NCBI GenBank assembly: GCA_946699065.1
Contig: CAMPDV010000448.1
Span: forward strand, 212,168 to 276,167
Direction of reading: 5' to 3'
From: Loxodes magnus
Lineage: Eukaryota > Ciliophora > Karyorelictea > Loxodida > Loxodidae
DNA length: 64,000 nucleotides
Below the pieces are notes generated by a model, which had not been told where the DNA came from, ran no database searches, and was given only the letters and a program-made list of their open reading frames with translations. Below, in pieces: positions 1 through 64,000 of this stretch (positions are counted from its first letter, which is position 1; every line of letters starts with the position of its first letter). The position numbers and the translations under genes were made by a program.

Positions 1-738
1 GGATACTTTTATTAAAGGTAATTAAATTAAGATTTATTATGCAAAATTTTTAATTTTTAAGCTAAAAGTTTCCTTTTATTTATAAATAACTGCAAATAAA
101 AGCTTTCAGCCTTAATCTTAGAAACTATAAACCTAGCTTATCTCTTTTACCATTGTTTCCGGTTTTATCTTAACAAAGAATTGTTTGATTATAATTTTAT
201 GGTTTTAGTTATTTATCAATTTAAGAGCCTTTTTTAATGCGTTCTCTTAATTCTATCAATTACTATAATTTTACTCAGTTCAAAGTTAAAATTGAAGGCA
301 AGTCTTCTAGTATAAGTATCAGGCAGATTGAATTTATTAATTAAAATTTCATTATCAGGTTTATTATTTTACTTGGTAAAGCTATTTGCATTTTTCTTTT
401 AGATTTTCTTTAAAAGGTAGAATCCAATAAATCTTATGCACTTATAGTTATAAATTATCTTAGATTCCTAACCCTCTAAATAAAAAATGAGTAATTCATA
501 TTAAATTTGATATCAGATATAAAGATTGAGAAGCTAAGCTTTTAAACTATATAAAATTAATTTAATGCAAAGCTTAAATGAAACTAATAAAAATACAAAG
601 AAGGAGATAAAATAGAATGCTTGGATCATTTAGTCCTTATTGAAAGGTTTTAAAGTATAAGAAATCTTTATATGTTAAACATCCATATATGATATTCAGC
701 ATCTATAGAATAAAAAGAATATTGTGAGGTAAATGAAA
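1..738. other. AT-rich stretch, no gene recognised
   Basis: Very AT-rich sequence with no recognisable protein motif on either strand. The short poly-trinucleotide run near 869-889 lies just beyond it, at the 3' edge of the next gene. I see no tRNA-like or terminator-like structure that I can support. Confidence 0.5.
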
Positions 739-1701
739 TCATAATACCAACTAACTATTAAGATTTGAATATTTAAGGTTTGATTGCTTATTTTATTTAA
801 TATAAATCAGCTTCTTGTTATATTTTATTTTTTATCTCTACTGTAATAATTCTCTATATTTAAAATTTTAATAATAATAATAATAATATACTTAAAGTTA
901 GTAGAGTTTTGCATTCTCTGGAATTGCAACCAGTTCCTGCAGACAGTTTTTTTAACGTGGGTGTGATCCACGACCTTTTTATTAAGTGGAAGGTTACCAC
1001 TGTAACCGTTCAAGTGGTCTTGCAAAAAGCTTTTATTTGTAGATCCCTGTTGGAGTTATTCATAGTTTATTGAGTTGTCTCCATGTTCTTTTCTCCTCTT
1101 ATTCGTTTATTTTCTTTCATTATCAACAGTTTTTTTAAATATGTTGATTTGATTTGCAACATCAACAAAGTTTGTATTATTGTCTTTATTTCGTTCTTTT
1201 TTATGATAATTTATTTTCTATATTTTCTAATCTTTTAATGAAACTTGTAGCAATCATTTCTTTTTCTGGATTCAATTCTGTTTTTAATTCTATTGGTATT
1301 TTTTCTATTTCCATTTTTGTGTCGTATTTAAAATTTTATTATGATTAAGTTCAGAGTTATTCTTCCGTCATTAATTTGCTACAAATAAGTTATCTTCTAA
1401 GTATTAGTAATTCGTTGTTCTAATCTTCTATGTTACTCATTAGTTCCCTTATTTTTTCGCCTAAGTTGTAAGTTGTTTCTTCATAATTTGAGATTAATTT
1501 TTACATTTGGTCTAATTAAATTTAAAGTTTTTGATTAGTTTCATTTTTAGCTTAACTTATCTCTATTTATCCTACCATAACTTTACCTTCTGAAGAAGAG
1601 CTTGACTCCTCCTATTGTTATTATTTTTTCTAAATTTCTTTTGCCGCTTTTCTCTTTAGGTTTCTAAGTTAATTTTTTGAGAGTCGAAGAGATTAATCCA
1701 T
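739..1701 (-). CDS. ORF1/Gag-like coiled-coil protein with CCHC zinc knuckle
   Basis: The minus-strand reading frame starts at ATG 1701. With TAA/TAG=Gln and TGA=Trp it stays in one frame to TGA 739, although protein-like sequence fades near 900, so the true end is uncertain. The N-terminus is basic, then comes an acidic serine patch (EESSSSEG) and a long Glu/Gln/Leu-rich coiled coil (roughly residues 60-150). A complete zinc knuckle CX2CX4HX4C follows (CWCCKSNQHIQKNC, Cys-1 codon near 1167), and its first Trp is TGA at 1162-1164. Downstream is a GIYKQKL motif also seen, as GxxYRKK, in three other copies in this window. Coiled coil plus CCHC is the usual make-up of non-LTR retrotransposon ORF1 nucleic-acid chaperones. 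No reverse transcriptase follows. It abuts repeat R1. Alternative: a domesticated Gag-like gene. Confidence 0.6.
869..892. repeat. short AAT trinucleotide run
   Basis: About seven AAT units. They fall at the 3' edge of the ORF1-like gene, where the translation degenerates into a run of tyrosines. This is probably 3' untranslated sequence. Confidence 0.7.
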
Positions 1702-1744
1702 TTTTTTTTATTTTAATTAATATTAAAGAATATTTACTCTCTTT

Positions 1745-4350
1745 CTCTTTTTTTTTAAGATAAAGTTAAAATTTATCTTATATGTTTGCACTATGAAAAT
1801 TTTTTTCATTTTTATAGAAAAAATAAGTTAAAATGTATTGATTATGTATTTAAATAAATTGGAGGATTTTGGATAAAAAAAAGCCAATTATCTTCTGATT
1901 AAACATTTTTCTAACTATTTCTTTTTGAATCATAGAGATACAAAACTGCTGCCTAAAAGGTATTTAATATTTCTTATTTTAATCCTCTTTAGATTTTCTT
2001 AAAAATTAGTTTAATTTTAATTTGCACTTTCTGTTTCAAATTGTTAAAATTTAGGCATTGAGATACATCATAGTTGCAGCACTATCAATAGAAGAATCTT
2101 TAGTTATACTGATCAATTAATAACTTTATGGCAATTTAAAAAAATGATAAAATTCTATACATTTCAATCCTTTCTTTTTATAATTAGCCTTTATATTATT
2201 AAATTAAACTATAAGGTTGGTTGAAATTTAAAAAGCTACTCTTATATATCACTTAATTGAATCACTTTATCTACTTTATATGGCAGTTTTAACTATATTC
2301 GATATTAATTAATTGGATTTTTTTAAGTATAATACAATAAGGGATTCTATGTCTTTAATCAATCCATTCTTTTAATGATTAGCAAGCTTTAGTTATTTAA
2401 GTTCGCAATATAAGCAATCTTTAAATTTTTCCTATTTCATAATTTTGCCAACAGAAAGATAATAATTATCACTAAAAATGAAATAAGCTAAAAATTTAAA
2501 AGCTATCCAATGATATAATAACTTAAAATAACTTATTATTTCTATTTTTAAGCATTCATTAAAACTTACCCTTTTAGCTTTATTATTTAACTCTTTAGTT
2601 TTAAAATTTCATGCATTATATTATTTCGTTTATTACTCTACCATTATTTCAACTTTAGCAGTTTAATAAAATTTAAATTTATCTCAGTTGTTGTATATTA
2701 ATATTATTTTTTCTTGCTAAAACTGAACATAATTTGTATAAAAATGTCAAATGGTAATGACTACATAACTGTTAATTTGATATTAAATTAGATTTATATC
2801 CTAAAATCCCTTTTACTTAATTTATTACATAGCATTCTCAATATAATCTTAGAGTTTCCTTCTTAGAAAATATTTCCTTTTATCTCTTACAATAAAGCTA
2901 TAAATATTATAAATATAAATCAAGAAAAATTTTAAATTTAAAGTTCTATCAAATGCAATGGAAAATATAAAAATGAGACAATAAACTAAGATAATAAAGC
3001 TAAATTATAAAAGCTTTCTTTATATCTAAATAGCTAGCTCTTTATAAGTTTAATTATTTTTCCTTTCTTACTTTTAAAGTTTTAACTTTTTATATCTATC
3101 TTAAAATTACAGAACCAATGCAAATAGATTTTGAATAGCTTTCGATTTTCTTCTAGTTTATAAATATAATTTAATGTAAGAATAAGAAAAACGATAAACT
3201 GAATAAAGAAAGATAAATAAACTACTAGTTAATTATTAAATCTTATGCTTCAAGTAGATATAAATTAAAATGCTTATCAATCTAGTCAAATTATAAGTCT
3301 ATTTAACTAAGATTTGAAATGCTCCCACTATTTCTTTCAAATTATTTATAAGAATAGAATAAATTTTGCTTAATGAAGCTTTAAACAAATAATTGATGAA
3401 CTAAATTAACAAATATAAATCAGAAAATTAGGCTAAAATATTTTATTTATTCGATAACTTAGTAATTAATAGCTTAACTTAGGATGTTTAAACATTCAAT
3501 CATATTTATAATCAAGTCACTAGCTTTTAGTTGCTATAAATATAAGCAAAGTATTAAGATTTAGAATAGTTAAAGAGCTTATGCACGAAATGCAAAATTC
3601 ATATCGCTCAAAAAGTTAGTTAAATAACTATAAAGGTAAAATTTATTATAGCTTGCTTAGATGCTATGAGTTTTCTTGGTAATTTTAAACAATAAGGCTT
3701 TTTCACTTTTTTAAAGTTAGAAGTTTTCGCTATTAAGAGATATTTAAATAAATTATACTCTTGATTATGAGGCTTAAAGTCAAATTTTGTAATAAATAAT
3801 AAATATCTATTCAAGTTAAATCATTTATTAAATAAGCTTAATTATACACGGTAGTGTTCATATCTAGGCTATTTGATATAATTTACGCTAGATGTAAGTT
3901 GATTATCTAAACTTGATTACTTAAAAAAAGTTAATTTTTTAATTAATTATTTAGCTTTAACTATGAAAGGTTCTTTAACACATAATTAGTTAAATCTTTT
4001 TAATTAAGATTATTTCTCTTTATTATTTAATGTGTAATAAAAAGGAATCTTTAACCTGACTAAAAGCCTTTTAATTTAATTCTAGATTCTAGTTAATAGA
4101 AAATAAAATATTTAGGTCTAATAGTGGTTTAGCTTTAATTTCTTGAATTTGATTTCTTTATTAATTAATTTCTTTCTATAAGGCTGCTAAGAAGGATAGT
4201 TTAAATTTTATTTCAAGCAACTTAAAAACCAATTACTAGATAATAGATATTAATGATAGTGATTTCTATATAGTATACAATGCCTAATTAATTAAATGTG
4301 ACTTTTGTGTTGATATATAGAATAATAGTTATGTATGCAATTTAATAGAT
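1745..4350 (+). repeat. R1 dispersed repeat, copy A (interrupted)
   Basis: Two blocks, about 1745-2022 and 3685-4350, match in inverted orientation and in the right order the continuous region 13720-12745. Matching landmarks include the stretch around 1830-1850 against 13590-13610 and the stretch around 3880-3905 against 13195-13225. Identity by eye is high but with many small indels. The blocks are separated by about 1.66 kb that copy B lacks (see the insertion entry). I see no convincing protein in it. Confidence 0.75.
2023..3684. mobile_element. 1.66-kb insertion inside R1 copy A
   Basis: This segment is missing from the second R1 copy at 12.7-13.7 kb. A 9-bp AT-rich word, TAATTTTAA, occurs at both edges and once at the corresponding uninterrupted site. 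This would be a target-site duplication if the event was an insertion. There are no terminal inverted repeats and no recognised coding sequence. The 9-bp word is low-complexity, so a deletion from copy B is an alternative. Confidence 0.4.
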
Positions 4351-7325
4351 AGCTTCATTCTAAGAAAATAGAAAAATATTTAATTAAAGCTTCAGTTTAT
4401 ATATTTAAAAGTTTATTTATTACATTTTGTTTTTATTTATTCTTAAGAATTCATATAACTCAATTATGGCTTTTTTTCTATTTCTCTCTCTTAACTATTT
4501 TTTATATTTTTTAATTTAAAAAGCCTCTCTTTATTATAACTAATGCCAACATTTATAACTATCACTCTTAAAAATCTACTAGTAAGTCTAGCTTATTTCA
4601 ATCACTAATTATTTTTAATTTTTGGTTTATGTCTTCTAACCTTATTAATTACTATCTAATTATCTATATATGATAATATTAAATATTTGGATATTAACAT
4701 ACAAATTTATCATATGAAGATTGACGTAAAAGGTTATTTCTTTATTATGATGATTGAAGCTATTTACTAGCTTATATTACTTTTTCTTTACTTTTAGAAT
4801 CTTAAATTTAGCTTTATTTGTTTCAATACCAAATTATTGTTGCTTTTGTAAAATAAAAATCTCAGTTTTCTCTAAATCTAATTAGATTGATAGATAAAAG
4901 TATAAACATTTCTTAAATGCACTTTCTTTATTCCTTATCTTCAAGAAAGAAATTATTGTTGTGATAACTTAAAATGATCTGACTAATTATTTATCCCTTT
5001 GCAATACATTCTATTACTTATTACCAGTTTCATATATCTGTTTTCAAACTAAATTAATAATTTTTAAGCTATTTTATTTATTGAAATAAGTACCTTAAAT
5101 GATTTTATTAACTGCACTATTAACTTAAATGAGTATGCTTTAAAAATTAATTATTTATTCATTTATGCTGAATTTAAGAAATACTTAAGGAGTTTTAGAT
5201 TTTATTTAATTTTAGTATGTATTGCCAAAAGAATTGATAAATGAGGTAAAAATATTAGTTGAATAAGTTAGAAGTTCAGATTTAAGATTACTAATAAACT
5301 ATCTAAACTTAATATAAAATTTCTAAATACCTAGTCATGAGATCATCTTATTCAAACTAAAATTAGTTAATAAATATTACTATCTCTTTTATAAAACTTA
5401 TACTTATCTAATTAGATGACTATGCATATATCCTAAATATTCTTTTCTCTTTTATGATACATTTCCATAAATATAATATATATAATAGTAGATTATTACA
5501 CTTACGTTGAGAGACTATTTATTAGCTATATGACCTTTTCTTAGATTAATTTATTATGGAAATAAGTTTATTAAAATAGATATAAAGTATTATGTTTTTT
5601 AACTTAGCAAGACTTATTGCTTATTAATATGAATAAGTATAGCCTATAAGAAAAGTTTAATTTATCTTATCTTTTTTTAAAAATATATTCTTTATATATA
5701 GAAATTTAATTTTCAAACTTAGCATAAAGAATATAATCTTGTAAATCATTCAGCTTATTATACTTCTTCTATAAAGCAACTTAATTTCTAAATTGAAGAT
5801 ATCTTAATAAAATAAAGAAAATATAAAAAGAGTTTTTGAGTGATAAATAGAATTAAGTCAGATTACTATAATGGTAAGATGTAAGGAAATAAACAATTAA
5901 CTATTCTTTTAATATAATTACTTGATTAAGCTAATATCAACTTTATATTTAAAATCATAGAATTTATCATAATTAGTAAATCAGAAAGTCCTTTTTAATA
6001 TATTTACCCTTTATTCTTAATTAAAACTTATTATATTCATGTGATATTCTAATAATTGGTATCTTTAATGCAATCACTGAGAAGCTATTTTTAATTCTAA
6101 CTTCATGTATATAAGTATATTAGATGCATTTCAAAAATAAATAAATAAATAACAATTTTAAAGATTAATTGTAGCTTTAACTATAATTGAGAGTTATCCT
6201 CAGCTTATACAACTCAAAGCTAATATTTTATAAGAAACTATAATCATCTTAATTTATAAAAGCAACAAATCTTCTGTTTAATGTCTTACACTATTTATTT
6301 AACTTTTATTTTATTTGTTTTTATAGTGTATTTTACCTTTTATTTGAGTATAAGCTTTATTTAGCTTAGATAAACTAATAGTATCAAAAAATTATCTATC
6401 AATGGTTATTTATTTAGTTTTTTGTCTTTAAATATAAATAAATAAATCATTAAAAGGATATAATATCTAAACTAATAAATGGCTTAGAATTATATCTTTT
6501 AGGTATTTATTCATCTATATAATCAAATTAGATTATTTTTTCTTTAATAAGCATGTTGAAATTATAAGGTTAATTTAAATCTCTTTTTAGATATAAAAAT
6601 AAAATTAAAAGCAAAATTGTCAAATCGAGAAATGCTTTTATTAAATTAGGCAAATGGGATTTCTAAGGCAGATAGATGCTAAATAAATTAATATTTTTCC
6701 AAATAGAATTAATTTAAAGCTACCTTGAAAGTGGTTAAAGATCTAAAAAGAGAAGAGGATCCTTAAAAGAGGATTAATTTAGCATAAGTTGTTAATAATT
6801 TTATCAAAAATTAGTTTAGTTTTAATATTTTAGAACTAAATAAAGAATATTAAAATTAATAAAATACTAGATTCTATCTTCATCAATTGTTTATCTCTTA
6901 TTAATTATAGAGAAAATAAATTTATATATTTAGAAAATTATCAAATTATATTTGTCAAGTATATCTTAATAATCTTAATTTTTAGTGTATTTATCTATCA
7001 CTTAATGCAAAAGTAGAGATTTTTATTAATATTAATTAAAATGAAAAAACTAAATATAGAGCTAAAAAAGGTTAGATATATAAAAGCTTTAATTTTAGTT
7101 TTAGGGTATTTCTTAATGAAAGATTATATAATTAAAAAACATTTAGTTTACTTAATTTATTTTACTTAAGTCATTTTATAATAATTTTCTGAATCCCTAA
7201 TTCTTAGTAATTGAATTTAAAACTAAAGTTAGACTTTTACATACTTATTATTTATTTTATTTTTGGAAAGAAAATAATAAAGTAACTAATTACTATAAAA
7301 GAGAATGCATCATTCATAAATTTTT
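4351..7325. other. AT-rich stretch, one weak coding signal
   Basis: Mostly featureless AT-rich DNA. From about 6560 to 7190 on the plus strand, two different frames translate into moderately protein-like sequence with Asp/Glu/Arg and few TAA/TAG codons. The two frames compete, nothing is recognisable, and I do not call a gene. Confidence 0.4.
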
Positions 7326-7830
7326 TATTTTATTATATATTTTTTTAAACCGCCATAGTTGTTCGAAGGTGAGCAACAAGGTCATCTTCATCAGAGGTTG
7401 GGGAAGTTAAGTACCCATAATCGACTTTATGTCTTCCTCTGCTTTGGTTTGACATCGAGACATAAGATTCTTAGACCTTCGGCACTGGCTTAGTTTAGCT
7501 TTAATTCTGGAACGAAAAAGAAATAATATTGCGCGCTTCATCAGAGGTGGGTAATTTAAGTACCCATAATTGACACATGTCGTCCTCTGCTTTGGTGATG
7601 CAATGAGACACAATCCTGCCATGTCCTTGGACCTCCAAAAAGTAGAAAAGATTACGAGTATTCTTAAATTATATCAGTATTGAACATTTTTATCAGTACT
7701 GAATAGTTATACCAGTATTGAAAAAGATCTATCAGTTCTTATAATTTTATCAGTAAGAAACATTCTTGTCAGTATGAAACATTTTTTTTAAAGAGCTGCG
7801 AACCAATGAGAGTGCTACGCGCTCTATAAT
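7326..7830 (-). repeat. R3 repeat, left copy (possible terminal inverted repeat)
   Basis: About 500 bp that recur in inverted orientation at 38800-39390, with roughly ten differences in the 290-bp core. The outer part (7349-7640) holds two tandem copies of a ~150-bp unit. Each carries CAGAGG and CCTCTG words about 38 nt apart that can pair. The inner part (about 7660-7790) is an array of six to seven 19-bp units with the core ATCAGTAnTG. The core is GC-richer than its surroundings. Long terminal inverted repeats containing 19-bp tandem units are known, as I recall, from the Tlr (Maverick-related) elements of Tetrahymena; membership in that group is inference only. Confidence 0.75.
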
Positions 7831-10800
7831 CAAATTTATTTATTTATGAAAAATTTAATTTTTTAACCAGTTATCAAATTTTTTCAGTTCCTTTTAATTA
7901 AAAATATTTATAAATTTTATTTTTTATTCCTTTTTGTGAAAATTAAAGAATATATAAATTTCGAAATATGAAAATAAATAAATTTTTAATGAGTCTAATT
8001 ATTTAAAAGGGAAATTAAAATATATTTATAAATTAAAATTATTTAGTTATTAATTAATGGAAATTAATTATCTAAATAGTCCTATTTCTGTTTAAAAATA
8101 TTTTAGATGCTTTATCCTTTTTAAATTATAAGATGCAATCTGTTTAAAACTAAGTAATTAATTAATGATAATTATTACCTTTTATTATAAATTAGTAAAA
8201 TCTAGATACGAATTTAATGCAATAGAATAAATAAAATAATAGTTCAAATTGTTTATAGCACTTTATAGTTTTATTTGTTCTTTTAATTAAGATTAATTTG
8301 AATTTTTTCCCTTTAATAGAGAAAAAATTTTTGGATCTGATAAATAGATATTTAACCTAAAGGATTAATTAATGAAATAAATCTAAAATTTATTTTACTC
8401 TTTTGTTAAAAATATTAAAATTATAACGAAATTTTGCTATGATGATAAAGTTTAAATGATATTTGATAAAATGGAAAAGCTTTGTAAATTATATAATTGT
8501 AAATAATTTGCAGATATTGCTTTAATTGTCTTTCAAGTTATATTTGTTTTATTTATTAATAAGAGAGTTTTAATAATTATCTATATTAATTTATTGAAAA
8601 TGTATAGTTCATTAAAATTTAGTCTTTTGCTTTAAAAGTAAATTTTAAAAAAAAATTGTTCAGCATAAATTAAATCTAAATGATTAATGAAGTACTATTA
8701 AATGACTATAATTTTTTTGAGTTTATCTCTATTTATATTGTTATAAACGTATTAACTAATTAAAAGATCTTGTGAATTCTAAAATAGAAATGAACCCCTA
8801 ATTTTTTATTTTTGATTCTTCTTTTTAGTAATGTTTACTCATTTCTTTATTGGTTTAAATCTTTTGATAATTCCTTTTTAGTTTAAGTGATAATCCTTAA
8901 TTAAATTGATAGCTTACTACACTTATAATCTAAATTTAATCAATTTAAGTGTTTTTATTTGTCATGATTTAATATCTATTTATATATATCTATATGAGAT
9001 TATTTACTATGAAATGTATTAAAATTTATTAGAAGATTTTATAATTTATACATGCTGCTCCAAGCTTTTATTTTAAAATTAAACAACTTTTATTTTACAA
9101 CTAAATGTTCATTTAAAGTCGTAATTTTAGTTGTCTGAAATTAAATTATTTCTCTTAAAAATAAAAATTTTTTATTTAGTTTCCCAATTAATAGCGACTT
9201 CTTTATTTGTAAAATTATCTTAATATTATTCTAGATACCTTAATAATTTATATTACCAGTTGAATGAATAATAAGTTGATTGTCTAGCTTTTATAGATAT
9301 AAAAGCAAACATAAAGAAAATTCTATTACACATTTAGTTTTTAGGTATATCTTTTTAATACTTAGGCTATTTTTATTATATGATTTCTTTATTTTTATAA
9401 ATTTTATTTTTTCATTTTAGCAATTTATTTACATAGCTATGTTTCCTTAAAAATTTATTCCAATTCATACATAATTTATTCTGAATAAAGAACTAGTTTC
9501 TTAACAACTTATGAATTTCTTACTCTTTTTTAGTTTATATTTGGCGAAAATTTCTAAATATGGTATAAGCTTTAATATTTTATTATTAGTTCTCTTTTAA
9601 GATTTAAGAATATCCTATATAATTGTTAAAAGTTCTCTGAAATTTCAATCATATTTGTATTTAAGTTATTATAATTATTATAAAAGTTTATGGAGCTTAA
9701 TATATATCCTTAGTTATTATTATTTTATTAGTTATCTTTTTAATTTTATTTAATAGCAAAACTAAATTTAAATTTTGGAGGAATCAATAAGTATTTAATT
9801 TATTAGTATTTTACTATTTTTTATTTTTTTGTTTATTTCTTAAATAATCATAACTTTAAATATCTCAAGGCAAACACAGTTATTAGTTTACCTTGTTTTA
9901 ATTACAAGGGGATTTTATTATAAAAACCTTAATTATTAATATTTATTTAGTAAGTTTAAGATTTATATTCTTTTATTTTTGATTACTAATTTAATAAAAA
10001 CCCTTAGTTTGTATCTGATAACTATAGCACTCTAACTAATCTCAAATTGTTAACTTTTATACTATTTCTCTCTAAGTCTTATTGGCTAAAGCTATTTATG
10101 ATTTTAGGTTTATAGTGAATAATAAAATTAACCATATTTAGTTTATACTCAAAATTTTGATCTTTCTATTAACTAACTTGCTGCCTAAATCTTTATTATC
10201 TCCTACTATTAAAATATTGCTTTTCTTTTTTATTTGAGAGATAATTAGATCTAAAAGGATACATTCAAGTAAGGATTTTATTTATTATAAGAAAAATATT
10301 TAAGATGGAATGAAGTTATCTAGATAGAAGGTACATTATTCAATATTAAAGAACTGGTTTCTTAACTTAAGCTTTTTATCTATATAGATATAAGGAAATT
10401 ACTAAAGCAAAAAATTGAGATTTACAGTTTCTGGCATTTCATACTATAACTTCCAAATTTCCATAAGCAAATTCCCAAGCAACAAATTAATTTTTATAAT
10501 TGAAAATATAAATATTACAAAAAATTTACTTGACGGAAGATAAACATTTCTGCCCAACTAATTACTTGAAATCTTCTTGCTTCACTATTTAAAACACTTC
10601 ATTATTCCATTTCATCATGCTGCTTATTCTTTATGTTGGAAGATTTGCATCTCTTCTTGAATGAATTTCCATAAAGATAATTTCTAGAATTATATTAGAC
10701 CTCAAAGACTGTAGAAAATATTATAAAATTAACAATGATTCAAGAGAAGGGAAAGTAGAAAATGATTTAGGAAAGAAAATTAAGATCTTAAGAAAGGTAA

Positions 10801-11539
10801 GAATCAGTTTGTGTAAAAATGATTTGATGATTTTACACCCTTGCAAAATTCGAATTTTAGCAATTTAAAAACCATTAAAACTCTAACTAAGAAAGATTAT
10901 CTATCAGATCTAAGTGGTTGCTGTAATTATAGTAGTTGTCATTGCTGTATCGATTTACTATTATACTAAAAATATAGATGTAAAATTTATATTTACTATG
11001 ACCACTTTGAGAATTTAATCTGAAATATCATTAGTAGAGATTTATTTTCCCTTAATTTGTCTACTTTTTATTAATTTTTAAATTGGTCTAGTTTATAACT
11101 CTTAATTTCAAATGAAGTGCTTCCTCTATAAAAGATTTTCTCAATATCTGCAAGCTAGGAAAAATTTGATTGTAGATATTCGCATTAAATAGATTAAATA
11201 AATAAATAGTTTATAGAGGTGAAAAAATGTTTCTATTGCCCCATTTCAGGTTAAAATAAACGTAAATTTAAAGAAGAAGTTGATATGAAAAGGAATAATC
11301 TTTGATAGGGATATTGTTAGTTTTAAAAGCTCATGTGAAATTAAAGAATCTATCAAACGAAAGTCTAAGTATGTTATTAATTTGGAATAATCGTCTTAAG
11401 TTTTCTTTTAGAAATAAAAAACAAATTTTTACTTTCAATTGAAATTGTAAATGCAACATTAAAGAGTTAAAAAGAAAGAAAAAAGAAAAAAAAAAGAAAA
11501 AAAACTAAAAAGCTGAAAGAGATTATTGCTATTAATAAA
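7831..11539. other. AT-rich stretch, no confident gene
   Basis: No motif or repeat was recognised over most of it. On the minus strand, from about 10870 to 10430, one frame has an ATG at about 10674 and mixed amino-acid composition with few TAA/TAG codons. It could be a small gene, but nothing identifies it. Confidence 0.4.
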
Positions 11540-12452
11540 GAAAAAAAAACTTAAAAATCTCAATCTCTTGCATATCATATTCCAATATCGTCTGAATGTT
11601 AAAACAAAAGTTTATATGTTTTTAATTACTCGTTTAGTATTAGTTATTTCTTCCCAATTATGTTCAGCTGGTATTTGTGTATTCCTTTTAGTTCGTATTT
11701 TTATATCTTTTGCTAATAAATCTCTAAATAAAATTGTTTCAATTTTTTAAATCACTAAGATTGCTAAATAATTCTTAAAGCTTTTAAAGTTAAATAATTA
11801 AATTCTTTTATTCATACAGTTCTTCTTTATCTTTACTTTTAGCCCATCATATCAAATTTTCATATCATTGATTATAATTTTTTTTATTTGCAAATTAGTT
11901 CCCTAACTTTTATTTCTACTATTATAAGCTTCTAAAAAATATCAGATATATCATTTTTAAACTAATAAAATATTTAAAAAATTGTATAATTTATCTCTTA
12001 AGAAATGATTCTTTGATTTTATTTCCTGATTTTCTAAAAAAGCGATCAGTTGCAACTTCACTTTAAATTCCTTTATTCTTCTCAAAAATTAAAAAAAATT
12101 TACTTGCTCTTCGTACTAAACTACTTTCCTGCTACTTTTTATGCTAAATCTTATAGTTTTTATACTAAATTGAGACTCTTCTTTTATTAATTAAAGTCAA
12201 TTTTAGCAAAAATTCAATTATTCGACTGGTCTGAAGATCAATATCTTGTTTCATCAATTAATCCAAATTTATACAGTCTCTTTAATCAAAAAGTTTCCTT
12301 CTTCAAAACCATAAATAATAGTACAATCAGACTGAAGATAATTTATTTTTCAATATGCTAAAGATCTTAAACTTCTGTTTATGTATAAGTCTTTTTATCT
12401 TTAGCCAACTATAACTTTTTTATGCTTTATCTTCTTGGTTATTAAATCACAT
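11540..12452 (-). CDS. hypothetical basic protein, about 300 aa
   Basis: The minus-strand frame from ATG 12452 has well-mixed composition for about 230 codons and low TAA/TAG use compared with the other frames. It contains Trp-rich, basic segments and a Lys/Glu/Gln helical stretch near the C-terminus (KDKEELYEQK). Several Trp are TGA, including one of the pair in LIWWAKS next to a TGG. After about 11740 the sequence drifts to Phe/Gln runs, so the end is approximate. I do not recognise a family. It lies just outside R1 copy B. Confidence 0.45.
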
Positions 12453-12744
12453 ATCTTTTTAACCGATTTTATAAACTAAAGGGAAAATTTCTGATATAAA
12501 GAAATGAAGTAGTAAGAAAACGATAGAAATCGATAAACGTTAAAGTGTTAGGTACAATAAATTTCCAATAAAAGTTCTACAGAATAAAATTTTTCTAAGG
12601 AAGTGGAATATATTAACTAGTTTACTTAAACTAATCCTATAAAATTGAAGCATACCAGATAAACTTAAAGCTAACTTAGAAGTTTAGTTTATACAAAATT
12701 TGAATAGAGCAATTTAAATTCTAATAAAAATACAAAGACTTGCA

Positions 12745-13720
12745 AATAACCTATTAAATTACTTACATAACTATTATTCTATATGACAACCCAAAAATCA
12801 CATTTAATTAATTAGGTATTGTATACTATGTAAAAATCACTAAGCATTAATATTTATTATTTAGTAATTAGCTTTTAAGTTACTTGAAATAAAATTTAAA
12901 TTATCTTTCTTAGCAGCAACTTATAGAAAGAAACTAATTAATAAAGAAATAAATTTCAAGAAAGTAAAATTAAACTACTATAGACTTAAATTTATTTTAT
13001 TTTCTATTAATTAGAATCTATTATTAAATTAAAAGGCTTATAGTCAGGTAAAAGAATCCTTTTTATTACGAATTTAAATGCTAAATAAGAAAAATAATCT
13101 AAAATAAACAATTTAACTAATTAGGGGCTAAAGAATCTTTCATAGTTGAAGCTAAAAAATTATTAATAAATAAATTTTTTGTTGTAAGTAATCAAGTTTA
13201 GATAATCAACTTATATCTAGCGTAATCTTATCAAGGAGCTTAGTTATGAATGGTATCCTATATTATTAAATTAATTTAATAATATGATTAAGCTTGTATA
13301 GATAAGTTTTAACTATTTATTATAAAATGTTATTTAAGTTTTATAATCAAGAGTATAATATATTTAAATATCTCTTAATAGCAAAACTTCTAATTTTAAA
13401 AAAGTGTCTAAAACTTATTATTTAAAATTAAATTAGTTGTAAGAAAATATAAAGCAGATAATAAGAAATATTAAATACCTTTTAAGCAAAAGTTTTTATA
13501 TCTCTAAGATTTAAAAAGAAATAATCAGGTAAATGTTTCTTCAGAAGCTAATTAAATCTATTTTAAATTAAAATTCTCCAATTTTCTTAAATACGTAATC
13601 AATACATTTTAACTTATTTTTTTAATAAAATGAAAATATTTTTCCATAGTTCAAACATAGAAGATTAATTTTAGCTTTAAGTGTCTCTTCAGTCAAATAC
13701 TTTTTTCAGTCAAGAATAGT
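12745..13720 (-). repeat. R1 dispersed repeat, copy B (uninterrupted)
   Basis: Inverted counterpart of the two blocks at 1745-2022 and 3685-4350, continuous here. Together with copy A it makes a 12-kb region with inverted arms, with R3 left between them. No terminal motif typical of a DNA transposon is visible at its ends, so it may simply be a dispersed repeat family. Confidence 0.75.
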
Positions 13721-13989
13721 ATTGCTTTTCTTGCTTAATGTATTTACTGAGGAGAAATCTAAACTCTACTCGAGACTTCCTATTAAAACCTACTTTGACT
13801 TTCAAACAATTGTTCGATTAGGGATACTGCTTAATTCATTTTTTAAATATTAATGAAATAAGAAAAAAGTTTAAAGAAGTTTCTAGTTTAGTGTCTTATG
13901 ATGGTTTATATTATAGCTTATTTATATAATAAACTACTTTACATTGTAATTTATTCTATGATTTAATTACTTACCATTAATTTCATAAA

Positions 13990-16900
13990 CTTCTATGTTT
14001 ATACAATTAAAGAGATTTTGGTTCAACTTTTAAAACATCAAAGGAGAATTAAGAAGAATCTTTTTATGCCAGAATGAATTATTCTATCACTAGATTTAAA
14101 AAGAAAAATTGAGCAAGTAAGAAGTAATTGATTTGATGATGCCTAATTTAGTAAATAAGATATCCAGAATTTCTAGAACATAGAGAATCTTAGATTTAGT
14201 GTCTAAAATGTAAAAATAAATGGATTATCTAAAGAAAAAAGTAAACTGCTATAATTAAAAACTTAAATGCTAAGTTAAATTTAGGAACTTTGTTAATAAT
14301 AACTTAGAAACAAATTGATATTTCAATAGAAAAACTATCTCACTTAATTTAAGTTTAGTCCCCATGTAAAGATTTAAAAATATTTTAGTTTTGTATCCTT
14401 TTAGTATTTCCTTTTATTATCAAAGAAACAAATTTTCTAATATTAAATAAATGTGAACTATTTAATTTTAAGCTTAGTTTACATAATTATTGCTAAATTT
14501 TTTAGCTTAATAGCAAATTAATTTATTCATGCCTATATTTTTAATACCATTTTAGCTTCTATTAAGCTTCGTAAAGATTAAAAAATATAATTATGATGTC
14601 GCTTATCACTCAGAGAATTAAGGTTTAAATTCCCTTCTCTTTTGATAGTCTAAAAAACCTTTTCCCTTATCAGTCTTATTTTTTGTTTTATTCATTAATC
14701 AAACTTGCTAGAAAGCAAACTTTTTAGATTTATAAGTCTTTTTATCCTTTCAGGTAACTTTTAGTTTAATTTAGATAAAGCCTATTAAAACTCTTTATCT
14801 TTCCTTTTAAACTTTTAATATATTATTTAAAAAATATCTAGATAACCATTTAATTACTAGGATAGTTATAAATGAGTAGTAGTATAATCCTATTTTATAG
14901 AAAAAGTATAGAGATATAATAAATAGCTTAGCTTTAACTACTTTAAATAAGCAGTTTACTTAACTACTTTATAGTAATATAATAAGTCTATTAAATATAG
15001 CTATACTTATAATTAGCACCTAGTTTAATAGTAGTTATATCATTTAATATAGGTACTTAGTTTTATCATTTAGCTATTTAGTTTTTTATATAGCTGCTAA
15101 TTAGATATTTTAAAGGAATAACACTTTAGATAAATTACTTAATTAGGAAATTAGTAGATTACTAGAACTTGGAAAAAAGTAACTTTAATGCTTTGAAAGG
15201 TAAGCTTTATATGAGCAGAGTAGTAGTGTAGATAAAATTGGACTAACTAGAATTTTTAAGATAGCGAATAATATTTAAATGCAAGAGCATAGAGCTACGG
15301 AACTAAAAATTAAGTTGGAAAATATTAGAAAATAATCAAAACAGAAAGTAAATCCTCATTCTTCTGATGCTTCTATATTACCTAGTTTTGCAAATTTTGA
15401 AGAAGTTAAGAAAAGAAAAGCAAATATTTACTTTTAGTAATGCTTTAAAAGAGCAAGCTAATCTTTTAAGAAATTAATAAGTTAAAAGGATTAAAAGTTT
15501 ATAACTCCTAGGCTAATTAGTTTGCTATTTAATAATTATTTATTCTACTACTTTGCCAAAAACTTTTTTTAGTAGAAGATCTTGAACTACTTTTTGATTT
15601 AGAGTAGCATGAGATACCTATACAAAATAAAAAAATCAAGTACTTAAAAAGCTTTGCTCCTCATATGAAAAGTAAGTGAACGAATTAAAAAAGAATCTTA
15701 AAGTTAGAAATCCTGGATGGAAAAAAAACAATCAAAATTAGCTAAACTTGAAATAATTGATTCCATGCTACGTACAATAACAAGCTTAGAATAAATAATC
15801 AAAAGAAAGAAGGTAGTTAAATCTTAATTGGTTGAAATAACCTAAAAACTTTAAAGAAATCCCTAGCTAGATCTAAGAACTTGAAAAGTATTCATGAGGA
15901 ATTGTATCTAGCTTGGTAAAGATTGGAGTCTACGGTATTAAGTAATTTCCATTGCATATAAATTTCTGCTTGCTGAAATAGAGTTGTAGAATATTTCCTT
16001 TTGCTAATTTAGAACCAGTTTAAAGAGAACGGTACAACAGGAATTTAGCTATCTAAAGCATTTTAGTAAATCATTAACTAGCTGTGGTTAAATCTATTAA
16101 GGAATGGCTCAAAAAAATGATCTAATAACTTATCCTATACAACTTTATAAAATATTTTAGGTGCTGTTTTGGAACTCTGATTTAAAGACGAGGTTAGAAA
16201 GATATTTTAGACTAACTCAATGAAGTTTTAAGCAATAAGTATATAAATGAAGTTTAGCAAAATCTACCGGTTATAATTAGTCATTTTGGAGTTAACCGAT
16301 TTTAGTGCTTCATTTAATCTATAAAGAAATGGAGAAAACAAAACTGCATTAGATAAACTTTGGCACTTAAAATTATTTTGATATGGCTTCGAAGTAATTA
16401 GCCAAAACTTTAAATAACAAAAAAATTAAAATTCTTTGAAAAGAAGGAAGGTAAAAGTCTGAGTGCTACTCCCTTAATTTTTTAAAAAGGAAATATCATT
16501 TAAGACAAAGAAAATATTCTCCTTTAAAGCATAGAATAATAAATGAATCATGTTGAAGATAAAAATACTGTCAGAGTGATAATTTAAAGCTGATTTAAAA
16601 ACCTAATTTAAAGCCGACAACAAAATAATAATTTAAAAGTTATAAAATACTTAGCATTGATAAAGAAAGTGCTAATTATGGAGCTAAGAAGTTTCTTGCA
16701 ATTATGAAATAATGCTAGAATCTTTAGAAAAACAAAAGAATTGAAAACCTGAATATAGGGGACCATTCATTGATCTTTAAGCAAACAGAATAATCTTTAA
16801 AGTTAAGGCACTTAATGAAGTTTATTCTCTGTTTTAAATATTTTCTTCTAACTGAAGTAGCAAAAATTGCAGAATTACTGAAGAAGAGCCTTGATACTAC

Positions 16901-17010
16901 TTAAGAAAATAAAATTACAGACAATTGAGCAGGCTAGAGCAAAATATTGAAAAATAAAGTTTTTCAGATAGTTGAAATAATAAAGAGTAAAATGAAGATA
17001 GTCCCTTTAT
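13990..17010 (+). CDS. candidate large hypothetical gene
   Basis: One plus-strand frame is protein-like in two parts. At 14013-14330 it holds a strong coiled coil with leucine/isoleucine heptads (SRTQRILDLVSKMQ). At about 15120-17010 it holds some 620 codons with Asp, Glu, Gly, Ala and scattered Trp, the Trp mostly TGA (for example RTWKVF, LTQWSF). The segment between is more hydrophobic and less convincing, so this may be two genes. No start could be fixed, since no in-frame ATG lies close upstream of the second part. No family recognised. In this code all frames are open, so the call rests on composition and on depletion of TAA/TAG in this frame. Confidence 0.35.
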
Positions 17011-17389
17011 TAAGTAATTACTACCTACTTTAGCTAAAGCATTTTATATAAAAGTTCTCTAGTTATTATTAAAATAAAGTAAATCAATCTTCAATTTTAT
17101 TAAGAGTATTAAATTATCAAATAAAGTAACTTAAATTCAAATTTACCTATAATTAACAAGTTAATGAAATCTAAGTCTAATTTAAAAGAGTTATACCTAT
17201 CTAGTTAATTACTCTAAATAATTTCCCGCGTTTTTTGTAAATTTAATAAAAAGCTACTATGTTTAATATTTAAATTTATCCTAAATTAATAATACAAATA
17301 AGATAAGAGAAAATAATCTTATAATTAATAACTTTGCTTCATAGAATCAAAAAAACTTAAGTTAAAATTAGCAAAATTTAAAATTAAAT

Positions 17390-18090
17390 TTTTATTACAT
17401 GACTACCTCTAGCAATTTAACCTTAACCTTTAATTAAATTACAAATAATAGAATACTTTTGAACATCATCTATTATTATTTTCATTGATTTTACTCTTTT
17501 TAGGATTAATCCTTTGAAAGTTAACCTCTTAAAACCTTTTTCTTTGTCTTTAGTTAAGTAAGTCGTAAATTTAGACTAACCTATTTATTATGTTTTCACT
17601 ACAAATTCTATCACTTCTTTATTTATAGCCTACTTTTTTAGACATTTATAGTTGACTTATCATTGGCATCCGATTATTTTAGAATGTTTTTCATAGCTTT
17701 CATTATGACTTGTTTAACTGTGTTCGATTATTCTTCTACAATCTATAAGTATTAATTCGTTAAGTTGATTAATACTTTTGATATTTGCTTTGATATAAAT
17801 TCCTCTGTTTAAATTTTGGATTAAATGTTGCATTGCATTTGAAGGATAAAATTTATCTAAGCTAGGAGTGTTCTAATTAAATAGGAAATTAAACTTATTA
17901 GTTGTTTGACCATAATGAACGTATCTCTTTTGCTTATATGAGAATTGAATAAATTCCGTAATTTTGCAGAAATAATTTATACTATCTGAATCTCTAGATT
18001 CTTTGTAGCTATATTTTCTTAGTAATTCTTAGTGCTTTAAGTGTGTTTAAAAATATACAGCTTTATAAATAAACCTGCATTTTATATTTT
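17390..18090 (-). CDS. hypothetical protein
   Basis: The minus-strand frame reads about 220 codons with balanced composition. It has an acidic start (ESRDSDS), Cys at spaced positions and a basic C-terminus with IIIDDVQKY. Only about eight Gln are TAA/TAG, while CAA is common, and one Trp is TGA (GCQWQV). The other two frames are richer in TAA/TAG. Start and end are not fixed. It is convergent with the candidate gene ending near 17010. No family recognised. Confidence 0.4.
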
Positions 18091-18939
18091 TGTTCAAAAG
18101 TCTAAATTTATAATGTCTTATGAGTTAATTTAACAGGTAAACATTTCATAAGCTAAAGGTCTTAAAAGTTTAGCTGATTACTTATAAAAGAATAGTAGCT
18201 ACTAGCAGGATATAACTACAATCTTTAAATTTAAATTTAAATATAAATATAAATATCATTAAATTAAAGTTGCATGTATAGTTAATTCCATTTAAATTAA
18301 TACTATTAACTACCTCTATTAAGCCTAAATTATATTATGCAAACATTCATAAAATCAATACCCATTATCACTATTAAAGTTAGCACTCTTTAATGCTTGA
18401 TAATTATTTAAATTAAGGTATGTTAATAATAACCTTTTTAAATAAGCTGTTTTTTATTTGCCATAATTAAGCTTAATCTAATTAAAATTTATTCCTTAAA
18501 ACTTATCTTTTATTTAGGTAAGCAGAAAGCTTAATTGTTTTTTTCTCAAGTATTTTGTTTTTGAGAAGTAAGTTGAAAAATAGGAGTAGATACTTTACTA
18601 CTAAAATCCTGCTTTTTTCTGTTGAGTTAAATTATGAATGGGGATATGGAACGATGAATCTTCCAATCCTTCATAACTTTTCATGAAATAAAAATTAGTT
18701 CCTTGGAAAACTCTATAAATTAAAAATAATATTAGTCAAGGTAAAAGCAACTTAAAGTATTAAATAATTTAGAAGTTATATTTCAACCTGTGTGATGCTT
18801 GTTAGTTTTATTCAAGTTTATAATGCTCTTGATGGTAGTAATAACTTAAAAAATAGCTTCAAAATGAAGAATATATGGAAGCCCAGAAATAAATTTTATT
18901 TTTTATCATAAGATTTCTAATTAAATAAGTTTGCAATTT

Positions 18940-19425
18940 ACTATATTAGTCAATGAGAAGTATTTTCTAAGGTTTTAATATTAAAGTTTAGGAGAAAACT
19001 ATAATCTTTGACTTACCATAGATATAATCTAAATTAAGGAGGTTTATTAGTTTAAAATAAGAATAAAATGCTACGTGCACAATAAATAACACCAAAGAAA
19101 ATACTGTTACTAACTTAGCGAAATTTAAAGAAAGAATAAATAAGATATTTTAAAAAAACTATTTAGGATATATCCAACATAAAGCAGAACAATTTATAGA
19201 AAAATATTCTTTAATTCAAATCTTAATCCTTGGAGAAATAATTAAGAACGCTACATGCAAGACTATAACTATTCAGAATATTAAAGGATGGTGCACTAAT
19301 GAAGGGCTAAACCGCCTAACTAAGCCTAGTAGGAATTCATGACAAACTAATGGAGACAAGCTGATAGAATAGGTCAGATGGCTGACTACTAAGGCTTTAG
19401 CAAAGCTTTTTATCTTTTAACTTTT
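18940..19425 (+). CDS. hypothetical protein, about 150 aa
   Basis: One plus-strand frame is strongly protein-like, with almost no TAA/TAG over its last 80 codons. It contains NTVTNLAKFKERI, LILGEIIKNATCK, GWCTNEGLNRL and DKLIEQVRWLTTKAL. The Trp codons include TGG and one TGA. Local G+C is higher than in the flanks and drops exactly where repeat R2 begins. The general pattern (beta strand, helix, small hydrophobic core) could suit a small nucleic-acid-binding domain, but I cannot assign one. The start is unknown. Confidence 0.45.
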
Positions 19426-19860
19426 TAACTAATTTTATCTTATAATTATTATAATTCATTTAAGCTATTTTAGATTAAAAGTTTTAAAGCTTCCTTCAAT
19501 ATTTCTAAACTTATATAGGAGTTTTAGGTATAAAAGTACCTTAACTAGCTTAAGGAAATTTTAAATAAAGTTTGGCATAAAAATTTATATCTCTCTAATT
19601 ATATTAAATACATAGTACATAAACATAAAACAAATAATAACTCTTTACAATTAAGTTACTAGAAATTCAATATATAAATCAGATTTATATTTGTAGTTCC
19701 TTTTAATAGTTTGATAAGATTAAAATTTTATTTCTATTAATATAGTTTTAAGCATCTTATTCTTACATACCAGTCAAACCTTGTACTAGCTATTAATATT
19801 TTAAGTGTATGATTAAACTAAAAATTAATTAATTAATTTTAACTATAAGGGCTATGGTCA

Positions 19861-19897
19861 TCTTTAATTAGAGGAAACATTTCCTCAAATTAAAGAT
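19861..19897 (-). terminator. 3' terminal hairpin of the retro-insertion
   Basis: An almost perfect inverted repeat (TCTTTAATT, then GAGGAAA, two-base loop, TTTCCTC, AATTAAAGA) about 30 nt from the 3' end of the insertion. A 3' stem-loop close to the end is a common recognition feature of non-LTR retrotransposon RNA. It could instead act in 3'-end formation. Confidence 0.45.
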
Positions 19898-19929
19898 AAT
19901 AAAAGTTTTTATATTCAATACTTAACTGT

Positions 19930-20760
19930 ACATGTCTTCATCTGAATCAATTTCAAAATGAGATAATTCTTCTTTCTCTTTAGTAAGCTCATAGAATTGT
20001 TCTTCCATCTTCTTGTAATTTTTCTCCAGCTTCTCTAAACAAATTCTAAGGTAATTGTTATCCTTTTAAAGCTATTTATTCTGTTACTATTAATTACCAA
20101 GATCCTGTTAGATTAGTGTCACACTTGAATTATCTAATACAAGTTTCTTTCTGTAAATACCTCCAAGGTAGTTACAATATAGCCTCCTCGATGTTCCAAA
20201 TTCTTTGCGGTGCTGCTCAAGCATTCTTCTTCACTTCGGATATTACCCCCAAAAATTTCCAGACTTTTGACAACAATAGCAACGTTTTATTAAGGACTTG
20301 AATTAAAATTTTTATTCTTTTTACGTTTTTTCAATTTCCATCTTATATATTTTTGGTTCGTTTTTTTTGATTGGTAATCGAATTTCTTCTTTAATTTTCT
20401 AATGATTTGCTACTAGGTTTTTTTCTAATAGTTCAAATTAGGAAGTTAAAGCTCCAATTTAAAACTAAGCTTTACTTACCATGCCTTGATCTTCCTTTTT
20501 CGATCTTACAAAAGAACCCGAAGATTCAAGTTTTCCGCCTTCAGGATCTATATTTCGGTATTAATTTTCTCAATTAATGAATAAAGCTAAATAATGTCTT
20601 GCTCATGGGGTTTCTCAAGCTTTTTCAGTTTGCTCGAAAATTAAGTATTTCCAATCCTTAACAGAAGTAGATTTATCTTTTTTGAATTCTTGGTTCTTGT
20701 TAGTTAACTGAGATTTAAGATTGATCTTTAAGATTAGAATTCAAGGTTTAGATTCCCGGT
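19930..20760 (-). CDS. ORF1/Gag-like protein, 5'-truncated, degenerate zinc knuckle
   Basis: A continuous minus-strand frame of about 275 codons within the insertion. The order is: Trp-rich start (KAWETPWARHYLALF, two Trp as TGA), acidic/Ser patch (GGKLESSGSF), coiled coil with basic end, zinc-knuckle remnant CYCCQKSGNFWGQY (the expected His is Asn and the last Cys is Tyr), then LGGIYRKKL and a second acidic coiled coil ending DSDEDMYS. Homologous to the genes at 739-1701 and 49056-49859 and to the LINE ORF1 at 21.3-21.8 kb. The stretch AACTACCTTGGA (20178 region, minus) is near-identical to the LINE at 21759. An upstream ATG is absent. Confidence 0.6.
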
Positions 20761-21269
20761 TTTTTTTCATTTTTAAAAATATTGATTTAAACTAAAAATT
20801 AATTATAATAGATTTATGTATAAATAAACACCTTTTCTTGCTAAATATCCATTTAAAGATTTAATTATATAATTAGATTAGTCTAGCTTTAACATACACT
20901 ACTATTTTATAATAATACTTATTTTTATCATTAATAACTTCTCAAAATGGTATATAATCCTAGAATTTAATTTTAAACTATATCTGAAAAAATCAAATAT
21001 TTATAAGGAAATATTTAACTAAATATGTACCAGTTAGAGAATAGGAAATTTAATTTGGAAAAAATAAAGAATTTATATGGTCTTTCTAGAATTAAACTGT
21101 ACTATTTTTTACTATTTTCATTATTTCTTATATATCTTTTTATTATACCCTTAAGCAAAATTCTAACAAAGGTTTATATATCTCCCACTCAAAATTATTT
21201 TGACTATCTTAATTAAAATTAGATATATACACTCATAAAAGCTTTTAATTGTATTTTCAACTTGGCGAG

Positions 21270-23308
21270 ATGAGCATGGAACAGCTCATCTAAGTTGTAC
21301 TAAAACTCCAGGAAGAGGTCAAAAGACTAAAGAAGGAGAACGGTGAGCTGATGGAGAATCTGAGCAACCAAGATGAAATCGAATCAAGACCTGTGTCCTA
21401 AGAAAGAGAATTAAGTGCCTTTTGGAACATATCACAGAGTCAGAACTACTAATCCTAAAGTCAGCAATAGAAACAGACGGAGCTGGGCAACAAACTTGGA
21501 GAATAGAAGAGAAAATGCAACAGCAAATGAAATTTAATGAGCAAAGAAGTGTTCCAATGATGATAGAGGTAATTGACAAGAAGAAAACTAAGCCAATCAA
21601 AGTAGTTAAAAAGTGCTACTATTGTAACACCTATGAAGAAGATGTGAGTAATTCCTAAACTTTAAGAACCAGTATTGGAGAAAATAAAGGAAATAGCAAG
21701 CGTAGCAAAAGAAAAAGAGATGACTACAACAAAAGAAAATTAGAGAGAGACTATTCATGAACTACCTTGGAAATATTTATAGGAAGAAACCTTTGTTGAA
21801 CGGAAGATATAGTTAGAGACAACAAGAACATGTGGGTTTTTTGAGGAGTAGAGACTTATAAACTTTTTTTTAATCCCGGAGAATTCTGGGACAGGCATGA
21901 AGAGGTAAAAATCCTCGAAAATTGCCAAACTTAACTATTTTAATAATAATGATTTCTTAGATGAAAATAATTCAGAAAACCCGAGCAAAACTTGAAAGGG
22001 GAATATAAAAATAATTAAAATAGTGAAAGTATGCTTCATGGACATTAGTAAACGAAAATTTTATGCAGAATATTAAAGGAAGCTGAGAGGAGCTCTATAA
22101 AAGTGGAGCAATAGATTGCTAGACTCATAAAAAGCATATAAAAAATATAGGTTTAAAAATAAGATTTAGTGTACTGAATAAAAAATTTCTCCTAATGAAA
22201 AGCTACAGGACCTGATGGAATATAAATAGGAACAATAAGATCTGGAAGGAATAAGCTTGCTAACCTAACCACAATATTGACATAAAAATAATAAATCTTG
22301 AGTTATGCCAAGCATAATTAAAGAATCTTTAATTATACTACTTCATAAAATGGCAGAGTTGAAGACACTATGAATTATAGGTCGATTTCTCTTTAAATCA
22401 TATAATAAAATTCAAATATCTCTAATTATTTGGATAAATAAATTCATACTTGAGGATGTGTGTCGATAAATCATAATATTGCTTCAAGCAAGTTAAATCA
22501 TACTCATAGCAAATCTTCAATCTAAGAACTGCACAAAGAATGATTTTAGCAAAATAATCAAGAGACAGCAACAATACTTATTGATATTAAAAAAATATTT
22601 GATTCAGTAATAAAAGAAGAAATATGAAAGATAATAAATGAAATTGAAGTATCTGAGCAAATAATCAGGCTCATTGTGGATTGTGCAGTGAAGAATTCAT
22701 AAAGTTAAAAATAAAAGATTTAATATCATAATAGTTTTAAACGGAGAAAGGAGTTAAACAAGGTAGCACCTATTCCTCAATGTAATTCAAAATTATAATA
22801 AATAAACTTCTCAACTAACTAAAATAAAATAAAATAAAGTAGAAAAATCATAAACATGAATCAGAATAATATATAAAGAAAAGATATATGAGAGCACTAG
22901 CATATGCAAATGAAATTTTAGTGATGGTATGTCAAGACTAAATACAAGAGATGATTGAAACAATACAACAGTTGTCTTAATAATATAATATGAAAATTGC
23001 AGATAAGACATAGTAAATGTTATGAAATGGAAAGACAATATTAAAGCAAATAAATAATATATATAAATGAAATGACAACAGAAAGAATGAAGGGATGTGA
23101 ATATTTAGGACACTGAATTCAAGAAAGTATTTTTTCAAAAAGCATCTACAATCAGGTTAATTGAATGTAAAAAAGCGTAAGTATGAATGTAGAAATGTGG
23201 AAATTAATTTTGCTCATAAAAGAAAAATGATATAAATACTTATTTTATTTTAGCTTTCCTTTTAGAACATTAAATATTATTTTCTTTGTCTATTAAATCA
23301 CAAAATGA
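21270..23308 (+). pseudogene. non-LTR (LINE) retrotransposon, ORF1 plus reverse transcriptase, decayed
   Basis: ORF1 begins at ATG 21270 with a coiled coil (MEQLIQVVLKLQEEVKR). It continues after a frameshift near 21420 to a CX2C remnant (KKCYYC) and NYLGNIYRKK. The reverse transcriptase follows: the KATGPDGI motif (near 22198), NYRSISL (near 22372), motif A ILIDIKKIFDSV (near 22577), motif B GVKQGSTYSSM (near 22752), and motif C, which reads YANEIL (near 22901) where active enzymes have YADD. A YLGHWIQE motif follows after another frameshift near 23080. Trp appears as TGA at expected places (EEIWKII after motif A). At least three frameshifts and both catalytic Asp changed make it inactive. 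No endonuclease domain was recognised. Confidence 0.75.
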
Positions 23309-24879
23309 TAAATATAAAATTATTAATTTCTAAATAAAATTATAATTGGCGGCTTAATTTTGAAGAATGAGAGATAAATATTTGGAAATAATAAAGAAAA
23401 CTAAACGAAAAAGTTTATTGTTGATGTCTAGAATTTTCAGATTTCAGTTACTTCTATCTTATCAAAATGAAGCTAAAAATAAACATTAAATAAGAAAAAT
23501 TATAATTAAACTGAGAAAGAATGAATATTCATTCTTATAGGAAAGTTATTTGATCTTTTAATCTAAAAACAATAGTAAAATAAAATTCTTTGGTAGTTGT
23601 ATTTCATTATAAACAGGTGTCTTAAGAATTAAATAGAATTATTTTATAAATATTAAAAGGATTGGACTAATTGCTCAATCACTAGTCAAAAAAATTAGCA
23701 GAATTAATTATATAAAAATATGAGGTGCTTCTGACTTTTTTAGAAAAACTGGAATTAAATTAAATAAGCACAATATATAAGTCAAATTGGAATTGATATT
23801 AATTCTGTTAGATTTTGTAAATCTATTAACTCTATCAAAGTAATTATATTATATTATATTATATTTTAAACATAAAGATGAAAATTCGAAATTATAGAAA
23901 ACGAATATATTCGTTATGAAGTAGATTTAATTTAATTTAAATTTATTTTATTCTAATATTATATGCATATAAACATATGTTCTTATTAAAGTTCTAAGTA
24001 AAAGTCTACGGATTTAAGTATAATTAGTTGTTTATTATTTTTCATTACAAAAAATCAAGTTAATTTGAAAAACTCATATGCTTTCATAATATCCCTTACT
24101 TTTAAAATTTAATGATTTAAAAACTTCTTCTATCTTTTGCTTAACTTATTATGAGAATTAATTCTTAAATTCTTAATATATTACAATAATTTTTATCTAA
24201 TTTTACATGAGATTTCATACTAATAATTATCTAATTCAAATGAAATTCAAATTGATAATAGATAACTAATATCTATACTTTTAATTAAGCTTGCTTAGCT
24301 TCAAGTTCTATGCTAAATTTTAATTAGCAAACTATGATATTTATCTTCTGATTGCTGCTTTATTTTTTAAAAGTACAAGTATTATAAAAAATAAAAGATC
24401 TTTGGATATTTCTATGTTTGTAAGATACATTTATCATATTAATTTTAATTAACTGTGAGAAGTTGAATTAAGAATGTCATCTTTACTTTATTTGTTTATT
24501 AAAACATATTTTATTATATAAATAATTGTTTCCAATATATTTTCATTTAAATTATCTTAAGAAACTTCATTTAGTTATATTTAAAATTTTTATATCAATT
24601 TTATCTTTTAATTATAGGATGATAACAGTAATACATACCAACTTTCTTAATTTTAATTAAATTAGTCTTTTTATAATTTCACAGATTAACAAAAAGAAAA
24701 CAATAGTTTTGTTTAAGATTGTTATTGCTAAATATTGACTTGCTTTATCTCTTTTAAATTTTAAATTTTTTATATAGTTTTAATTTTATAAAGCTTTAGA
24801 TTATATCAGATTATAACTAATAATAAATAATTAATTAATTAATTAACTTGGATCTTCTATTATTAGGCTATCCACTGAT
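23309..24879. other. AT-rich stretch, no gene recognised
   Basis: No motif seen. A short ATATT microsatellite lies near 23845-23868. Palindromic TTAATTAATT runs occur near 24825-24845. Confidence 0.5.
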
Positions 24880-25210
24880 TAATGCTTTAATAAAAGAATT
24901 GTTGAATTTTTTTTTTATTGCTTCAATTCAAAAATTTCTTCTCTTAATTCTTGTAGAAACTGTCGAAGGCTGGAGTTGAAGCTCTTATAGAATTCTCATA
25001 CTTTTACAAATGTCAGTCTTGAGTAGTCTTCTATAATTAAAAATCTTAGTTAATTTTTATCTCTGCTATTCCTTGCTTTCATCCAAGCTCCTATCCAAGG
25101 TTGACGGCATAGAGAATGTGAGAGTTTTTGAGACGTGGACTTCAGAGTAAGAATCGCTCATTCTGATATTGAGTACCAAGTTAGAGACTAGCTTAAGGCT
25201 CACCATTCAT
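24880..25210 (-). pseudogene. possible integrase-like fragment
   Basis: A GC-richer island in a very AT-rich region. One minus-strand frame reads about 105 codons with Trp-rich, basic sequence and then LIIEDYSRLTFVKV followed by an amphipathic helix. The pattern IDDYSR-[LF]-T is characteristic of the retroviral-integrase (rve) core around its second catalytic Asp. Here the first Asp is Glu and no other catalytic residue was found. A competing frame also looks acceptable. This is a weak call based on one motif. Confidence 0.25.
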
Positions 25211-27775
25211 ATTTTAAATAATAATTATTATTATTATTAGATTTTTGTTTTCGTCCTGTTTTATTCTTCATAAACGTAACTGTTAATAATGCTATTTTTA
25301 AGTTACTAATAATTTATTAGTTCACAGTTAATATTTATTTAATTTTTATCTTTGTAAATTTTCATATTTGTGTTCTCTTATTTAGAACCTTTATTTGAAA
25401 ATAGTTATAATTCATTCATAATATTTAAAAGTTATTTTCTATTAATTTTATCTTATTGTTTAACAAAATCAATTACTCTTTTACTATTTAATTCATAAAC
25501 CATCTTTTATAAATTTGTATATTTTAATTATAGTGAATGTGTTTACCTAGAGTATTTATTGTTTAACATTAAAATGCTTATCTATTTATATTTTTTAACT
25601 GTTTTTTATTTATAATAATCTAAATTTAAATTCTATATTATATATCTATTATATAAATCTTCTTAATGAACAATAGTTCACTTAGCTTTTAAATTGCTAT
25701 TATCTTTATTTATTATTCCTTTATATTTAATTATTATTCTCAAACTTGCTCTTAAATTTTGAAGAATATACGTAATGCTTATTTTATATCTCTAACCATT
25801 AAGCTTGAAAGTTATTTTAAGTTGAATAAGTAAATTGAATTTTAAATGTTTTGGTTATTGTTTCATCTTTCTATTTCATCAACATATCTTTATACATTAC
25901 TTGCAATTATCCTCTTATTCGCCATTATTATCTTTTATTTCTCTTTTATTATAAATTACGATATACCTTTTATATATTGTAAATTTGAAGGAGAAGAAAG
26001 TCAGTTCTGAATGGTGAAAATTATTTTTAATAATATGAAAAAGCTATAATATGAAATAATAAACTATCTAAAATTAGAAAACTTTATATAAACAATAATC
26101 ATTTTTCCTTTCTCATAGATTAAGAATTAGTTTTCTCTATTTAAAGAAGCAAAAACTAACAAAGAGTTACTATTAAATTAATAAACCTATCTCTAAACTA
26201 AAAACTAATAAACCTTATATTTGAAAGCTTTATATTTAATAAGTATAAAATAAAATAATCTAGATAGTTAAAATTAAGTATGAGTAGATAGGTATATTGC
26301 TAGCAAATATTACAAAACTATAAGAAATGTGCTAATAGATCTGTATTTAAGTTGTCAAAATGTTAGAATATCACTTCTAAAAACTCAAATTTATTTTAAG
26401 TATTTTTATTTTCTAAAACAGAGTAAGACTCAGAAGTTATTTTAAAAAGCAATTCTGTGTGGTATTGGAAAAATAAAGTTATATATACATATTAGTTAGA
26501 GAAAAGTATCAAAATGTGTATTTTAAAGTTCAAACTCATCGTTTAACAAATCATGTGCATCATAGACTTGAATTGCTACCTTTTGAATACTATATAACTA
26601 CAGATAGGATGAGATTAATATCAATTGATTATTTTTATTTTGAAGATATTGATAAAATAGGATAAATAAATTATTTTCAAAAACCTCGTTACTTTGTAGG
26701 CTAACAAATTCTTTGTTTCTAGGTATATTTATATTTAACTTACTAAAGTTTCATATAGATATGCATACTTGATAATTCTGATTATGTTCCATATTATTTA
26801 ATTTTAAATTTGTTAATTTGAACAAAACTATATGAAGGAATACTATCCTTTAGAAATTATAATTTACATACCTCAGGAAGTATTTGCTACTTAAATCTAA
26901 AAAGTACATCTTTATCCATTTTAAATTATTTCAGAGTTAATGATAGATATATGTTGTTCTCCTATTTATAAAAGTGAAATAGTATTTTTAATAAAGTTAT
27001 TGACTAAATAAAAATCAGACAATATTAAATTATCTATTCCAGATCCTTTAAATATAAAGAAACTCTAAAAATTTGAATTATATATTCTAAAAATTTTGCA
27101 ATACTCTTAAACTATCTTATATTAGCATGAAGATATATACTTATTTATAAATATGTAAGGTTTATTATGAGAGGATTAGCTCTTCTTTATTATAATTATA
27201 AAATATTAGATACTTATTATATCTTACACTTTCCAATTATAGACTAAAGTGACTGTTTTCTAGGTTTATCAATACTCTATCTTTGAGTTGACTATCCAAC
27301 CCTTCCAAAATTTATAATTAGCTTCTTTCTTAATTAAATAATCTCTAGCTACATATTAAAAGTATTGCTATTATGTTTAGGATATTTTAAGTATCAATAA
27401 CTTATAATTCTAATATACTGAAATTTCTTAAAAATAGCATTTTATAAGTAATAGTATTAATACCTCCAAAATATTTAGAATTTTAAGCTTTAATTTAATT
27501 TTAGTAGCAGTATAAGAGCAATAATTTAAATATAATCAAAAAGATAACTTTGAAAAGCATAGGAATCAATACAATAATTAAACAATTAAATATATAATAA
27601 TAACCAAAACATTAAGATACTCTATTAGTTAAAAATTTAAATATATACTTGATAAAAAAGATAATTAGTTAATAATAACTAGATGCTTATTTTTAAATAT
27701 AGGTATACTTATTGCTTACATAGAAAATATACTATATTAAATATTTGTTAAAGTAGTTAAAAATGTTTATTCATC
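25211..27775. other. AT-rich stretch, no gene recognised
   Basis: 3' flank of the giant beta-helix gene. An ATTATT run lies near 25221-25241. No motif or repeat was recognised in the rest. Confidence 0.5.
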
Positions 27776-30700
27776 TCAATCTCTAGCGTTCATATTTCTA
27801 TCTTACTTTTCCTCTTCTTCTAAATAAAAATTCTAACTTAACTCACCTAAATCATTTAAGTCATTATATATGAATTCAGACACACGAATTTCTGATTTCA
27901 TATTTGAAGAATATTCTTAATTAATATTGTCAAATTCCCAAGCAATCTTTTTATGCTATAAAGCTCATTAATTACGTTTATTTTAAATTTTCTTTTTAAG
28001 ACTTGAAAGTTATAATTGTATTTCTTCCCTATTATATATTTACGATTGCTCCTCAGATTTCTATATAAGAGTAGATTAAGAATTTCTTAACTCATTTTTT
28101 GTCTCATTTTATTAGCTTTCTATAATCATTTACTCATCTTACTCATGACTTACATTACATTAATTTATTTATAAAGGTCAAATTTATATTTTAGCGGTTT
28201 AAAAAGGATTATATAAGATTTAATTATCCAGATAGTTACTTTTAGAGAAACTCTTAAATATTCTGTACTTTTAAATGAATTATTTAACTCTTCTTTTTCA
28301 GTATTTTTGCTAAGTTTATCTAAAGTTCATATTTATCTAATAGTAAAGTTCTCTCAAACTACTGTCTAATAAAAGTAATCATTCCATTTCCTTTAGACAT
28401 CTTACTATCTCATTTTATTGAAATGAATTATATAACTTTTTAGTGTATTTATTATCTTAGTCTAAGTCATAGTAATCATTTTGCTCTTAGTATCTATTTC
28501 TTAATTTTCTATTTATTAATGCTATATTCCTTTTTTCTATTTTCTCTTATCTTTTCTTCTCTTCCTTATCTCATTTAGTTACTATATCATTTAATTATAC
28601 TTTGTTTTTAAAACAGGTTAAGTAGAAATATCATTTGAGTGAATCAAACTAAATATCTTAACCAAACTCTATTATAATCTAGCGAAGCCATTTTAATATA
28701 AAGTAAGCATTTAAGGTAACTAGAAGCAAGAATATTATAACATCAATAATTGGATATTTCTAACCAGATTCAAAATAAATGCCACAGTATAAGATAAATG
28801 TTGAAATAAGCAGGTAATTTAGTTCTAAGCTATTTAGTTCCTTTTTATCAAAAGGTTTATACTTTATCTGAAGCATAATACATACTATCAAGACTAAAAT
28901 TAAGCACCAAAACTAAAATATTATAGAAGAGTTTTATAAGAAAATGAATATCAAGGAGATCATAAACTTCTCATACATCTTAACGAACTCTCAGTAGTAA
29001 AATTCTTCTTTATATCCTAGAGTTAAAAAACCAAACATGGATTTCATAAAGACTGATTTAATAGTGCTTCTATTTCTGTATAAATATATGACTACAACGG
29101 AAGGAATAAGAACTCCATATATTAAAAATCCCGGAAAGGCAAAACAAAGAATGAATTGAAGATGTTTTCCCTTTCAACATTCAATGTCTGTATATGCATT
29201 CAGAACATAATAACCATTTGATATTTCCATACAGCTAAATGCACTAAAAACCGTAAGTATTAAATTAGTGTTTAACTAAAAATATGTGACACTCATTATA
29301 GTTATAAATACTGACTTATTAAATAATTTCCTAGCTAATAACGAATAAATCAGTAGAAGGAGGACACAAGCTATTAAAATGATTAGAGGTAATGCTAATG
29401 TGTTTATTACTTTGTCATAATATCTTCTTTCCCCTTCATAGTAAGCGCAATCTAATTTAAAAATAGTAGAGGTAGTAGCTATAATTTATCCATTAACTTA
29501 AAACAATTCTTTTATTGCATCTGGCCAGTTGAATTTAAAGTTTTAAATTAATACTGAAAATTGCATATAGTTGGTAAGTAATTTGAAGTAAACTCCTAGA
29601 TAAGATTCTTTCTCATAAGCTGATTTTAGTGTATATCAAACTAGATATAAAATATACACTATTAATATAGCAAATATGAAAGCAGCTATTATTAAACTCT
29701 ATTTTTTACTTAAACATTTTTAACATTTATTATTTCCATCTTTTGTTCAATCTTACTCACAAATATCACATAGTATTCCTTTATGTCCTTTTGCACAGTT
29801 GCCTGATCATTAAATATCTTGATAATATTCTAATCTTTATGCTTATTCTGTAATTTTTAAGTATTCTTCTACTTTAAATTTGTTTAATTAAGTTCCCAAG
29901 CAAGATAATTAATTAGGACATTTGAGCATACTTTCTGAAATTAAGTTTTCTCTTCAATATCCTTTAGTAGGCATTATTAGATCACTTCCATAGCATCTAG
30001 CTCCCTCCACACATTCTTTGCAAGATTTATCGCTTTAACCTAAGGAATATTATCCCTATAAGCAATTTTAGCATCATATTCCATCAACTAAGATCTAGCC
30101 ACGTAAGCAACCTGAGATGTTCATATTTACTTCAATTATATTTTAAGAACTTTAACTCGCAAACACATTTCCATCTTCAATTGCTTCAGTTTTTAAGTTT
30201 AGTTTGATTGAACTTCCTGGTTTAGCTTTAACAGTAATGTTTGCTATATAAAAAACTCCAGATTCTGCTTATATTCTTGTTTTACCTGCAAGTTCTGCAT
30301 TATCTTTATTCTCATTTTAAGGATAGACAGAAACAATGGAACTGTTATCAGTTTTTACTATTTATCCAAAATTATCTGTAATGAATATAGTTTATTCAGG
30401 GATTTAGAAACCTGGTAGTTAACTTTTTAACTCTCTTTCTCTTCACGAATCATTCCCATTACAATAACCTAAAGCATCTTAAACTGAGATAGTTGCTAAC
30501 TTAAAAGCAAAGGATGCAAAATTATTACCATAATAAGCAGAATTATTTTAATATAAGGAGCATGATTAAATATCCTATAAATCAGGAATAAAAGTAGGAA
30601 TGGCTCCTTATAAAGAAATAGCACCTCCTTCTCCATATTAATTAGTTATTTTATTACCTATGAACTAATTGAAATCAAGAGTGTAATAACAACTTCATTA

Positions 30701-33700
30701 CTTTTCACAAATCAGCCTTAAAGCCCCACCTTTAGAGAGAGATTCCTTTCCTTGAACTTAATTATCTTGAAACAAGTTGTTTTAAAATGTAATATTAGCA
30801 TTCTAAACATATCCTACTCCTCCATGCTAGGATGCCTTACAGTTTTCAAACTTGTTGTTCTTAAATAAATAATAGTTCTCTTAAGATTTATCATTAATGA
30901 TAACAAAGCAAGAACCAATATTTGCTTTCTGCATCGAGCATCTACAATTCTACATGTTCAACTAGGAATTTAAAGAGTAAATTGCACTTCCATAATATTT
31001 ATCACTTTCACCATATATGAATTAAGTGTTACTCAAATTAATATTTCCGTTATCATTGAATATAGCTGTTTTTATGTAACTACTAAGAAGACAGTATTCC
31101 ATAATCATTTAAGATTATTCTTTCATGTAAATAATAGTTCCATAATCAGTAGAATTTATGTTTTCAAATTTAACATTTTTTATAGTTAAGTTAGATTAAA
31201 GAACATTTATAAGTCCCTAATTAGAGCTAATATCTGAAAATGTAGATTCAGTTAAGGTTAAATTTGATTTAGTTAAATGAAATGCGCCTCCTTTATCTCC
31301 ACTAGCATTATAAAATTAGGAGTTACTTATTGTTATCTAAGCTTAAAAATCGCTCATAATAAACGTTCCTGTTTGACCTTTTTGATTCTTAAAAGTTGAC
31401 TTGTCAATATTAACTATTGAGTTTCATATCATAAGTCCAGAGGTTTATTCCTTAACTTAATTTTGATAGAATTAAACGTTCTAGAGCTTTAGTTAGCTTT
31501 TATAAATGAAAATAATAGAGTTTTATCCTTAGTTATTACTAAGAATAGTGCTACATATCTAAGATACTTTTTCATTTTAAGATATTCATAAACCAATAAT
31601 GCCCATTGAAAGAGCTGTATTATTGTATATAATTGATTAGTCTAAATTAAAGGATGAGCTTTGAACATTTAAGAAAGCACTTTCTTTTGCTAAGTTATAA
31701 ATAAACTGAGAGTTTTATGCCTTAAAGTTACTTCCTAGCATGAGATATCCTACACCTCCACTACTCATTGCATAATTAAGAGTGCAAAGCACATAATTGA
31801 AGTATAAATAAGTTTATTGGATATAGAAAACTGCTCCATATTTTGCTGTATTATTACCAAATCTTGATTTATATATTTAAATACTTGAATTAAAGGCACC
31901 TAGCAAGCCTCCAGCTTATGCTCTGTTTTAATAACAATTGATTGCATAAATTTTAGCATTTACTTACTAGAGAGAAAGTTAAGTTGCTTAATCTGCTGAA
32001 TTATTAAAAATGTTGCTGTTGATAATAAAGATGAAATCTTAAGCTGCTTCTATCAAACTTCCAATATTTTTCTAGAATATGCAATCAATTATTAAATAGA
32101 TCGATTATTCTGACTTTATGGCTACTCCTTTATATCCTATATTCTCTTCAAATCTTATTTACCAAAACAGAGATTTAGAGTACTTTTAAGAAATAGTGAA
32201 GCCTTTTCCAATTTGATTTTAGATAATAGAGCAATTTAGTAAAGAAAAGTTAAAGTTAAAGACTTCTATTAAAGCTCCATCACTAATAAGGTTTTATTTA
32301 AAGCTAGTTTTTATTATTATTACTTAAACATTCTTAGTTTCTATTACTCCGTAACTTGCTACATTTTAATAAAAGTCACTTTCTTCAATAATTAGTTAGT
32401 TAAGAGTAGGAGAGTATAGCAAGGAATAAGCTTCATTATACTAAAAATTGCATTTTTTCAAATACAATATTGAAGAACTACTTGATTCTACAGAATTTCC
32501 ACCTTTAGAAGTATTGTTTTAGAATGAAAAATCCTTAAAAATTGCTTCTGTTTGCATAAAAGTCATTATTGAACCTTAAGTTGCCAGATTCTTAAGTACT
32601 TAAGTTTATGTTAAAGTTAGATAAGATTATAGTAAATACATAACTGCTGCATTTGTAGCATTATTTCTCGTTATTTCAGTTGAAGTTATTTAAATGCTAG
32701 AATTTTAAGCGAATATAAATCCACCATAGGTTGAAGCTAAATTTTCAGTTATATGACTGTTTTGAATTTAAACATCTGATTGTTCTAAATATAGACAAGC
32801 TCCATACTATGCTTTATTCTTCCTAGCTGTTAAAGCTTATATAATCAGGTTACTTTTTTCTGAGTAAATGATTCCACCATAGATTGTAGCTTCGTTTTCA
32901 AGACTTTTAATATTTTTCATTTATACGGTAGATTGATAACTGTAAATAAAAGCTCCTTTTGATGCATTATTGTTATTAACTTATATATTAAAGAGTTCAG
33001 CTCTAAGTAGATTAAAGAATATTATTCCGTTTTAGGATGCATTATTTTGCTTCAAATAAATGTCCTGTAATGTTAGAAATATTTGTGAAAAATATCCAAC
33101 ACTTCCTTAATTCGCGTAATTTAACTCAAATCCACAATTACCTATAAGAGAATTTTATGTATCATTAACTTGGATGAAAAACACTCCTCCTTTTAGAAAA
33201 GCTGAATTTTCAGAAAAGTAACTATCTTCTAATCGAGTAAAACTAGATTACTACAAACATGAAAACCCTCCATTCTCTTTCTTAGCTTCATTTTTAGAAG
33301 CTGAGCAATTATTTATTTCTACTACTTATGATTATAATAAGAACAAAGCTCCACCACTAAATATTTAAGCTATATTTCCAATAAATTAGCAATTTTATAA
33401 AATTCTAATGTTAGTTAGGAAAGTACTTAAAACTCCTCCATACTTTGAAGCTTTATTATTAATAAACATTGTATTTTAGATTTTATCAACTTACGAATTT
33501 TCCAAGTAAGCGCTTCCACCTGAATCTAAAGCTAAGTTTTAACTAAATATATTAGAAAAAATTGTTCCAATTTAACTGTCATATAGGGAGAAAACTCCTC
33601 CTTTTTAAAAAGCTTAATTCAACTTAAATAAATTATCTTCAATTATCTTTATTTCTGATTGCTGAGCAAAGCAAAAACCTCCATTTTACATAGCTGTGTT

Positions 33701-35845
33701 ATTAATTGAAGTTATAATTTTAACCTTTTCCACATATGATTTATGCAGGAATAAAGCTCCACCTGACTAAGCTGTAGCATTATTATCCTAAAACACATTG
33801 TTATTTATTGAAGTAACTGTAGTTTAACTAGCATATATAGCTCCCCCACTAGAGGCTTTATTACGACTAAATCAATTATTTTCTATTTAATCTATTTGAC
33901 TCTTAAGTATATAAATACTTCCTCCTTGATTTAAAGCTTCATTACTTTCAAAAGTATTATTAGAAATAATTTTAATTTAGCTATTTTCAAACGTCAATAC
34001 TCCTCCAGTCAAAGAATGTTGATTCTCATAAAAATTAGAATCTTAGAGATAAGTTAATTGAGATTGACCAAAGTACATAAAACCACCACTTCCTTAAATA
34101 GCAACATTTAAATTAGCAATGATATTGGAAATCAAAATTATATTCGAATTATAAAAATGTAAAGCTCCACCATTTGAGAAACTTGCTACATTTTCTTTAA
34201 ATAAACAGTTAGAAATTTTAGAAATGCTACTGCTCTCAGATATGAGGACTCCTCCTGATTCAATCATTTGATTTTATGTAAATGAACTATTTATAATTTA
34301 GTCAACAGAATCTTCTTGAAAGTAAATACTACCATATACTGCTTTATTATTCTAGACTTTAATATTTTCAATAGAGGTTATTTTACTCTTAATGAAGATA
34401 CAAGTACTTCCATTAAAAACTGCTTAATTTTAAAAAAATATAGATTCCTATAAATAAGCTATTTAGGATTGTAAGAAATACAAAAATCCTCCATTGTCAT
34501 ATGCAATATTTTTAGAAGTTTAGATATCTTTAATTGAAGTTATATTCGATTTCTCAACGTACAAAGCTCCTCCTAGGAATCCTTAATTGGATATAAAAGA
34601 GCAATTCTGAAATTATTAAATACTACATTATAAAATATAAATAGCTCCTCCCTTAAAAACTGCTTAATTTTCTATAAATGAGTTATTTTTAAAAATCCTC
34701 AAGATTGAATTGCTTATATATATACTCCCACCATGCTCACTAGCGATATTTAATTCATATAAGGAATTCTAAATTTTAATATTTTGGCTTTAAAGAATAT
34801 ACAAAACACCTCCATTAACAGCATCATTTGATTTAAATATGCATCCTTCTATGCTTAACTAGGAGTACTAAGAGTTGATAATTCCATTTCCATTTAAATT
34901 TATATTTTCAGAAAATAAGCTTTTATATATCTCTCAAAACGATTCAGATAAAAATATTATAGAAGTAATATTAACTTAATTGCCAGAAAATATAGTATTT
35001 TGTATTTTTAAAGAGGATTTTCTTAAGTATAACTAATGTCCCTATCCTTGATTGTGTGCAAAGAAGGAGTTATTAACAGTTACATTGCTCTAAAAGATAT
35101 AGATAAGTCCTTCTCTATTTTCCTGAAAGTAGCAATTATTTATACTAATGTTTGATTAAGTAAAGTTAAAGAAATTTCCTTACTAGTAAGCAATATTCTT
35201 TTTTATGATTACATTGTTTAAAGTTAAATTTGAGTTTTAAATAGAGATATACTAAGCAACTAAAAATTCAATTTATTAAATAGATGTGTTTATTATTGCT
35301 AAATTTGAGTCTTTTGCTATTATAAAAGCTTTTTAATTCTAAAATTAGCATTGTTAAATAATACAATAGGTATTATCACCCTAAATTGTTATGTTCTATA
35401 GTTCTACTGTATCATTCTAAAGATTAATATAAACATAAGGATCTAAAATAATAATTTTAGAAATTGAACTATTTAAGCACATTGTTTTAACGTAATTTTA
35501 ATATTCGCAGTTATATGATTATATTTTGAAAGACTTTGGACCAGTTCAAGATTAGTTTTATCTTAATAATTCGCATTCTTTATTATACAAAAAATATTCT
35601 AAGCAAGCTATTAAATGTTCATGAGGGGAAATTATTAATTTAACTTGATCATAAAATGACAGTTATTCAAATGCTCTTGTTAAATTAGTATACGGAAAAT
35701 CAATGGTGCCTTCTTCTTGCTAATCGTTATCTTTTTAAATATTTTCAGGTGATGTAACGAATCTTACAATTTCATCACATTTTGAAAAAGAAAGAAGAAG
35801 GTATAAAATAGTTGCGAGGAGATAAGTTGTTGGAATCATCCACAT
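27776..35845 (-). CDS. giant beta-helix surface protein with multipass membrane domain
   Basis: ATG 35845 to TGA 27776 is 8070 bp, exactly 2690 codons, and reads continuously with TAA/TAG=Gln and TGA=Trp. Signal peptide (MWMIPTTYLLATIL) at residues 1-22. Residues about 110-1720 hold dozens of ~25-30 residue repeats ending in NGGA/GGAIY with FxxN-type asparagines, the pattern of right-handed beta-helix and chlamydial-Pmp-like repeats. A Cys-rich EGF/GCC-like part follows, with GYWREN near residue 1964 and GILCDICEQDW. Then come about eight to nine membrane helices (2060-2400) and a charged cytosolic tail with coiled coil. Some 15 Trp are TGA and about six TGG. No intron is apparent. Ciliates carry families of such surface proteins; adhesion or antigen-like function is inference. 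Whether the final TGA or a later codon terminates is unproven. Confidence 0.85.
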
Positions 35846-36309
35846 TTTTAATTATAATTATTAAGAAAAAAAAGTTTAAATAGTAATAGTTTATCTTGAT
35901 TAAACGATTTTAATTTAATTAAACGATTTTAATTTAAATTAAAAACAATTAGTACTTGTCTTTTACTTTATTTTTTATCATTCATTGTTTCTAGATTTCT
36001 ATCTTATTATACAATTTCTTCTTCACTTTATTTTCTTTATGTTTTCTTAAATTACGGAAGATTTTATCTTTATTTAAAGGAAATTAAGTCCTTAAGCTGT
36101 AATCTCTTCAAATATATTTTATTATCTTTCTAAAATTTATTTGGAAAAAGTAGTGTCATCATATTTTTTTATAAGGTAAATTATTTTTATACCTAAACAT
36201 TAATAATGTAGATCTTAACTATCTTGATAAAGCTTTAAGAACTCTTTATTTGTAGATAGTTCCTTTTAATTTTTTTTATTATTCCCTTAGAAAAACGAAA
36301 TACTAAATA

Positions 36310-36640
36310 CCTTTAACATAATCAAAGCTTAATTGATATTAAATTTCTTCTTATATAGTAAACTTATACTTGTAAAGTCTTCTCTTCTTCTCTTGCTTCC
36401 TCTATAATAATTTACTTTCCTTCTTCAATTATCCTCTTATTTGCTTGATTTGCTTTTAATTCTGGTTTGTTTATTGTTAATTTAACTTCTCCATCAAGCA
36501 TCTCTAATTTTCTTGTATGTAGTTTTTTCTTTTTTGCTGCTTCTTCCTTAACTCTATAAATTAGATTTCTATAGCTTTTTTTCTTTATTTCCTTTAATTA
36601 AGCTAGATAAAGGAATTTTAATTCTAAATAACTTAAAATG
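36310..36640 (-). CDS. candidate coiled-coil protein segment
   Basis: The minus-strand frame upstream of the giant gene reads a charged, helical stretch (YRNLIYRVKEEAAKKKK, then KPELKANQANKRIIEE and EEAREEEKTLQ). It uses mainly non-TAA/TAG codons. After about 36310 two frames compete and the signal fades. It could be the end of a larger gene or a fragment. No family recognised. Confidence 0.35.
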
Positions 36641-38799
36641 CCTTTTTAAAGGTTAGAAGAATTTAAAGATAATTCCTTAAAAGAATTTGAGGTTAAAGAA
36701 ATAAATACTACCAACTCTTGAGATTATTTTTCCTTACAAATACTAAAAGGCTTTAGATATATACCAGCAGCTATTCATTATAAAAATATTTCCTAAATTA
36801 AATAAATTTAAAAGTATTCCTTTAAGAGATATCACTTATCTATAAATCAATAATTCAAACCAAGCCTCAATTATCAATGCTATCTATATTTAAATGAATT
36901 TTGGCTTAAAGCCAATCTCAATTTAATTTTTTAAAAGGCTTTTGTTAAAAATTAGATAAATAGTTATTTAGCTTTTGCTACTAAGCAAGTTTAAATAATT
37001 ATGCTAAGGAATATACATTCAAATAAATAATTAAATAGAGTATTAATTAAATATATTTGCTAGATTTATCTTCTACTCATTTTTATTAAATTATACAACT
37101 AAAAATAATTTTAAACCTTCTAATGTTTTCATTTAACTTTAGAGAAATATTAATAGTTAGGAATATAATTTATTATATAGCCTAAATCAGAGTCTTTTAG
37201 CTTTAAATTTAACTAATAAACTTAATAATTATTTTACTTTTAAACTTTCTTAAATGCCAAATTAAAAAATTAAGGAAATATTTTTCTAAAAATATTCCAA
37301 GGGAAGTTAGTTTTGATGTTAGTAGCTAAAAGTTAAAATCATTAATGTAATAAGAAAGGCCTATTTACGATTCTGTCTAACTTATTTTTATCTGTCCAAT
37401 TTAAAATTTTCTTAAAAATAGAGGAAAATAATCAGTTAAAAGAGAAAGGAAATCTGAATAGCTTTGAAACTTATAAGCTTTGAATTTCCATTTCAACTTT
37501 CAGCTTATAAAGATTACTTTTACTTCTTGCAAGATTAATTATAAAATGCTTATTCTACTAAAAGAGACATAGCTGTATGTTTTTCAAGAACTTAAGAAAT
37601 TGCAAAATATTAAATTTTTTATGATATTGCTCTTGAAGATAATTTGCTGATTAAAGTATACCTTCTGTTGCTTTTAAATTGCTAAAATTCTATAGCAAAG
37701 CCTCAAGTCATGAGGATATAATTACAAATTATATTTATCTTTCTTTATATCTAGTTTTTGGTAAAAAAAGGAATTTGCTAGTTAAACTCATCTATGTATT
37801 GATTATTAGGAAAACAGATTAAGATTATTACTAAGAAAAAGCAGTTCTTCATAAACTAAATAATATGAGCATTTCAAGTCTTAAAATATAACTAATAAAT
37901 AAAAACCACTTCATTCTTAACTATATCAACCTTCACTAAAATGTTTTAGATTTTAATGGTTCAAATATAAAATTAATCCTTCAATAAGTCTCTATAAATT
38001 AACTAAATTATTATGAAATAGTTGCTTTAGCGTTACGGATACAAACAATATTAATTAGATTAAGGTAAGAATAACGGGGTAGAGTATAGAAAGTTTAAAA
38101 AGTATAATAACTATTAAAGAATTTAAAATTATAAAGATGTAGCTAATATAATAACTTAGAGAAATTAATTTAAACTGTAAGTCAAATAGCTAGCTTACAG
38201 TTACTATTATTTAGAATATTTACATTCTAAAATCATTTCTTTATAAACCTCTTGCTGTTATTAATAATGTTAAAGGAGACTTAAATAAAAACATTGATAA
38301 TTTATCTCTTAAGATATAAGAAGTGAGTTAGTTAATAAATTAATTATTTTTATTTTAGCAAGTTTATATGAATTATTAATAGATTATAGTTTCTATTTAT
38401 AAAAACTTCTAAGAAATTAAAAAGTTTTAAGTTAAAAGGAAAAATATAAAATAAACCTAGAGGCTCTTTTAATCAGTCATTAATTTAGTTAGTAAAGATC
38501 CTATTAACTGGTTTTGTCGATTACTAAAAATTGTCAGATAAACTAGAAATCTCTTACTAAGCCTTGGACTTAAATTTTTTAAAAAGAAATTTAAATACCA
38601 TCTAGAGATTTTTATAATTGTTATGATTATAATTTTTTAGTCATTTTTACTCTTTAATTTTATCAATAAATATTCACCAAAAAAGGTATTTTTTCCTTTG
38701 GACTTTCGCTTTTTTTAAGCATATCAAAATTTTAACTATTTTAAATAAATTCTGTTTATACAGCTCTCGATAGCAATATTTTATAAATAAATAAATAAA
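36641..38799. other. AT-rich stretch, no gene recognised
   Basis: Nothing that I can support on either strand. Confidence 0.5.
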
Positions 38800-39390
38800 T
38801 TTGATTGTAGAGCGCGTAGCACTCTTCTTGGTGAGCAGCTCTTAAAAAAAAATGTTTCATACTGACAAGAATGTTTCTTACTGATAAAATTATCAGATAC
38901 TGGTAGACCTTGTTCAATACTGGTATAATTATTCAGTACTGATAAAAATGTTCAATACTGGTATAATTATTCAGTACTGATAAAAATGTTCAATACTGGT
39001 ATAATTATTCAGTACTGATAAAAATGTTCAATACTGATATAATTTTATAATACTTGTAATCTTTAATACTTGTTGGAGGTCCAAGGATATGGCAGGATTG
39101 TGTCTCATTGCATCACCAAAGCAGAGGACGACATGTGTCAATTATGGGTACTTAAATTCCCCACCTCTGATGAAGTTCGCAATATTATTTCTTTTTCGTT
39201 CCAGAATTAAAAATAAACTAAGCCAGTGTCGAAGGTCTAAGAATCTTATGTCTCGAGGCCAAACCAAAGCAGAGGAAGACATAAAGTCGATTATGGGTAC
39301 TTAACTTCCCCAACCTCTGATGAAGATGACCTTATTGTTCACCTTCAAACAACTATGGCGGTTTTAAAAAAATATTATAATAATAGTAGC
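38800..39390 (+). repeat. R3 repeat, right copy (possible terminal inverted repeat)
   Basis: Inverted copy of 7326-7830. The 19-bp array is longer here. Three perfect copies of a 38-bp dimer occupy 38913-38950, 38951-38988 and 38989-39026, flanked by more divergent units. The outer 290 bp (39075-39365) again hold two ~150-bp subunits, each with the CCAAAGCAGAGGA and CCTCTGATGAAG words. Homology continues outward through a T/A run to about 39390. Several frames across the core are open, but differences between the two copies hit all frames alike, so I do not call a protein. Confidence 0.75.
38913..39045 (+). repeat. 19-bp tandem repeat array
   Basis: Alternating 19-bp units TTCAATACTGGTATAATTA and TTCAGTACTGATAAAAATG, three identical dimers plus a partial fourth. 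The perfect identity of the dimers suggests recent expansion by slippage or unequal exchange. The left R3 copy has only diverged single units. Confidence 0.85.
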
Positions 39391-39828
39391 ATTTTTATTA
39401 TTTTTATTAAATAAATTTTTTATATAAATTCATAAAAAGATAAATGCAAGCCATCTTCTGTAGGCTATTATTAATTATCTATCCTTTTTACATTATAGAT
39501 TTTATCTATATAATCACAAGTTATTTTATATATATCTAAGCATTATAAATTGGATTATAAAATAATTTATAGCTATTAAATTAGTGCTTCTTACAATAAG
39601 TTCTAATTTACTAAAATCTAAATCTGCTTTTTTTTATTTTCTACCTTAAATTACGTAAGTTTCCGTTTCTTTAAAATAGAATTCTAAAAAAGCTTAAATT
39701 TAATTATTATTTATTGTATAGAGATTAAGTTACTCAGATTATAATTTTAATTTGTAAAGGATTCAGATTCTTTAAATAAAACATATAGCTTTAAGATTTT
39801 TAGTATTCCAAGTGTTTTCTTTATTATC

Positions 39829-40194
39829 TAGCTTTTTGCAATTTAATTTAATTTCAACTAAAAAAGTTTTTGGACCGGAAACTCCTTTCCGATTGCACGA
39901 CCCGACGCTCTCTTTTTATGGAATAACGGGGATATCCTGTTGTGCTCTATGCACAGGTGCTAGGGAGCTCCATCACTATGAGCAGCCAGGCTTCAAGCCC
40001 CTACCAAGAGCGGATAATCTCAAAGACAGGGTTCCCTTCAGAAAATGACTCTGACCAGGGACTTTCTCAGCGACAGGAAAGGAACTTGTTCCTAGTCCAT
40101 AAAACCAGAAAGTGTTGTCACGAAGGTCATTCTCAGCTCCCACCATCTATTCAATTATAGCTTTTTGCAATTTAGATTGCCTTTAATTTCGAAT
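39829..40194. mobile_element. GC-rich 300-bp insertion between direct repeats
   Basis: A 17-bp direct repeat TAGCTTTTTGCAATTTA lies at 39829-39845 and 40158-40174, and similarity continues for about 20 bp more with a 6-bp gap. Between them, about 39857-40157, is DNA near 50% G+C in a genome near 22%. It can form several hairpins (for example CGGAAA/TTTCCG near 39879 and AGGAAC/GTTCCT near 40088). An 11-bp word at 39990-40000, GCTTCAAGCCC, fits the RNA polymerase III B-box with one mismatch. Two plus-strand frames are open, but neither is recognisable. Candidates: a SINE or retroposed structural RNA, or captured foreign DNA. Confidence 0.55.
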
Positions 40195-43100
40195 AAACAT
40201 ATTTAAGCAATTTTATTTTAGATTATTCATCTTTTAATATATTTTATAATAAAATTATTTAATCTTTAATTAAAGAGATACACATGAAAGTGACTAAAGA
40301 AAGTATTTTAAAAGAAGACTTTTAAGTAATTTAGATAAAATATCTATATCAGTAGCTTAATTAAAGGATATATTTTAATAGCATTTCCTTGCCTCTTCAT
40401 CAAAAACTTGCTTAATTTTTTATTATTTAAGCTTAAGTCTTAAATGGTATAAGCCACATATAACTAATTATCAAAAATTAATAAAATAATTTTATTTATT
40501 TAAACTAAAATAACTAGTTTCCCTTATTCTAAGCCTATAAAACTCCTCATTCGTTTTCATAAAATAATTCTCTTTTTTCAAATAAATTAGTCTGTCTTTA
40601 TTAAGCTAATTCTATAAGATTCTAGCTAATAAGTTTAATATATTTAAGCGATTTCATTGAGAAAATGTATGCTTAAATTATTTTTTGCTTTATATTTTCA
40701 TACCAAAAAGTAAAGAAAACAAGAAAAAAATTAAATATAAGATAAAAGAATTTCAATTAGTTAAGGCTTATGCTATTTTCTAATGGCTCTAAATAAAGTT
40801 TTTAGGAATAAAACTAAAATATCTAACCTAAAGTGAAAAGGTAATAATAAATCATAAAGACTTAATTTAAAATATAGAAAAGTCTAATTATTCTCTATAC
40901 TTAAATAATTAAATAAATAAAATAACCATATATTACATTTAATCAAAAAAAGGGATAATATAATTGAAAATTAAAAGAAAACTAGTGAAGGCTGATTTAA
41001 AAAGTTTTAAAAATATACAGCTCTAATACTTCAGAAAATTTCTTGCTTATAGTTGATTTTGGGTAATAGAAGAAGAGAAAAATATTTTTGGAAAATATAT
41101 TTGAAATGTAAAAGGAATAGAAAATAGTAAGAGTTGCTTTCTAAGATTTTAAGAAATAAATTTTATATAAAAATCACTTTTTTAAAGTTTATTTATTTAT
41201 TACTTAAGCCTTGCTATGAAGAATACGTTTTTATTATTCAAGACTTCATTATTTTTACATCGAGAAAACTTAAATTTTGGCTGCATTTTAATTGATTCTT
41301 ATAAATTATGCCTAATGATATAAATCTAAGACTCTTATATAGGCAAGAAATCTCACTTAAGAATAAGGTAGAATTTATTAAATAATGATAAGAATGAAGG
41401 GATAAATAATTAAATTTCTTATAATTATCTATAGAAGATAATCAATTGATTTAAATTATAATAGCTATTTTATTAACTTTAATTAAAACCTTTAAAAATA
41501 AATTAAAAGAATGCTAGTAGCTTATAGATAAACACTTAATCTATAAGCATTCTATATTTTAATTAGATATTTAAGACTTTTATTTTATAAAGAAAGGATA
41601 AGCTTATTAATTTTTTAACTATATCATCCTAAATAATGCTACTTTGTTTATTTGCTAGTTGCTTTCTAAATATATTTTCTAAACATTTAATTTCTAAAAT
41701 AAAATTTTAGTTATTAATCATAGGAATTTGTTTATTGGCCAATACATTACGAAATTCAAAAGAAAAAGTATTCCTTTTAGAAATAAAAGATTTTATTAAG
41801 AAGCCAAAATTAAAAGTTTAAATAATAATAACTATTAAATGCTTAAAATATAGTAATCATATATCATTATAAATTTTATAATTTAAACTTAAATTATTAT
41901 AAATATTTCTTTATTATTTATTAATCTTAAGAAGCTGTACTTATAGCCTTATTTTATTTTCATAGTAAATGTGGATAATATTATAATGATAAAGAGTAGC
42001 TTTAAAAAATAAAGAATTGATGCTAAGTTCAAAGTCTTGCTTATTAATTATAATTTAATTTAATTTAAATTAAATTATAATAAATTTGATTAAGTATATC
42101 AACATTTATAAGATAAATCGCTTAAAATTAATTAAAACGCATTATAATTTCTATTTCCTAAAATTTTTATTTATTTAATCAAAGAAACATTCTTTTTGAC
42201 TATCTCATTTTGATATTTACGTAAATAAAAGCTAAAACAATTGAACTATGTTTAAATGCTAGTTAAATGGAATATTAGTTTTCAAATTATTAATGTAGCT
42301 TATAGAAAGTTATCTACTAATACTATTTCAATTACAATGAGAATATTGTGATCCTAGTTTAAATTAATCTCTTTAGTCCTTAAATTTAGCATAGAAAAAA
42401 GTAAGCCTCAACTACAATTTTATGATCATTAAGTAAAGATAATTAGAAATTTTAAATAACTTAAAGAACCATATTCATGCTTCTAAGATCTGAAAAGATA
42501 AAATCATATAAATGATTTATCAAAAGGCAATTTAAACTATTTTAATTTATATTTCCTCTAAATCTTCTAAATACATGACTAATGAAATTTAATTATATAC
42601 TCTATTAATTAAACAAGCTTTATATATTTCCAACATATACAATTAATTTAAAATAGTTATTAATAAAAGAATAAAAAGAGTGTTAATATTGATAAAATAT
42701 AAAGTGGATTCTTAGTTTTAGTTAAAAATACAATAAAGAATAAAGAAATTAGGATTTATAGTAATAAATTACTATAACTAAATATCTAACTATCTTTCTT
42801 TGGAATTTCGTACTTTAGAAAAGGAATCTAAAGAGTGTTTTTTCTTAATTAATTTAGATTTTAAACTTTTGAGTTTTAAAAATTTTATATATTTCGATGA
42901 AATTTGAATAAAGTCTATTTTTGCTTTTAAGAGTTATAAAATAACTAACATTCTTCTTCTAATTCCATTCCATAGATTTAATTTAAATTATTTAAGTGTT
43001 ATATGAGTTAATTCTAGGTAGTGTATATAGCTAAATTTATCTATCTTTATATCTCAAACGAATAATTATATTATTGTCTATTTTTATTTGGATCAACTAG

Positions 43101-43689
43101 TAATTTAAGAGAATTAAAAGTATAACTTTATTAGATTGAGCAGATTATATTTTTCAACTAAAGTGCTAAAATAAAAAATAAGCAGCTTTACTAATAAAAG
43201 GGTAAGTCATAAGTGTAGATAAGACATTTAAGAATAATAATTAAATAGAGCTAACCATCATAATAAATTTTATAGCTTAATTGAATTTACTACGAGCTAA
43301 GCTTTAATATATTGATTCAATGTTTCAAAAGACTAATAAAATAGCCTATTTTTAAAATGAAAAAGAAATCATAATAAAGAAAATAAATAAATTTTCTTAT
43401 AAAGATGATATATAATTATTCTTGATCACTTTTGGAATAAATTTATAGCAAAGTTGAAAAAGCATTGATTTAAATTGCCTAAATAAAGATAAAACCTCTA
43501 ATTTGATATTATATTAGTTTAAATGGAAAACTTCAATTTTAAATTAAATTTTTGTATGATAGTTCTCAGTTATTTGCCCTTAATTATATCAATTTATAAG
43601 AATTAAGGAATTTCAAGTTGGAAATTAAAAATGTAATAATAAAATTTAAGATTTAATAGGAAACATCTCAAAATTACTATAACATGATA
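40195..43689. other. AT-rich stretch, no gene recognised
   Basis: Long AT-rich region with no motif. A perfect AT palindrome of TTTAAATT type lies near 42050-42080. Confidence 0.5.
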
Positions 43690-44530
43690 GTCTTCAGAAA
43701 GAGAAAAGAATGAAAATGCTTGGAGTAAAAAAGATATTGGAAATAAAAAAGTTGATAAAATAATTAAAATATTTGTTCTTTAGATAGTCAATTAAGTAGT
43801 TTTTGAAAATAATTTAGAGTAACCAAGATAAAATTTGTAATCTCGAAGGAGTATAAAAATATTCTACTAATAGAATGAAATTTAAAATTCGTTGAAAATA
43901 TTATTATCTAATTTGCAAGAGAATAAATTTAAAGCAAACTATGCTTATTTTACTAAGCTTCATATTCAGAAAAAATTAAAATATACTTGAAAAGAACTGG
44001 GATTTTACCTTTCAAAAGAGAGAAGAGAGATAAGTTAAAAATTTCGTCTTATAAAGTAATTGGAATTAAAATTATTTAGAGCCAAAATCTAACGAAAAAT
44101 ACAATAAAATAATCAAATTTATTTGCATAAAAACATATAAAAATTGTTGTATATTATAAAAAAATCAAAAATAGCAATGCTAGAAAATTAAAAAATAAAG
44201 AAATTTTCAATGAAGAATTTGAAAGAAAAAATTTATTAGGAATTATAAGCCTAAATTGGAAATGAGATAAAAATAATTTAATCGCAAGATATAGTTGGTA
44301 AATAAAACTCTAAAATAACGAAAGAAGATTTATCTATAGAAATAAACAAAAAAATTAAAAAAGTCTAACTGAAAGCATATAATTTCCATTAGATATAGAT
44401 CAATTTTTATTTCGTACAAAACATTGAAATAAAAATATAAAAATTCAAGAAAAAAGGCCCTATATCAGATGAAATAGAAATAATTCAATCAAAAATAGAA
44501 ATAAATTATACAATCAATAAATTTATTCTA
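43690..44530 (+). CDS. hypothetical lysine-rich helical protein
   Basis: One plus-strand frame holds for about 280 codons. It opens ERERKNE-like with NAWSKKDIGNKKVDK, continues through LHIQKKLKYTWKELGF (one Trp as TGA) and KEDLSIEINKKIKKV, and ends near GPISDEIEIIQSK. It is highly charged and helical, with a likely coiled coil in the middle. The start is not fixed. No family recognised, and no counterpart elsewhere in the window was seen. Confidence 0.4.
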
Positions 44531-46299
44531 AATCTTATTCAATTTTTTCATAAATTTAAATTTATCTCTTGATATAAACTGTTTTATTATAATATCAGTC
44601 ATATTTTTTAAAAAGTAAAAGCTAGTTGTAAGAAATAAATTCAAAGATTGTGAGGCTAATGTTTCAAATATATAAATCCTGAAAGAAAAACGAAAATCGT
44701 AAAAGTTCAAAATAAAATAAATAAAAAAAGAAAATAACTTTTACAAAAGTGATTGAATCAATGAAAGAAGAAGTTAATATGTTAAAAATATAATATTATA
44801 AGAAATTTCTTATAAAAGAAAAATAAAAATAATAAATGCGAATAAAAAAGAATATTAAGAATTAATATCTTTCAACAATTTAAAAAATATCTATTTGATT
44901 TAATTATTTAAATTAGCCTCACTAAAATTATCTGAATTTTTTATTTTTAAAACATAAAATATGTTTATGCTTTTAAATATTAATTATTAATAGCAAAATT
45001 TAAATTATCTTTCCATGTAAAACTTGAAGTTTTGTATATAAAATTTTAAAATTAAGCAAATTTGTACTAATTTGTTTTATAATTCTTAAAAGTTTGACAT
45101 AATTTAATTATTTTATGTCTTAAATTTATTAAAATATATCTAGGAACATTAAAGTTTTAGTTATTTATTTTAATAAAAGTTTTATTATATTGATAATCTT
45201 TTATAATTTATACAAATATTAAATTTATTAATCAAATTTCTCTATAGGAAATTCATTGGGAAGCGCTAGAAACACTAAAATAACAATGTGCAAAAATTGA
45301 AAAATGTTTACAATTTTTTTCAATTTAGTATATAAAAAAGCATATGTCAGAAATATATAATTAAAAAGGAATGAAATAAAAGAGTTCTTTCACAAGATAT
45401 TAATATAAAATAATATAATAAAAATAAAACTAAGAATATATAATTTATTGAAATTGATATAAGATAAATAAATAAAAGTGTTATTTGTATAATTATATTC
45501 CCCTCTACTCTAAAAAAAATTCAAAAGAGGATAAAAGACGCAGATAGGAAATCTGAAATTAAACTAAAAGTAAGAAAATCTCGCTGAAGATGTATAAATT
45601 TTAGTTTGTACCTATAATTTAGTACGAAAAGATAGTAACTAATGAGAAAAGCTCTTACATCAGTTAAAATAGAAAATAAGTTGTCCAAAAATTGAAGTAA
45701 ATTAATAATCCTAAATAGATTTAATACTTTTATTATTTAAAAAGTAAGAGCTATTCATAATAGAGTTGTTTTGAATTTTAGCAAGTTAAATTTGTAAATT
45801 ATATGTAAAGAAGATTCATTGAAAATGAAAAGCATTATATTAATAAATATCCTTATATAAAATGAGTGAATTTCTTTTATAGAAATAGTTAATCATTAGC
45901 AAAAGAAGCAAGCAATAAATTTTAAATTTTAAATGAGCAGCAATCTCTTAAGCCTCAAATATTGATAGTAAATATTTGATAAAAAAGATAATTAAAATAG
46001 AATATTTTTCAAGGATTATTATACTCTGATATATGCTTCATTTATAGTTTAAATTTATCTTTATTATTTAAATTTTTAAATCAGTAAGCCAAACTTAAAT
46101 AGCAAGTAGTAATTAAATCTTTCTTTGCTATTGTTTAATTTAAACATTTTATTAAGCCTACAAAACTTTAAATTTATTTAGTCTAATTTGTTTTATAATT
46201 TTTTAAAACTGATTATAATTTAATTTTTGTAAATTTCAAACTAATTAACTCTAAAAGGGCTATTTTTATTAGTTACCTTTAGCAAATAAAGTATTATTC
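44531..46299. other. AT-rich stretch with weak coding signal
   Basis: From about 45520 to 46030 one plus-strand frame looks moderately protein-like. It could be a decayed part of the beta-helix family whose C-terminus follows at 46.3-46.6 kb, but I could not align it. The rest shows nothing. Confidence 0.3.
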
Positions 46300-46640
46300 T
46301 AAGATGAGGCAGCAAATGATAATAATCCTAGTTATTTAAACAAAATCTTATAAAAAATCTGAAATTCATAAGTAAATTTAAATAAAGAACAGATATACCA
46401 TTAATTCTCTCTTCTTAAAAATAAATCTCAAATAATCTGATTTACCAAGCTGTCTAGCTTAAAAAAAACCAAGCGAAATTTTAAATGGTAGCTAAGAATA
46501 TTAGTAAAGCACAAATTTAGAGTTTATTATGGCTGATTTTATATTTAATGAATCAAATGAACTAAAGGAGTCAACTCAGAACTTCTATTTAGAAAAAGAA
46601 AATAAATAATTAGAAACAACTATTATAGAAATTGAATTTA
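46300..46640 (+). pseudogene. C-terminal fragment of the beta-helix surface protein family
   Basis: From QEY (near 46494) the plus strand reads a 39-residue stretch that aligns without gaps to the tail of the giant gene: ADFIFNESNELKES against SEFIYNDLNDLGEL, then TQNFYLEKENKQ against SQNFYLEEEEKQ. Upstream, in another frame, NLNKEQIYHQFSLLK recalls IYNREEIQLQLSSLK of the giant protein. The spacing is right and the frame is broken. No membrane helices of this copy were found. It is a truncated, decaying third family member. Confidence 0.55.
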
Positions 46641-49055
46641 ATAAGCTAAGCTAACTTAAATTAATACTTAAAAAAATATTGTTTCTAGCGTAAATTAATA
46701 AATACAATAATTGCTTAATTAAAAAAATTTAGTGGCTTAATTTTCATAAAATATATAATTAAATCTTTTAATATTCTTATTATATTTAAATTTAATTTAC
46801 TAATTTGTATGTATTTATTTAATTATTATTAGTATTTTAAATTTTTCTTTGGTATATTTTAATTATTTATTTAAGATTATATTCCTTTTTTATTTATATT
46901 AATATATATCTCTAATTCCTTTAAAAAATTGGAGGAGTTATATTATTTTGCAAATGCAATAATCAGAATTAAATGAGAAGAAATTAAGTTAAAAGACTTA
47001 AAAATATCTTATATTAGAGTATGAAAATTTATATATCTAATTAAAGAATACTCATATTTAAGGAAATAAAGTATTAACATTATTATATTATTACTTTTAT
47101 AAGTATGATTACTTCTTTACTTATAATTGATTCAGCAATAGATATATGCCCTAACTGGAGATTAGGAAATTTATAGTAAAAAATAGTTTTTTTGCTTGAG
47201 TTTTTTAAATATATAGATGGCCTTGGTATTTGTGCTTTTTTAAGTAGAAAAATAGTTTATATATATCAATTATATACATTTCATATATAAAGAATGAAAT
47301 ATCATCATTATGCAAAATTTTACTTAGTCTTTGAGTAAAATAGCTTGAGAAAGTTGATTATTATACTAGCATTTTAGATTTATTAGATGTTTAGGCTAAT
47401 ATATATTAAATTAATTTAGATTTAAATATCTTTTATAGCAATTAAATATTTCTTAAACCTAAATTGCATAGCAAATCTTTTATATTAAACTTTCTTTCAC
47501 TAAAAAGTTTTACAAATTTATATTTTATTTTTCCAGTTTGCTTTATTTTTATAGGTAGTATGCATAAAACAATGCCTTTATCTTTATTCTATTAGAATAA
47601 TAGAGATACAGTACATTATTACACATTATTACCTAAGTTTTAATCTTATTAACTTTTTTGGCTTTTTAAAACTTTACAATATCAAATTAGAGATAATAAG
47701 AGACAGCATTTCAATGAGAACATAATATAAAAATAAAGTTATAAAAATAATTTTTATAACTCTGATTGATTTAATATAGATATATCAGAAATATGCTTTT
47801 AGTTTTATTATCAGTTTTTAAATACCTAGTTTAAGTCATAAATTTTGAGATTTTATCATACCAGCAATTTTAAATAGTTAGTATTTATTAAGAAAAAATC
47901 TAAAATACAAAACATTTTTAGTTAGAGTAAATAATAATAAGCAAAATTAGAATTTATCAAACTAGAACTTTAACTTATATCCTTATTAATAAGATATAAT
48001 ATATTTATCAATGAAGGATTTTATATATTATATCCTACTATTCTTATTTTAATTATGAAATATAAACTATTAAATTTGAATTTTTGAAACTGTTTAAATT
48101 GTAAAATATTATTAAGTAGGTTATATATAAAATAAAAGCTTATTATAGAAAATTTCTTAAGGTGAATATTTAAAAAAATAAACTAATGCAAAGCATCTGG
48201 AAACTAAACGCAAAACTATGAATAAATATTTTAATTTTAAAATCTGAAGAAATAATAGCACTTTACTATCTTTAAGACTTAGTTAGCATAGGAATAATGA
48301 TAGGCAAATATAAAAATATAGATGGATAGTTTAATACATTCAATTATTCCATTAATTAACCAAAATCTATTCTGATCGTCTTAAATAGATAAAGACAAAT
48401 TTTTATATTAAATTCTTGCATGTGATATATAATAAGATAAAAATTACAACTTTCATAATCATCAGAGAGTTAAACATTACAAAAATTTTAGGAAAATAAA
48501 CCATTAAAAGCATTAATATTTTCTATGTTGATTATAAAATGAAGTAATATCTTAATACTTGAATAAAAAGAGATAAATCTATTTAAATTTGAAATTAAAT
48601 AATGAAAAGTCTTATAAACTTTGAGTAAATATATTATTAAACTTTAATAATATAATATATGTAATATATATATAATTTAAAATCTTTTTCAAAAAGATAT
48701 TCTTTTTAATTTATAATTACCTTATTCTTATATCTCATTGCATAAACCAATATAAACAACTTCTCTTTTGCTAAAATTCTAAGAAATTTTAACTACATGT
48801 TAATAAAGAATTTATTATAAATCAGTTTTGAGTCTAATAGTAATAAGTTAATATAATGTGATATACTTAATCATATGATTATTATATAATGTTGATCATA
48901 TTTATTTAAGAGTCTAGAATTTTTATAATGCTTTATAGAGTATCAGTATGTTTAGAATAAGTTAAGATACTAATATCTAATATATTAGCAATATATAATG
49001 ATAAAAGGATAAAGGATAAAATTAAGTTTATAGTCTTAGAAAAGAGCTCCAGGGT
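46641..49055. other. AT-rich stretch, no gene recognised
   Basis: Among the most AT-rich parts of the window. No motif, repeat match or RNA gene seen. Confidence 0.5.
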
Positions 49056-49859
49056 TCACTTGTTTTTGCTCTTGCTCTTTCCTGAACTAAAGGACTGCGG
49101 GACTACATTAGTCCGCCATCCTTGTCTCTCCCTCATCCACTAATTATCGTTATAGTTTCATCTTCCATTTTTATAAAACTCGTTGTTTCTTGAGTTGTAG
49201 AATTTCTTTCTGTATACTTATCCTGTTCTTGTTGGTCATATTCTGAAAAGTTAGTCTAATATTTATTACTTGTTAATTTTTTCAATTTCTTGTTTCTTCC
49301 AGCATTTTTTCCAGCAATTATTTTTCTAGCATAAATAGCACTGAATCTTTTTGCGATAATAATTGATCTTATTTATTTCTTATTATTAGAATTCCGATTC
49401 GATTTCTATTGGGATATTTGATTATTAATCTTATTAATCTTATAATTTTTAAATTATTACTTGTTATTATTCTTGTTTTTCTTAAAGTTGCTTTATTTGA
49501 TATTCAATTTAAGAAAAATGAAATTGGAACATTTGAGGGACTTCGTTAAATTATTTATCAATTTATTCCAATTTAATTACTATTTACGATTAGATTTTAT
49601 TTAATGATTCATCTATGGATGGGAATTATAGGTTTAATTATTCCATTAATTTTTCTAGTAAGTTTTCTAAATTTTCTATTTTTTATCTTTGCTTTTTCAA
49701 GTCATATTGGATATTTGATATCCTTTGCTGAACTGATTATGCAAAGGATTCCTTAGATTATTAATCTTTATCTTATTAAGGCTATTCTTCAATTAAATTA
49801 GGTTATTCTTATTTTTTCAAGTATTCGTTAATAGAGGTCTATTATTTCTTAGGTGCCAT
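49056..49859 (-). CDS. ORF1/Gag-like coiled-coil zinc-knuckle protein, intact
   Basis: ATG 49859 to TGA 49056 gives 804 bp, 267 residues, in a single frame. N-terminus MAPKKQQTSINEYLKK, then a Gln/Glu-rich coiled coil (residues about 45-150) and a knuckle-like CYLCQKNNCWKKC (CX2CX4CX3C instead of CX2CX4HX4C). A basic, aromatic C-terminal part follows with QVYRKKFYNS, matching the GxIYRKK motif of the other three copies, and GRWNYNDNQWMRERQGW. Gln are mostly TAA/TAG, and one Trp in the tail is TGA. The 3' part is GC-richer than its flanks. No reverse transcriptase lies downstream. It is the best-preserved member of the stand-alone ORF1 family here. The first non-Trp-like TGA was taken as stop. 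Confidence 0.65.
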
Positions 49860-50501
49860 TTTATCTTATATTAAATATATTAGAAATGCATAATTTAAAT
49901 ATTTGTATTATTTGAACTTAATAGTTATAATCATAAAATTAATAACTAACATCCTTAGTTTCAAGATTTATTTTTATATCTATTATTAAATAGTGATGCA
50001 TATGTTGATTCTTAAACATTTTTTGTAATGTAAATTAAACTTTGTAAATTATTTAGAAAATAATAAACATTTGGAATAGAAAAATAATTAACTAATTAAA
50101 AGTAATAAGCTATATTATTTAGCTATTTATTATTTCAGCGCTTTAACTAAATAAAATTTTATACATTTGTATTTAGATCTATTTATTGCATTTTTTAAAC
50201 AGATTGAAGCAATTTATTATTAAAGATATTCTAATCATTAGTTTTTATATGCATTTCTAAATAAAAAATTATCGTTGAAAATTTTACCCCAATCCAGTAA
50301 AATAAATTTTAGAGATTAGAGCTGTAAAGAAAGACAAATTAATAAATTAAAATTATTGTCTAGATGTTTTATCTAACTTAAATAAGGAAAAGGTATTTCC
50401 TTCTTTTTATAAGTTAATTTAGAATAATTTTAGTTCATGAATTTAGTACAAATATTCTTAAATAAAATTAACCTATTTTTAATATAAAAATAGCATCTAA
50501 A
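49860..50501. other. AT-rich stretch, no gene recognised
   Basis: Separates the divergent ORF1-like gene and the truncated surface-protein paralogue. Nothing specific seen. Confidence 0.5.
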
Positions 50502-53500
50502 ATGGGCTATATGTTCATAGAAAATTATGACTTCTTTAATAATACAGCAACTTAAGGGACTTTGTTTAGCTTCTAGGAAGTAAAGGCTGAAATTTATTCC
50601 ATTCGTAGCTTTAAAAATAAAGCATAATCTGCCGGAATGATAAAAGCAACTGATTCAAATATTTCAATTTACGATTCCGTATTTTATAACAACTAAGCAA
50701 AATTTGGAACAGTATTCTATATACAGCAAACTTAGTTATACTTCTATTGAGTATTTTGCTCTAACAACTAAGCTTTAGATAATGGAGGAGTCGGCTATCT
50801 TACGTTAGAAAGTGAGTTCAAAGGATAAAATTCAGATTTTACGAATAACTGTGCAAATGAAGGAGTCTTTTTGTATATATAAAATTCGAACTTTACTTTA
50901 GACGAATCTCTTGTTTACAATAATACAGCTCTTTCAATGGGTGTAATTAGCTTATGAACTTCATAAAAGGATAAATGGAATCAGATAAGTAACTCTTAAA
51001 TTAATGGAAATATAGGGTAAAATTCTATAGTATTTATTTACAAAAGCAAAATAAGGATAAATAATCTATAATTCGATTATAATTAAGCCTTAGAGTAACT
51101 TCAGGATTTTTGCTTTGGAACTCCTCAGTTCTTGTCGACAATTCAACTTTTTAAAACTAAAAAAGCTAGTCAGGAGTGTTCATTATGAGTGATTTTTAAG
51201 CTCAAATATAAATAAAAAGTTCTTATTTCTACAATGCTTTTGGGAAACTAGAAAGTGCTTTTCACTTAACCAAGTCAACTCTTATCTTAGATTACTCCAT
51301 ATTTAAATAAATGAATGCTTAATAAGGAATAATTTATGCGATTTAATCAAACTTAAATATATTAAATGTGCTGTTTAGTGATAGTAATTCAACTGACTAA
51401 GGATCAAATATTTACATGAAAGGATCAAGAATGCTTATGGAAAATTGCGTACTCAGTAATTATGATAGTACAGCCGTATCTGCTGAAAACAGTACTATAA
51501 ATTTGAGCAACACTTAGTTTATTTATGGCTAAAGTAAAATCAACAACGGATGTGCTATTTACTCTTTCAATTCCTAAGTTAATATGTAGAGTTGTAGATG
51601 CTAGATGTAAAAGTCAAATATTGGGTCTTGCTTTGCAATCTTTAATGACTAAATGTAAGAAAACTACTTTTTTGAAAACAATTTGTTTGAAAATTGTAGA
51701 GCCACTCAGCATGGAGGAGTTGGATTCGTTTAGAATGCTAACATCACATTCCTTAACAACTTATTTTAAGATAATATAATTCAAGGAGATTAAAAAATAT
51801 CTAAAGGTGGAGCTCTTAGACTTATTTGTGAAAAGTAGCATTTATGCAATTACACCCTTGAAAATAACTAATTCTTTAGTAATTAAATACTCAATAAATT
51901 TGGAGAAGGAGGGGATGTTTCTTTATAAGGAGTAATACCTAAATTTATTCCAGAGTTAGACAGTGATCAATCTTGCCTGCTGTTCTAAAATAATTCAGCG
52001 TTCTATGGTGACAACCTAGCATCCTCTGCTTTTAAGCTTACAAAAAATCCAGTTTAAAAAGCTTTGATTCATTGTATTAAAAATAATTCTTAACATAGCT
52101 AGATGATTAACTTCCTGGATTTTCAATTCCTGATTATTCTGTTTTTATAGCAGATATTTTTGGACAAGTCGTTAAAACGGATAATAATTCTATTGTTTCT
52201 TTTTACTCAGATAGTGATGATGCAGAATTATCTGGTAAAAAAAGAATATCAGCTTAATCTTGAGTTATAATTATTTAAGACATTGTAGTAAAAGCTAAGC
52301 CTGAAATTTCAGTGCAATTGGATCTGGAAACTGATGCAGTTGAAAAGATTATTATCTTTGGAAGGGAAAATACTTAAGGTAAAGTTGAAATAAAAATAAA
52401 CATCTCTAACTGTTTACGTGGCTAGATCTTAGTCAATGGGGATTGATGCCAAAATTGTTTCTATGGCCAATATTCCTTAAATACAAGCGAAAGAACCTGT
52501 AAAAGATGTATGGAAGGAGCTAGGTGTTACGGTAGTGATTTAATAGTACCTATTAAAGGATACTGAAGGGAAAATTATATTTCGACAACTATACTCAAAT
52601 GTCCTAACCAATTTTCTAGTTTAGGATCGGACTTAAGTAATGATGATGCTCAAGCGTACATTCAAACTACAAATTATTCAAAAAGAGAAGAGTTTTATAA
52701 GAGAAATAATTTAGCTGGAAGGTGTGAAGGGGGATACACAGGGATTTTATGTGATGTTTGTGAGTAAAATTGAACAAAGGATGGACTTAACTAGTGTCAA
52801 AAATGAATGAATTAAAATAAAAGTATAATAATAGCTATGTTCATTCTTACCGTTTTTGTAGCGTATATTATCTACCTAGTTAGATATAATTTAAAATCAG
52901 CCAATAAGCAAGACACATATTTCGGTGTTTACTTCAAAATACTAACAAACTACATGTAATTTTCGGTTCTGATTCAAAACTTCAAATTCAATTGGCCAGA
53001 TGCAATAAAGCAATTATTTTAAGTAAATGGATAGTTTATAGCCACTACTTCTACTATCTTTAAATTTGATTGCATTCATTATGAAGGTGAAAGAAGATAC
53101 TACGACAAGGTCATAAATACATTAATTTTGCCTCTAATAATTTTAATTATTTGCGTTCTCCTTCTATTGGTTTATTCCTTAGCAAACAGGAAACTATCGA
53201 GCAAAATTGTATTTATAACCATGATAAGTATTACTTTCTTTTAGAAAAATACTAATTTAATACTTACAGTTTTTAGTGCTTTCAGCTGTTTATAAATTTC
53301 TGAAGGATTTTACGTTTTGAACGCATACACAAACATTGAGTGCTGATAGGGATAACATCATAAGTTCACTCTAAGCATTGCCCTTCCTGGTCTTTTGATC
53401 TATGGATTTCTGATGCCCTGTGCTATAGTTTTATATCTATACAAGAATAGAAAAATAATTTAGTCCGTTTTGATTAGATCCTAATTGGGGTTCTTAACTC

Positions 53501-54694
53501 TAGGGTATTAATAAAATTTCTATTACTGAGAATTCGTCAAGATGTACGAGAAATTCGAATATCCTTGATATTCATTTTCCTATAAAACGTTACTATAATT
53601 TTCTAGTTTTGATGCTTGATTCTAGTACTAATAGTATGCATTATGCTGTAGCTGAAGTGCAGGCCTTTTGTAAAAGAGGAATTAAATAAATTAGAATTGA
53701 ACTATCTACTAATATCAATATTCATCTTATACTGTGGCATTTACTTTGAATCTAATCAGCATTATCCAATAATAGACGTTATAATATTTCTAATTCTAGT
53801 TGTTCTAAATATGAACTTCATCCTAAACTGGCTTCGCTTGGTAGTAATAGAATATGGATCTGAGATTCAATTTGATTCACTTAAATAATACTTCTACTTA
53901 ACATGCTTTAAAAATAAAGTGTAATTAAACTAGATAGTCACAAAGTGAGAAAAGCAAGAGAAGCTTTAAAAGACAGCGGCTAGTAAAAAAATAAAGCTTA
54001 AATAAACAGCTAGACTGAGTAGATTTAATACTATGATATAGACTAAGAAAACAAAATTACTAAAAGATTAGATTGTCATTAAGCAGAAAGAAATGCTTTA
54101 ATGCTTGAAGCAAGTAGAATGATTATTTTTGTTAGATAGCAGCTTGATAGAGCTCTATAACTAAATAAGTTTGAATTTTAGAAGAACATAACAAGAGTAT
54201 TGAAAATAGAGAGTTAAATAATTCCTATGTAAATACTAAAATTAGAAAAACCTCTATCAATAAGCCCAAAGATACAAAGAGATTTAGCCAAGTCCTTTGT
54301 AAAATATTAATAATTAATAATTAACTGAAGCCACTTAAATATAGGATACTAGTCATAAGTTTACTAAATAACAGTATGTAGAAAATTTATAAATTGAGAT
54401 AACAAATGAAGCAAGAGAATCTTAAGAAAACCCATAAAAGTCTCAATTTCAAATTTATAATAAGGAGGAAATACAAATTTAACTAGCTAGCCTTAAAAAG
54501 AAAATTCAAGGAAATAAGATTAATTTTCAAAAAAGGCAGGAGAAGTAGAAAAACCCACTTAGGAAAACTGATTATTTTCGAGAAAAGAAAGCTGAATATC
54601 AGAGTTTTAGTATAACGAGTTTAGTGACTTTAACGAAAGAAGTTAATCTTTCTCTGGAGTAGACTAAGATAACTTAGGTAACTATAAATAATGA
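50502..54694 (+). pseudogene. 5'-truncated, frameshifted paralogue of the giant surface protein
   Basis: Aligns along its whole length with the C-terminal half of the gene at 27776-35845, from about residue 1340 on (FYIQQTQLYF, DNGGVGYL, YNNTALSMG). It keeps the last beta-helix repeats, the Cys-rich part with GDWCQNC, GYWREN and CDVCEQNW, the multipass region and the acidic tail. Signal peptide and most repeats are missing. Four single-base frameshifts show against the paralogue, near 51117, 52105, 53560 and 54530. About 14 Trp are TGA, many at the same positions as in the paralogue. The first ATG of the readable part is 50502, and TGA at 54692-54694 ends it, preceded directly by TAA. It may be a pseudogene, a silent donor cassette, or an assembly with indel errors. 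Confidence 0.75.
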
Positions 54695-55153
54695 AAAATT
54701 TGGCCAGATGATCTTTTGCTAATTTTTATTTTAAGTTAATTAAAAATTTCTTAATACATATATTTAAATAAATTTAATTTAAAATGAAAAGTAAAAGTAG
54801 AAATCAATGTTTGAAGTTTGGAAAATTATTTATTGAGTATCTTGATTCTAATTCACTAATATATTTCACTCGAAGCTTTAAATAATAAATTTTGAGAAAA
54901 ATTTATAAAAAAAAATTAATTTTTAGTATTTTTTTAGAGCAAACTATGAAATAATAAATATGTTGATACGAACCTTCATAAACTAATGAAAGATTTGTTT
55001 TTTATTTTAATTTTATTAATGAGAAGTAGTTCTTTTAATTTTAAAATGATATCAGTACTCTTTGAAGAAATCTAGTTATTCTATTTAGTCTATTAATATT
55101 TATAAAAATCACTTAAGAATTCAATTATTTGTATTTTAAATGAAACTAAAAAA
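54695..55153. other. AT-rich spacer
   Basis: No gene recognised between the paralogue and the tRNA gene. The oligo-T that would end tRNA transcription lies at its right edge. Confidence 0.5.
55147..55153 (-). terminator. RNA polymerase III oligo-T terminator
   Basis: On the transcribed strand the tRNA gene is followed almost at once by six T residues, the standard Pol III stop signal. Confidence 0.75.
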
Positions 55154-55225
55154 TGCTCTTACTGAGATTCGAACTCAGATCATTGGATTTAGAGTCCAAG
55201 GTGCTCGCCATTACACCATAAGAGC
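55154..55225 (-). tRNA. tRNA-Gln with anticodon CUA (reads UAG)
   Basis: 72 nt on the minus strand. The acceptor stem GCTCTTA/TAAGAGC pairs fully, followed by discriminator A. The D-arm region TGGTGTAATGG, anticodon stem TTGGA/TCCAA around loop CTCTAAA, and T-arm with GTTCGAATC are all present. The anticodon CTA lies at 55192-55190. The body resembles eukaryotic tRNA-Gln (ATGGTGTAATGG and the GATCTGAGTTCGAATCTCAG arm). Such tRNA-Gln(CUA) species are known from ciliates that read UAG as glutamine, which fits the Gln reading of TAG in the genes here. There is no intron and no encoded CCA. A T6 run at 55153-55148 follows on the transcribed strand. Confidence 0.9.
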
Positions 55226-57369
55226 TTTAATTAAAAATACTTAAAGAAGAACTTAAAGCATAATTTTATTTTTATTTTTTAGGCATAACTCAAAAATATG
55301 AAAATTACATCTAAGATAACTTTTTAAAATCCTTTAAAATGTATTATAAATATAACTAACTATTTTCTTTTATTTTAAATTAAATTTATTCATGAAGATC
55401 AATATTTTACTATTAATTTTGTGTTTCTCCAATAGATTTAATCTACAATTAAAAAATAAAAAATAGAGTGATAAATAATTTATAAAAGCTAATGCTTTAT
55501 TAATATTACTATTTCATAAATTGCTATTAGATAATTAATAAAAAAGTTTATTTTTCATTTTAAAAAAGGTTTAAAAATAAGAAAAGGGAATGCTAAAGTT
55601 TATTATAATTGAAGAAAGATATAAATATAAAAGACCTAGCTATTTATAATTTATTTAGATGCTTTAATCTACTTTTTGCTTATCATTTAAATAGTTTTTA
55701 TTTAGCAAGGAATTTTCTTACTATATTCTAAGTTTAAAAACTTTATCGATATGAAAAGATTAAGACCTTAAAATTTGAATGAGATAAGGTAATATCAAAA
55801 TTAGATTATAAGTCTAAAATTTAGATTCCTCAAATAAAAATAAATAATTGAATTGTATCAATTATAAAATATTTGGTTCTTTTAATTGATTATAAAACTT
55901 ATTCTTTATAGTTGTTTATCAACTATCTAGATTGCTCTATCTCAAAACAACTATATAGCCATATATTTAATTAATATATTTTTTAATATCTATCACATCT
56001 CTTTTTCTAAATTAGTTAATTTTTTACGAATATTTGCTGTATCTTATAAAGCAAAGCAGCAAATTGAAATAAATACACATATAGAGCATCAATATACCAT
56101 AATATAAATTTTGAAATTTGGTTTGAAATATAATAGACAGATTTTTATTTTTGTTAATAAGATTTTATACATTATTTGAAAATAGATTAACTATATACAT
56201 TTTTATCAATCACTAAATTATATCTATAAACATATGACTGTAAGTGTTTTAGCAATGAAAATAATTTGAATATTATTTAAATTATAAGAGACTTCATATT
56301 TATTAAAAATAAGTATTAAATGATTGCTATTATATGAATTATTTTAGAGTTTTATAATTCAATCAAGCAAACTGCTGCATAAGAACTATTTCTGTTTTTT
56401 CTTTAATTAATGAAAAATAAACTAAAGATATTTAGAAAATAGATTATTATATTATTCATATGAACTTTTATTATTTTTCTGCTTAATTTTAGTTTTTTAA
56501 ATTATTATATCTTCTGATCTAATAAAAACTAAATATCTAATAAAAACTAAATATCATATTTAAAAAAAATTTATTAAGCATTTTTTATAAAATTTTATGT
56601 CTTGATATAAATAACAATTTAGAGCTTCTCTTCGTAAGCTTTTTTTCATTCATTCCAACATAAAAATAGAGGATATAATAGAAAAATACTAAAGAAAAAA
56701 TTAAAGACTAAATGAAGTTTGATAAATTTATTGAATTTTAATAAGTAGCATCTTAATTTAAACTTCCATAAAAATAATTAAAATCAAAGCAAAATTAACT
56801 AAAAGTTAGAAACTATAAAGAGAAAAATATAAAGTTGACAATATAATTAAAAGCTTCTATATCTATTAATATCTAATTTTATTTAAATAGTTAAAATAAT
56901 TTTTAGTAGGAAATATATAATCTTTGCAAGAATTTAGATTAAAAGAATAATAAAAAGCTGTATAAAAAATAATGAAATAGTAAAAAATAATACAGTTTAA
57001 TTTTAAAGCAGCTATATAAATTCTTTCGTTTGCTTTTAAATTCAACTACCTATTCTCTAATTAGTAGAGATTTAGTTAGACATTTCTTGATCTATTTTTG
57101 ATTTTTTTCAGATATAGTTTAAAATTAGACTTCTTGGATTATAATTTATGCTTTATAATTTATTAGCTAATTAACAAAGTAATGATAAATAACTTAATAC
57201 TTTTCATATTAATTTATCTAAAAGTCCTTCATATTATTTAAATTCCAGATACTTTATAAAATTTTAACTTTCACTAATATATACTCTTCTATTGGATATA
57301 GCTAATTATAATTTCAATATCTTTATCAATTTATTTCCTTTAATAATTTTATTAATTATTAAATCACCA
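55226..57369. other. AT-rich stretch, no gene recognised
   Basis: Upstream of the tRNA gene. No further tRNA, repeat match or coding motif seen. Confidence 0.5.
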
Positions 57370-57990
57370 AGATTGTATACCATTTGAGAAGTTATTAATG
57401 ATAAAAATAAGTATTATTATAAAATAATAGTGTATGTTAAAGCTACACTAATCTAATTATATAATTAAATCTTTTAATAGAGAGAAGGTATTAATTTATA
57501 CATAAATCTATTATAAATTAATTTTAGTTTAATTATAAACTTAAAATATTAAATAGCTAGAACAAGGTTTATTTGCATGTAAAATTAAGAGGCTTAAAGC
57601 TATATTAATAGAAATAAAATTTTAATCTTATCAAACTATTAAAAGGAACTACAAATATAAATCCGGTTTATATCTTTAATTTCTAGTAACTTAATTGTAA
57701 AGAGTTATTATTTGTTTTATCATTATGTACTATGTATTTAATATAATTTAAGAGATTCAAATATTTCTAAACACCTTAAGGATTCTTCGGAAGGAAAATT
57801 GAGGAAAATTTACAATACAGTTGTTTGAAGTCTAGTTTTATACCAAACTTTATTTAAAATTTCCTTAAGCTAGTTAAGGTACTTTTATACCTAAAAATCC
57901 TATATAAGTTTAGAGAAGTCGAAGGAAGCTTTAAAACTTTTAATCTAAAATAGCTTATATGATATACAATAATTATAAAATAAAATTAGT
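57370..57990 (-). repeat. R2 dispersed repeat, copy B (empty site)
   Basis: Continuous inverted counterpart of 19430-19831 plus 20787-20965. The position corresponding to the insertion (about 57515-57545) has the target sequence once. It carries a small extra segment near 57775-57835 that copy A lacks. Confidence 0.8.
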
Positions 57991-58489
57991 TAATAAAGTA
58001 GAAAAATAGAGGTTATTCTAAATTTAATGAAAGAAGCTATCTTAGTTAATAGGATTTTAATATTTAATAATAATTATGTAAAGATATTAGATCTTGCAGT
58101 ATATTTAAAGATCTTAGATATTATAATTAAATTATTTATTAACTTTCAAATACAATCAATCCTCTGACTTCTTTATAAAGCTCTCAGTTTTTTTTCTTAC
58201 AAGCTTTAAGTCGTTTTTTTAAGGTTATAATCTTATACTGCAGTATTTGTTTAAGTTATGTCTGACTGAATATCAGACTAAGATTTATCATTCTAAATAT
58301 TTTATATTATACTTGGCCAGAAAATTCTTTATATTTTACTTAATCAGATTTATCATTTTATACAACTTCTTAACAATTTTAATTGTTAGATGCCGCCTAT
58401 ATAATTTAAATTTACCTTTTACATCTCTTACTTATCGCTTGTTTCAGTGGTCTATTTTAATATTACAATAGATTAATTTTCTTCAAATC
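57991..58489. other. AT-rich stretch, no gene recognised
   Basis: Lies between R2 and the end of the Cys-rich gene. Nothing specific seen. Confidence 0.5.
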
Positions 58490-61040
58490 TGCTTGCTGAA
58501 ATTTTATCTTTATTTTAAGGTTCTTCTCTTTTGATCTCATTTTAGTATTATTCTTAGAACCATTTATTTTACGTTTCCTTTTTATATGCTCTCTTTTCCT
58601 TTATTTCTTTAATAGAATCTTAGATAAAAACATAATAAGAGCAATTACTCCTAGTATTGTACTAAATTTAGCATGATTACTAATATTATTCCAGAATTGC
58701 TAGTATTGTCTGCCTAAACTGAGGTCAACATTCTTAGTTGCTTATTTTAATTTTCTTTTAAACTAGTAAAATAAAAATTGAATAAGTAGAGAATCCTTAT
58801 TCATACTTCTAGAAGTATATTAGCTTTAGTAAGTAAATTAGTAATGAAAGACTAAAAATTACCAAATAAATAGTTTATCCTATACTTAGTACTAGGCAAA
58901 GGACTGTCTAAGTTATTTCATTATTTCTTAAAGTCATTAGAAAGACAGCCAAGAAAAATCTTCTTACTAGAAAAATGGAATCAAATAGCAAGGAACTCTT
59001 TCTATTTAAATCTAGCTCATCAAACAATGGAAATAATTTAATTTTAAAGCTGTCAGAAATATTTGGTAGTTATAGATTTTCTTTCCTAATTTATGATCTC
59101 AATGCAACGAATTTGCTATCTATATAATAAAAATATCCTATTACAAATATTTAAAATGCCTAAAATCTAAAGAACTTATAAATAAAAAGATAGAAAGTAA
59201 TGAGTTGAAAGCTGTGTATGCAGTCTAGAAATTACTGTTGATTATTTGAAGCATAACAACATAATTAAGTTTAAGAGACACGGTTAAATACACAGAGATT
59301 AAAAATCTATAGTGTAAATACTCATTTCTTATTATATAAAACTTTATCCATAATTTTAGGTGCTTTGGAAATATATTAAACAGAAAGTCAAGCACTATAA
59401 AAATTAACAGATAAGTGATAAATAAAAAGGCATTCACTAAAAATATATAGCTCTATATCCCATAATAAGGAGAAAATCTTAATTGACACTTAATTCATCC
59501 ACATCTAAATTGTTAAAGTGCTAGCTACTGTTACTATTTGTTGACTATTTACTCTCACTTTGTTAATAATAATACGATGCTAAATTTTTAGGTTTAATAG
59601 AATTATTAAACGCTTTAGATTAAATAATCTGCTTTGCGATTTAAAGATAAAATCAATTTGCTAATGAACCTGAGAAAATTTCACATAAGATTAGAGAAAT
59701 GCTCACTACTCCAGCTGCAACATAAAATACTGCATTGGATGCATCCAAAGAAGCTAGAATGTAAGTTTTTTCGTTTTCTGTTATATTGAAATCGTCTATG
59801 CTATTTGGCTCCTTAATTTTATAGCTTTCCGTTTGATCTTTATAATCTTGATATTAGACTTAAGATGATATTTATAAAATTATAGCCTTAGTTGCATTCT
59901 TCACACTTTTATACGAACATACTTTACAATCCTAGATTTCGCTTTTAATAAAGAATTTGGTTTTATTTGTAGTAGCTTACCTAATACTTTTCACAAAATT
60001 TTTAATGAATGCTACACTTTTCGAAGTTCTTTATGAACTCTTCACAACTCTTGCATTAAACATAATCTTAAATTTCATCATATTTACATTATAAAAGATA
60101 TTAATCATTTATTAGCTTCATATTTCCTACACACTCGTAGCATTAAAATCTTTAATCGCATTTAGTTCAGAACGAAATATGTTCAGAACAGCTTAAGTAC
60201 TTGTCTTCTCACTTATTTCGTTTTTAATTACTCTGAAACTTATTCCATATAAGGCGTTTTCATTTAAAATTTCATAGAATGGAATGATATCACCACATTT
60301 TAATTATTAATCTCATAATTTAATATATCCTTCAGGAAACTTATTTACACAAATTCCATTTGATAGGAAATAACTGTAAGAGCATTATACACATCTATTA
60401 TCTTCGCATGTCTCAAAAACTTATTTAGCATTTTTAGCTTTTGAGCATGAAATTTCTTTTACGTTTTAAGCATTATGATCCAGTTTAACTACATTACTAG
60501 CAGTTTCCAATTGCTATTTCGCAAGATAGGCATTTTTGTAATATTTCTGGAAGAAATTAGTTTTCAATACAGTTCTTTACACATTTAAATTCAGAGACTT
60601 TAAATTTTTCTTCACAGATTAGGCTAATCTTAGCTTTCTAGACGGTTCTTAATATTTAAACTACAATCCTGGCGATATCTGCTATTATCAATAGAAAGCC
60701 CTTTATCACATTTTAGACGCTCAGCTGCTAAATAATTAGAAACTTTACAGTTATTTATACTATAAATTTATCATTTTATAAATCAAAATATTCTAGCTAT
60801 TTTTTGCAACTTATTTCTTTCTCACTAATATTGTAACAAGATTCTCAGTTATCAATACTTTTCCAGCATTCTATGCATTCTTTTTTTTTTCTTCATAAAG
60901 TAGTTACCGTAGCATTTATCTCAGGAAACTTTGCCACTAGCTTATTTATCACAACTATAGCATCAACAAATAAAGCAAATATGATCTTTATTGATGATTA
61001 TAAAGCTCTACCATCTAATTACCTTTATTAGATTTAAAAT
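58490..61040 (-). pseudogene. Cys-rich ectodomain membrane protein, frameshifted
   Basis: Read on the minus strand from about 61030. A Cys-rich, growth-factor-receptor/furin-like region comes first (CWCYSCDKQASGK, CYGNYF, ECIECWKSIDNWESC). More CxxC units follow (CEDNRCVQCSYSYF, CKSCEEF, DCKVCSY), then a single stretch SNAVFYVAAGVVSISLIL and several hydrophobic helices (AFLFITYLLIFIV, RRFFLAVFL, QTVLCLVLSIG). This is the general plan of ciliate multipass surface proteins. Reading needs at least six frame changes, some at A-runs such as near 60890. Trp as TGA occurs several times. No signal peptide was found, so the N-terminus may be missing. It is a different family from the beta-helix genes, as the C-terminal region does not align with them. 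Confidence 0.55.
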
Positions 61041-62690
61041 ACTATTTTTTTAATTTGATAGTCCTTTTATATATTTATCTTTCTTGATTATTGATATCTC
61101 AAGTAAAAAAAATAAAAGAATACTTAGTAAAATAACTAATATTAATAAAATTAAGATATGAACTTGGTAATAGAAAAACAGTAGACACAAGTATAATTGT
61201 ATAAGCTAGGCTTTGGTAAATTCTATATTTGAAATAAATTTAAATCCAAAATAGTTAGATAATAAACATTTAAATAATGTATAAATTATAAAAATTGTAA
61301 GGTATAATATAGTAATCATGTGCTTACTAAAGGCCTTTAATATAATCATGTTAATTTAAAATAAAGAAAAAGCTGATGCTAAATATCTTAGATTAATAAA
61401 TAGAATATTATACAAAGTAATTATAATAAGTGTTTAATTAATATAATTAGAGAATCTCAAAGGAATACTTGATAAATATAGTTGAAGCTATTTTAGCTTT
61501 GGCAAAAACATTATTTAAATAAAGGTAGAAAAATTAAGCAATAGGTACTTACTATTATTTAAAAACTTGAATCTGTAATTTATTATATATTAAATTAAAA
61601 AATTATAAAACTAATATAAGCGAAAGAACAAATAGTTGTGATGAATAATAATGATTATATTAAATAGATAAATGTATATTACATTTAAAGGGCTTTAATA
61701 ATTAAATAAAATATGCTTAATTTATAAGAATATTTAATTATTTAGATTTTATATAAATATATATAATTAATATTATATTTAGATTCCATCCTAATAATAG
61801 CAAAATTAAAATAAAAAATGATATGAATGTATATTTAATTCTAGTGAAAATAGCTTATATTATATCTATAATTTATAAGGCGTAATTTCTCAATTAAATA
61901 TTCAAAATAAAAACTAAGATAATCAAGCATTAAATTAGAAAACTCTATAAAAGAGGTTAGTAAATTTTAGATATAAAAAGCTCGAATTTATAATGCTTCT
62001 TTATCTTTAACTCTTTGAATTAATAATTCAGTTTTTAACTTTATTTCTTTAATGAATTATAATAAGAAATAAAATAAAATAGAAACTATTAGATGATATT
62101 TAAAAGAAAAAATAGAAAAATAACTAAAGAACATTTAAATAGTTTTTTATGTATATAGGAAGAATTTAATTACATGTATTTAAATAGAATGTAGGATATT
62201 TTCTAAGTTAGATTGAAAATATAACTTTGTTTTAATTAAAGCGAAAATTAAAGAGTTAAGTATTAAACAAAGTATTTTAAATAAGCATAACTAAATTTTA
62301 CATATATTAAATATAAAATTAAAATTAAATAAAAGTACTAGATCATAGTGGTTAAGTTTTAATTTATTTTACATAGACTGTAAGAGGATTGATTTAAATA
62401 AAATTTTTTAATATTAAGATTATCATTTTTTTATTAATATCCGATTTATAATTTTTTATTTAGTAAAAAGAGAAAAAAAAGAATTTAGGCATAAAAGAAA
62501 ATAAAAATATCTTGCTTTGATAATTAAATTATTTTTATGTCCTAAAACATGTTATAAAACTAAGTAAATTAAGGAATTATGAATTAAATAAATGAGATCT
62601 ATTAAATTTAATTTATAACTATATAATGAGATATTTTAGATAAATAGAAGTTATATCAAAGATATATTTAAAAAATTATTAATTTTACTT
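61041..62690. other. AT-rich stretch, no gene recognised
   Basis: Nothing supported on either strand. Confidence 0.5.
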
Positions 62691-62699
62691 AAAATTCTA

Positions 62700-63300
62700 A
62701 TGTAAACAATGTTGTCTAAAATTAATTGATCAAACAGAACCAAAAGAGAAGGTCTAATAAATGATAGCTTAAATATTAAAAAAATTAGATTTACGAAGCT
62801 TAAATCATGATATAAATTTATTAAAAAAAGTTAAAATGTTTATTGAAAAACTTCATATGAATCTTGAAATAAATGAGTATAGTTATTTTAGACAGAATAT
62901 CCTTTTAATTTTAAATCAAAAAATGTTTGATATATCTTAAAATTTGATTTGATGCATCAAGAATTAAATCCTATTAAGAATGTTACTTAAAATTTAGTTA
63001 TTTTAACTTCTAAAGTTTTCTAGTCAATTTCTAAATTTTTTCGGATTAAAAGTAATAATAATAAGCAGGAAAATGCATAGAAATACTTCAACAATAGAAA
63101 AAATTTAAAGAACTTTAAACAATTAATTATTAGCATTAATAATATTTGCAGAATGAATTGCATAAGAGGATTTTACGAATATAATATTAATTTAAAGAAA
63201 AAATTAAAATTTTAGTATTTTAGAATGATTTCATTATATTAATCTAAAAAGGATTAAAATTCATTTAACAATTAACAAAAGTTAAATAGCCAATATTCAA
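62700..63300 (+). CDS. weak candidate coding segment
   Basis: From ATG 62761 one plus-strand frame reads a helical, charged stretch with only one TAA in some 55 codons (KKLDLRSLNHDINLLKK, FIEKLHMNLEINEYSY). From about 62930 a second frame is better (HQELNPIKNVTQNL, SINNICRMNCIRGF). This implies a frameshift or chance. No family recognised. Confidence 0.25.
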
Positions 63301-63734
63301 TTAGTATTATTTTATAATTGTCTAATATTATAAACTAAAAGGAAATTAAGATTTTTTTAAATTTATTAATTTAATCAGATTTTAAGAATTGATTAAAGTA
63401 CTGTCTTGCTTTTTAAAATAAAAATAACTTCATAAATTGTTTAAATAAATATTTATCTTAATATTCAATTTATTATATTTTCAAAGGAACATAAATTTCC
63501 TTGTAAAATGATTAAAAATCAATTTTTTTAAATTTTGAACAGTTTTAAAGAGTCTGCTAAATTTGATTTAAATAAAGAATAAGCATAATAGAGTAAACAT
63601 AATCTTAAAATTAATAATTACTAAATCATTATAATTAGATTTTTAAATATATATTTAATATTTTAATATAAACAAATTAAACTTATGAAATTTGCTTATT
63701 ATGAAATTTTAATTAAAGGAATATCTCCAAAGGA

Positions 63735-63737
<3 letters not shown>

Positions 63738-63769
<32 letters not shown>

Positions 63770-63771
63770 AT
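63738..63771. repeat. AAAT tetranucleotide microsatellite
   Basis: About eight to nine perfect AAAT units, the longest simple repeat in the window. The remaining sequence from 63301 to 64000 shows no gene. Confidence 0.9.
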
Positions 63772-64000
63772 ATATAAACTTTTATTTTATTCACAAAGTA
63801 CATTGTTATTAAAATAAAAGATAAATATACTAAAATGATAATAAGAAGAATTAGAGATCAATTCCTTTGGTTATTCTATTTTAAATTATTTAATTTTTAT
63901 CTAAATTATTTAAGTATTGCTTTATAATTAAATAAATAGTTATAATTTTCTTATTTATTATAGAAGAATTAATAGTTTCTCTGTTTCTTTTCTATTTTAT

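Follow-up and report, generated by a model that had tools for sequence, protein, structure and literature searches.

Sense readings of all three standard stop codons at a Loxodes magnus locus support the karyorelict genetic code

Introduction

How are the standard stop codons read in a 64,000-nucleotide stretch of Loxodes magnus DNA, here called the window, whose giant gene appears whole only when all three are given sense meanings? Read with table 11, the window yields no listed open reading frame of at least 150 amino acids. When TAA and TAG are taken as Gln but TGA ends translation, the giant gene's frame breaks up, its longest listed piece being 736 amino acids. The initial annotation, made from the letters alone, read TAA and TAG as Gln and TGA as Trp and named the karyorelict code among its precedents. 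We find that the window is almost certainly macronuclear DNA of the karyorelict Loxodes magnus using that code, NCBI table 27; the named precedent is in all likelihood the code of the organism itself. The code is already known, as the macronuclear assembly of Loxodes magnus is reported to have been published with NCBI table 27 and UGA as sole stop (PMC11441545). Table 27 was in effect rediscovered blind, and correctly, from raw sequence.

Results

The giant gene is a single frame of 2690 codons, terminal TGA counted, as first annotated (Table 1). Its 2,689 sense codons include 20 internal TGA (20/2689, 0.74%) and 6 TGG, giving a TGA/(TGA+TGG) share of 0.77; the corresponding values for nine other purine-ending pairs are 0.75–0.94. 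The protein matches Pfam Beta_helix (PF13229, E 9.4e-35) in nine stretches and is laid out as right-handed beta-helix repeats, a Cys-rich segment and a cytoplasmic tail. Judged by eye, it also carries a probable signal peptide and putative membrane segments. Seventeen homologues were found, the best from Blepharisma stoltei (5.4e-84), and no relative was found among the viral and prokaryote contigs searched. A gene-family tree of the 17 homologue rows, the giant and one paralogue piece, with none dropped, gave no placement of the window genes.

Table 1. Positions of the features discussed, numbered from the first letter of the window
Feature	Coordinates	Strand	Details or basis
LINE-like remnant, frame-broken	21202-23400	plus	unusable as code evidence
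Giant gene	27776-35845	minus	2689 sense codons and terminal TGA
Terminal TGA of giant gene, inferred stop	27776-27778	minus	frame end and GC drop
TGG opposite paralogue TGA (53610-53612)	28907-28909	minus	giant/paralogue alignment
TGA at invariant Trp (YYWEF)	28991-28993	minus	W in 16/16 homologues; paralogue TGA too
TGA at conserved Trp (ECWKG)	29174-29176	minus	W in 11/16 homologues; paralogue TGA too
TGA at invariant Trp of GYWREN	29954-29956	minus	W in 16/16 homologues; paralogue TGA too
TGA opposite paralogue TGG (51116-51118)	31424-31426	minus	giant/paralogue alignment
Third-copy relic, C-terminal end only	46352-46609	plus	blastp of six-frame translation, 41.8% over 91 aa, E 3e-5
Damaged paralogue	50481-54694	plus	pieces 50481-51099, 51098-52099, 52102-53556, 53559-54548, tail
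tRNA, anticodon CTA (reads UAG)	55154-55225	minus	ARAGORN; Rfam RF00005, 68.5 bits

At the end of the giant gene, GC is 0.26 over the frame's final 200 nt and drops to 0.15 over the 200 nt that follow. The final 62 codons contain no TGA, where about 0.5 would be expected by a rough estimate; the depletion described for table 27 spans about 20 codons before the stop. The paralogue, judged by eye, also ends in TGA (54692-54694), and eRF1 (L010) closes with DEDFL-TGA at the end of homology. TGA thus stands at all three gene ends examined, which represent two families, the agreement between giant and paralogue having been read by eye. These ends support the prediction that TGA also terminates genes and hence would carry two meanings. 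They also bear on the Condylostoma-type alternative (table 28), where stops could be TAA or TAG as well. A TAA or TAG stop is needed at none of the three, although the paralogue terminus reads AAA TAA TGA and translation might there end at the TAA. Against table 28, TGA is at the expected end of eRF1 and of both giant copies, and the Loxodes code is reported to have UGA as sole stop (PMC11441545). We consider table 28 very unlikely.

Inside genes, the two copies of the giant can be compared codon by codon. The paralogue is readable in at least four frame segments only and its N-terminal half was not found, and it is therefore regarded as a damaged copy. The dN/dS between the two is 0.22 at a dS of 1.21. 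Over 1,344 aligned codons, 9 TGA are common to both copies, of 16 in the giant and 13 in the paralogue, which exceeds chance (hypergeometric P ~2e-16). The TGA pairs annotated in the GYWREN motif (29954 and 52564) and in the GLWIS/SLWTS pair (31586 and 50955) are present as described. Two positions exchange TGA with TGG. One, the paralogue TGA at 53610 facing the giant TGG at 28907, was correctly located; the other, facing the paralogue TGG at 51116, is genuine but had been assigned to 31434-31436, which reads ACT (corrected in Table 1). Six giant-only TGA face paralogue H, L, R, Q, L and Q, and three paralogue-only TGA face giant Y, G and C, so not all TGA sit at Trp columns. The third-copy relic carries no information on the stop codon.

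Homologues define eight conserved Trp columns, at which the giant has TGA in three, TGG in two and neither in the remainder (TTA, CTA and TAT). We inferred codon meanings from a profile of 16 of the 17 homologues, P0016 being left out. Trp ranked first for TGA, its lead being 5.4 nats when only the giant was used and 17 nats once the paralogue was added. As a check on the method, sense codons were recovered in 44/59 cases for the giant, 47/58 for the paralogue and 52/60 for both. For TAA the profile gives Gln, the paralogue alone hardly splitting Gln from Lys (22.4 vs 21.8), and for TAG it leaves Glu (11.1) and Gln (10.0) tied. The assignment of both codons to Gln draws on exchange between the copies and on eRF1. 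TAG exchanges with CAR 8 times, AAR 5 and GAR 0; TAA with CAR 17 times, AAR 10 and GAR 10. The eRF1 gene is intact when TAA and TAG are Gln, with 13 TAA and 7 TAG, and the Gln of its GGQ motif is a TAA. Together these comparisons support TAA and TAG as predicted Gln codons inside genes.

We searched the assembly (705,730,643 bases) for further family members. The giant family gave 71 scored matches, giant included, each with 4–11 TGA, and 68 of them hold one frame of at least 616 codons when stop codons are read through. Among the giant and 12 fetched members, all 13 have TGA or TGG at each of seven columns, with TGA:TGG splits of 11:2, 11:2, 4:9, 6:7, 11:2, 2:11 and 9:4. In kinases (50 domains used of 136 listed), TGA makes up 37 of 12,755 codons (0.29%), and three columns picked out by their TGG codons account for 28 of these 37. 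Internal TGA occurs once or more in 26 of the 50 domains, against the table 6 expectation of none in conserved genes. In kynurenine aminotransferase, the second W of GWKxGW is a TGA. The giant family, the kinases and the aminotransferase thus agree in placing TGA at conserved Trp columns elsewhere in the genome, and with the homologue columns, the exchange between copies and eRF1 they support the annotated reading of TAA and TAG as Gln and of TGA as a putative Trp codon inside genes.

The annotation had extended TGA as Trp to LINE and ORF1-like genes, and this part was not confirmed inside the window. The remnant in the window, which we take to be LINE-like from motifs seen by eye, has broken frames. 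None of its six frames matched Pfam (E up to 0.1), a single stretch taken from one frame gave no homologue at E 0.001, and it was dropped as code evidence. In LINE copies elsewhere in the genome (8 read of 150 scored matches), TGA places are common between copies. In the three alignments displayed with R2 and L1 reverse transcriptases of solved structure, these places do not face W; they would back a sense reading, not Trp as such.

Both giant copies could instead be decayed genes under table 6, as in Tetrahymena, with Gln at TAA and TAG, TGA as the sole, dedicated stop and TGG turned into TGA by G-to-A decay. The frameshifts of the paralogue and the TGA at non-Trp columns are what decay would leave, but the low dN/dS at that divergence, with nine TGA in common, is not. 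At conserved columns, 3 of 5 kept Trp codons are TGA, whereas Gly and Cys columns show 3 G-to-A changes and 99 kept G (Fisher p 0.00096). Decay is also at odds with the long single frames and the TGA counts of the family matches, with the seven TGA/TGG columns and with TGA as Trp in the kinases and the aminotransferase. We reject it as extremely improbable; the annotation had merely asserted as much, the Gly/Cys test bears it out, and the dN/dS of 0.22 makes it firm. A reading of TGA as Cys, as in Euplotes, or as selenocysteine has next to no probability and is rejected, since nothing in its favour was found, Trp tops the profile in both copies with Cys outside the first five, and TGA exchanges with TGG in the kinases and the giant family.

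The decoding machinery fits a Trp reading of internal TGA. Aligned to 1dt9, eRF1 carries Ala where the human protein has Ser70, and other changes include RAQ for TAS, Ala for Glu55 and Phe for Tyr125. An initial search by sequence pattern for tRNA-Trp gave three candidate sites, one of them a real tRNA, whose 5-bp anticodon stem was counted against a shortened-stem mechanism until a similarity search found a tandem array of tRNA-Trp(CCA) on contig C148. The array has 34 listed genes, and all six copies read have a 4-bp anticodon stem with the top pair unpaired (U26/C42). Some tRNA-Trp(CCA) genes outside the array are without the shortened stem. The same search gave three tRNA-Trp on C110, all with a paired stem top. 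It also gave a lower-scoring tRNA on C7736 (Rfam, 44 bits; no ARAGORN call) with a paired stem top and an inner mismatch. We conclude that eRF1 with Ala70 and the array of 4-bp-stem tRNA-Trp(CCA) are probably the UGA machinery. The CTA tRNA of the window would have Gln identity. It also serves as a control on whether tRNA amplification is special: the assembly holds no fewer than 40 identical copies of this UAG-reading tRNA, and 16 of these form an array.

Discussion

The preferred reading, table 27, suggests the following mechanism. UAA and UAG would be read as Gln by suppressor tRNAs, among them the CUA-anticodon tRNA of the window. UGA within genes would give Trp, most likely through tRNA-Trp(CCA) with its anticodon stem shortened to 4 bp, and UGA near the mRNA end would be a stop. 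The shortened tRNA may compete with an eRF1 weakened for UGA by Ala in place of Ser70; both the charging of the tRNAs and this competition are inferred. According to published work, how far the codon lies from the poly(A) tail decides between sense and stop.

The use of TGA differs between gene classes. Its share of Trp codons is 0.29 in the kinases (50 domains), 0.68 in the giant family (13 members) and 0.89 in the LINE copies (8). In the kinases, the A share of six other purine-ending codon pairs is 0.66–0.84; in the giant surface-protein family and the LINE copies, TGA follows the local A/G bias. TGA is thus avoided in kinases and not in the other two, a pattern that is possibly new. We tentatively suggest, at somewhat less than even confidence, that UGA as Trp is costly in Loxodes and is purged one gene class at a time, with decoding from the amplified 4-bp-stem tRNA-Trp array, next to which stand a few tRNA-Trp genes whose stem is not shortened. 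If so, UGA-rich genes would be translated less efficiently or under certain conditions only. No description of the tRNA array or of the uneven TGA use was found in the open-licence literature searched, a weak negative. Together the two provide a direct means of asking what cost a two-meaning codon imposes on the cell. In practical terms, a large surface-protein family (71 matches) uses TGA freely, and the usual ciliate table would fragment its members or miscall them as pseudogenes.

Among known systems, the closest is the karyorelict code reported for Parduczia sp. and Loxodes magnus, with the same Gln at TAA and TAG and TGA as Trp inside genes and stop at their ends (PMC4967479, PMC11441545). 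The reported TGA frequency in Parduczia is 0.120% (PMC4967479), compared with the much higher value in the giant gene (0.74%) and 0.29% in the kinase domains here. Condylostoma magnum (table 28) is likewise reported to give all three stops sense meanings, with identical amino acids (PMC4967479), and a 4-bp-stem tRNA-Trp(CCA) has been reported there as here. In that ciliate, however, all three codons are also stops, whereas here TGA stands at three gene ends and TAA is possible at one. Plagiopyla frontata, of another ciliate lineage, also has UAR as Gln and a predicted UGA as Trp, but UGA is described as rare as a sense codon there (PMC10553269). In the trypanosomatid Blastocrithidia, as described, UGA is likewise Trp by way of a 4-bp-stem tRNA-Trp(CCA) and a change at eRF1 Ser70; there, however, UAR is Glu, UAA is the sole stop and the change is Ser70Gly (PMC12153298), whereas the eRF1 here has Ala.

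Reading frame and composition of the giant gene

The initial annotation had read all three standard stop codons as sense, TAA and TAG as Gln and TGA as Trp, and had thereby obtained one frame of 2,690 codons for the giant gene. Codon counting bears this frame out, the last TGA included. Internally it carries 20 TGA and 6 TGG, 146 TAA and 45 TAG, and 38 CAA and 7 CAG codons. No ORF of at least 150 aa was listed in the window under table 11, and with TAA and TAG as Gln and TGA as stop the longest listed piece of the giant frame is 736 aa.

Coordinates of features in the window
Feature	Position	Strand	Observation
Giant gene	27776-35845	minus	Single frame
Damaged paralogue of the giant gene	50481-54694	plus	Readable in pieces
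tRNA, CTA anticodon	55154-55225		Reads UAG
38-base tandem repeat	38856-39044		Overlaps segment 38989-39371
Copy of segment 38989-39371	7340-7722		Inverted, 95% over 383 nt
Dispersed repeat	38856-39044 and 7340-7847		Takes in the inverted copy at 7340-7722
Cys-rich coding-like stretch	59400-60900	minus	Several frame changes, by eye; either another damaged gene for a surface protein or an intron-containing one

Pfam places a right-handed beta-helix in the giant protein (E 9.4e-35). By eye, its N-terminal end looks like a putative signal peptide, and its C-terminal end like putative membrane segments followed by a tail. A query of residues 1800-2500 returned 17 homologues. Every one listed with an organism name is from a ciliate (Blepharisma, Stentor, Euplotes or Tetrahymena); the remainder are listed without one. 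Trp content is 0.97% if TGA is Trp, compared to 0.22% from TGG alone and 0.42-1.36% in the homologues. Its GC content of 26.2% agrees less readily with the 33.5% given for Loxodes coding sequence in an excerpt of PMC11441545, but 30 kinase domains in the assembly reach 33.0%, so that the giant gene is AT-rich against a matching genomic background. The A share of its TGA/TGG pair is 0.77, that of nine other purine-ending pairs 0.75-0.94; TGA and TGG behave here as two synonymous codons of an AT-rich gene.

Assignment of the three codons

At the eight columns where homologues mostly carry Trp, the giant gene reads TGA three times and TGG twice; the other three codons are TTA, CTA and TAT. A profile was then built from the homologues, 16 of 17 being used, and every TAA, TAG and TGA of the query was masked. 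Trp ranked first for TGA throughout: it scored 4.9 in the giant gene, where Tyr scored −0.5, while the scores were 6.6 versus −5.3 for the paralogue pieces and 11.5 versus −5.7 for both combined. As a control, the profile correctly recovered 44 of 59 sense codons for the giant gene, 47 of 58 for the paralogue and 52 of 60 for both. For TAA, Gln scored 46.8 and Lys 38.0 with both copies, and the two were nearly equal with the paralogue alone (22.4 and 21.8); TAG was a tie between Glu (11.1) and Gln (10.0). Gln is favored for both codons by exchanges between the copies, where TAG stands opposite CAR 8, AAR 5 and GAR 0 times, and TAA opposite CAR 17, AAR 10 and GAR 10 times.

Paralogue comparison and decay

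Across 1,344 aligned codons, TGA occurs 16 times in the giant gene and 13 times in the paralogue, with 9 common to both (P about 2e-16). TGA and TGG are swapped once in each direction; the giant TGA opposite a paralogue TGG lies at 31424-31426, not at 31434-31436 as first annotated. The common TGA codons, the swaps and a dN/dS of 0.22 (dS 1.21) would not be expected of two old pseudogenes. The paralogue is interrupted by small indels and its N-terminal half was not found, hence its last stage is decay, and its three private TGA codons, opposite Tyr, Gly and Cys in the giant gene, may belong to that decay. The six giant-only TGA codons stand opposite H, L, R, Q, L and Q, and therefore give no evidence of Trp. 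G-to-A decay in the giant gene, already judged unlikely in the initial annotation, is opposed by its conserved columns: Gly and Cys columns show 3 G-to-A changes against 99 retained G, while Trp columns show 3 TGA against 2 TGG (Fisher p 0.00096).

TGA at conserved Trp columns across the genome

The assembly (705,730,643 bases, 7,843 contigs) gave 71 scored giant-family matches, including the giant gene, from 2373 candidates when queried with a 624-residue C-terminal part. Each has 4 to 11 TGA, and 68 of the 71 lie in a single frame of at least 616 codons with stop codons read through. Several share contigs (C253, C195, C280 and C13), and three, including the giant gene, are on C448, the contig on which the window occupies 212168-276167. 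Twelve matches picked for diversity were aligned with the giant gene. All 13 rows carry either TGA or TGG at seven columns, the TGA:TGG splits being 11:2, 11:2, 4:9, 6:7, 11:2, 2:11 and 9:4, and 76 of 95 TGA fall in columns at least 60% TGA/TGG.

Fifty of 136 listed kinase domains (the 30 best and the next 20; 12,755 codons) contain 37 TGA and 91 TGG, with at least one TGA in 26 domains. Three columns defined by TGG hold 28 of the 37 TGA (TGG + TGA: 32 + 13 of 50, 13 + 9 of 24, and 22 + 6 of 38). In a kynurenine aminotransferase (L009), the second W of GWKxGW is TGA; another TGA in this stretch has no W opposite in the alignments shown. The eRF1 gene (L010), which aligns nearly end to end with human eRF1, has 13 TAA, one of them at the Gln of the GGQ motif, 7 TAG, 4 TGG, no internal TGA and a final TGA.

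Homologue, paralogue, decay and genome tests together support the annotated code; apart from the one coordinate, only the claim that the pattern recurs in a LINE inside the window was not confirmed. Table 27, the karyorelict code, is stated for Loxodes magnus in an excerpt of PMC11441545, and the code is already known, in all likelihood for this same organism.

Uneven use of TGA

In kinases TGA makes up 0.29 of Trp codons, compared to A shares of 0.66-0.84 in AAR, GAR, CAR, TAR, TTR and AGR. The TGA share is 0.68 in the 13 giant-family rows (other pairs 0.71-0.89) and 0.89 in eight LINE reverse-transcriptase copies (0.62-0.94); rows within each family are related and hence non-independent, the LINE copies least independent of all. 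Giant gene and kinases differ with a Fisher p of 8e-6. Unexpectedly, then, kinase domains avoid TGA for Trp, an avoidance that neither the giant family nor the LINE copies show. It would be accounted for if sense UGA carried a cost in conserved genes; that the surface family lacks it would probably reflect lower expression or faster turnover.

Probable decoding machinery

Scored tRNA-Trp(CCA) matches lie mostly (34 of 40) in a tandem array on C148, about 155434-165068 (L083 and L084), a lower bound as 40 were scored from 131 candidates. Thirty-three share a strand and are spaced 241-242 bases apart, and one is on the opposite strand; four full units are identical, with a T run after the tRNA. 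All six array copies read, of the 34 listed, have a 4-bp anticodon stem with U26/C42 at its top. Of the remaining tRNA-Trp-like copies, C110 has three and C7736 has one, all paired at the top of the stem; the C7736 copy has an inner mismatch and no ARAGORN call. Multi-copy tRNA genes are not peculiar to Trp: for the UAG-reading tRNA found in the window, the assembly holds 40 or more identical copies, and a 588-base tandem array (C130:557640-566531) accounts for 16 of these. Presumably charged, the 4-bp-stem tRNA-Trp(CCA) would compete with eRF1 at UGA.

Such a tRNA was previously reported for Loxodes, according to excerpts of PMC13092985 and PMC12005148. Relative to human, the eRF1 carries Ser70 to Ala, Glu55 to Ala, TAS to RAQ and Tyr125 to Phe. 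In Blastocrithidia, as excerpted from PMC12153298, eRF1 Ser70Gly and a 4-bp-stem tRNA-Trp(CCA) favor UGA readthrough; the position of human Ser70 is Gly there, whereas it is Ala here.
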